Shown here: one piece after another, positions 1-37,789 of the stretch
How the letters are laid out: every line of letters starts with the position of its first letter
Position numbering within the stretch: position 1 is the stretch's first letter
Source: Candidatus Poribacteria bacterium
Lineage (GTDB): Bacteria; Abyssobacteria; SURF-5
DNA: 37,789 nt
NCBI GenBank assembly: GCA_016215705.1
Contig: JACRIR010000175.1
Span: 1 to 37,789, forward strand
Direction: 5' to 3'
Notes under the pieces: model-generated
The model's database searches: none
What the model was told of the DNA's origin: nothing
Seen by the model: the letters and a program-made list of their open reading frames with translations, nothing else
Translations under genes and position numbers: made by a program

Positions 1-147
1 AGCACGGGGAGTCACGGGGAGAAGCAATAAGAAACAAGAAGCCGGAAGAAAAGAGGAAGACCCCGCTTCTTTCGCATTCTTCACACTTCATACTTTTCTC
101 CCTCTTTCGCTCTTGCCCTATTCTTTTGCCCCGTGACTCCCCGTGCT
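1..147. repeat. Long inverted repeat with 19-bp perfect arms
   Basis: Bases 1-19 and 129-147 are exact reverse complements. The left half of the intervening sequence is purine-rich and the right half pyrimidine-rich, so an imperfect hairpin could extend further inward. No convincing gene lies in 1-318. The element may be one more member of the dispersed palindromes in this window, but no second copy is present here. Confidence 0.6.
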
Positions 148-318
148 CCCTGTGGTTCCAAAATGCTTTTTCTTCGGCTTCTTCTTCAAACTCATCAAAA
201 TGGAGAAAGGCCGTGGTTTGGGAGTCTTTCCTGACCGCCAGGGGTCGGAGATTTGCGGATTTGGGGCCAGTTGTACATAATGTTGTCAAATTCGCGGTTT
301 GGGTTCGGCATGTGGTCA

Positions 319-347
319 TTGACAGGAATGAGAGTTCAGCATATCAC
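319..347 (+). promoter_or_regulatory. Candidate sigma-70 promoter for rubrerythrin
   Basis: TTGACA at 319-324 and TATCAC at 342-347 are separated by 17 bases. Initiation would fall near 354, just ahead of the purine-rich ribosome site at about 355-364, giving a very short leader. The -35 is consensus and the -10 matches 4 of 6. Confidence 0.45.
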
Positions 348-370
348 TATGGAGAAAGGGGAGACATACA

Positions 371-940
371 ATGGACTTAAGGGGAAGCCAGTCGGAAAGG
401 AATTTGTTGACGGCATTTGCGGGTGAATCGCAGGCGCGCAACCGGTACGCTTTTTATGCAAGTGAGGCGGTCAAAGCGGGTTTTGAACAGATTGCCGCCG
501 TGTTCCGCGAAACCGCCGAGAACGAGAAAGAGCATGCAAAGGTGTTTTACAAATTGTTGCCCGATGGCGAAGTAAAGATTGAAGCCACCTACCCTATATC
601 GCTCGGAGACACCGCCTCGAACCTTGCGGCGGCTGCCGAGGGCGAGAAAATGGAGTGGACAACAATCTATAAAGATTTCGCCGGCATCGCCAGGAAAGAA
701 GGTTTTGCCGCCGTGGCCAACACATTCGACCAGGTGGCAAAGGTGGAAGAGTTCCACGAGACCCGCTATCGGTCCCTTTTAAAGAGCGTAAAAGAAGGGG
801 CGTTTTTCAAGAAGGATAAGCCCGTAAAATGGCACTGCCGCAACTGCGGCAGAATCATCGAATCGAAGGAAGCCCCGAAGGAATGCCCGACCTGCAAGCA
901 TTCACAAAGCTATTACGAGATTCTGGCCGAGAATTATTGA
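371..940 (+). CDS. rbr: Rubrerythrin
   Basis: Non-haem di-iron peroxidase of the anaerobe oxidative-stress response, reducing hydrogen peroxide with electrons from rubredoxin or NAD(P)H carriers in the cytoplasm. The 189-residue protein has the family layout. A four-helix ferritin-like domain carries di-iron ligands at E19, E52, H55, E126 and H129. A C-terminal rubredoxin-like knuckle has CxxC pairs at C156/C159 and C172/C175. The ATG follows a purine-rich ribosome site (AGGGGAG). It appears to be monocistronic, with a repeat hairpin 30 bases downstream. Length and motifs match canonical rubrerythrins; the exact electron donor cannot be seen here. Confidence 0.95.
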   Translation: MDLRGSQSERNLLTAFAGESQARNRYAFYASEAVKAGFEQIAAVFRETAENEKEHAKVFYKLLPDGEVKIEATYPISLGDTASNLAAAAEGEKMEWTTIYKDFAGIARKEGFAAVANTFDQVAKVEEFHETRYRSLLKSVKEGAFFKKDKPVKWHCRNCGRIIESKEAPKECPTCKHSQSYYEILAENY

Positions 941-968
941 GGCTTCTCAGACATCAGAAAGTTTGATC

Positions 969-1032
969 CACCGCAAAGGCGCAAAGAACGCAAAGGAGAA
1001 ATTCCCTTTGCGTTCTTTGCGTCTTTGCGGTG
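969..1032. repeat. 28-bp-arm palindromic repeat (CGCAAAG type)
   Basis: Arms 969-996 and 1005-1032 are complementary over 28 bases, with one G/T position that would wobble-pair in RNA and an 8-base loop. Arms are built from an iterated CGCAAAG-like word. I recognise this as a dispersed element seen in many environmental bacterial genomes, often mis-called as a small protein. It lies between the rubrerythrin gene and the next promoter and could act as a transcript end, although no T-tract follows. Confidence 0.8.
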
Positions 1033-1067
1033 AAAACGCTGTTTTGGACGGCAGGTGGTTTCGACTG

Positions 1068-1096
1068 TTTAATTGGGGAGCGGAAAATGCTATAAT
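1068..1096 (+). promoter_or_regulatory. Candidate extended -10 promoter for radical SAM/HAD pair
   Basis: A perfect TATAAT at 1091-1096 is preceded by TG at 1088-1089 (extended -10). A weak -35, TTTAAT, lies at 1068-1073 with a 17-base spacer. It lies 57 bases ahead of the radical SAM start codon. Confidence 0.55.
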
Positions 1097-1152
1097 CTTT
1101 ATGATTATCATGAACTGGAGAAAGAGACTACAGGTATCGGGAATTCTCCGAA

Positions 1153-2043
1153 ATGACTTATGAAATGCCGCCGTTCAGGCCGCCGAGCGAAGCATACAGC
1201 ATGCTGCTCCGCGTTACGCGCGGATGCCCGTGGAATCGCTGTAAGTTCTGCGGAATGTACAAGATGTTTCACTTCGAGACCCGGCCCGTTGCGGAAATAA
1301 AGGCGGATATTGACGAAGCACTCCGGTTCTATGGCGACCAGCCGATGAACGTGTTTATCGGAGACGCCGATAGCCCGGTTATCAAAACCGACGATTTTGT
1401 GGAAATCTTACGCTATCTGCACTCGCAATTTCCTCGGATACAGAGAGTTACAAGCTATGGCCGCGCCAAGACACTCGCGCTCATGGCGCCCGATAAACTA
1501 GAACGCCTCCGCAAGGCGGGGCTCGACCGCCTGCACCTCGGCCTCGAGACCGGCGACGCCAAATTGCTCGAGTTCATAAACAAAGGCGCCACGCCTGAGC
1601 ACATGATAAAGGCCGGCCGCAAGGTGAAGGAGGCGGGATTCGAGCTTTCCGAGTATCTGATGCTGGGACTCGGTGGCGCCGACGGATGGGAGTCCCACGC
1701 CCGGAAAAGCGCAGCAGTCCTCAATGCCATAGACCCGGATTTTATCCGGGTGCGCACAATGACTTTGATACCGGGTACGCCCTTCTATGAAGCGTATGAG
1801 CGAGGCGAATACAAGCCTCCCACGATACTTGACATGCTGATGGAAGAGAAACTGCTCATCGAATGCCTTGATGGAATAGGTTCGGAGTTCCATAGCGACC
1901 ATGTTTCAAATCTTGTCCCCGTGTTCGGGAAATTCATGCAGGACAAAACAGAGATGCTTGAGACGCTTGCGCCTGTGATCGAGCGCGTCGAACAAAACAA
2001 AGATAAGTTGACAAACGAACCCAGGATCGCAACGGTGATGTGA
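1153..2043 (+). CDS. Radical SAM protein
   Basis: Radical S-adenosylmethionine enzyme of 296 residues; reaction unknown. The cluster-binding cysteines are C25, C30 and C33, a CX4CX2C spacing instead of the usual CX3CX2C, followed by GMY. Further radical SAM features are visible: an IGDADS stretch near residue 75 and an HLGLETGD stretch near 135. The region is of the Elp3/MiaB/NifB-fold type (COG1032-like) without a cobalamin domain. A HAD-family phosphatase starts 3 bases after its stop, so the two are probably co-transcribed. The ATG lacks a strong Shine-Dalgarno; an alternative Met lies at residue 5. Fold assignment is solid, substrate is not. Confidence 0.85.
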   Translation: MTYEMPPFRPPSEAYSMLLRVTRGCPWNRCKFCGMYKMFHFETRPVAEIKADIDEALRFYGDQPMNVFIGDADSPVIKTDDFVEILRYLHSQFPRIQRVTSYGRAKTLALMAPDKLERLRKAGLDRLHLGLETGDAKLLEFINKGATPEHMIKAGRKVKEAGFELSEYLMLGLGGADGWESHARKSAAVLNAIDPDFIRVRTMTLIPGTPFYEAYERGEYKPPTILDMLMEEKLLIECLDGIGSEFHSDHVSNLVPVFGKFMQDKTEMLETLAPVIERVEQNKDKLTNEPRIATVM

Positions 2044-2046
2044 TAT

Positions 2047-2772
2047 ATGGATACATCCGGGAAAATCTCCCCTTCCCTAAAAATCATCTCAACCGTCTTT
2101 TTTGATTTCGGCGATACGCTCATGGAGGGGAGTCCTTCCTATCTCAAGCGCATCACCGAGTTATTAGGAACACTCGGTTTCGAGCGCACGTACCTCGACG
2201 TTGTCCGCGCGTTCGAAAGAGCGGACTATCTCGTGTACCTCGATACGCGCTCAGGCTTGCCCGGCGGCGACGGTGAATACCTGAGCCGGTTTCTCAACCA
2301 CCTCGGTGAATGTCTCCGGATTCCCATTGACTGGCCGTCTGCCCTCCCACAGATAATCCGGAAGTTCGACGAAAAACCCTACGTGCGAACGCTCTCCGAG
2401 GGGGTTGCCGAAACACTCGAAGCGCTCAAACAAAGAGGGATTCGTCTCGGAGTCATCTCAAACAACGACGGACGTTGCAGGGAAAAGTGCGCGGAACTCG
2501 GAATCGACCAATACTTCGAGACCATCATCGATTCGGCGATCGAGGGAGTGCGCAAGCCGTCGCCCAAGATTTTCGGAATCGCTCTCGAGCGGATGGGGAT
2601 CAGGGCGGATGAAGCCGTGCACATGGGCGACATGTACGGCAGCGACGTGATGGGCGCTCGTGACGCGGGCATAACGCCCGTGTGGTATAACCCCCGTCGC
2701 AGCACACCGTTTGATGATTACCATCCCGAACATGATATCGTTCATTTCAAACAGATACTCGATATCTTCTGA
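2047..2772 (+). CDS. HAD-superfamily hydrolase
   Basis: Haloacid dehalogenase-like hydrolase, 241 residues, probably a small-molecule phosphatase. Motif I reads FFDFGDTL (nucleophile D20). The residue two after the nucleophile, normally the acid/base Asp, is Gly22, with Asp at 23. Motif II is GVISNND, motif III the lysine in VRKPSPK, and motif IV HMGDMYGSDVMGARDAG. A helical cap lies between motifs I and II. It follows the radical SAM gene by 3 bases and is likely translated from the same mRNA. The Gly at +2 is found in some HAD subfamilies but makes ordinary phosphatase activity uncertain. Confidence 0.85.
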   Translation: MDTSGKISPSLKIISTVFFDFGDTLMEGSPSYLKRITELLGTLGFERTYLDVVRAFERADYLVYLDTRSGLPGGDGEYLSRFLNHLGECLRIPIDWPSALPQIIRKFDEKPYVRTLSEGVAETLEALKQRGIRLGVISNNDGRCREKCAELGIDQYFETIIDSAIEGVRKPSPKIFGIALERMGIRADEAVHMGDMYGSDVMGARDAGITPVWYNPRRSTPFDDYHPEHDIVHFKQILDIF

Positions 2773-2846
2773 CGCCCCGCGTCCATTTGGGGGACACCAT
2801 GTTCCTTTCGCCCTTCACCTACTTTTCAGGAGGCTGTGAATAAAGC

Positions 2847-3857
2847 GTGCTTGCCCGTTCATTCAAAGTCTCTCTTCTGATCTCCGCACTGCTTCATTTT
2901 GGCGCCGTGGCCGCGATCAACCAGGACGTCATCGCCAGGAGAATTTTCACTAATCCTCCGTCTGTCCCTGTGGCAAAGTTGAAGAAGAATGAGGCGAAGC
3001 CCGTGCAATTCGAGTTGGTGGATACACCCGCCTCGGCCCGGGCGGCGACTCCACAGAAGAATGCGAAGTTCATGTCCGACAAGGATACGCGTGCCCAGGA
3101 CACTTTCAAAAGCGAAAAGAAACGGCCTGATTCTCCTCACATGGAGAGCAAATCCGACAAGGCGAAAGATACGAGGCAGCGGATGATCTTGCAGAGGCCG
3201 CGAACACCATCAATGGAACAGCGAAGGTCTCAGAAGAACGCTAAGGAAGCCCGGCCGGACAAGGCCCGCCCAAGACCGGAGAAGAGCAAACAAGTTGAGA
3301 AGGAGATGACTCAGAAAGCAACGACTCCCGAAAACGCGCAAAGCGAAACGCAGGAAAGAATAGAAATCGCGCGTGAGCCTGAGAAGAAAGAGATCATTCA
3401 ACTCGCAAAGAAAGCGTCATCGCCGGATGAACCCGCCATCGCGGTCCCACCGCCGATGGCCCCGCGTGTGATCACGGCGGCAAGCGCAAGAGACACGGAG
3501 GCAGACGCACAAATAACGGGCGAGCTTTCATTCGGCGCCACACGCCATTTTTTCGGGGAATATCTCCTGAAAATGAAACAAGCGGTCGAAAGGCAATGGG
3601 TGTCGCGGCTCGTTTCTCAATACACGGGCATCGTGAGCTCGCGCGCGGTCATCGACTTCAAGATACAGCCTGACGGCCGCGTGGCCGACATAGTCGTGAA
3701 TTCCAACGACGGCGATCCATACTTTCCGCTCGTATGCGTTTCATCAATAAATGATGCGCAGCCATTTGATAAAATACCCTATGCCGAAACGCCCGGACTC
3801 CCTGAGCAGTATATGGACAAGCCGCTGAGCATCCGGTTCACGTTCCAGTATAATTAG
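2847..3857 (+). CDS. TolA/TonB-like envelope protein
   Basis: Energy-transducing periplasmic protein of 336 residues. A single N-terminal membrane anchor (about residues 8-25) is followed by a long Lys/Glu/Pro/Arg-rich, probably extended or helical stretch (about 45-215). A C-terminal domain resembles TonB/TolA: a QWVSRL helix, then IDFKIQPDGRVADIVV and a final RFTFQYN strand. It starts at GTG 2847, 13 bases after AGGAGG (2828-2833). The downstream TolQ/ExbB-like and TolR/ExbD-like genes are the expected motor partners. No TolB or Pal gene is present, so Tol versus Ton function is undecided. Confidence 0.8.
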   Translation: MLARSFKVSLLISALLHFGAVAAINQDVIARRIFTNPPSVPVAKLKKNEAKPVQFELVDTPASARAATPQKNAKFMSDKDTRAQDTFKSEKKRPDSPHMESKSDKAKDTRQRMILQRPRTPSMEQRRSQKNAKEARPDKARPRPEKSKQVEKEMTQKATTPENAQSETQERIEIAREPEKKEIIQLAKKASSPDEPAIAVPPPMAPRVITAASARDTEADAQITGELSFGATRHFFGEYLLKMKQAVERQWVSRLVSQYTGIVSSRAVIDFKIQPDGRVADIVVNSNDGDPYFPLVCVSSINDAQPFDKIPYAETPGLPEQYMDKPLSIRFTFQYN

Positions 3858-3867
3858 GGGTACTGCC

Positions 3868-3906
3868 ATATTCGGGGACACGATGCGGCATCGTGTCCCC
3901 GAATAT
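3868..3906. repeat. GGGGACAC palindromic repeat, copy A
   Basis: Perfect 18-bp inverted repeat (3868-3885 / 3889-3906) with loop CGG and core GGGGACACGATG. It fills most of the gap between the TolA-like gene and the TolQ-like start. Related copies are at 11023-11075 and 21518-21558. Single half-sites lie at 2790-2801, 21464-21482 and 25066-25076. Outer arms differ between copies, but each copy is self-complementary. Confidence 0.9.
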
Positions 3907-3921
3907 CCAAGGAGGCACAAT

Positions 3922-4587
3922 TTGAATACCGCATGGTATTTTCTGAAGGCAGGCGGCATAACGATGATCCCCTTGGGCATCTGCTCGATTGTCGCTGTGG
4001 CGCTTATCATCGAGAAAGCATATGTGCTTCGAACACGGAAGGTCATCGCGCCGGAAATCGTCGGCCTGATTGAAAACATAGATGGAACCGAAGATATCGT
4101 CGCTTCCATCGCGGTCTGTGACCGCGCAGACACTGCGTTTGCGCGAGTCATAAAGACAGGACTGGTGAATTACAGACTGCCTCGCTCAGAGAACATCGAG
4201 ATGGTTCAGGCGGCCGCCCGGCACGAGGTCGGCTCACTTGAGCGAGGTCTGCTCATGCTCGAGATTGTAACAGGAATCTCTCCTCTCTTGGGTCTGCTGG
4301 GAACGGTCTTGGGGATTTTCCACATATTCAATGTGATAGTAGTCAGTGGTGTCGGCGAAGCTTCAAGGTTGTCCGCCGGTATTTCCGAGGCGCTTATCAC
4401 GACCATCGCGGGTCTGTTTATAGCAATTCCGGCGCTTGTGGGGCATAGCTATTACTCGAAGCGCGTTGAGGACCATGTGCTCGAGATCGAGCGGCATGCG
4501 AATGTGCTCATTCACAAACTGTACCTTGGCAAGCCGGCAGAATCGACCGATCCGGGTCGGCCGGAGCATGAGGAAGTAGCGGGATAG
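3922..4587 (+). CDS. TolQ/ExbB/MotA-family proton channel
   Basis: Inner-membrane proton-channel subunit that powers TonB- or TolA-type proteins. I place the start at TTG 3922, six bases after GGAGG (3911-3915), giving 221 residues. An upstream in-frame ATG at 3883 lies inside the palindromic repeat and is unlikely. There is one N-terminal membrane helix (about 10-30), a cytoplasmic segment, then two helices in the conserved MotA/TolQ block (GISPLLGLLGTVLGIFHIF and ISEALITTIAGLFIAIPAL). It sits between the TolA/TonB-like gene and the ExbD-like gene, 8 bases from the latter. Confidence 0.92.
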   Translation: MNTAWYFLKAGGITMIPLGICSIVAVALIIEKAYVLRTRKVIAPEIVGLIENIDGTEDIVASIAVCDRADTAFARVIKTGLVNYRLPRSENIEMVQAAARHEVGSLERGLLMLEIVTGISPLLGLLGTVLGIFHIFNVIVVSGVGEASRLSAGISEALITTIAGLFIAIPALVGHSYYSKRVEDHVLEIERHANVLIHKLYLGKPAESTDPGRPEHEEVAG

Positions 4588-4595
4588 GCTCGAGA

Positions 4596-4997
4596 ATGCA
4601 AATCAGGCCGAAAAAGAGAAAGAAACCATTCATCAACATAACATCGCTAATAGACGTTATGTTCATGCTGCTCCTTTTCTTCATGATCTCAACCACCTTT
4701 GTCCAATATCCGTCTATCAAGCTGGAGTTGCCGACCGCGAGCACGGCCGAGTCGAGCAAGCCCGAACCCTTAACTCTGACTATTGACAAACAAGGGCGTC
4801 TTTTCCTTAATCAAATGTCGATAAAGGAAAACGAGCTTCAGACGGCGCTCAGGAAAGCGGCCGGCAAGCCTGATTCTACGTTGGTGCTCCGCGCGGATAA
4901 GGACGTCCCCTACGGCCATGTGATCAGGGCAATGGATATTACGCGGCAGAGCGGCATACGCCGCATCGTCTCGATGACCGAAGCAACGGCGAAATAG
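4596..4997 (+). CDS. TolR/ExbD-family biopolymer transport protein
   Basis: 133 residues. A short basic N-terminus (RPKKRKKPF) leads into a single membrane helix holding the family aspartate in the segment ITSLIDVMFMLLLFFM. A periplasmic domain follows, with the typical ADKDVPYGHVIRAMDITRQSGI region. It pairs with the upstream TolQ/ExbB-like channel to couple proton flow to the TolA/TonB-like protein. Start ATG 4596 is 8 bases after the previous stop. Family certain; TolR versus ExbD is not resolved by sequence. Confidence 0.92.
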   Translation: MQIRPKKRKKPFINITSLIDVMFMLLLFFMISTTFVQYPSIKLELPTASTAESSKPEPLTLTIDKQGRLFLNQMSIKENELQTALRKAAGKPDSTLVLRADKDVPYGHVIRAMDITRQSGIRRIVSMTEATAK

Positions 4998-5040
4998 GGG
5001 AAAGATGAAAGGAACAAGGCCAAAGGGAACGTGAAGTAGA

Positions 5041-5063
5041 TGATGAATGATGAGTGATGAATG
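5041..5063. repeat. Heptamer tandem repeat
   Basis: Three period-7 units (TGATGAA, TGATGAG, TGATGAA) lie in the short gap between the convergent exbD-like and cyclase genes. A different period-7 array is found at 17421-17449. Confidence 0.6.
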
Positions 5064-5086
5064 CGGAATCTTATTTCCTCTTCCGC

Positions 5087-6220
5087 CTATGTGTTTCCAT
5101 CGGTTTTCAGCCCCTCGACACCATAGACCACAATCGGCTCTTTCTTGCCTCTTATTTCCGTTGGAGCGTATCGGACGGCGCGGATTTTTTCGCTCACCTC
5201 GGCATGGGTAGGCTCGCTGATCAGAATAGATGAAGGAAAGATTTTGGTGAGACCCTCAATTCGCTGAGCGTAATTGACATCCTGGCCGATGACGGTGAAT
5301 TCCATCCTCTTTTCGGAACCGATATTTCCTGCAACGACCTCTCCTGTGGAGATTCCAATTCCGACCTTGATTGGCGGATTCCCCTCCTGAACCCACTGCT
5401 TGTTGAGCCGTTCCACCGCCTCCTGCATCTCGAGCGCCGCCCGAACCGCTCTCAGCGAATCGTCTTTGTGCGTATAAATGGCGCCGAAGAGCGCCATGAC
5501 CGAGTCGCCCATGAACTTATCGAGGACTCCTTCGTTATCGAGGATGATCTCCACCATCGGCTCAAAATATCGGTTGAGGAACTTAACCAGCCCCTCCGGC
5601 GTCATGCTCTCTGCCAACGAAGTAAAGTCACGGATATCCGATATCAGGATAGTGACCGGCATCTTCTCGCCGGACAAGGAAACCGGTTTTGAACTTTGCA
5701 GAATCCGTTCGAGCAGATGCTCGCTCATGTACCGCTCGAAAGATATGGTCAACAGCTCTTTAGCCCTTTCAAGATTCTCATTCAATCGTTTCAGCTTCTT
5801 GTTTTGTCTTCTTATCGTTCGCGTTAGCCTCCGGTTCTTCTCCTCGATCTCATATTTTTCGACCGCTTCCCTGACGATAATCTTGCATTCGTCATCATCC
5901 CACGGTTTGGCAACGTATCGGTAGACCGACCCGCTGTTGATTGCGTCCACCGCAGTCCGCAGGTCGGCAGTGCCGGTAAGAAGAATTCCAATCGTGTGAG
6001 GCGTCAACTGTTTGATCCGGCTCAGGAATTCCACCCCCTGCATCCCCGACATTCTCTGGTCAGAGATCACAAGCGAAACTTTTTGCCCGTCGAGCTTGGT
6101 AAGGGCCTCCTCCCCGCTGTTTGCGGTTACGATATCATAACCCTCGTCAACAAACAGGCGTCGCAATGATTTCAGGATATTCTCTTCGTCATCAACAAAC
6201 AATATCCGGTGTCGCGCCAT
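5087..6220 (-). CDS. Response regulator with class III adenylate/guanylate cyclase domain
   Basis: 377 residues from ATG 6220, preceded by AGGAG. The upstream in-frame ATG at 6307 has no ribosome site. The N-terminal CheY-like receiver has acidic pocket D10/D11, phospho-acceptor D54, T82 and K105. A charged coiled coil runs from about 120 to 157. The C-terminal class III cyclase domain has metal-binding D195 (ISDIRDFTSL) and D239 (DKFMGDS), K235 near the base-selecting site, and transition-state N316 and R320 (VNYAQR). It should make cAMP (possibly cGMP) when phosphorylated. It lies 109 bases downstream of a sister regulator with an HD-GYP output, and the receivers are clearly paralogous. No histidine kinase is nearby. 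Confidence 0.93.
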   Translation of the reverse strand: MARHRILFVDDEENILKSLRRLFVDEGYDIVTANSGEEALTKLDGQKVSLVISDQRMSGMQGVEFLSRIKQLTPHTIGILLTGTADLRTAVDAINSGSVYRYVAKPWDDDECKIIVREAVEKYEIEEKNRRLTRTIRRQNKKLKRLNENLERAKELLTISFERYMSEHLLERILQSSKPVSLSGEKMPVTILISDIRDFTSLAESMTPEGLVKFLNRYFEPMVEIILDNEGVLDKFMGDSVMALFGAIYTHKDDSLRAVRAALEMQEAVERLNKQWVQEGNPPIKVGIGISTGEVVAGNIGSEKRMEFTVIGQDVNYAQRIEGLTKIFPSSILISEPTHAEVSEKIRAVRYAPTEIRGKKEPIVVYGVEGLKTDGNT

Positions 6221-6329
6221 TTCACTCCTCTTTCTTCGCTCTATCGCCGGCACATGGTTGTAAGAAGAAAACCCGCGTGCGCCCGTAAGGGCGCCGTCTT
6301 CTTCCACCCTCCCACTTTTCCTACCTGTG

Positions 6330-7664
6330 TTACTTCACGGTTGAACTCGGGACCGGTTTCTTGACCTCCTCAAAATCGTAAACATAGAACTCGTCTTCAA
6401 TCTGCCCCCGCTCTACGTAATAACGGATCTTCTCCAGATAAGACTGCTTCATCCTCTCCCCGTGGGCGACCAGAAGCATGTTGCTGTTTGTGATGATGTC
6501 ATGGGCAAGAACCATATCTTCGTGCATCGCGCGGGACGTGACCTTCGCAATTTTTCGGCGAGGCTCCTTCGCGCGAAGGCCCTCGAGGAATTCAAAGAGT
6601 TTGCCGACGACTTCCGGATCAAACTTGGTATTGGATAATTTCTCCAGGCAGGAACACGCAGCCTTCTCCGAAAAAGGCAATTGCGGCTTCCGGCGAAAGC
6701 GGAGACTGTCGAATGCGTCGATGACCGCAATGATGCGCGAGCCGAGCGGGATGTCTTCCCCCTTCAATCCGTCCGGCACCCCCGTGCCATCATAGTTTTC
6801 GTGATGGTGACGGATCAGTTTCGCGACCGCTTGCAGGCCGTCGATCCCGGCCAGGCTCATCTGGCCCATAACTGCATGTTGCTGTTGAAGTTCCCTGTTC
6901 CCGGGATCACCGGGTCTGAAGCTCTGAATTCTAAGAAGGTCGTCCTTCAGGCCGATTTTGCCTATATCATGCAACAGCGCGGCCACCTCGATATCGAAGG
7001 TCTCCTCCTCGGGGAGACGCAGCATCGAGGCGACACCCTTTGAGGCGACCGCAACCCTCTTCGAATGTCCGCCTACGTATTCATCCCTCATTTCCACCAG
7101 AGCGCCGAAAACTCTCGTCGTGTCTATGAAGTTTTTCTTGAGTCGTTCGTTCAACTCCTCCAACCGAACATTCTGCCGGGCAATCTCTTCAGTTCTTTCG
7201 AGAACCTTATCCTCCAGGTTCTTGTTGAGATACTTCAGTTCCGCATTCTGCTCTTTGACAATCTCGTTCAGTTTCTTGTTTCGTCGAAGCAGGTCATACT
7301 GTTCGAGCGCCCGCCTCACAGTGATCTTGAGTTGAACATCGTCCCATGGCTTCTCGATATACTTGTAGACCGCCCCGCTGTTGATCGCGGAAATGGCCGC
7401 TTTGATGTCTGCATGGCCGGTTAGAAGAATACACATCGTGTCGGGCGAGATTTCCCTGACGCGCTTGAGAAGGTCGATGCCCTGCATGCCGGGCATTCTT
7501 TGGTCGGAGATGACAAGGGAGACAGTTGCGCTTTTCAGCTTCTCAAGAGCCTCTTCCCCACTGCAAACGGTTATCAGCGTGTATCCCTCGTCAGTGAACA
7601 GTCGCTCAAGCGACCGCAATATGTTCTCGTCATCATCAACACAGAATACCGTATGTTGGCCCAT
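6330..7664 (-). CDS. Response regulator with HD-GYP domain
   Basis: 444 residues from ATG 7664, preceded by a GAAGGGGAA ribosome site. The longer frame up to 7790 runs through palindromic repeats and is rejected. The receiver has D10-D12, phospho-acceptor D54, T82 and K105. A coiled coil spans about 125-178. The HD-GYP domain has H200, H232/D233 (HDIGK), H263, H286-H288 and D292, then GTGVP instead of GxGYP. HD-GYP enzymes hydrolyse cyclic di-GMP. The metal-binding histidines are present, but the GYP loop reads GVP, so activity or specificity may differ. It forms a tandem with the cyclase regulator and probably shares its transcript. Confidence 0.93.
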   Translation of the reverse strand: MGQHTVFCVDDDENILRSLERLFTDEGYTLITVCSGEEALEKLKSATVSLVISDQRMPGMQGIDLLKRVREISPDTMCILLTGHADIKAAISAINSGAVYKYIEKPWDDVQLKITVRRALEQYDLLRRNKKLNEIVKEQNAELKYLNKNLEDKVLERTEEIARQNVRLEELNERLKKNFIDTTRVFGALVEMRDEYVGGHSKRVAVASKGVASMLRLPEEETFDIEVAALLHDIGKIGLKDDLLRIQSFRPGDPGNRELQQQHAVMGQMSLAGIDGLQAVAKLIRHHHENYDGTGVPDGLKGEDIPLGSRIIAVIDAFDSLRFRRKPQLPFSEKAACSCLEKLSNTKFDPEVVGKLFEFLEGLRAKEPRRKIAKVTSRAMHEDMVLAHDIITNSNMLLVAHGERMKQSYLEKIRYYVERGQIEDEFYVYDFEEVKKPVPSSTVK

Positions 7665-7725
7665 GTGCAGTTCCCCTTCAACCCGAAAGCCGCAATGTAA
7701 ACTTGGAGATAAACACCTCCTGCAC

Positions 7726-7797
7726 GGGCGAACCTTGTGTTCACCCTCCGGAACCTTGTGTTCGCCCAAACTCAAGAATGGGGCGAACACAAGGTTC
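7726..7797. repeat. GGGCGAAC/GTTCGCCC palindromic repeats
   Basis: Three copies of GAACCTTGTGTTC. Two are direct (7730-7742, 7751-7763) and the third is inverted, so 7751-7767 and 7781-7797 form a perfect 17-bp inverted repeat with a 13-base spacer. The outer GGGC...GCCC ends match other hairpins in the window (18436-18504, 25468-25536, 30205-30225, 32664-32735). Confidence 0.8.
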
Positions 7798-7871
7798 GCT
7801 CCTCGAAGAATGTCGAAAGCGACTGGCTTTCAGACATACTCACAATCGTTTCACCACGTGGTATGGCTTGG

Positions 7872-7886
7872 GCATTTATTGTGCCA
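7872..7886 (-). promoter_or_regulatory. Candidate sigma-54 (-24/-12) promoter
   Basis: The minus strand reads TGGCACAATAAATGC. It has the GG and GC dinucleotides 12 bases apart, as required, and TGGCAC is a perfect -24 box; the -12 box is ATGC instead of TTGC. It points at the HD-GYP regulator about 210 bases downstream. No enhancer-binding regulator is in the window. Confidence 0.3.
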
Positions 7887-8284
7887 AACCAGGCTTCTCG
7901 CGGTTTCACCGCTAATCCCGCTGCTGGAACTTCGGCGCGCCTAGCCGGCATAAATGAACATGTCGCCTCTTCGCCCGGCATCCTTGTGCGTCGGACGTCT
8001 TCCAGAGACAGAACTATTCAGTCCGCTAAAGCAATAGCGGACAAGCGATTACGGGAATGAGGGGCCTGAAAAACGAGTCGCAGGTATAGGGACAGCGGAA
8101 GAGAAATAAGCATTTGGCCGTGGGTTCAGAAGTCGAATCCAAATGGATCATCGCCTGAGAATCTCGAACAGCATTCCATTGAGAAAGGCCGGGATTCCCG
8201 GCGGCATTGAGACAACCGACGGTATACCGACACTTGTTGCGGTTTCCGACACCGAAGGCTTGTCCACGACACAATCCTCTTCAT

Positions 8285-8313
8285 TTGAATGCCGGAGTAT
8301 CCTGTGCTAGAAT
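8285..8313 (+). promoter_or_regulatory. Candidate sigma-70 promoter of the que operon
   Basis: TTGAAT (8285-8290), a 17-base spacer and TAGAAT (8308-8313). The leader to queD would be about 45 bases. I saw no preQ1 riboswitch pattern in it. Confidence 0.55.
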
Positions 8314-8366
8314 AAAATAGAAGAGGAAATAATGTCTCCCCTTTTGCCCTGTTTCTCAGGAGACCC

Positions 8367-8759
8367 ATGTTCGTGTATGAGTTAACGATAAAGACCGTTT
8401 TTTCGGCGGCCCACAGTCTGCGGGATTACGAGGGACCCTGCAGCAGGCTTCACGGTCACAACTGGGTTGTGGAGGTTATCGTCTGCGGCAATCAGCTTCA
8501 ACCGAACGGAATACTTGTGGATTTCGGAGAAGTCAAGAAAATCACATCCGATCTGCTCTCCAATCTTGACCACGCCAACCTGAACGAGACGCCTCCGTTC
8601 GACAGGCTCAATCCGACGTCAGAGAATCTCGCGCGCTGGATTTATGAACAAGTCGGCAGGCAGATAAATGGGGACGATGTAAGAGTCACGCAGGTCAACG
8701 TCCGCGAGGCCGAAACGTCGTGCGCGAGCTATTTCGAGGAAATCGTTGAAAGTAAATGA
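8367..8759 (+). CDS. queD: 6-carboxy-5,6,7,8-tetrahydropterin synthase (QueD)
   Basis: Converts 7,8-dihydroneopterin triphosphate to 6-carboxytetrahydropterin, the second step towards queuosine. The 130-residue protein has the PTPS-family zinc histidines H16 (FSAAH), H29 and H31 (LHGHNW), the catalytic cysteine C25, and a later LDHANLN segment. Start ATG 8367 follows AGGAG. It is the first gene of a tightly packed operon, and its last 14 bases overlap the queE start. The next three genes supply the rest of the pathway, which fixes the assignment as QueD and not mammalian-type PTPS. Confidence 0.95.
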   Translation: MFVYELTIKTVFSAAHSLRDYEGPCSRLHGHNWVVEVIVCGNQLQPNGILVDFGEVKKITSDLLSNLDHANLNETPPFDRLNPTSENLARWIYEQVGRQINGDDVRVTQVNVREAETSCASYFEEIVESK

Positions 8760-9381
8760 GATTTTCTTCAGCATCCAGGGCGAATCCTCGTATGCAGGTT
8801 TTCCTTGCGGGTTTGTGCGGCTTGCCGGCTGCAACCTCCGATGCTCCTACTGCGATACAACATACGCATATGAGCAGGGCGAGGAAATGACGATTGGAAA
8901 CGTGGCAGAAGCTCTGACACGGTTTCCGGCAAATCTAGTCGAGATTACCGGCGGAGAGCCTTTGCTTCAACCGGAAACAGGGTTGCTCGCAGCCACTCTC
9001 GCCGACAGCGGGCGGACCGTTTTGATCGAGACGAACGGCGCTCTGTCAATCGAGGGAGTAGACGCAAGGGCGACAGTCATCATGGACATAAAGTGCCCGG
9101 GCAGCGGCATGTCGGAGCGCATGCTGTGGGATAACGTAGCCTTGCTCAAACCGCGCGACGAGATAAAATTTGTGCTTACGGACCGAGCAGATTACGAATG
9201 GGCGCTCGGCATAATCAAGAGGCGCAGGCTCGACGAAAAACATGTAGTTCACCTGGCGCCGGCATTCGGCATCCTCAAACCAAGCAGTTTGGCGGCATGG
9301 ATGCTGGAAGACAAGATGAACGTAAGGCTTCAATTGCAGCTCCATAAGTACATTTGGCCTCGCGTTCAAAGGGGTGTATGA
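8746..9381 (+). CDS. queE: 7-carboxy-7-deazaguanine synthase (QueE)
   Basis: Radical SAM enzyme that contracts 6-carboxytetrahydropterin to 7-carboxy-7-deazaguanine. 211 residues. The cluster cysteines are C29, C33 and C36 ([10 protein letters not shown]), preceded by the QueE signature [12 protein letters not shown], with TGGEPLLQ near residue 67. The start is TTG 8746, five bases after GAGGA. It overlaps queD by 14 bases and shares an ATGA junction with queC, indicating translational coupling. Confidence 0.95.
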
Positions 9382-10070
9382 AAGTGGCGCAAGAACTCGC
9401 AATAGCGCTTGTGAGCGGCGGAATGGACAGTTGCGTCGCAGCAGCCCTGGCGGCGCGAGATAATGAACTCGCGATGCTCCACGTGAGCTACGGCCAGAAG
9501 ACCCAGGAACGCGAGCTTAAAGCCTTCAAAGCAATAGCGCGGCATTATGAAGTCGAACGAACATTGGTCGCTGATATCGGATACCTGAGCCAGATCGGAG
9601 GCTCCAGTTTAACGGACGCCAGCATCGAAGTGGAATGCGCCAACCTTCGAAGGGAAGGTATTCCGACCAGCTATGTGCCATTCAGAAACGCGCACTTTCT
9701 GGCAATCGCCGTTTCCTGGGGCGAGGTTATAGGAGCGCATAGGATTTTTATTGGAGCGGTCGAGCCCGACAGTTCCGGCTACCCCGATTGCCGCGAGGTC
9801 TATTATCGGACTTTCAACGAACTGATTCATGCGGGCACAAAACCGGAGACCCGGCTCGAAATCGTTACCCCGATCATAAAGATGCGGAAAGCCGAAATCG
9901 TCAGGCTCGGAGTTGAGCTTGGGGTCCCGTTCCGCCTGACATGGTCGTGCTACAAGAACAATGATGTGCCGTGTGGAGATTGTGACAGTTGTGCGCTGCG
10001 GGCAAGAGGCTTCGAGGACGCCGGCATCCCCGACCCCATAATTGCGTATGGTGGAAACATGGGACGGTGA
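9378..10070 (+). CDS. queC: 7-cyano-7-deazaguanine synthase (QueC)
   Basis: ATP-dependent ligase converting 7-carboxy-7-deazaguanine and ammonia to preQ0. I use ATG 9378, which overlaps the queE stop as ATGA with AAGGGG just upstream; a TTG at 9354 would add eight unsupported residues. The 230-residue protein has the PP-loop SGGMDS (13-18) and a C-terminal zinc-binding CysX8-CysX2-CysX2-Cys cluster in the segment starting [10 protein letters not shown]. Confidence 0.95.
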
Positions 10071-10107
10071 AACATTCTGTCATTTCCAAGGCGTTTTATC
10101 GTTTAGA

Positions 10108-10165
10108 GGACTTCTTATCATTTCCGCGAATCCTGTCCTCGACCTGATCGAGGACGGGAATTCAT
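10108..10165. repeat. TCATTyCCGCGAA...CGGGAAT repeat, copy 1
   Basis: A palindromic repeat with CCTCGAC/GTCGAGG-like inner arms and CCGCG/CGGGAAT ends. Copy 2 is at 12761-12813 and a truncated copy 3 at about 22197-22232; they align over about 50 bases with scattered changes. It sits between queC and folE2, which may weaken co-transcription there. Confidence 0.7.
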
Positions 10166-10224
10166 GTATCCGGCGCAGTATGATTGCCCGTAGGCAACAG
10201 ATGGAAGGGTAAAGGTAGATACCG

Positions 10225-11013
10225 TTGAAGAAAATGATGAGGGACGTCCAGAGCGAACCGGCCAACCACCGCGTCGAAGTCGATAAGGTCGGCGTAAAGG
10301 ACGTAAAGTATCCAATCGTTGTGCTTGACAAGGCCAAGAAGGAGCAGCATACCATAGCCGACATCAACATGTACGTGAACCTGCCGCATCGATTTCGCGG
10401 CGCCCACATGAGCCGCTTTATCGAAATCCTGAATAAGCACCGCGGCCGTATGTCAATGCACAATATGGAGGGACTCCTGTGTGAAATCGAGAAGACCCTG
10501 GCGGCCGACAGCGCGCATCTCGAAATGAGTTTCGCGTACTTCATCGAGAAGGCGGCGCCAATCTCGGGCGCGAAGAGCCTCACCGAGTACGTCTGCAAAT
10601 TCATCGCAGCCCACAAAAAGGGTAAGCTCGATTTCATTCTCGAAGTCAACGTGCCGGTCACCAGTCTGTGCCCGTGCTCAAAGGAGATCAGCGAGCAAAG
10701 CGCTCACAATCAGCGCAGCCTCGTGACCGTTCAACTGAAATCTACCGAATTCGTCTGGATCGAAGACGTGATCGCGCTGGTGGAAAACTCCGCGAGTTGC
10801 GAGCTCTACTCGCTCCTGAAGAGGGAGGACGAAAAATACGTTACGGAAAAAGCCTATGCGCGTCCGATGTTCGCTGAGGACGTAGTCCGCGAAATCGCCC
10901 AAAAACTCGAGGCCGACGACAACGTGACGTGGTACACGGTCGCGTCCGAGAACTACGAAAGCATCCATAACCACAACGCATACGCTTATATAGAAAAGAA
11001 GATACCGAGATAA
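10225..11013 (+). CDS. folE2: GTP cyclohydrolase FolE2 (type IB)
   Basis: Converts GTP to 7,8-dihydroneopterin triphosphate, the common first step of queuosine and folate synthesis. 262 residues. The family signature VPVTSLCPCSKEIS includes the catalytic/metal cysteine C149 (with C151), followed by AHNQRS (H161) and a C-terminal ENYESIHNHNA segment. The start is TTG 10225, about 9 bases after AAAGG; ATGs at 10234 and 10237 are alternatives. FolE2 works with metals other than zinc in studied species. Placement after queDEC means the cluster encodes the whole GTP-to-preQ0 route. QueF and Tgt are not in the window. Confidence 0.95.
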   Translation: MKKMMRDVQSEPANHRVEVDKVGVKDVKYPIVVLDKAKKEQHTIADINMYVNLPHRFRGAHMSRFIEILNKHRGRMSMHNMEGLLCEIEKTLAADSAHLEMSFAYFIEKAAPISGAKSLTEYVCKFIAAHKKGKLDFILEVNVPVTSLCPCSKEISEQSAHNQRSLVTVQLKSTEFVWIEDVIALVENSASCELYSLLKREDEKYVTEKAYARPMFAEDVVREIAQKLEADDNVTWYTVASENYESIHNHNAYAYIEKKIPR

Positions 11014-11022
11014 AGCGCTGCA

Positions 11023-11075
11023 GCCACCCTTTATTGGGGACACCATGCGGCATGGTGTCCCCAATAAAGGGTGGC
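11023..11075. repeat. GGGGACAC palindromic repeat, copy B
   Basis: Perfect 25-bp inverted repeat (11023-11047 / 11051-11075), loop CGG, core GGGGACACCATG. It occupies the gap between convergent folE2 and murJ, where it could end transcripts from either side, but neither side has a T-tract. Compared with copy A, the core has C for G on one arm and the matching change on the other. Confidence 0.9.
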
Positions 11076-11136
11076 CGTGTTTCTTCCCCAGACAACCCGC
11101 CTTATGAGGACAAGAGACTCGTCGACGGCCTCCGGA

Positions 11137-12765
11137 TTATTTCTTTTTGCGCCGCGCCGACCATATCCGCATTATCTGGGACGCTTCGTCAAACTGCATG
11201 GCCGAGGCCAGTCCCATATAGAATATCACCCCGCCGGAAAGCGGAATAAGAACACAGACGATTTTGCCGGCCATCGTGGCCGGATCAACCAAATGGTCGC
11301 ATATGAGCGCCAGCGCGTAGACGCATGCGCCCATCGCGAGAGATAGACCCGCTATCTTTGCAGTTGCCGCCATAATCATTCGTCGGCCGAAATCACCCAC
11401 TTTTTTTTCCAGGAATATCCACAGCACAACAACGTTCACGGTCGAGGACAATGAAGATGCGAGCGCGAGTCCACCCTGTTTCAATGGAATCATAAGCAGC
11501 GCATTCAGGAGAATATTGAGAATCATCGAACACGCTGCGACAATGACGGGCAGCCGGGTATTCTTCATTGAATAGAAAGCAAACGCGAGCACTTTGGCGC
11601 CGGAGAAGGCATATAGCCCCAGCGAGTAGAACATCAGAGCGAACGCCGTATTGTCGGTCGCGAGCGCATCGAAACTGCCGTGCTCGAAAAGGAGCCGTAT
11701 GATGGGAACGCGCAGAATGATCAGACCCACCGTCGCAGGCAGCATCGTGAACATGACCGTCCTGAGACCAAGCGAAAGCGTTTCTTTGAACTTGTCCATT
11801 TCGCCCGCGCTCGAAGAGCGGGACATCGAAGGCAGAATGGCCGTCGCGACGGACAGCCCGAATACCGCAAGCGGCAGATGCAACAGCCTGTAAGCGTAAT
11901 AGAGCGCCGAAACCATTCCCTCACCCAAATACCATGCGAACATGGTATCGGCAAGCACGTTTACCTCACGCACGGCCTGTCCAAAAAACGTCGGCACAAG
12001 GAGAACAAATATCATGCGAAGACCGGGGTGCTTGAGGTTCCACGCCACCCGCAACGGAATACCGCATCTCCGGATGAAGGGAATCTGGAGCAGGATTTGA
12101 AGTACTCCGCCGATGAGAACGCCGACCGCAAGGCCGTAAACCGGGTCCTTGAAGTTGTTGCGAAAGAGATAAGCGCACGCGATCATCCCGAGATTCAGCA
12201 AAACAGGCGCATAGGCGGTCGAGAAGAAGATTTGGAGCGAATTCAGCATCGCCATGAGCAGCGAAGCTATTCCGACAAGGAGGATAAACGGGAAGACAAC
12301 CCTCGTGAGCCCGATTGCGAGCAGCAGTTTCTCGTCGGGCGGCCCGAACTCAAAAGTGACAAACCTCACGATCTCGGGCGCAAACAAGACTCCAAGCGCC
12401 GATACCGCCATCAGCAGAGCGCCCATGGCGCCGATTGAGACCGCTACAAGCTCTTCGGTCTCCTTGCTGCTCCGCCTGGTCATGTATTCGGAAAACACGG
12501 GAATGAAACCCGCGTTCATCGCCCCTTCGGCAAGCATTTCGCGGAGCATGTTCGGAAGACGAAACGCAACAAAAAAGGCGTCACTGACGGCATTCAAGTA
12601 ATAGTCGGCAATCAGCATATCGCGGATCAGCCCGGTAACGCGACTTAGCATTGTTCCCGAGCTGATTACCGCTGTAGAGCGGGCGATACTGTGACCGGCA
12701 ACTGGTTTTATCGGCATGGAATCCGTGTGTGAAACCCGACTTGATGACTCGGCGCTCTTTGTCAT
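11137..12765 (-). CDS. murJ: Lipid II flippase MurJ
   Basis: Polytopic inner-membrane MOP-superfamily protein that flips lipid II for peptidoglycan synthesis. 542 residues in the longest form, with about 14 hydrophobic helices. Conserved N-terminal block TMLSRVTGLIRDMLIADYY, then FRLPNMLREMLAEGAMNAGFIPVF, both typical of MurJ/MviN. A basic C-terminus (RIWSARRKKK) ends the protein. The first ATG (12765) lies inside a dispersed palindromic repeat and neither it nor Met17 (12717) has a clear ribosome site. The conserved part begins after Met17, so 12717 is quite possibly the true start. Confidence 0.93.
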   Translation of the reverse strand: MTKSAESSSRVSHTDSMPIKPVAGHSIARSTAVISSGTMLSRVTGLIRDMLIADYYLNAVSDAFFVAFRLPNMLREMLAEGAMNAGFIPVFSEYMTRRSSKETEELVAVSIGAMGALLMAVSALGVLFAPEIVRFVTFEFGPPDEKLLLAIGLTRVVFPFILLVGIASLLMAMLNSLQIFFSTAYAPVLLNLGMIACAYLFRNNFKDPVYGLAVGVLIGGVLQILLQIPFIRRCGIPLRVAWNLKHPGLRMIFVLLVPTFFGQAVREVNVLADTMFAWYLGEGMVSALYYAYRLLHLPLAVFGLSVATAILPSMSRSSSAGEMDKFKETLSLGLRTVMFTMLPATVGLIILRVPIIRLLFEHGSFDALATDNTAFALMFYSLGLYAFSGAKVLAFAFYSMKNTRLPVIVAACSMILNILLNALLMIPLKQGGLALASSLSSTVNVVVLWIFLEKKVGDFGRRMIMAATAKIAGLSLAMGACVYALALICDHLVDPATMAGKIVCVLIPLSGGVIFYMGLASAMQFDEASQIMRIWSARRKKK

Positions 12766-12813
12766 TCCCGCGAAAAGCCTGCCCTCGACGTGATGGGGAG
12801 CGGGAATCCATTT
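12761..12813. repeat. TCATTCCCGCGAA repeat, copy 2
   Basis: Second copy of the repeat at 10108-10165. Its first bases supply the ATG (complement of 12763-12765) that opens the longest murJ frame. It lies in the murJ/rpsT divergent gap. Confidence 0.7.
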
Positions 12814-12860
12814 CTTAGTCGTTAGAGTCGGGGTCCCGCCTCCGCGGCAACGCAGATACG

Positions 12861-12889
12861 TTGACTTTTCTGCGTAAATCTGATATCAT
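12861..12889 (+). promoter_or_regulatory. Strong sigma-70 promoter of rpsT
   Basis: TTGACT (12861-12866), 17-base spacer, TATCAT (12884-12889). The leader would be about 37 bases and contains the ribosome site AGGAGGTGA. Confidence 0.7.
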
Positions 12890-12932
12890 TTTTATCTTGG
12901 AAACATACACAACAGGAGGTGAATGAAGACTC

Positions 12933-13196
12933 GTGAAGAAGACAAAGTCCATTCTCAAACGTATCCGCCAGAATGAGAGACATCGTTCCCGCAACCGCTC
13001 GAACGTCTCACAATATAAAACCGCTGTCAAGAAACTTGAGGTCGTGATTGAACAAAAGGACGCTGCAGCGGCGAAAGGCATGCTCCCCGGCGTGGTCGGG
13101 ACTCTGGATAAGGCGGTCTCGAAAACCATTCTCAGCAAGAAATCCGCATCGAGGAAGAAGTCCTCGTTGATGAGGCGCATCAACGCTCTCGGGTAG
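12933..13196 (+). CDS. rpsT: 30S ribosomal protein S20
   Basis: Primary 16S rRNA-binding protein of the small subunit. 87 residues, strongly basic and helical, with the usual S20 ends (KSILKRIRQNERHRSRNRS and KKSSLMRRINALG). The start is GTG 12933, ten bases after AGGAGGTGA (12914-12922). The ATG at 12923 is in another frame. Its last 17 bases overlap the convergent holA gene. It has its own near-consensus promoter, as expected for a ribosomal gene outside the large clusters. Confidence 0.95.
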   Translation: MKKTKSILKRIRQNERHRSRNRSNVSQYKTAVKKLEVVIEQKDAAAAKGMLPGVVGTLDKAVSKTILSKKSASRKKSSLMRRINALG

Positions 13197-14187
13197 CGCA
13201 CAATTCCCTCACCAGCAATTCCAGGTCAATCTCTGGATGCCAGCGTGAGCTGGACTTGAATTTATTGTCCCACTCCACTATTGCGCGGTACATCTTCCTG
13301 AGTTCCTCGAGCGAGAATGAGCGCGCCTGCTGCAAGAAGCGTGTCTTGAGGAACGGCCTTACTTGCAGCGCCTTGATGACCGCGTCGTCCCTGACTCCGT
13401 CCTCGAGCAGGCACTTCGCGCGAAGCAGCCTCTTGACCGTGTAGTCGAGATGCCACAGGATACGGAGTTCGTGCTCCCCGTCGGCAAGCAATTGCCTCAA
13501 CACTGTCCACGAACGGATGAGGTCCCTGTCCGCGACGTGCTCGCTCAGTTTATAAATGGGTTCGCGCCGCCTCGACTCGACGAGCGCGTCGATGTCCGAC
13601 TGCTCAACGGCCTCCCTCTCCCCCACGTACTCGAGAAGATTCGTAACCTCGTTGGACACATCCGACAGGTCGCTGCCCGTAAGCTCAAAGATGTTATCAA
13701 TGAGATGGGGCGATATTCTTTTGCCCTTTTCTCTCAATATTTCACGAATCCACGTCTTCACCTCAGCCGGCCGCAACGGTTGGAGCTCTATTACGTTCCC
13801 GTGCTTCTCAATTGCCTTGGAGAGAGTCTTGCGCCGGTCGAGCCGTTCCGCCGTCAGGACGAGTGTGATAAACGCCGGCAAATCAGCGACAGACTTCTCT
13901 AGCGCTTCCTGAGCCGCTACCGGCAAAGAGCCGACTTCTTGAATCAGCACTACGCGTCTCGAAGAACCGAGTGGGTAGACATTTAATTCTTGGAGGAGAG
14001 CAGGGGCCGATGTGTTGGGAGTGTCCAATTCGGCAAAATTGAAATCCTTCATTCCGTCGCCGAGGGCGACTTCGATGAGCCTGGCGGTGAGCCGCCGTGC
14101 AAGAAACTCCTCCGTCCCCAGAATCAAATAGAGTCGTGAGAGATTGTCGCTACGGACAGTGTTCTCGAATTCGAAGAATGTGGTCAT
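13180..14187 (-). CDS. holA: DNA polymerase III subunit delta (HolA)
   Basis: Clamp-loader delta subunit, which opens the sliding clamp. 335 residues. The N-terminal AAA+-like fold lacks a Walker ATP site, as is normal for delta. Recognisable segments are YLILGTEEFLARRL, LNVYPLGSSRRVVLIQEV, LTGSDLSDVSNEVTNLLEY and the C-terminal collar helices around LRQLLADGEHELRILWHL. It lies downstream of lptE on the same strand, the order seen in Escherichia coli (lptE-holA). The 3' end overlaps rpsT tail-to-tail. No Shine-Dalgarno is seen at ATG 14187. Confidence 0.93.
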   Translation of the reverse strand: MTTFFEFENTVRSDNLSRLYLILGTEEFLARRLTARLIEVALGDGMKDFNFAELDTPNTSAPALLQELNVYPLGSSRRVVLIQEVGSLPVAAQEALEKSVADLPAFITLVLTAERLDRRKTLSKAIEKHGNVIELQPLRPAEVKTWIREILREKGKRISPHLIDNIFELTGSDLSDVSNEVTNLLEYVGEREAVEQSDIDALVESRRREPIYKLSEHVADRDLIRSWTVLRQLLADGEHELRILWHLDYTVKRLLRAKCLLEDGVRDDAVIKALQVRPFLKTRFLQQARSFSLEELRKMYRAIVEWDNKFKSSSRWHPEIDLELLVRELCATRER

Positions 14188-14221
14188 TCAATAAAAGGAT
14201 ATTATTCTGAGCCCTTTACCG

Positions 14222-14246
14222 TCATTCTGAGCGAAGCGAAGAATCT
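14222..14246. repeat. CATTCTGAGCGAAGCGAAGAATCT repeat, intergenic copy
   Basis: A dispersed word of the CATTCTGAGCGxAGCGAAGAA kind in the lptE-holA gap. A second, slightly changed copy at 15751-15775 is inside a coding sequence. Confidence 0.6.
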
Positions 14247-14305
14247 CCGTTCTCGCCGGCTATCCGTGCTACGAATGGAAGACTCCTTCGCAAGGGCCAT
14301 GAGCT

Positions 14306-14809
14306 TCACCAGTCGTTATCGAAGCACTCATAAATAAGCGTTTCGACCAGATTCTCGGTAGCTTCGTCAAGCGCCTCATCCCTTGTGCGACCGCCCAGGG
14401 TCTGATAGAAATCCGTTCCTCTCAGATTCTCCTGCCGCCAGATCATTTTGCCGGTTTTCGTGTCTTCAAGTTCCGCGCTTGCTATCAGAGCTATTCTGAA
14501 CTGGCCGATGTTGTCGTCCGTGTTATAGCTTATGGCGCCGGCCTGAAAACCGGTGATTGCGCCTCTCAACACCATGTCGGCCGCTCCCGGGTCATCAACC
14601 ACCCGAAAACGGCCGTCGGCCTCGAGTTCGCGAATCAAGGCATTCGTCACACGTATCTGAATCTCCTGCTCGAAGCTCTTGTTCTTGAAGGCTGGGACAG
14701 CGATGGTGTGATAATCATCGGAGAGTCGGCTGGTGGCAGTTGTGTAGCCGCAGCCCGAAGTGACGGCGCAAACGCACAATAGCGCGCACAGAGCGAGACT
14801 CCACTTCAC
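14306..14809 (-). CDS. lptE: LptE-like LPS-assembly lipoprotein
   Basis: Probable outer-membrane lipoprotein that plugs the LptD channel in lipopolysaccharide export. I take GTG 14809, which overlaps the preceding stop as GTGA and gives a textbook lipoprotein signal: KWS, a hydrophobic core, then lipobox VTSGC with the lipidated Cys about 20 residues in. The frame could extend to ATG 14848, overlapping the upstream gene by 43 bases. The mature part has the LptE pattern HTIAVPAFKNKSFEQEIQIRV, an ELEADGRFRVV segment and a terminal helix. Neighbours bamD-like and holA support the call. Confidence 0.85.
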   Translation of the reverse strand: MKWSLALCALLCVCAVTSGCGYTTATSRLSDDYHTIAVPAFKNKSFEQEIQIRVTNALIRELEADGRFRVVDDPGAADMVLRGAITGFQAGAISYNTDDNIGQFRIALIASAELEDTKTGKMIWRQENLRGTDFYQTLGGRTRDEALDEATENLVETLIYECFDNDW

Positions 14810-15798
14810 GGCATTTTGTTGAGTGTTTCGCGGCATTTGGTAGCGCATTGAGTTTCCGGATATTCGCCTATGATCGAGTCGAAGTACAGGCGCGCGGAGT
14901 CGTACTTCATATTATAGTGGTAGTACATTCCAATTCTGAACTCGTGCTCGGCGGCTGTTTCGCGAAGCTCACCAAGCTTCTTGCGGGCCTCTTCCGCATG
15001 CTCGCTTTCCGGATACGCCTTGAGAAAAAACCGATATTTCTGTATCGCCTCGTCCACAGCGGTCTTATCGTACACATCGGGCAGCGTCTGGGCCAGCTTG
15101 CATTCTGCGGTGCCGTAAGCAGACTCGGCTATCCATTTGGATGCAGGATAGTAGTCAATAACTTTCTGAAATTCGGCGCTGGCTTCGTCATAAAGCTCGA
15201 GCTTCATGTAGCACATGCCGATGCGGTACTGCGCTTCGGCGGAGAACCCGGTGAACGGCTGATTATCAATCACCTGTCGATAAGTCTCGATCGCCTTGTC
15301 GAAGTTGCTGCCCCGCCATAAGATGAACTTCTCTTCGCGTTCCACCCCAAGATCGAAGAAATGGTCGCCTATTTTCCGCTGTTTTTCGAGAACGTGGCTG
15401 AATAACTGGGTGTTCGGATACTCGTTAATGACCTTCTGGTATTCTTTGACGGCGTCCTCGTATTCTCCCTCGGCCTCGAGAGCCCTTCCGATGGAATACT
15501 GCGCAAGGTCGCAGTAGTTGGATTCAGGGAAATAACGCAAGACCTTCCGATATTCGTCAACGGCTTTCTCAGTCTCCCCCTTTGCCAGTAACTCCTCGGC
15601 GTACTGGAACTGAAGGGCCGCAGTTTCTTTCGGCTGGCGCTCCGGATTAAACCACCGGCCCGCCTCCGGCGTCCAAATCCAGGCCGCTTGCGCGCTTCCA
15701 CCTAAAAGCACAACCGCCAGCGCGGTCACGGCCAAAAAACATACCCGTATCATTCTGAGCGATGCGAAGAACCTGGTTGCTTTGACTTTTGCTGCCAT
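14806..15798 (-). CDS. BamD-like outer-membrane assembly TPR protein
   Basis: Tetratricopeptide-repeat protein, 330 residues from ATG 15798, which follows AAGGGGG by seven bases. Earlier in-frame starts lack a ribosome site. About six TPR units cover residues 60-325, with the BamD/YfiO-type helices (AEELLAKGETEKAVDEYRKV and following). The signal sequence ends AQA-AW, a type I cleavage site, and I see no lipobox cysteine. It therefore differs from classical BamD lipoproteins and could be periplasmic. Part of the signal peptide (RFFASLRMI) is encoded by a dispersed intergenic-type repeat. Coupled to lptE by a GTGA overlap. Confidence 0.8.
   Translation of the reverse strand: MAAKVKATRFFASLRMIRVCFLAVTALAVVLLGGSAQAAWIWTPEAGRWFNPERQPKETAALQFQYAEELLAKGETEKAVDEYRKVLRYFPESNYCDLAQYSIGRALEAEGEYEDAVKEYQKVINEYPNTQLFSHVLEKQRKIGDHFFDLGVEREEKFILWRGSNFDKAIETYRQVIDNQPFTGFSAEAQYRIGMCYMKLELYDEASAEFQKVIDYYPASKWIAESAYGTAECKLAQTLPDVYDKTAVDEAIQKYRFFLKAYPESEHAEEARKKLGELRETAAEHEFRIGMYYHYNMKYDSARLYFDSIIGEYPETQCATKCRETLNKMP
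15751..15775. repeat. CATTCTGAG repeat copy inside a coding sequence
   Basis: Matches the intergenic copy at 14222-14246 apart from a few bases, and is read in the opposite direction to supply the n-region of the BamD-like signal peptide. Confidence 0.6.
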
Positions 15799-15890
15799 CG
15801 AAAAACCCCCTTGCTGCTTCATACTTTTGAAACCGACTACAAGCCGTATTTTATCAAAAACGCCAGGGCATGTCAAAGAAACGACCCACC

Positions 15891-15919
15891 TAGACATCCA
15901 TTCGACTGTGGATTATAAT
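15891..15919 (+). promoter_or_regulatory. Sigma-70 promoter of the nfeD-slipin operon
   Basis: TAGACA (15891-15896), 17-base spacer and a perfect TATAAT (15914-15919). The in-frame ATG at 15918 falls inside the -10 box, which argues against it as the start codon. Confidence 0.65.
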
Positions 15920-15950
15920 GAATAGGGTTTGCCAGGAGGTTCACATTACC

Positions 15951-17381
15951 GTGATGCGCAGGATACATCTGTTCTTAATCTTCGCCTTGCTGACTCTGCC
16001 ACCCTTTCTTTTGGCTGCAGAATCCGATTTCGTGCGGGTTATTACTATAAACGACGATATCATCAATCCCGTTGTCGCCGAGTATATTTCCGGGGCAATC
16101 GCGCAGGCCGAGAAGGAAGGCGCTGAGTGTCTTATCATCCAACTCGATACTCCCGGCGGACTTCTGGCATCTACGCGGAGAATCGTCAAGGAGTTGCTTA
16201 ACGCCGACGTGCCGATTGTGGTGTACGTCGCCCCCAGCGGGGCTCGCGCCGGCTCGGCCGGTGTCTTCATCACGCTCGCTGCCAACATAGCCGCGATGGC
16301 GCCCTCTACTAACATCGGAGCGGCGCACCCCGTGGACCTGGGCGGCGAAGGCGAAGGTTGGCGCGAAGCCTTCAAAGACCTCGAACAAAAAATGAAAGAG
16401 CTGGAGCGCCGGCAAAAGGGAGGCAAACCGGAAGAGGACAAACCAAAAGCCGTTGAGGAAAAGAAAACTGTCGAAGACGGCAAAGAAGAGTCCACCGGCT
16501 CGACGATGGGGGACAAAGTGCTGCATGATACCGTCGCGTGGACTCGCGCAATCGCCCGTCTGCGTGGCCGCAACGAGGAATGGGCGGTCAAGGCCGTGAC
16601 CCAAAGTCTCTCCATCACTCAGACCGAAGCCCTGGAGAAGAACGTGATCGATATGGTGTGCAAAGACCTCAAAGAACTCTTGGAAAAGATTGACGGACGG
16701 GAAGTGCAACTCCCACGCGGAACCGTTAAACTCGAAACAAGAGGCGTCCGAATCCAATATCAGGAGATGACCTCCCGGCAGAGAATACTCAACACAATCT
16801 CTAACCCGAATATCGCATATATCCTCATGATGCTCGGATTTTTCGGCCTGCTGTTCGAGGTCACCCACTCGGGCGCCATTTTCCCCGGCGTAGCCGGAGC
16901 AATATGCCTGATCGTCGCGTTCTATGCTTTCCAGACACTGCCCGTCAATTACGCGGGTGTCCTGCTCATCCTGCTGGCGCTCGTGCTCTTTGTCCTTGAG
17001 GCCAAGGTCACCAGTTACGGCCTGCTGACTATTGGAGGCCTGGTGTCGATGACACTGGGCTCCATCATGCTCATCGACACGCCTTATGAATTTCTGAGAA
17101 TCTCAAACACGGTCATCTTCCCTGTCGTATTCACCACCGCGGGTATCGTAGTCTTCCTCGTTACACTCGTGATACGCACGCACGCGCGCAAGAGCGTTGT
17201 CGGCCAGGAAGGCCTTGTGGGCATGACCGGCATAGCAGAGACTGGTATCTCACCATCCGGCAAGGTCCATGTCCACGGCGAAATATGGAATGCGCGAAGC
17301 TCGACGCCAATCGCCAGGAACGATAGAATCAAAGTCATAAGTGTGGAAGGAATGACTCTGGTCGTCGATAAAAGTGATTGA
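15951..17381 (+). CDS. nfeD: NfeD-family membrane serine protease (long form)
   Basis: ClpP-like membrane-bound protease that works with SPFH/stomatin proteins. About 476 residues from GTG 15951, 10-11 bases after AGGAGG (the ATG at 15954 is equally possible). In order: signal peptide ending near LLAAE, a ClpP-class domain with LDTPGG, catalytic Ser102 (ARAGSAG) and Lys189 (MGDKVLHD), several membrane helices (about 275-415), and a C-terminal OB-fold NfeD domain. Between the serine and lysine lies a Lys/Glu-rich insertion of roughly 50 residues. The slipin gene 88 bases downstream is its usual partner. Confidence 0.93.
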   Translation: MMRRIHLFLIFALLTLPPFLLAAESDFVRVITINDDIINPVVAEYISGAIAQAEKEGAECLIIQLDTPGGLLASTRRIVKELLNADVPIVVYVAPSGARAGSAGVFITLAANIAAMAPSTNIGAAHPVDLGGEGEGWREAFKDLEQKMKELERRQKGGKPEEDKPKAVEEKKTVEDGKEESTGSTMGDKVLHDTVAWTRAIARLRGRNEEWAVKAVTQSLSITQTEALEKNVIDMVCKDLKELLEKIDGREVQLPRGTVKLETRGVRIQYQEMTSRQRILNTISNPNIAYILMMLGFFGLLFEVTHSGAIFPGVAGAICLIVAFYAFQTLPVNYAGVLLILLALVLFVLEAKVTSYGLLTIGGLVSMTLGSIMLIDTPYEFLRISNTVIFPVVFTTAGIVVFLVTLVIRTHARKSVVGQEGLVGMTGIAETGISPSGKVHVHGEIWNARSSTPIARNDRIKVISVEGMTLVVDKSD

Positions 17382-17420
17382 TATCGATGACGCCTCTGTA
17401 AACTGAAGACCTGTAGACCG

Positions 17421-17449
17421 TGAACCATGAACCATAAACCATGAACCAT
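17421..17449. repeat. Heptamer tandem repeat TGAACCA
   Basis: Four period-7 units (TGAACCA, TGAACCA, TAAACCA, TGAACCA) directly upstream of the slipin ribosome site AGGAGG. Copy-number change here would alter the spacing of the intercistronic leader. Confidence 0.75.
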
Positions 17450-17469
17450 ATTTCTAGGAGGGTAATCAA

Positions 17470-18246
17470 ATGCCATCAGGTCTAATCTTCATATTGATGC
17501 CGATCCTTTACGTCATAAGCTGCGTCCGGATTCTCAACGAATATGAACGCGGCGTGATCTTCCGGCTCGGACGGGTGCTGCCGCAACCGAAAGGGCCTGG
17601 AATCGTGATGGTTTTCTGGCCGATTGACCGCATGGTGCGCGTGAGCCTGCGGCTGGTCGCGCTTGACGTTCCGCCGCAAGACGTGATCACGCGTGACAAC
17701 GTATCCATGAAAGTGAACGCTGTCACTTACTTCCGCGTGATGGACCCCATCAAGTCGATCATCGAGGTGGAAAACTTCCTTTTCGCCACGTCCCAGATGG
17801 CACAGACAACTTTGCGTAGCGTTCTCGGCCAGGCAGAACTCGATGAACTGCTGGCCCACCGCGACAAGATAAACCACGAACTCCAGGAAATTCTCGACCG
17901 CCAGACCGACCCATGGGGAATCAAAGTGTCCAACGTCGAGACTAAACACGTGGACCTACCGCAGGAAATGCAGCGCGCCATGGCGCGCCAGGCCGAAGCT
18001 GAACGCGAGCGCCGCGCCAAAGTCATCAACGCCGAGGGCGAATTCCAGGCAGCCCAGAGACTGGTCGACGCCGCCAAGATGATGGAAGAACATCCCATGG
18101 CGCTCCAGATGAGGTTCCTGCAGACCATGATCGAAGTGGGTTCGGAAAAGAATACGACCACCATTCTTCCGATTCCCATCGATTTGTTCCGGCCCTTTAT
18201 TACCGCCGAACTGAAGAACCTGGCAAAAGAACAGAAGCAGGGCTGA
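17470..18246 (+). CDS. Slipin (SPFH/stomatin-family protein)
   Basis: Membrane scaffold protein, 258 residues. An N-terminal membrane segment (about 4-19) is followed by the SPFH domain with [32 protein letters not shown], and [18 protein letters not shown]. The coiled-coil part contains [18 protein letters not shown]. The C-terminus has [15 protein letters not shown], typical of prokaryotic slipins. Start ATG 17470 follows AGGAGGGT. NfeD and slipin form a conserved pair in which NfeD cleaves the slipin C-terminus in studied archaea. Confidence 0.95.
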
Positions 18247-18338
18247 GGGAATCTGCTTACCAATTCGTAGGCGTGAATTCATTCGCACGTATGGGGCAAG
18301 AACAGTTTGGGAACATGGTCAATTGGTCTTAGGCCTCG

Positions 18339-18364
18339 TAGGCGTGTACGGCCGTGCGTCCCTA
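18339..18364. repeat. Degenerate hairpin of the GTAGGGGC...GCCCCTA class
   Basis: TAGGCGTGTACGG pairs with CCGTGCGTCCCTA with one mismatch and three wobbles. It resembles the neighbouring GTAGGGGC hairpins but with different inner arms, and looks decayed. Confidence 0.45.
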
Positions 18365-18374
18365 TGCTACTCAG

Positions 18375-18542
18375 TCTTAACATCATGAATTCCCCTCGTG
18401 ATTTCTTGCGCGAACCTCACGCATACAAATCACAAGGGCGCAATGAATTGCGCCCCTACAACCATGAATCAAGAAGCCCTGTAGGGGCGCGATTCATCGC
18501 GCCCGATGTATGCTGCTTGGTTGCGGCTGTGTTGCACTGTGT
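18375..18542. repeat. Dispersed repeat of about 165 bp, copy 1 (double hairpin)
   Basis: Holds two hairpins, GGGCGCAATGAATTGCGCCC (18436-18455) followed by CTAC, and 18481-18504 starting GTAG with inner arms CGCGAT/ATCGCG. An inverted copy at 25431-25595 shares both hairpins, the linker (CATGAATCAAGAA) and recognisable flanks such as CGTGATTTC and GATGTAT-C-TG-TT-GTTGCGGCT. It looks like a non-autonomous MITE-like element. It lies in the gap before the DUF4139 gene, and 18247-18374 holds nothing else I can support. Confidence 0.8.
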
Positions 18543-18698
18543 TATGTTACTGGAATTATTGAACAGATGCGTAGCCTTGAAACCAAGACTCGTTTCTTGG
18601 GAGCAGCCAACCCCACTGCGCGGGGTTGTTTCATTTTCCAATATTTCTTTTTCGCCTTGTTCCTTTCGCCTTTCACCTTCTCACTAAGGAGACCTCTT

Positions 18699-20117
18699 AT
18701 GCCCCGTTCCCTTTCTTGCGTCGTCGCACTCGTGATATTGCCGGTAGCACTCGTCTTAGCCGAAACCAGCGCCTTTGCTGATTTAGACGTGAACACCCAG
18801 CGCGTCATTGTCTTCAAAGACGGCTATTGTATGTTTGTCAAACAGGCTTCCGGCGGCCTCGACGCGACCGCGAAAGCATCCATCGACGGCGTTCCTGACG
18901 CTATGGTGCTCGGTTCTTTTTGGGTCCTGCCAAATATGGGAAAGATAACCGACATGGTCGCGAAGCAGCAGATTCTCCTCCGCCAGGGACGTCAGCAAAC
19001 CGAGAAGAGTCTGGCTCTGGCATTCAATCCCGAAATGGCCAATCAGGAAGTGCAAGTAACCATGCTTTACTTCAGTCCGGGCATCCGTTGGATTCCTACG
19101 TATCGGATCGCGCTTCACGATGACGGCAGCGCCGATTTGTCGATGCAAGCGGAAATTCTCAACGAGGCCGAAGACTTGAGCGGAGTCGCAACCGATCTCG
19201 TTGTCGGTGTTCCAAACTTCCGTTTCAAGGACGTAGTTTCACCCATGAGCCTCGAGGCGACTCTCAGGAACGCGCTCGCGCAAGTTGCCCCGCAGATCAT
19301 GAGTCAGTCGATGTCGAATATCCTGATGTCCCAGCGCGCAGGAGAGATGTATGCCCCGCGGGAAGAGTCCGGAACGCCTTCCCAACCGGCTGTTCCCGCC
19401 TTGCCGCCCGAACTGGCCGGCAAAGAATCGCATGACCTCTTCCTTTACCACATTCCGCAACTCTCCCTGAGAACGGGCGAGAGAGCGGTGATCCCCTTGA
19501 TAGCGGCGGAGATTCCTGTTCGCCATATCTATACATGGGACGTCCGACTGAGCCGCTCCGGCGCTGAAGCCGTACCCGGCGCGAGCGAACGCTCGTCACC
19601 CGTCAAACTCCTCAAGAATGACATATGGCGGCAGATCGATCTGACCAATAAGACCGAGGTTCCGTGGACGACCGGCTCGGCTATCGTGATGGACGGCTAT
19701 CTGCCGATTGCTCAGGAACTACTTACATATACGCCCACCGGCGCCGACTGCCGGCTTCCCCTTACCATTGCGATGGACGTCAGGGGCACTTACGACGAAG
19801 ATGAAATCGGCCGCGACCTGAAAGGGATTCATTTCGACGGAAACGACTACGTCCGAATATCTAAAAAAGGGTCCTTGCGCGTGACAAACCACAAGAAGGA
19901 GATCGTCGAGTTGACTATCACCTGCCAATTCGGAGGGAATGCCACAAAAGCATCTGACGACGGCAAGTTCTCAGTAAGCGATTTCAATGATCAGGACTGG
20001 AGCGACTTCCGTGGAAGCCGCGCGCTCACCGGCCATACCACAATCACCTGGGACCTCGTTCTCGGAGCCGGCGAAACGAAAGACGTAACCTGTGAGTATT
20101 ACTACTACACGAGATAA
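18699..20117 (+). CDS. DUF4139-like secreted protein
   Basis: 472 residues from ATG 18699, seven bases after AAGGAGA; the frame is open further upstream but runs through repeats. A type I signal peptide ends near SAFA. The middle contains YFSPGIRWIPTYRIALHDDG and AEILNEAEDLSGVATDLVVG, matching the DUF4139 core (the region shared with MuiA-type proteins). The C-terminus has TITWDLVLGAGETKDVTCEY, the usual final beta-strand with GAGE turn. Function unknown; probably an exported beta-rich protein. It precedes the glycosidase gene by 33 bases on the same strand. Confidence 0.75.
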   Translation: MPRSLSCVVALVILPVALVLAETSAFADLDVNTQRVIVFKDGYCMFVKQASGGLDATAKASIDGVPDAMVLGSFWVLPNMGKITDMVAKQQILLRQGRQQTEKSLALAFNPEMANQEVQVTMLYFSPGIRWIPTYRIALHDDGSADLSMQAEILNEAEDLSGVATDLVVGVPNFRFKDVVSPMSLEATLRNALAQVAPQIMSQSMSNILMSQRAGEMYAPREESGTPSQPAVPALPPELAGKESHDLFLYHIPQLSLRTGERAVIPLIAAEIPVRHIYTWDVRLSRSGAEAVPGASERSSPVKLLKNDIWRQIDLTNKTEVPWTTGSAIVMDGYLPIAQELLTYTPTGADCRLPLTIAMDVRGTYDEDEIGRDLKGIHFDGNDYVRISKKGSLRVTNHKKEIVELTITCQFGGNATKASDDGKFSVSDFNDQDWSDFRGSRALTGHTTITWDLVLGAGETKDVTCEYYYYTR

Positions 20118-20150
20118 AGACGCCCGGGGACAGACCTTCAAGATTCACAA

Positions 20151-22130
20151 ATGGAGCGTATTGTGAATTCTGAAAACCTGTCCTCTCGGCCCTTTCAACC
20201 CCTGCCCCTGGGCCGCATCCGCCCGACCGGATGGCTAAAGCAACAACTTCAAATCCAGGCCAACGGCCTGAGCGGCCACCTCGATGAGTTCTGGCCCGAC
20301 GTCGCGGAAAGCCAATGGATCGGAGGCAAGGCCGAAGGCTGGGAGCGCGGCCCCTATTGGCTCGACGGAGTCGTGCCCCTCGCATTCCTGCTGAATGATC
20401 CGAAACTGAAATCAAAGGTTCGGCATTGGATCGATTCCATCCTTCAACTCCAGCACGAAGACGGCTGGCTCGGCCCGGTACTCGACGAAACATACGGCTA
20501 CAAGTACGACCCATGGCCCTCTTTCGTGGCGCTCAAGGCCTTGACCCAATACCACGAAGCCACAGCCGATGAGCGCGTCATTCCCGCCATTCAGAAGTTC
20601 TTAAAGAAGCTCGACGCGGTTCTCACCGAAGCCCCGTTGCAGATGTGGGGTCAGTATCGCTGGGCCGATCTTGTCCTCAGTATTCACTGGCTCTATGAGC
20701 GCACGGGCGAACGGTGGCTGCTCGATCTGGCGGCCAAGGCCCACAGTCAAGGATACGATTGGCGTAAGAATTTCGCCGACTTTGCGTTCAAGGAAAAGGT
20801 GAACGTAGAAAAAAGCGCAGAACAGGGGACTTTTCTCGCGACACACGTCGTGAACAACGCAATGGGAATCAAACACCCTGGCGTATGGTATCGGCAATCG
20901 CACAGCCTCGAAGATCGCGACGCTGTTTGGCAGATTCTCGATGTGTTCGACACATATCATGGCCAGGCCACCGGCGTATTCACGGGCGACGAGCACCTGG
21001 CCGGTCTCAATCCCTCCCAAGGCACGGAGCTCTGCGCGGTCGTTGAGTACATGTTCTCCCTGGAAATGCTATTAATGATTCTGGGCGACCAGAGACTGGC
21101 CGACCGCCTTGAACGCATCGCCTTCAATGCTTTGCCCGCCACATTCAAGCCCGACATGTGGGCTCATCAATACGTGCAGCAAGCCAACCAGGCAGTCTGC
21201 AAGCTATCCGAGGACCGCATTTATACCAACAACGGGCCCGACGCCAACATCTTCGGCCTCCAGCCCAACTTCGGATGCTGCACCGCGAACATGCATCAGG
21301 GCTGGCCGAAGTTTGCTTCACATTTGTGGATGAAAACTCTTGACGAGGGATTGGCTGCGGTCGCGTACGCTCCCTGCATAGTAGAAACCGAAATCAAAGG
21401 CCGTAGCGTTCGTATCGAAACTGAAACCGACTATCCGTTCGAGGACGCGATTCGTCTCACTGTGAAAATCGGGGACACGATGCCCCCAATCGCTCCCGTT
21501 GCAGAGGCAGACTCCCAGAAAATCGGGGACACGATGAAGCATCATGTCCCCGATTTTCTTTGCTTCCCTCTGCTGCTGCGGATTCCCGCCTGGGCTGAGA
21601 ATGCAACTGTCCGGGTTGGCGACGAAGCGCCATCGCCCGCCCAAGCCGGAACGTTTCACCGCATCGACCGCAATTGGGGAGAAAACGCCATCGTGACTCT
21701 GCAATTGCCCGCTCGTGTTCGAACCCAAACTCGCCACAATGGAGCGGTTTCCATCGAGCGAGGCCCGCTGATTTTCTCCCTGAGAATAGGGGAAGACTGG
21801 AAACAGATCGGCGGCGAAGCGCCCCACGCAGACTGGGAAGTCTACCCGACAACCGCATGGAACTATGCGCTCGATATAGATCGAGAGAATCCCGAGAAAT
21901 CCATATCTCTCGAATCACATCCTGTGGGCTCTTGCCCATTCTCTCCCGAAGGCGCACCCATTCGCGCGCGCGTCAAAGGCAAGCTCCTACCCGGCTGGCA
22001 ACTCGTGCAAAATGCGGCAGGTCCCGTTCCCCAAAGCCCTGTCCCCTCTTCCTCCCCGCTCGAAGACCTCGAACTCATACCCTACGGCTGCACGAACCTG
22101 CGCATAACCGAATTCCCGACGTTGCCGTGA
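20151..22130 (+). CDS. GH127/DUF1680-family glycoside hydrolase
   Basis: 659-residue protein like beta-L-arabinofuranosidases of family GH127. An N-terminal FQPLPLGRIRPTGWLKQQL segment leads an (alpha/alpha)6 barrel. The candidate catalytic/zinc site is E293, C295 (GTELC), C376 and C377 (NFGCCTANMHQGWPKF), matching the Glu and Cys residues of characterised GH127 enzymes. C-terminal beta domains contain FPLLLRIPAWAENATV and GAVSIERGPLIFSLR. Residues about 440-471 are encoded by a palindromic repeat (21464-21558) inserted in frame between IRLTVK and FPLLLRIPAW. No signal peptide is seen. No clear ribosome site precedes ATG 20151, and GTG 20163 is an alternative. Confidence 0.85.
   Translation: MERIVNSENLSSRPFQPLPLGRIRPTGWLKQQLQIQANGLSGHLDEFWPDVAESQWIGGKAEGWERGPYWLDGVVPLAFLLNDPKLKSKVRHWIDSILQLQHEDGWLGPVLDETYGYKYDPWPSFVALKALTQYHEATADERVIPAIQKFLKKLDAVLTEAPLQMWGQYRWADLVLSIHWLYERTGERWLLDLAAKAHSQGYDWRKNFADFAFKEKVNVEKSAEQGTFLATHVVNNAMGIKHPGVWYRQSHSLEDRDAVWQILDVFDTYHGQATGVFTGDEHLAGLNPSQGTELCAVVEYMFSLEMLLMILGDQRLADRLERIAFNALPATFKPDMWAHQYVQQANQAVCKLSEDRIYTNNGPDANIFGLQPNFGCCTANMHQGWPKFASHLWMKTLDEGLAAVAYAPCIVETEIKGRSVRIETETDYPFEDAIRLTVKIGDTMPPIAPVAEADSQKIGDTMKHHVPDFLCFPLLLRIPAWAENATVRVGDEAPSPAQAGTFHRIDRNWGENAIVTLQLPARVRTQTRHNGAVSIERGPLIFSLRIGEDWKQIGGEAPHADWEVYPTTAWNYALDIDRENPEKSISLESHPVGSCPFSPEGAPIRARVKGKLLPGWQLVQNAAGPVPQSPVPSSSPLEDLELIPYGCTNLRITEFPTLP
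21464..21558. repeat. GGGGACAC palindromic repeat, copy C, inside a gene
   Basis: A half element (GAAAATCGGGGACACGATG, 21464-21482) is repeated exactly at 21518-21536, where it continues as a hairpin with 21540-21558 (19 bp, one wobble). The whole stretch is a multiple of three in effect and stays open, coding for an extra segment in the glycosidase. Confidence 0.88.
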
Positions 22131-22316
22131 AACCGCTGATTCCAACGATCAGAAAGCTCTTCTTATCCACAGATTGCGCCGATTCTCGCTGATTCCCGAA
22201 TCATTCCGGCGAAGCCTGTCCTCGACGTGTCACTCTTCTGATTGAATCAACCGGAATAACAGATATCTTCTCTTCGATGGCGTACTCCTCGCGAGCCGGA
22301 TAGACCACCCACAGGT
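22131..22316. other. Intergenic region with decayed repeats
   Basis: Contains a CACAGATTGCGCCGATT-CGCTGATT type word (about 22159-22195) and a truncated third copy of the TCATTCCCGCGAA repeat (about 22197-22232). No gene supported. Confidence 0.5.
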
Positions 22317-22411
22317 GTTGGGGGCATCCAACAAAACAAGGATTGAAACCGGAGACCTGCCTCCTCAGCGGGGTCAGCGTCGCGCCCCCCGCGGGGCGCG
22401 TGGATTGAAAC
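22317..22411. CRISPR. CRISPR remnant with two different repeats
   Basis: Two 33-base units both end in GGATTGAAAC. Unit 2 (22379-22411) has the hallmark type I-C form: GT, then an 8-bp stem CGCGCCCC/GGGGCGCG, then TGGATTGAAAC. Unit 1 (22317-22349) begins GTTGG, has a weak stem GTTGG/CCAAC, and ends AAAACAAGGATTGAAAC, the form of another repeat class. They are separated by 29 bases (22350-22378), slightly short for a type I-C spacer. No further repeat follows and no cas gene is in the window. Best read as an array remnant, not an active locus. Confidence 0.55.
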
Positions 22412-22562
22412 CCCGTTGCAGGATTGGAGCGCTGCGGCCCTGCGCGATTGATAGTTTCTGTCAAAGCCGGTCTTGACTTTCCTGCCGATTTGCGCTAGTC
22501 TTGCGACATTGTTGCTCGATGGAACGCGCGGAGGCATTCTGTGTGGAAACGGTCTATTGCCT

Positions 22563-22903
22563 ATGCGAACGATAAGAGATTCAATAACTCTCGATGAACT
22601 AAGACAGATGGCTTCGCCTTCCTTTGAAAATGTGGTGTGGCAGTCATTGACGTTGAACGAGAGATTATCGCGCTTGACGCAGAACTCCATTCTGATCTGG
22701 AGACCGCGCTCCTACAGGATGGATCGCACCAGAAGAGCCTTTGGGGAATCAAGTTATATCCGGAATTGCCGGCGGATCAGTTTATTGAATTCGATTCTCT
22801 GATTAATATTCGCCCTTCGCAGGGCAACCGCAGTCGTGGGGTGGAGGACGAGAATATCCGCAAAGGAATTGTCGGTATAGTGGCAAAGAGGATCAAGCGA
22901 TGA
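22563..22903 (+). pseudogene. DUF5674-like gene with frameshift
   Basis: The N-terminal part (MRTIRDSITLDELRQMASP..., from ATG 22563) and the conserved remainder (AVIDVEREIIALDAELHSD, LWGIKLYPE, FIEFDSLINIRPSQGNRSRG, to 22903) are in different frames. The switch needs a one-base loss (or -1 slip) near 22632-22640 in GTGGTGTGG. Together they form one DUF5674-like protein of about 113 residues. A GTG at 22637 could still start a shortened 88-residue protein. The stop overlaps the start of the next gene as ATGA. Function unknown. Sequencing error, true pseudogene and recoding are all possible. Confidence 0.65.
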
Positions 22904-23232
22904 ATTACCAACACAAAGAGCTTGCCGCCGGACGCTGGCGGCAGTTGTCGTTTGTCCAGCAAATGGCAAATGTCGGCAGTGAGGTCGAACGGTCGCTGAA
23001 CTGGCGGGCCAAGAACAATGCCGACTACTCTCAAAAGGCGTTTGAGCGCGCTCTTGAATTGATAGACTTGACGTTAGAAGACCCAAGAAACATAAACCGG
23101 CTTAAGGAGATTGCCCGCCTTCGCGAGGCGTTAGCTGATTTTTTTGTGGGTTCGAACGAGTTCTCTTCGACTGACACATCGTGGAGGAGATACTTCTTGT
23201 TCTTTGCCTTTGCCGCCCGCAAAGATTGTTGA
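22900..23232 (+). CDS. Hypothetical protein, partner of DUF5674 gene
   Basis: 110 residues, helical and charged, beginning NYQHKELAAGRWRQLSFVQQ, with MANVGSEVERSLNWR, AFERALELIDLTLEDPRN and a terminal aromatic stretch (RRYFLFFAFAARKDC). I recognise the pattern as a widespread uncharacterised family often found next to DUF5674 genes. Start overlaps the previous stop by four bases, so translation is coupled. Size, tight coupling and setting would fit a toxin-antitoxin-like pair, but nothing in the sequence proves it. Confidence 0.7.
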   Translation: MNYQHKELAAGRWRQLSFVQQMANVGSEVERSLNWRAKNNADYSQKAFERALELIDLTLEDPRNINRLKEIARLREALADFFVGSNEFSSTDTSWRRYFLFFAFAARKDC

Positions 23233-23347
23233 AACGCGCGCACCCATTCTCTTGCCTCCTGTCGAGTTTCTTTTGTTATGGCAGATCATGTCCTCTTCTG
23301 CGAATAATCCCCACACATCCCCATTCGTGTTCCAATCTATTCTTCCT

Positions 23348-23377
23348 TTGACTTTTTTCGGAAGGGTCTGCTAGTAT
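23348..23377 (+). promoter_or_regulatory. Candidate promoter of the acyl-CoA ligase gene
   Basis: TTGACT (23348-23353), 18-base spacer, TAGTAT (23372-23377), about 80 bases ahead of the start codon. Confidence 0.45.
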
Positions 23378-23456
23378 TGAGACAGTTGGTGATTCATTGG
23401 CAGCCCTCCCTGTTCTTGCCCTCTTCAAACCGGTTGACAAATCGGGGGGATATCTT

Positions 23457-25052
23457 ATGAGTATCGAACTCAACACCATGATCCTCGGCCACGTCGTTCA
23501 AACAAAGGCCGAGTCCGTTCCGGACAAGAAATGCTTCATCTTCGAGCGTAACGAAAGGCCCGACGTGCACCTGACGTACGCCGACCTCTGGCGCAACACA
23601 AACAAGTTCGCCGCCATGCTGCAAAGGGAGGGGCTCGGCAAGGGCGACAAATTCGCCATCATCATGAGGAACCACCCCGAGTTTCTCTACGCGATGACCG
23701 CCGGAACGCTGATCGGCGCAGTGTCTGTCCCCATTGATCCCCGCACAAAGGGCGACAAGCTCAAGTATTACCTGAACAATTCGGAGTCGAAGCTCGTTCT
23801 CATCACGGCCGACCTGATTCCCATGTTGGATGAAGTGGTCCGGGAAGTTCGCTCCGTAAAATCGGTATATGTAGCCTATATGCCGTGGGAAAAACCCGCG
23901 TCAAAGTATCCGACCACAAACGAGGTCCTCGCCGGCCCTGACGTCGATGTCGGCAATCATATCGAGAATCCGGGTCACCCACTTGAGATTATCTACACGT
24001 CGGGTACGACCGGTGATCCTAAAGGCGTGGTTTGCGCGAATAACCGCGTCGCCCAGTACGCCCTGCTCGGTCAGATGGTGTGGAATTATCAAGACGGCGA
24101 AATCCTTTACACAGGCCTCTCGCTCACCCACGGAAATGCACAGGCCGTGACCGTTATGCCCGGGCTGGTGCTCGAACACCTGGTCGTCCTCAGCGAGCGC
24201 TTCACCAAGAGTCGCCTGTGGGACATATGCCGCAAGTTTGGCTGTACGACCTTCTCTCTGCTCGGAGGCATGGCGACCGCCATTTACAGCGAGCCGCAAA
24301 AACCTAACGATGACGACAATCCGGTGAGAGTCGTCGTCAGCGCCGGAATGCCGAGGGCAATATGGGAACCATTCGAGAAACGGTTCAACGTGAAAATCCT
24401 GGAGTGGTACGCCGCCGTCGAAGGCGGCCTCGCGTTCAAGCCGGTCGGCGAGGGACCGATCGGCTCATTCGGTAAACCTTTCCCGGGCATGCTTGAAATG
24501 AAAATCGTAGATGACGACGACCTCGAATGCCCGCCGGGCGTAGTCGGCGAGCTTGTTTCGCGGCCCGCAAGCGGCGAACCCGCCCAGGTTGAATACTACA
24601 AGAATCCGGATGCCTCGAAGAAGAAGGTACGCGGCGGCTGGCTCCGCAGCGGCGATATGGGACACACAGACTCTGAAGGCTGGCTCTTCTTCGATTACCG
24701 CAAGGGCGGCGGCCTCCGGCACAACGGCGATTTCGTGAGTCCCGACTTCGTGGAAAAGGTGGTCGCCGAGCATCCCGACGTGAGTGAGGTGGCAATCTAC
24801 GGCGTCCCGTCGGCAAGCGGCGCACCCGGCGAGAGCGACGTCGTGGCGGCAATCGTAGCATTCAACCGCTCGACTCTGAACGTGGCCTCGATCTTTGCTA
24901 AGTGCCGCAAAGAACTCGAGGCGAATTTCGTTCCAACATATGTGCAGGTGCTCGACGAAATCCCCAAAACTATCTCCGAAAAACCGCAGGAACGGTTCCT
25001 GCTCGAGCGGTTTAATAGCGACAAAGGAAGCGTGTTCACTGAACATAAATAG
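23457..25052 (+). CDS. AMP-forming acyl-CoA ligase
   Basis: 531 residues from ATG 23457, six bases after a GGGGGGA ribosome site. It is an ANL-superfamily enzyme activating a carboxylic acid with ATP and CoA. Seen motifs: P-loop IYTSGTTGDPKG (about 183-194), the WYAAVEGG region near 320, and SGDMGHTDSEGWLFF near 400. The C-terminal motif that normally supplies the adenylation lysine reads IPKTISEKPQERF, the variant found in carnitine/crotonobetaine-CoA ligase (CaiC)-like enzymes. Substrate unknown; a 2-hydroxyacyl-CoA dehydratase-like gene downstream on the same strand suggests anaerobic acid metabolism. Confidence 0.9.
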   Translation: MSIELNTMILGHVVQTKAESVPDKKCFIFERNERPDVHLTYADLWRNTNKFAAMLQREGLGKGDKFAIIMRNHPEFLYAMTAGTLIGAVSVPIDPRTKGDKLKYYLNNSESKLVLITADLIPMLDEVVREVRSVKSVYVAYMPWEKPASKYPTTNEVLAGPDVDVGNHIENPGHPLEIIYTSGTTGDPKGVVCANNRVAQYALLGQMVWNYQDGEILYTGLSLTHGNAQAVTVMPGLVLEHLVVLSERFTKSRLWDICRKFGCTTFSLLGGMATAIYSEPQKPNDDDNPVRVVVSAGMPRAIWEPFEKRFNVKILEWYAAVEGGLAFKPVGEGPIGSFGKPFPGMLEMKIVDDDDLECPPGVVGELVSRPASGEPAQVEYYKNPDASKKKVRGGWLRSGDMGHTDSEGWLFFDYRKGGGLRHNGDFVSPDFVEKVVAEHPDVSEVAIYGVPSASGAPGESDVVAAIVAFNRSTLNVASIFAKCRKELEANFVPTYVQVLDEIPKTISEKPQERFLLERFNSDKGSVFTEHK

Positions 25053-25430
25053 GCGAAGGGCGAAAGGGACACGATGACAGAGAGGAAGAGACGCAAATCC
25101 GCTGGATTGGATGCTTCTTTCCGAATCACTGCTGTCCAAAACAAAGGAATCTGAACCCTAGCGCGGCGGAGCCGCAACCAAAACAGAAGAAGAAAAAGAA
25201 ACAGGGAATCCGCTGATTTCGCAGATTGCGCGGATTTTTGAAAAAGAAGGAGGGAAAAAGCATTCTCAGCCACAGATGCACCCGGATGGACACAGATTCC
25301 GCGAAAAGGAAAAAGAGGACATGCCCCGCTGATTTGGGCTGATTTTCGCAGATTCTCAGAAGAAGAGGAAAAGAAATCAAGACGGGAATTCACGATTCTC
25401 AACGTGAGTAGTGCAGAGGGCGCGGAGGGG
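25053..25430. other. Intergenic region of decayed repeats
   Basis: Starts with GGCGAAGGGCGAAA and a GGGACACGATG half-site (25066-25076). It continues with several degenerate copies of CGCTGATTT-GCAGATT and ACAGATG-ACCCGGATGGACACAGATT words of the kind dispersed through many environmental genomes. No gene supported. Confidence 0.5.
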
Positions 25431-25595
25431 CACAGCGCGGCATAGCCGCAACTAAACAGGATACATCGGGCGCGATGAATCGCGCCCCTACAGCGTTTCT
25501 TGATTCATGCCCGTAGGGGCGCAATTCATTGCGCCCGTGTGATTTCCATGCAAAGCGTCGCGAGAAATCACGACACAAATTCAAGAAATTAACAG
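25431..25595. repeat. Dispersed repeat of about 165 bp, copy 2 (inverted)
   Basis: Reverse-complement relative of 18375-18542. Hairpins lie at 25468-25491 and 25513-25536. Order, linker and outer flanks all match copy 1 when reversed. The two copies bracket about 6.9 kb. The rest of the gap to 25831 holds nothing I can support. Confidence 0.8.
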
Positions 25596-25831
25596 TGAGC
25601 ACTGCAGAGAAAAACGGCAAAAGCCAATGTCCTCAGCGTACTCTGCGGTTGATGATTTGTGCAAGTTGTTTCGTCTCTGTTATTCATGACAAGGAGGTTT
25701 CCTGGTTTGTGCATGTCAGTGTTACTCAGTGGTGACAGGCTCTTTCGGGGATTCCTTTCTGTTGTCTTGGACAAGAGTGTTTCCGAATCCAAAATCTAAA
25801 ATCGATCGATTCGTGTTCCGAGAGGTTTTAC

Positions 25832-27082
25832 ATGAAAGCTGTAAGCTCAAAAAAACGCCTCCAAATATCCAAACAACTATGGGAAATCGTCCCTCGCTAC
25901 TTCGCCGAGGCGCACGCCGCGAAAGCGAGCGGCAAACTCGTCGGCTGGATGCCTCCCATGAACGGCGCAATCGAGGTGTTCCGCGCGATGGACATCGTGC
26001 CGGTGATGCCCGAAAACTGGTCACCCGTGTGCGCGGCTACCGGCCTGGCGCCCGAATGCATCGAGGCCGCCGAACGTATGGGCTACTCGCGCGACCTCTG
26101 CGGATATCTCAGGAACGCCATCGGCTATATCAACGCGGGAATGAAAAAGACCGATCAGCCATTCGGCGGATTGCCGTCGCCGGATTTGATCATCTCTTTC
26201 GGCGGGGGCTGTATCCCGGCAATGAAAATATTCCAGGCGTTCACCGAACACTTCAAAGTTCCCACTTTCCTGGCCGACGCGCCGCAAATACCGCCGGAAG
26301 GAATCAACGACGAAGTCATCGCATTTGCTTCCGAGCATTTTCGGGAATTGATCCATTTCCTCGAAGACTTGACCGGCAAGAAGCTCGACATGGACAGACT
26401 CAAAGAAGTCGTCCGTCTCTCGGACCGCGCCTGCGAGCTCTGGGATGAGATTATGGACTATCGCCGTTTCGTGCCGACGCCCTTCAGCGCGGCGGAGATC
26501 GGCGTGATGTTCGTGATGGTAGTCCTCCCCGGCACGCACGAAGCAGTCGATTTTCTCGAGAAATTCAAACAGGAAGTAAAGGAGCGAGTCGAGCAGGGTG
26601 TCGGCTGCGTTCCCGAAGAGCGATTCCGCCTCTTCTGGGACAATATCCCCTTGTGGTACAACATGGGGTTGTTCAACTACTTCGAGAAATTCGGCGCAGT
26701 CGTCGTCGCCGAGACATATTCCGCCGCCTGGTCTATCAGGCTCGATCCCGAGAAGCCAATTGAAAGCCTTGCCCGAAAAAGTATACTCTCATTCCCATTA
26801 GTCTCGAACGTGTCGCTGAAGAAGAGAATCGATATGGTGCTCGACACCTGTCGCAAATACAAGATCGACGGCGCCATCCTCCACTCGAACAAAAGCTGCA
26901 AACCTATCTCTCTCGGCCAGATGGACGTCAGGCGAGCCCTCATGGAAGAACTTGAGGTCCCAAGCGTAATCTTCGAGGCTGATCACATGGACGTTCGCAA
27001 CTGGAACGACGCCCAGGTAAAGAACCGCCTCGACGCCTTTATGGACATGCTCGAGCAGCGGAAATTCGGCGTAACCCCCTAA
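25832..27082 (+). CDS. 2-hydroxyacyl-CoA dehydratase / benzoyl-CoA reductase-type subunit
   Basis: 416 residues of the HgdB/FldC/BcrB-like family (2-hydroxyglutaryl-CoA dehydratase D component), normally one half of a [4Fe-4S] heterodimer that eliminates water from 2-hydroxyacyl-CoA or reduces aromatic CoA esters. Seen features: GWMPPMNGAIEVFRAMDIVPV, C67, C76, C90, SFGGGCIPAMK (C127), DNIPLWYNMGLFNYFEKFGA and the late HSNKSCKPISLGQ segment with a cysteine. Start ATG follows GAGAGG. The second subunit and the ATP-dependent activator (HgdC type) are absent here. It ends 4 bases from the convergent fucI-like gene. Confidence 0.88.
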   Translation: MKAVSSKKRLQISKQLWEIVPRYFAEAHAAKASGKLVGWMPPMNGAIEVFRAMDIVPVMPENWSPVCAATGLAPECIEAAERMGYSRDLCGYLRNAIGYINAGMKKTDQPFGGLPSPDLIISFGGGCIPAMKIFQAFTEHFKVPTFLADAPQIPPEGINDEVIAFASEHFRELIHFLEDLTGKKLDMDRLKEVVRLSDRACELWDEIMDYRRFVPTPFSAAEIGVMFVMVVLPGTHEAVDFLEKFKQEVKERVEQGVGCVPEERFRLFWDNIPLWYNMGLFNYFEKFGAVVVAETYSAAWSIRLDPEKPIESLARKSILSFPLVSNVSLKKRIDMVLDTCRKYKIDGAILHSNKSCKPISLGQMDVRRALMEELEVPSVIFEADHMDVRNWNDAQVKNRLDAFMDMLEQRKFGVTP

Positions 27083-27086
27083 CATG

Positions 27087-28805
27087 CTACCTGCCTCTCG
27101 CGCGCATGAGTTTGGCTGGGCCTTCGCCGCCGTTGAGGAGGTACAACAGCGGCGCCGGGCGATCGAGGCCCTCGACAAAAGAGGGTCGAGCCTGCCAGGG
27201 CGCGACCGACAAAACGTTGGCGAGGTCCATCCAATATTGCAGCCGCGCGGCGCCGAGATTCCACACCATATGGAAATGGTTTGCCGGCGCATATTGCTTA
27301 TACTCGGCCATCGTGGCGTACTTGGGCACAACCCACGTGTGCGGCCAGGTAACGTTTGAACTGCTTGCGATGGCTTCGGCCAGCGCGGGCGGGAGATCGA
27401 CCGTAGAGGCCTCATCCCAGACGAGGCTGAACATGCCGGAGAGCTCACTGTATGCCAGACGGGCGGCGATCCCTTCGATTCCTCCGGGCGAGATGAAGGT
27501 GACACTGTTGCCGCCGCCGGGGAAGTAGTGTAGCTCAGCGCCCGGCAGGGCCACCCTTTTCATGATTTCGCGAATCTGCTCGCCCGGCCTGCCGGCCCAG
27601 TCGAGACTCGCCGAACCGGAATTGTCGCCGTCGACAATCCCGCGCTGCGCCCAGAGGTCTTCTTCAGAGTGCTTGATATTCAACTTCGCGGCGAGCCGTT
27701 GAATTTCCCACGGCTCCCACACTTTGCGGAAATCCATGAACAGCGGAGGATTGCCGCCGGAGAGCCATGACATGAAGAGCATGGTAAGCAATCCCTGCGC
27801 GTCGGCTTCGGTGGCGAAGGGAACGACGGGTTTGCGTCCGTTATGGTCAAAGGTCGAATTCAGAAGCGATTCGGCCACATCACATATCGGCAACGGTATG
27901 CCACGAGTGTCACTCGCCCACTCGAGCTGATTCATGAAACCACCGCCGACCGCTTTGAGGTCGTTCATGAGGTCGCGCATGATGAGATACATGGCCAATG
28001 ACCGGTCGAATTTTCCACTCGCAGCATCCTGGGAGAGATCGATTCTGTCGCCAAGGTGGCGATTGAGCCAGGAGCGGAGCTTAGCGAGTTCCTTCCGGTC
28101 ATAGGCCCCTTTTTGCAGCATGTCGGCGAGGAGCTTCATGTCAAGGCGAGTGATCTCCAGGCCGAACCTGTTTCTTGTGGCCGTCACCTGCGCCAGCGCG
28201 GTCTCCATGCCCATCGAGTCGTGCCCGAATATGACGACGCGCCTTCCCCTGAGGCCCGCATACGTGAGGGCCGCATAGCACCAATCGACAAGGGCCTCGA
28301 CTGTTGACTCAGAAGGTTCCGGCTTCATGCCGGTGTCGGGCCACGAACCCACGTTGAGGTGAGTCAATCTGCCGGACTGAGCGAGAGCGCCGTTGACTGC
28401 ATGTGCGAATACAACGCCCGGCTTCGGAGCGCTGTTGCCGCACGTGATATTGATTGGGATGTCGGAGGGCATGTGCGCCAGGAGGCTCATGAGGGTCAAC
28501 TGCGGAAAGGCCCATGTGTCGGGCGCGCACACAATGGCGCCGACACCCGTTTCCTTGAACTGCCGGGCAACGATGTCGGCCTGTTCTTCTCCATCGATCA
28601 GAACAGGAGTCCAGACGACACCGACCGATGCGCCGTCGGGCATTTTCACATGCCGTGCTATCGCGTTCGCCAGGATTTCCACTATGTTTACCGTGCGCTC
28701 TCGGGATTGGTTGTCGATTCGCGGGTCACAGGCCGCGCACACGCCGAACGTCATAACGGGGATCGTTGCTTTTCTGCTTGCCGGAAGCTTCATCGCCTTT
28801 GCCAT
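27087..28805 (-). CDS. fucI: L-fucose isomerase-like protein
   Basis: Mn-dependent aldose-ketose isomerase family, 572 residues from ATG 28805, eight bases after AAGGAG (the frame continues upstream without support). It is close in length to Escherichia coli FucI (591). Catalytic positions line up: E333 (FATEAD), D358 (LFMDFRKVW) and the late histidine in PANHFHMVWN (H510/H512). The family converts L-fucose to L-fuculose or D-arabinose to D-ribulose. It is the last gene of the rhamnose operon, 65 bases after rhaA. Overall identity to true FucI cannot be measured here, so substrate is open. Confidence 0.85.
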   Translation of the reverse strand: MAKAMKLPASRKATIPVMTFGVCAACDPRIDNQSRERTVNIVEILANAIARHVKMPDGASVGVVWTPVLIDGEEQADIVARQFKETGVGAIVCAPDTWAFPQLTLMSLLAHMPSDIPINITCGNSAPKPGVVFAHAVNGALAQSGRLTHLNVGSWPDTGMKPEPSESTVEALVDWCYAALTYAGLRGRRVVIFGHDSMGMETALAQVTATRNRFGLEITRLDMKLLADMLQKGAYDRKELAKLRSWLNRHLGDRIDLSQDAASGKFDRSLAMYLIMRDLMNDLKAVGGGFMNQLEWASDTRGIPLPICDVAESLLNSTFDHNGRKPVVPFATEADAQGLLTMLFMSWLSGGNPPLFMDFRKVWEPWEIQRLAAKLNIKHSEEDLWAQRGIVDGDNSGSASLDWAGRPGEQIREIMKRVALPGAELHYFPGGGNSVTFISPGGIEGIAARLAYSELSGMFSLVWDEASTVDLPPALAEAIASSSNVTWPHTWVVPKYATMAEYKQYAPANHFHMVWNLGAARLQYWMDLANVLSVAPWQARPSFVEGLDRPAPLLYLLNGGEGPAKLMRARGR

Positions 28806-28870
28806 GTTCTTGCTCCTTGCCGCTCTGTGCTCTTCCCAAAAAGGAATGCGGCTGTGTGGGTTCAATGGAT

Positions 28871-30139
28871 TCACGACCGCTTGCACGTGACCTCAGACTC
28901 ATACTTCCTCACCTCATCAATCCACAACTCACGAGGCGGGACATTCATTCTCAGGCAGTAATAGTCCCATACGGCCCCGAACGGCATGCTCTTGAGTTCC
29001 TCCAGGAGCGCCAACCGCCCGAAGTTATCTCCTGCTTCCTCGAACTCCAGTAGCCTCCGCCTCGGTTCCAGCACGGCGCAAAGGACAGCTTTCAAAGCAG
29101 CGCGCGCACCGACCACCCACGCGCCGATCCTGTTGATGCTCGCGTCGAAGAAGTCGAGACCCAAATGCACGCAATTGAGGGCGCCGCCCCGAACGATCTC
29201 CTCCGCCAGATTCCTTGTTTCGTCATTGAGGGTGACGACGTGGTCGCTATCCCAGCGCACACCTCGCGTCATGTGTATCAGTATTTCGGGAGAGAACTGT
29301 AATATCGACGATATCTTGTCTGCGACCGATTCCGTGGGATGGAAGTGGCCCATATCAAGGCAGAGCATCTTTCCCTTTGTCAGCGCGTATCCCATATAGA
29401 ACTCGTGGGAGCCGACGACGAAGGCCTCGCTCCCGATCCCGAACAGTTTGCTCTCGAGCGCATCTTTCATCCGCGACGGGTCGTAGTCGATTGAGAAGAT
29501 ATCATCAAGCGATTCTCTTAACAACGCTCTGTGCGTCCATCGGTCAACAGTAGTGTCCTTTGAGCCGTCGGGTATCCAGAGATTATGGATGCAGGGACTT
29601 GTCAGCTTGCCACCGACGAAGTCGCCGATGCGCCGACATCTCTTGACGTGCTCGATCCAGAATTTCCGGATTTCTTTATTCTTGCTGCTCAACGTGAAGC
29701 CGGAGTCAGCCTTGGGATGCGAGAAACACGTGGAATTGAAATCGAGTTTCAGCCCTTGGCTCTTCGCCCAATTGGTCCAGCCCTCGTAGTGTTTCGGCTC
29801 GATTTCATTCCGATCCACGGAGTGGCCTCCGAACTCCCCATAGCTGGCATGCAGACTCAGTCGATGCCGGCCGGGAATCAGAGAATACACCTTTTCCAGG
29901 TCCATGCGAAGTTCTGCGATTGTCCTCGCCTTGCCGGGATAACCGCCCGTAACTTGAATACCGCCGCCTCTCAGACGAGCATTCGGTTTCTCGAATCCCC
30001 CGACGTCGTCGCCTTGCCAACAGTGAATCGAGAGGGAGACCTTTTCGAGAGTGTGGAGCGTCTCATCCGCATCAATCCCAAGGTGTCCATAGCGCTCACG
30101 GGCCATTTGATACGCTTTTTCTATATTCGATGCATGCAC
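28871..30139 (-). CDS. rhaA: L-rhamnose isomerase
   Basis: Converts L-rhamnose to L-rhamnulose. 422 residues, against 419 for Escherichia coli RhaA. Conserved segments: LSIHCWQGDDVGGFE, ARTIAELRMDLEKVYSLIPG, RLSLHASYGEFGG, NLWIPDGSKD, and the metal-site run VGSHEFYMGYAL, CLDMGHFHPTE and WDSDHVV. Start is GTG 30139 with AAGGA upstream. It lies 142 bases downstream of rhaB, a gap filled by a nested hairpin that could dampen read-through. Confidence 0.95.
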   Translation of the reverse strand: MHASNIEKAYQMARERYGHLGIDADETLHTLEKVSLSIHCWQGDDVGGFEKPNARLRGGGIQVTGGYPGKARTIAELRMDLEKVYSLIPGRHRLSLHASYGEFGGHSVDRNEIEPKHYEGWTNWAKSQGLKLDFNSTCFSHPKADSGFTLSSKNKEIRKFWIEHVKRCRRIGDFVGGKLTSPCIHNLWIPDGSKDTTVDRWTHRALLRESLDDIFSIDYDPSRMKDALESKLFGIGSEAFVVGSHEFYMGYALTKGKMLCLDMGHFHPTESVADKISSILQFSPEILIHMTRGVRWDSDHVVTLNDETRNLAEEIVRGGALNCVHLGLDFFDASINRIGAWVVGARAALKAVLCAVLEPRRRLLEFEEAGDNFGRLALLEELKSMPFGAVWDYYCLRMNVPPRELWIDEVRKYESEVTCKRS

Positions 30140-30161
30140 GGATGGGTTCCTTAGTGGTCTG

Positions 30162-30263
30162 TTTCACAAATGCAATCACGTTTCTCACCGGAGCAAGGGT
30201 GCAAGGGCGACCCACCGGGTCGCCCCTACGTAAGACCGGGGCTACGTGAGCGCATTTGTGAAA
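30162..30263. repeat. Nested double hairpin between rhaB and rhaA
   Basis: Outer arms 30162-30181 and 30244-30263 pair at 18 of 20 bases. Inside is a perfect 9-bp hairpin GGGCGACCC/GGGTCGCCC (30205-30225) followed by CCTAC, of the GGGC...GCCCCTAC class. In the mRNA it would sit between the rhaB stop and the rhaA ribosome site. Confidence 0.75.
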
Positions 30264-30281
30264 ATGTGTACTTGTCCGGGT

Positions 30282-31766
30282 TCAGCTTGACCGACCGGTT
30301 GCGCTCATTATATCGCAAAACCGACCATAGGCCGTGTTCCATTGTGCTGTTTGGTCGGGAACGTATGTTGTCACGTCGAATGAATGCCTGATCACGTCGC
30401 GTATTTCGCCAAGCGAGGAGAGGCCCCCATGCGAAAGCGCCTGCACCATGATGTTTCCAATGGCGGTGGCCTCGACCGGCCCTGCAATAACGGGAATGCC
30501 GGTGGCATTTGCCGTGAACCGGCATAAGAGGTGGTTCCTGGCGCCTCCGCCAATCATGTGGATTCGGTCTATCGGGCGTGAGTATATCCTTTGCAACTGA
30601 TCCAACACGAACCGGTACTTAAGGGCCAGGCTCTCGAGAATACAACGCACGAATTCGCCTCGGGAAGCGGGCGCCTTTTGGGCGGTCTTCCTGCAGGCGC
30701 CGTATATCGCTTCGGGCATGTCCGTTGGATTCAAGAACTCATGCCAATCGGGGTCAATAAGCGCCGTAAAGGGCCTGGCAGTTTGGGCGGACTCGAGCAG
30801 TTCCTCGTAACCGGGATTATCTTCTCGACCCCAAGCTCTTCGACATTCTTGAAGCAGCCACAACCCAGCGATGTTCTTCAAGAATCTGAAGGTTTCTCCG
30901 ACGCCGCCCTCATTGGTGAAATTCAATTGCAGGGATTCGCGGGTTATGATCGGGGCCTTCGTCTCGATTCCCATGAGGGACCATGTTCCCGAGCTTATGT
31001 AGGCCCAATCATCTCCTTCCGCCGGAGCCGCCGCCACCGCCGAGCCCGTGTCATGAGTGGCGACTGCGATTACGGGAACATTCGAAATGCCCACCTCTTG
31101 TAAGACCTCTGCGGATATCTCTCCGACAGCGCTTCCGGGCGGAACGATTTTCTGCATCAGTGACACCGGCAATCCCAGCGCCGAAAGGAGTTCGTCTTCC
31201 CAATCGCCCTTAGTCGGATTATAGAGTTGCGATGTGGTTGCAAACGTGAACTCGGTCTTCTTCACGCCGGTCAAAAGGTAGTTGAGCAAGTCAGGAATGA
31301 ACAAGAGGTCGGTTGCAACCTCCAGGAGGGGAGATTTGTCACGGGCCATCGATTCGAGTTGAAACAACGTGTTCAGTGGGAGGAACTGAATGCCCGTCAA
31401 CTCATACACGCGCTCACGGGGGACCTTCTGAAAAAAAGATTCCATTGCGCCGTCGGTGCGGCTGTCGCGATACGCATACGGCAAGCCCAATATGCCGCCG
31501 TCGCGCGCGAGCAAGCCAAAATCAACTCCCCATGTGTCGATTCCGATGCTATCCGGGGTACACTCTCGAGCGCAAATACGAAGTCCTTCTTTGACATGGT
31601 CGAAGAGATCGAAAATATTCCAATGCAGATGCCCTCGAACCGAGACCATACGATTGGGGAATCGGCAGACTTCGCGAATGCCGAGTCTGTCCTTCCACAA
31701 TTCCCCCAGGATGCCGCGTCCGCCCGATGCTCCTAAATCGAACGCGAGAAACACGGATGGCTTCAC
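30282..31766 (-). CDS. rhaB: Rhamnulokinase
   Basis: FGGY-family sugar kinase phosphorylating L-rhamnulose at C1. 494 residues. ATP-site motif DLGASGGRG (11-19), sugar-contact GIDTWGVDFGLL near residue 75, ATHDTGSA near 237, ISSGTWSLMG near 257, and the second-domain adenosine motif IHMIGGGARNHLLCRF. The GTG start at 31766 is 3 bases past the rhaD stop, with GGGGGA upstream inside rhaD. Motifs favour RhaB over FucK, in agreement with rhaA and rhaD on either side. Confidence 0.93.
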   Translation of the reverse strand: MKPSVFLAFDLGASGGRGILGELWKDRLGIREVCRFPNRMVSVRGHLHWNIFDLFDHVKEGLRICARECTPDSIGIDTWGVDFGLLARDGGILGLPYAYRDSRTDGAMESFFQKVPRERVYELTGIQFLPLNTLFQLESMARDKSPLLEVATDLLFIPDLLNYLLTGVKKTEFTFATTSQLYNPTKGDWEDELLSALGLPVSLMQKIVPPGSAVGEISAEVLQEVGISNVPVIAVATHDTGSAVAAAPAEGDDWAYISSGTWSLMGIETKAPIITRESLQLNFTNEGGVGETFRFLKNIAGLWLLQECRRAWGREDNPGYEELLESAQTARPFTALIDPDWHEFLNPTDMPEAIYGACRKTAQKAPASRGEFVRCILESLALKYRFVLDQLQRIYSRPIDRIHMIGGGARNHLLCRFTANATGIPVIAGPVEATAIGNIMVQALSHGGLSSLGEIRDVIRHSFDVTTYVPDQTAQWNTAYGRFCDIMSATGRSS

Positions 31767-31769
31767 CAG

Positions 31770-32591
31770 CTATTCCCCCAGATTGAACTCCCTCGCCAAC
31801 TCGTCAATCTGCTCTTTGCCGAGGCCGGTCGGAACATGTCCCACGCTGCGACATTTGAGAACAATGGAAGCAGCCTTGTTCAGGACGTCGATCAAATCAA
31901 ACGCCACTGCGGGGCTCTCTGCCTTCGCCACACATCCGTGCATCTCCCACAATACAACCGAACGTCCCCGGCGAAAGCCGTCCGCCGTTGCCCGCGCCAA
32001 CGACTCGGAGCCGGGTATCGCATATGGAACAAAGTCTACGCCTCTCGGCAGGTTAACCTTGACTTCCGGATGGACACACCACAGCGCCCGATTGAGAGAG
32101 GCCTCGTCTCGATATTCCGGCAGATGAGTCAGGACTATCAGTTCGGTGGGGTGGGTATGCAGGACTACTCTTTCGGTCGCACCGGCTTCACGGATATACT
32201 CGTGGAGCCTTAGATGAGTCGGGAATTCGGACGTTGGCCTAAAGTCGGGGATTGAAGCGCCACCCCAGACTATCCGATATCCGGACCCGTTTTCAGAGAT
32301 GCGCAATATACACGTGTTGCGCGCGGGGTCCCGTGCGAGGTCTCTGAATTTACGGCCGGAGCCAGTGACAAGGAAGTAACGATTTGCAAGAAGAGGATAG
32401 TTGAATGGAAGCGCTCGCTGTGTTGTGCGCGCCTGTTCGATTCCAGAATCAGACACGATTTCTGTGACATCGACCGACAGATTGCCCGCATTGCGTTCGG
32501 CCCAGCCCTTTTCCCAAAGGTATCCGGAAACAAGAAACAGTTCCTCAAGGACAGGTTTCAGTTCAGGACACGTGGTGATCAGATTGTTCAT
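31770..32591 (-). CDS. rhaD: Rhamnulose-1-phosphate aldolase
   Basis: Class II zinc aldolase splitting L-rhamnulose-1-phosphate into dihydroxyacetone phosphate and L-lactaldehyde. 273 residues from ATG 32591, seven bases after AAGGA (Escherichia coli RhaD has 274). Upstream in-frame codons run through four palindromes and are excluded. Zinc ligands appear as HTHPTELI and the later EMHGCVAK histidine; ERNAGNLSVD is the usual N-terminal loop. Co-transcribed with rhaB. Confidence 0.93.
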   Translation of the reverse strand: MNNLITTCPELKPVLEELFLVSGYLWEKGWAERNAGNLSVDVTEIVSDSGIEQARTTQRALPFNYPLLANRYFLVTGSGRKFRDLARDPARNTCILRISENGSGYRIVWGGASIPDFRPTSEFPTHLRLHEYIREAGATERVVLHTHPTELIVLTHLPEYRDEASLNRALWCVHPEVKVNLPRGVDFVPYAIPGSESLARATADGFRRGRSVVLWEMHGCVAKAESPAVAFDLIDVLNKAASIVLKCRSVGHVPTGLGKEQIDELAREFNLGE

Positions 32592-32614
32592 TGTTTTTCC
32601 TTCTGCGCAGACTT

Positions 32615-32779
32615 CCAGCGAGGAAAATCCTCGCTGGAGAGTGTCCCACAAGTGCGACTCCGAGGGCACAGCATGCTGTGCCCCTGCAGGAAATGCTCGG
32701 TTTTGCAGGGCGTGTGGGCACGGCGCGCCGTGCCCCCACATTTGATCCATAACTACAGGACAGTCCCGAATTACGGGAC
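32615..32779. repeat. Cluster of four palindromes upstream of rhaD
   Basis: In order: CCAGCGAGGA/TCCTCGCTGG with loop AAA (32615-32637), GGGCACAGCATGCTGTGCCC (32664-32683), GGGCACGGCGCGCCGTGCCC (32716-32735), and GTCCCG/CGGGAC (32763-32779). All lie in the 221-base gap between the second oxidoreductase and rhaD, so would be transcribed in the operon leader of rhaD. Confidence 0.85.
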
Positions 32780-32812
32780 AATCCCGCTATTCCATTTTTA
32801 TCACATTCTCGA

Positions 32813-33889
32813 TCAGCGGTTCAACCACAACTCAATCGGCGTCTTGTCCGCCGGGATAGCCGATGCCAATTCGACGGGTTGGCCTCTGGCTGCGGAGAGA
32901 TATGCGGCAGCGAGAATCCGCAGCACGTTTTTTCCATCTATTCCCGATTCCAAAGGGGTGACGCCTTTTCTGAAGCATTCCTCGAAATGATCGAGTTGCC
33001 CCAGGTATCCGGAACTCGCGATGTATTTGTCGAGATGCAAGTCAAACCTGCCGGGAAAGTCGATATCCTCGGGTTCACCACCCTTGGGGAGCAGGGTAAG
33101 GAATTGAGGAACAGGAGCGAACACGCACTTAAGGTCTCCCTTTTCACCGCTGACCTCATACCAGAAATTGTCTTCGGTCTCAAGCCACGAACTCGTCACG
33201 CTAAGCTCGATCCCATCCTCGGATTCCAGTATCATCTCGGCCTTCACGTCTATGGCGCCGTCATCCGATTTCGTCATGGCGCACGACCTGACTCTCTTTA
33301 TCGGTGGTTTGCCTGCGAGGTAAAGAGACGTCTCGAGCGTGTGCGGTCCCAAATCTATGTTCGCGCCACCTCCGGAGAACTGCGGCTTCCAGAACCATCC
33401 GGCCTTCGAGGGCCCGCTATGCCCGCAAAAGGCCGTTACACGTTTCACCTTGCCGATTGCGCCATCCGCTACCAGTTCCCGCGCTTTCATTACCACCGGC
33501 GCAAACACCTGATTTTCGGCATAGCCGATTTCGACTCCTGCGTTCTTGGCAGCGCTGACTATTTCCTCTGCCTCTTTCAAAGTGACGGTCATCGGTTTCT
33601 CAATCACAATATGCTTGCCCGCCTTGAGAGCAGCCACTGCGTGCCGGGCATGAGCGGAGTTCGGACTTTGCACGTATGCGATATCAATGTCCCTGCGCGC
33701 GAGCATCTTGTCAAGTTCGTCAAATGTGTAGCAATCCGCATTGAAGATTCTGGCCCTGTTTTCGGCCATGCCCTTCGAGCGAGACGCCACCGCGACCAAT
33801 TTGGTGTTCGGATTACTCCTTATGGCGATTATATGCAGAAACGAGATGAACCCAGCCCCGATAAATGCAACACCCGCCGGCTTATTCAT
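32813..33889 (-). CDS. Gfo/Idh/MocA-family oxidoreductase
   Basis: NAD(P)-dependent sugar or cyclitol dehydrogenase, 358 residues. Rossmann motif GAGFIS (11-16), the catalytic-lysine motif EKPMTV near 96, and the C-domain stretch FSGGGANIDLGPHTLE with the usual Asp and His. ATG 33889 follows GGAGG by six bases. It lies 11 bases after another family member, between that gene and rhaD. It may oxidise a deoxyhexose or a related sugar released by the same polymer; the substrate cannot be read from sequence. Confidence 0.9.
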   Translation of the reverse strand: MNKPAGVAFIGAGFISFLHIIAIRSNPNTKLVAVASRSKGMAENRARIFNADCYTFDELDKMLARRDIDIAYVQSPNSAHARHAVAALKAGKHIVIEKPMTVTLKEAEEIVSAAKNAGVEIGYAENQVFAPVVMKARELVADGAIGKVKRVTAFCGHSGPSKAGWFWKPQFSGGGANIDLGPHTLETSLYLAGKPPIKRVRSCAMTKSDDGAIDVKAEMILESEDGIELSVTSSWLETEDNFWYEVSGEKGDLKCVFAPVPQFLTLLPKGGEPEDIDFPGRFDLHLDKYIASSGYLGQLDHFEECFRKGVTPLESGIDGKNVLRILAAAYLSAARGQPVELASAIPADKTPIELWLNR

Positions 33890-33900
33890 GTTGCGCCTCC

Positions 33901-35010
33901 CTATTTGCTGTCTTTTGTTGCGACTTTGATGATGGTTTCCACGAGTTCCAGGTCCTTCACGGCGTCCCGTGCGCTTGTCAGCGGCTCGACTCGCTTTGTT
34001 ACAACGTCATGTATGTGCTTCCATTCGCAGCGGAATCCGTTCTCATAGCGGCCGCCGTGAGTCTCTTCAACGGTCATACCATCCCTTTCATAGATTGTCC
34101 TGCAGGTCGAAGGCGCGGCGGCGGCATAAGTCGGTGGAAATTTGACTTCCACATGCATGTCGTCACGATGAAGCTTAAAGCCCCAATCCGTCACTTTCAT
34201 CTGTTCGAACTCGGCCTGCATGAACACTCGTCCGTATCCATAGTCGAACATGACATCTACCCCGATTCCGAGTTCGCTGGTAGGGATTCCTTGGCAGCGC
34301 ACCGCGGCATAATCCACCTTCACAGGTTCTCCACAGAAGCGGCGCATCACGGGAATATCATGGATTACAAGTCCGAGTAAAACCATGTGTCCGGCGACGT
34401 GCTTGATTTCCACCGCCGTACCAAGCACTTCCGTGCACGCGGCCACAAGACTGAGTTGGTTTATCAAACCGGGCCAACGATCCGTGGCGCTGGGCCGTAT
34501 GGTCTGAAGAATGTCATCGGCGGTGTACTTAGGGTTGGGTCCGAGGAATGTCCGGAACTGGCCAAACCGGAATGACTGATTCTGTCCCCACAGTTCCATC
34601 GCTCTGCGTGTTGCCGGATCATAAACGTGTGGATACCCGACGATTACGGGAACGCCGGATGACTCGGATGCCAGGCTGATTTCCCGACCCATTCGCGCGT
34701 TGAGAGTCATGGGTTTTTCCACAAGCACTGCTTTCTTTTTTGCTTTGCATGCGGCCAGCGCAAAATCGGCATGATAGGAATCAGGCGTCGCTATCACGAC
34801 TACGTCGACATTCGGGTCATCGATCAGATCGAGGGGATTGCTGATTGCTCGTGCGCCTGTCCTTGTTGAGACTTCTTGCATGACCTCGGCGCTCGAGTCG
34901 CTGCAGGCCGATATGCGATACAATGAAGCCAGACTGTTGACAGCGGGGATGTGAAGCGCCTGGATGGCTTCTCCACAGCCCACGAATCCTACTCTCACGC
35001 GGTTGTCCAT
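33901..35010 (-). CDS. Gfo/Idh/MocA-family oxidoreductase
   Basis: 369 residues, first gene of the six-gene deoxyhexose operon. Rossmann motif GCGEAIQALH (11-20), VIATPDSYHADFALAA, and the catalytic VEKPMTLN near 98. The C-terminal domain includes GLVIHDIPVMRRF. ATG 35010 follows GGGAGAG. It is only distantly similar to the neighbouring oxidoreductase, so it is not a recent duplicate. Likely an NAD(P)-dependent sugar dehydrogenase. Confidence 0.9.
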   Translation of the reverse strand: MDNRVRVGFVGCGEAIQALHIPAVNSLASLYRISACSDSSAEVMQEVSTRTGARAISNPLDLIDDPNVDVVVIATPDSYHADFALAACKAKKKAVLVEKPMTLNARMGREISLASESSGVPVIVGYPHVYDPATRRAMELWGQNQSFRFGQFRTFLGPNPKYTADDILQTIRPSATDRWPGLINQLSLVAACTEVLGTAVEIKHVAGHMVLLGLVIHDIPVMRRFCGEPVKVDYAAVRCQGIPTSELGIGVDVMFDYGYGRVFMQAEFEQMKVTDWGFKLHRDDMHVEVKFPPTYAAAAPSTCRTIYERDGMTVEETHGGRYENGFRCEWKHIHDVVTKRVEPLTSARDAVKDLELVETIIKVATKDSK

Positions 35011-35105
35011 ACTCTCTCTCCCTTTCGATAAATACGCACTACCGCATTACTGCCGTTTAGACCGGTTTTCCGCCGGCGCGTTCTCCATCACGCCGGCCTT
35101 CGGGC

Positions 35106-35142
35106 TGAACATGTTTCGGTAACATCGTGTTCTACCATTATA
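35106..35142 (-). promoter_or_regulatory. Candidate promoter and operator of the deoxyhexose operon
   Basis: The minus strand has a perfect TATAAT (35142 down to 35137) with only a weak -35. About 15 bases downstream is a near-palindrome centred on CATG (GAACATGTTT, 35107-35116), a plausible repressor site just after the start of transcription. Confidence 0.35.
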
Positions 35143-35190
35143 CTACGGTGGCGCACCCCCTCGTAAAGCTCCTCAACCACTTCTTGCCTT

Positions 35191-35220
35191 CCGGCATGTG
35201 AATGCCGGTCATTCACATGC
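35191..35220. promoter_or_regulatory. Overlapping palindromes upstream of the deoxyhexose operon
   Basis: GCATGTGAATG (35194-35204) and CATTCACATGC (35210-35220) are perfect 11-bp inverted arms. The left arm also takes part in a second hairpin, CCGGCAT/ATGCCGG (35191-35208). The two structures exclude each other. The site sits between the minus-strand operon promoter and the plus-strand promoter at 35254. Confidence 0.45.
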
Positions 35221-35253
35221 CGCATTTCATCTTCTTTTCCTTTTTCTTCGCAT

Positions 35254-35282
35254 TTGACATTTCATCGTGTTCTTGTTATAGT
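35254..35282 (+). promoter_or_regulatory. Near-consensus sigma-70 promoter
   Basis: Perfect TTGACA (35254-35259), 17-base spacer, TATAGT (35277-35282, 5 of 6). Transcription would begin about 35289, some 450 bases before the cytochrome start codon, with no credible gene in between. Confidence 0.7.
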
Positions 35283-35288
35283 TTTCGC

Positions 35289-35500
35289 CAGTTTGGCTAT
35301 GCTGGGGCAAGAACTGAGCTTGGGGGCTCGTCTGGTCCAGACGGTGAAGCAAACGGTTTTTTTGCGAGTTGCGGACGCGCCTGGCGCACTGCCGCAAGAG
35401 CTACCGTAACGACTCCGCAAGGAGCCTGAAGTATCGGCCTGACGAACCCGCCCCTCAACGCGACCGCTGGTAGACGCATTGCCACAAACCGTTCAATTTC
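35289..35500 (+). ncRNA. Candidate structured RNA (ncRNA or long leader)
   Basis: Directly follows a near-consensus promoter. By hand the region folds into a closed unit. A closing stem pairs GGCTATGC (35295-35302) with GCATTGCC (35476-35483). An open bubble is followed by stem TTGGGGGC (35320-35327) with GCCCCTCAA (35450-35458). Three hairpins lie inside: CGTCTG/CAGACG (35329-35343), TTGCGG/CCGCAA with inner GCGC/GCGC (35369-35397), and CTCC/GGAG capped by a GCAA tetraloop (35413-35424). The stem-bubble-stem outline is reminiscent of 6S RNA, but I do not recognise a known family. The 3' end is unknown. It could instead be the leader of the cytochrome mRNA. Confidence 0.35.
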
Positions 35501-35595
35501 CCAAAGAATATGGTTCGAGGTGAGTAACTGTGTCTTTGAGGATGAGTGCGGTTTCTTTTATTAAGCCTCCGAAGCGCTCGTATTGGCAAGGACTT

Positions 35596-35607
35596 CTGGA
35601 TATCCAG
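35596..35607. promoter_or_regulatory. Perfect palindrome upstream of cytochrome gene
   Basis: CTGGATATCCAG, 12 bp, about 130 bases before the cytochrome start. Possible protein-binding site; no other support. The rest of 35501-35735 shows no gene. Confidence 0.2.
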
Positions 35608-35735
35608 TGGAGGATTTGAATAAAAGCAGGGTCCGATTCGTCTATATTGGCGGTAGTTTTAAGCAATGTCCGAGGCTTGTGGAAATTGCGAATTGGGGGT
35701 AGTAAGTGTACTGGTCAAGTGAAAGGAAGGAGAAT

Positions 35736-36287
35736 ATGAAAGGTTTCTCGGTAGTATTGTCTTTGTTTCTTGCAGTCGCTGTGGTTGTTGCATTCAGCGT
35801 TCCGGCCACCGCCGCCGATCATAACTATATCGGCGTAAAGGGCTGCAAGATGTGCCACAATGCGCCCGACAAAGGCGCGCAATTCAAGGCTTGGGAAGCA
35901 TCCAAACATGCAAAAGCCTACGCCACTCTGGCGTCCCCTCAGGCAAAAGAAGTGGGCAAAGCCAAAGGCATCGCCAACCCACAAGAAGCGAAAGAGTGCC
36001 TGAAGTGCCACGTCACCGGTTACGGGCTCGATGCTTCGCGGTTTGAGGCCACATACACAAAGGAAGAGGGCATCAGCTGCGAAAGCTGCCACGGCGCCGG
36101 CAAAGACTACAAGCAAGTCAATATCATGAAGGACCTCGCCAAGGCGAAGGAAGCCGGGCTTATTATCCCTGACGAGAAGACCTGCACGAAGTGCCATAAC
36201 TCGGAAAGCCCAACATTCAAGAGCTTCAACTATCAGGAGATGCACAAGAAGATAGCCCATCCGAATCCGCAGAAAGCAAAGAAGTAA
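35736..36287 (+). CDS. Tetrahaem c-type cytochrome, c554 type
   Basis: Exported electron carrier, 183 residues from ATG 35736 after AAGGAG. A signal peptide ends around ATAADH. Four CxxCH haem sites are seen: CKMCH, CLKCH, CESCH and CTKCH. The pattern around them (CESCHGAGKDY, KTCTKCHNSESPTF) fits the cytochrome c554/NrfB-like multihaem families. No reductase or cytochrome-maturation gene is nearby. It is followed by a strong terminator and is likely a single-gene unit behind a long leader. Confidence 0.9.
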   Translation: MKGFSVVLSLFLAVAVVVAFSVPATAADHNYIGVKGCKMCHNAPDKGAQFKAWEASKHAKAYATLASPQAKEVGKAKGIANPQEAKECLKCHVTGYGLDASRFEATYTKEEGISCESCHGAGKDYKQVNIMKDLAKAKEAGLIIPDEKTCTKCHNSESPTFKSFNYQEMHKKIAHPNPQKAKK

Positions 36288-36355
36288 GCGCCGAATTCGG
36301 GGCCGCTAGATTCGTGATTACATAGCGACAACTGCAAAAGCTCAGTTCGAGATTG

Positions 36356-36394
36356 CCGGGATTCCATCTCAGCGGAATCCCGGTTTTCTTTTTC
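36356..36394 (+). terminator. Rho-independent terminator after the cytochrome gene
   Basis: Perfect 10-bp stem CCGGGATTCC/GGAATCCCGG (36356-36365 / 36374-36383), 8-base loop, then TTTTCTTTTTCTCTT. It directly precedes the next promoter. Confidence 0.92.
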
Positions 36395-36396
36395 TC

Positions 36397-36425
36397 TTGA
36401 CAACTCCGCTGAACGCATATAATAT
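36397..36425 (+). promoter_or_regulatory. Promoter of the TetR-family gene
   Basis: Perfect TTGACA (36397-36402), then either TATAAT at 36418-36423 (15-base spacer) or TAATAT at 36420-36425 (17-base spacer). A GGGGCG/CGCCCC hairpin (about 36502-36516) lies in the leader. Confidence 0.6.
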
Positions 36426-36527
36426 GTTGGCTGGTTTCTGGAAAAAACAATCGTTTGTTTTTGGCTTTGTGACATTGTGGTTCGGCCAACGAGCCGTGCG
36501 CGGGGCGCCTCGCCCCACCTGCGATAT

Positions 36528-37184
36528 ATGTCAAAACCTTCCGCCGAAACCTCGAAACTGTCGGTCAAGAGAACGCAGAATCGGAATCGAATACTCGACG
36601 CCGCCGAAGCGCTCTTCTATGAAAAAGGATTCTCTTCCACCCCACTCCGAAAAATCATAAAGAAGTCCGGCCTTTCCACGACTGTGTTCTACTCCTTCTT
36701 CCCGACAAAGGTGGATGTTCTGATCGGACTCATTCTTCCCCTGGGCGAAGAGATTAATAGGCGTCTCAATGCCGCTTTCAAGGATTCCACGTCCGATGGC
36801 GACCCGATCGAGAAAGCTCTCCATATCGCGCTGCAGGTCTGTGCGAAAGACCGCAGGCTGACGAAGATATTCGTAACGGAGACCGCGGCGTTGAACCTTC
36901 AATCGCAAGGACCGCTAAGGAAAGTGACCGACAGACTGAAGCAGATAGTCATCGGCCAATTGGATTTAGGTGTGGCGAAGGGTTATTTCAGATCCGTCGA
37001 TCCCACTATATTCGCGTATTCATTCATTGCCACATTCGACATGCATTTGTACCGATGGGCTGTGCTGGGTGAGTTGAGTAAACAGGAAATGATTGGAAGC
37101 GCGAGAGCGCTGGCGGAGGTCTTCCGTTGTGGCCTTCCGCAAAGTGACAGGGGAAAGACGAAAGACAAGAGGAAGAAGGGATGA
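36528..37184 (+). CDS. TetR-family transcriptional regulator
   Basis: 218 residues from ATG 36528; the frame is open from GTG 36477, but that part covers a leader hairpin. The N-terminal helix-turn-helix is RILDAAEALFYEKGFSSTP then IIKKSGLSTTVFYSFFPTKVDVL, followed by an all-helical ligand domain and a Lys/Arg-rich tail. TetR proteins next to acyl-CoA genes often respond to acyl-CoA. The following DUF35 and probable thiolase genes, 62 bases on, are its likely targets. Confidence 0.9.
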   Translation: MSKPSAETSKLSVKRTQNRNRILDAAEALFYEKGFSSTPLRKIIKKSGLSTTVFYSFFPTKVDVLIGLILPLGEEINRRLNAAFKDSTSDGDPIEKALHIALQVCAKDRRLTKIFVTETAALNLQSQGPLRKVTDRLKQIVIGQLDLGVAKGYFRSVDPTIFAYSFIATFDMHLYRWAVLGELSKQEMIGSARALAEVFRCGLPQSDRGKTKDKRKKG

Positions 37185-37246
37185 TTCAAAAACCAATAGT
37201 GGCCACAAGGACTTTGATGTAATAGGTCAGAGAGGAGGTTCAATCT

Positions 37247-37708
37247 ATGGCCAAAGGTAAGCAGCAAGTTGAAGAAATGGTGCGCAAGGGCAGGATCAAA
37301 GTACCCTATACCTGGTATGTCGGCGAGTACGGAAGCAAGTTCTACACCGAACTGCGGGACAACAAAAAGATATGGGGAACCAAATGCCCGAAGTGCGGAA
37401 AAGTCGCCGCGCCACCCCGCAAGTTCTGCGGCCAGTGCTTTGTTCCCATAACCGACTGGGTGGAACTCAAAGACACCGGTGTCGTGCAGACTTGGACGAT
37501 CGTACGCTACGATGCGCCCGGACTCCGGCCGCTGAAACCGCCGTACGCCTACGCCGTCATCAAACTCGACGGCGCCGATGCGGGTTTTGTCCATATGGTT
37601 GCCGGAGGCGACCTGAAGAAGCTCAAAGCCGGAACGAGAGTGAAAGCAGTGTTCCGTGAGGAACGCCAGGGAAACCTGTTGGACATTCAGTATTTCCAGC
37701 CCGTCTGA
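37247..37708 (+). CDS. DUF35 zinc-ribbon/OB-fold acyl-CoA-associated protein
   Basis: 153 residues. The N-terminal helix is followed by a rubredoxin-like zinc ribbon (CPKCGKVAAPPRKFCGQC) and an OB-fold (VVQTWTIVRYDAPGLRPLKPPYAYAVIKLDG). This family, including ChsH2-like proteins, forms complexes with thiolases or acyl-CoA hydratases and may shuttle acyl-CoA. ATG 37247 follows GAGGAGG. A probable thiolase gene begins 57 bases downstream, the usual partner arrangement. Confidence 0.9.
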   Translation: MAKGKQQVEEMVRKGRIKVPYTWYVGEYGSKFYTELRDNKKIWGTKCPKCGKVAAPPRKFCGQCFVPITDWVELKDTGVVQTWTIVRYDAPGLRPLKPPYAYAVIKLDGADAGFVHMVAGGDLKKLKAGTRVKAVFREERQGNLLDIQYFQPV

Positions 37709-37764
37709 TCGGACTTACGGCAGACTGACACAAGCAATCAGCAATCAGACCAGGAGTCTAAGAT

Positions 37765-37789
37765 ATGGAAAAAATAGCGATCGTTGGCA
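37765..37789 (+). CDS. Start of a probable thiolase gene (cut by window end)
   Basis: ATG 37765 after AGGAG, reading MEKIAIVG to the window edge. The beginning and position right after a DUF35 gene fit SCP-x-like thiolases. Only eight codons are visible, so the call rests mainly on context. Confidence 0.45.

Follow-up and report, generated by a model that had tools for sequence, protein, structure and literature searches.

The hairpins distributed over the window (here, the whole 37,789-nt stretch analysed, from contig JACRIR010000175.1 of assembly GCA_016215705.1, a genome of 5.47 Mb labelled G000) very probably represent several families of GTAG-tagged REPs, i.e., non-autonomous substrates of subclass 2.4 TnpAREP (RAYT) transposases. 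The original prediction had named the REP/RAYT system as the nearest known parallel, which pointed to the relevant system and was nevertheless too cautious, since other genomes carry these same REP sequences at and within their RAYT genes. Indeed, given these matches, the apparent puzzle of fixed-end hairpins with swapped, covarying stems is what a known transposase-substrate system leads one to expect, and what is new here are further members of this system, with several REP families in one genome. All the hairpins first listed exist in the sequence, and their corrected layout is as follows:

7726..7746, + strand: degenerate REP of the CGAAC family, GGGCGAACCTTGTGTTCACCC, without tag (sequence, fold)
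7751..7767, + strand: degenerate REP half of the CGAAC family, pairing with 7781-7797 (sequence, fold)
7781..7802, - strand: degenerate REP of the CGAAC family in reversed orientation (sequence, fold)
18397..18435, no strand: outer flank of a composite REP element, GTGATTT...AAATCAC hairpin side, approximate edge (retained next to the GCAAT REP in many of the genome's copies)
18436..18459, - strand: REP GTAG-GGGCGCAAT-TC-ATTGCGCCC, one heterodimer half (sequence, fold)
18460..18480, no strand: heterodimer spacer, 21 bp (comparison of element copies)
18481..18504, + strand: REP GTAG-GGGCGCGAT-TC-ATCGCGCCC, second heterodimer half (sequence, fold)
18505..18541, no strand: outer flank of the composite element, GGTTGCGGC... 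side, approximate edge (comparison of element copies)
25428..25467, no strand: outer flank of the second composite element, GCGGCATAGCCGC side, approximate edge (comparison of element copies)
25468..25491, - strand: REP GTAG-GGGCGCGAT-TC-ATCGCGCCC (sequence)
25492..25512, no strand: second heterodimer spacer, 21 bp (sequence)
25513..25536, + strand: REP GTAG-GGGCGCAAT-TC-ATTGCGCCC (sequence)
25537..25576, no strand: outer flank of the second composite element, GTGTGATTT...AAATCACGACA side, approximate edge (comparison of element copies)
30205..30229, - strand: REP GTAG-GGGCGACCC-GGT-GGGTCGCCC (sequence, fold)
32664..32687, - strand: REP with GCAG tag, GGGCACAGCATGCTGTGCCC (sequence, fold)
32716..32739, - strand: REP with GTGG tag, GGGCACGGCGCGCCGTGCCC (sequence, fold)

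The frame described at first, GGGC-arm-loop-arm-GCCC followed by CTAC, holds as far as it goes, but the full frame is GTAG-GGGC-arm-loop-arm-GCCC, with CTAC being GTAG read on the other strand and with the GGGC/GCCC ends of the G000 REPs forming three G-C pairs at the foot of the stem. An unpaired GT[AG]G immediately preceding the stem is found as exact GTAG in five window copies (18436-18459, 18481-18504, 25468-25491, 25513-25536 and 30205-30229) and as GTGG in one, while the other tagged copy carries GCAG. Stems of 8-9 bp and loops of 2-4 nt place the window copies within the range of GTAG-tagged REPs (perfect or near-perfect stem of 6-13 bp, short loop). The item at 7751 had been read as one hairpin; instead, its 17-bp stem and 13-nt loop result from pairing across two facing damaged REPs of the CGAAC(CTTGT)GTTCG type, within a cluster (7726-7802) of three damaged REPs in all that has lost the GTAG tag. 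Similarly, the GCAAT and GCGAT hairpins are present, not as separate items but as the two halves of one tail-to-tail heterodimer with a 21-bp spacer, which occurs twice in the window in opposite orientations.

The hairpins are real and their copy number is far above chance. As the original prediction had proposed, the hairpin pattern was searched genome-wide, and GTAGGGGC(N8-22)GCCC gave 392 matches compared to 9 for a reversed-pattern control, so that about 0.06 matches would be expected in the window, where five exact ones are present. Among 195 REP places, 42 are tagged on both sides (double foot, GTAG and CTAC). When folded as single-stranded DNA, three exactly tagged hairpins reached z-scores of -4.3 to -5.6 against shuffles; the signal was less clear for the GCAG (z -2.4) and GTGG (z -2.0) copies because their shuffles are also GC-rich.

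The suggestion that selection keeps the hairpins paired was borne out as far as constraint is concerned: in own-genome copies selected on tag and foot alone, the inner five pairs are intact in 78 of 92, and distinct arms are 85% paired compared to 48% once their 3' halves are shuffled. The genome holds many REP families by arm within one fixed frame, with a few dominant sequences amplified. As the other alternative, it had been proposed that the arms are copied by a fold-back process. In such template switching, a polymerase would use one arm as the template for the other, so that a mutation would reach both arms in a single step and self-complementarity would need no selection. Among the 17 pairs of perfect arms exactly one compensated pair apart, an unpaired intermediate was seen for 4 and not for the other 13, which counts in favour of such a process; however, it accounts neither for the fixed tag (GTAG) and foot nor for the few dominant amplified sequences or the RAYT association, and 14 of the 92 copies stay imperfect and uncorrected. 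Moreover, identical REPs are kept at RAYTs sharing only 45-70% protein identity, so that arms change slowly rather than rapidly. Fold-back correction is thus very unlikely, and it is not needed, since arms that differ mostly mark distinct families of long standing, each linked with another RAYT lineage.

The RAYT genes of other genomes support these RAYT-linked families, as every arm of the window recurs at one of them. As an example, in strain HdN1 the REP of 18481..18504 recurs upstream of the RAYT gene (L123) as well as within it, this gene having GCAAT/GCGAT REPs on its 5' side and an in-frame dimer; GCAAT/GCGAT REPs occur at five RAYT loci in all, the four others (G032:C67, G032:C266, G226:C20 and G227:C26) being linked by coordinates. 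The CGAAC family is found in intact form inside a RAYT of G002 (L253), and GACCC-arm REPs lie inside RAYTs of G030 (L252) and G003 (L281), with a 3-nt loop that differs from the 30205..30229 copy. The hairpins at 32664..32687 (ACAGC) and 32716..32739 (ACGGC) have identical matches inside RAYTs of G165 (L315) and G011 (L277), respectively, the ACGGC arm being also found at a RAYT of G001. Over 63 distinct RAYT genes from other genomes, REPs lie inside the reading frame in 40 and inside or at most 300 bp away in 51, while the reversed-sequence control of 227 kb gave 3 hairpins. The in-frame REP sits between the HUH and Y motifs, at about residues 75-106 of the domain in most RAYTs.

With the REP-coded linker masked, REP similarity followed RAYT similarity (Mantel r 0.235, with none of 2000 permutations as high), and some closely related RAYTs carry different REPs. 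This type of RAYT is present in 14 of 17 REP-rich genomes compared to 20 of 81 others (Fisher p 1.4e-5), and REP excess shows a weak rank correlation with RAYT number (Spearman 0.22, p 0.03). The REP-linked RAYTs match Pfam Y1_Tnp and NCBIfam REP_Tyr_transpos and, weakly, the solved TnpAREP structure 4er8. Note that their detection needed a profile built from three REP-linked RAYTs, Pfam Y1_Tnp alone missing or barely detecting them. They probably belong to subclass 2.4 (RAYT group 4), an assignment made from the REP type and the in-frame REPs.

The absence of a RAYT gene from the window, noted in the original prediction, was confirmed, since Y1_Tnp matches in the whole G000 genome occur only on contigs C225 and C28. 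The profile search found no subclass 2.4-type RAYT, and hence no REPtron with its cognate gene, in this genome, whose 92% completeness leaves that absence uncertain; the genome does have three RAYT-like genes, two on C28 and one on C225, unlike the REP-linked RAYTs. These might move the REPs as a foreign substrate, being the sole Y1_Tnp genes found in the genome and matching the NCBIfam REP transposase model, but the terminal repeats on either side of them are their own and of an unrelated kind (GGTATTATGTCCCCGGAATAA; GGGGTCAGGTCTTGAA...) instead of GTAGGGGC hairpins. We accordingly rejected them as movers of the window REPs, a role that is highly improbable.

In the ~1.2 Mb of the 5.47 Mb covered by the element comparison, 28 GCGAT-GCAAT dimers with 20-22 bp spacers were identified. 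With orientation fixed and gaps allowed, the REP cores of these composite elements are 94-97% identical, compared to 58% for the spacer, 48-51% for the flanks and 30% for random sequence; the REP cores stay conserved in elements whose spacer and flanks drift. This conservation, in a genome where no cognate RAYT was detected, would fit a mainly host role (mRNA end protection, attenuation, binding of gyrase or another protein) with mobility in the past, as would the intergenic location of all window copies. However, RAYT reading frames in other genomes contain these very sequences, the window copies share no consistent genetic context, an Rfam search with the window hairpins returned no family match, and inspection of the sequence found no T-run after the hairpins, which are thus not intrinsic terminators. 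A primarily host role is therefore improbable. It also seems rather doubtful, if conceivable, that selection or trans-acting factors maintain the 24-bp REP cores nearly unchanged in a genome that has lost its cognate RAYT while the surrounding element erodes, with the identity of GTAGGGGCGCGATTCATCGCGCCC between genomes as a wider case.

The features of GTAG-tagged REPs given in the published description of this superfamily, comprising 24 families (Di Nocera et al. 2013, PMC3733652), are shared by the G000 REPs: an unpaired GTAG at one end, a short perfect stem, a 2-5 nt loop, many copies, inverted dimers and heterodimers, and sub-families with alternative complementary stem residues. The genome and arm families reported here are additional members of the superfamily, with which they were compared at the level of its shared features. 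Subclass 2.4 REPs likewise have an unpaired GTAG and a perfect stem with a foot of three G-C pairs, and they too occur as heterodimers and as 'double foot' copies, which bear both GTAG and CTAC (Quentin et al. 2018, PMC6006769). G000 differs from these RAYT group 4 systems in that no subclass 2.4 gene was detected alongside its REPs, and in that these REPs are parts of composite elements whose flanking hairpins are conserved. Perfect-stem REPs and RAYT-REP coevolution are also common to the group 3 REPtrons of Stenotrophomonas and Marinomonas (Corneloup et al. 2021, PMC8266576; Nunvar et al. 2010, PMC2817692), in which cleavage needs pairing and complementary changes preserve the palindromes. 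Indeed, a stem mismatch abolishes cleavage, whereas swapping stem blocks for their complements is tolerated or has only a moderate effect (PMC8266576). However, the RAYT group and the REP frame differ, and this biochemistry is that of group 3.

By analogy with the published biochemistry, the RAYT would bind the REP in single-stranded form, folded into a hairpin whose tag (GTAG) and foot it reads, and would cut and join beside it, spreading it as single copies or inverted dimers. Tag, foot and stem pairing would have to be kept, hence a change in the inner stem would always involve both bases of a pair, and every lineage of RAYTs would carry its own stem version. Arms would then differ because the families are different and RAYT-specific, and complementarity would persist because only a single strand paired into a hairpin serves the enzyme. 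In G000, a RAYT of this kind may once have moved the REPs, none being detected now.

The many REP-RAYT pairs added here, several of them in one genome, provide material on the joint origin of stem version and transposase. Two clear cases emerge as well, namely a genome rich in REPs in which no RAYT was detected and a REP that is identical across phyla with a diverged transposase. In the latter, the exact 24-bp REP GTAGGGGCGCGATTCATCGCGCCC is identical across at least 10 bacterial phyla, and over 110 named contigs the RAYTs beside the exact 24-mer were only that of HdN1 (full), a truncated gene in Myxococcales and a weak match in Polynucleobacter.

The hairpins of the window are ordinary in kind and are well explained as GTAG-tagged REPs, i.e., short palindromes with an unpaired GTAG tag, a GGGC/GCCC foot, inner arms and a loop, whose transposase is the RAYT (TnpAREP). 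On the correct strand, the frame reads GTAG-GGGC-arm-loop-arm-GCCC. Seven hairpins of this frame are present, together with one damaged cluster: the supposed single hairpin at 7751 is in fact two facing damaged copies, with a third at 7726. All window copies are intergenic, as judged from open reading frames and, for most neighbours, Pfam domains.

REPs of the window
18436-18459, minus strand, REP with the GTAG-tagged frame
18481-18504, plus strand, REP with the GTAG-tagged frame
25468-25491, minus strand, REP with the GTAG-tagged frame
25513-25536, plus strand, REP with the GTAG-tagged frame
30205-30229, minus strand, REP with the GTAG-tagged frame
32664-32687, minus strand, REP with altered tag GCAG
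32716-32739, minus strand, REP with altered tag GTGG

Di Nocera et al. (2013, PMC3733652) described GTAG-tagged REPs with just these hairpin traits, among them heterodimers and sub-families whose stems carry alternative complementary residues. Window-type hairpins exceed chance, and the pattern GTAGGGGC(N8-22)GCCC matched the genome of the window (5.47 Mb, 270 contigs, 92% complete) 392 times, versus 9 for the reversed pattern. The 1.2 Mb read directly held 195 distinct REP places, 42 of them tagged on both sides (‘double foot’), in a looser scan (237 tags versus 58 in reversed sequence) whose rarer entries include chance. Its main arms were GCAAT-TC-ATTGC, GCGAT-TC-ATCGC, ACGGCGCGCCGT, GACCC-GGC-GGGTC, GACTC..GAGTC, GGTTCGCGAACC, GCAGCATGCTGC and GAACCTTGTGTTC. 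Another palindrome of this genome, GTGCGAAT-TC-ATTCGCAC (e.g., L185, L193 and L204), is frequently GTAG-tagged, does not have the GGGC frame and occurs near the others.

The covariation of the inner arms claimed in the original prediction is real, since the paired fraction is far above that of shuffled arms (85% Watson-Crick inner pairs over distinct arms of this genome versus 48% with 3′ halves shuffled) and 17 arm pairs across all loci lie exactly one compensated pair apart. In 110 named contigs, the fractions were 91% and 51%, respectively. All five inner pairs were intact in 78 of the 92 copies of the 20-nt class in this genome, selected by tag and foot only. Across all loci, we counted 39 perfect arm versions, with all four pair types at every inner pair; arms fall into families, within which most copies are identical. 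In a different RAYT group with perfect-stem REPs, stem mismatches strongly lower or nearly abolish cleavage, while complement-swapped stem blocks have undramatic effects (Corneloup et al. 2021, PMC8266576). By analogy, we infer for subclass 2.4, the TnpAREP class that serves REPs of this type, a pairing-dependent recognition rule, which would keep tag and foot fixed and leave the stem free to change, but jointly.

RAYT genes of two other genomes (G001 and G011) carry REPs directly upstream and within the reading frame, and a profile built from three such RAYTs matched in 34 of 98 genomes. Among 63 distinct RAYT genes, 40 carry REPs in frame, chiefly in the linker that follows PNHxHG, and 51 have REPs either in frame or no more than 300 bp away (reversed-sequence control: 3 hairpins in 227 kb), a count that is low if anything because longer-loop REPs (e.g., G011:C16) escape the scan. 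This agrees independently with the TnpAREP subclass 2.4 of Quentin et al. (2018, PMC6006769), for which in-frame REPs were already described; here they have many different arms. The proteins match Y1_Tnp and, at scores under its curated cut-off, REP_Tyr_transpos; their match to the solved TnpAREP 4er8 is weak. In-frame hairpins (L239 6405-6466, L236 6896-6919, L253, L252, L277 and others) are translated within the RAYT proteins, e.g., as AGLKPALSTPRAGLKPAPT and ERARHAVPLQ. One genome (G018; loci L225-L233, L258, L287-L294) has 14 matches to this RAYT profile and many REP families with the common GTAGGGGC and very varied arms, several on both sides of their RAYT.

Every window arm has a RAYT in other genomes. 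The CGAAC REP lies within a RAYT of a same-family relative (G002), the GACCC REP within RAYTs of G030 and G003, the ACAGCATGCTGT REP within one of G165, and the ACGGCGCGCCGT REP within one of G011, with a loop variant in G001. In gammaproteobacterium HdN1, the GCAAT/GCGAT heterodimer is found upstream of and inside the RAYT, with one base changed in the GCAAT half; such REPs also lie, by coordinates, next to RAYT genes or gene fragments at two places in G032 and one in G226, and G227 has them within one. REP and RAYT distances are correlated (r 0.235, 0/2000 permutations, REP-coded linker masked), and RAYTs with identical REPs can be 45–70% identical. Subclass 2.4-type RAYTs are commoner in REP-rich genomes (14/17 versus 20/81, p 1.4e-5), with a weak correlation between REP and RAYT numbers.

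It is mildly surprising that one REP is identical across phyla. Named genomes contain the exact 24-mer GTAGGGGCGCGATTCATCGCGCCC in at least 110 stretches, mostly metagenome-assembled (HdN1 is complete), spanning at least 10 phyla by record titles: Actinobacteria (Coriobacteriales, Eggerthellaceae), Gamma- and Betaproteobacteria, Desulfuromonadales, Myxococcales, Chloroflexi, Armatimonadetes, Acidobacteria, Gemmatimonadetes, Planctomycetota, Latescibacterota and Chitinispirillia (Fibrobacteres) are included. Flanks of these copies (L055-L164) are unrelated and dimer geometry differs, being head-to-head in Gallionella and tail-to-tail in the genome of the window. Either form of the element was present in 8 of 290 sampled genomes; since it is absent from most, it is patchily distributed, as would be expected if it spread horizontally.

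It is also mildly surprising that REP cores are well preserved in this genome, in which no cognate RAYT was detected. The GCGAT-GCAAT heterodimer is part of a larger composite whose outer hairpins are conserved, and among 28 copies identity was 97% and 94% in the REP halves, 58% in the spacer and 48–51% in the flanks (random, 30%), the partners not being tightly selected (at an assumed 21-nt spacer, 0–5 or at least 14 mismatches). No subclass 2.4 RAYT was found in this 92% complete genome: either the assembly misses the gene, or its loss is recent, or something else preserves the cores. Three RAYT-like genes are present. Two on contig C28 are near-identical, 1.1 kb apart and in direct orientation (L014 3-659 and 1741-2412), flanked by GGTATTATGTCCCCGGAATAA repeats; the downstream gene sits between TTATTCCGGGGACATAATACC inverted repeats, and the upstream gene, which lies at the end of the contig, has the repeat on its 3′ side. 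The third, on C225 (327 codons, L016 47-1030), is flanked by GGGGTCAGGTCTTGAA-type inverted repeats, and the C-terminal part of its protein matches DnaA C-terminal domain models (NCBIfam). These flanks match the GGGGWSAS-like motif in the terminal repeats of TIRYT genes (Di Nocera et al. 2013, PMC3733652), exactly for C225 and one base off for C28, and do not match the window REPs. A second palindrome family of the window (...GGGGACACGATGC/GCATCGTGTCCCC..., at 3868-3906, 11023-11075 and 21517-21559), which also lies within some GCAAT/GCGAT dimer spacers in other parts of the genome, is similar to the GGGGACAT terminal repeats of both C28 genes and fits the published GGGGWSAS motif.
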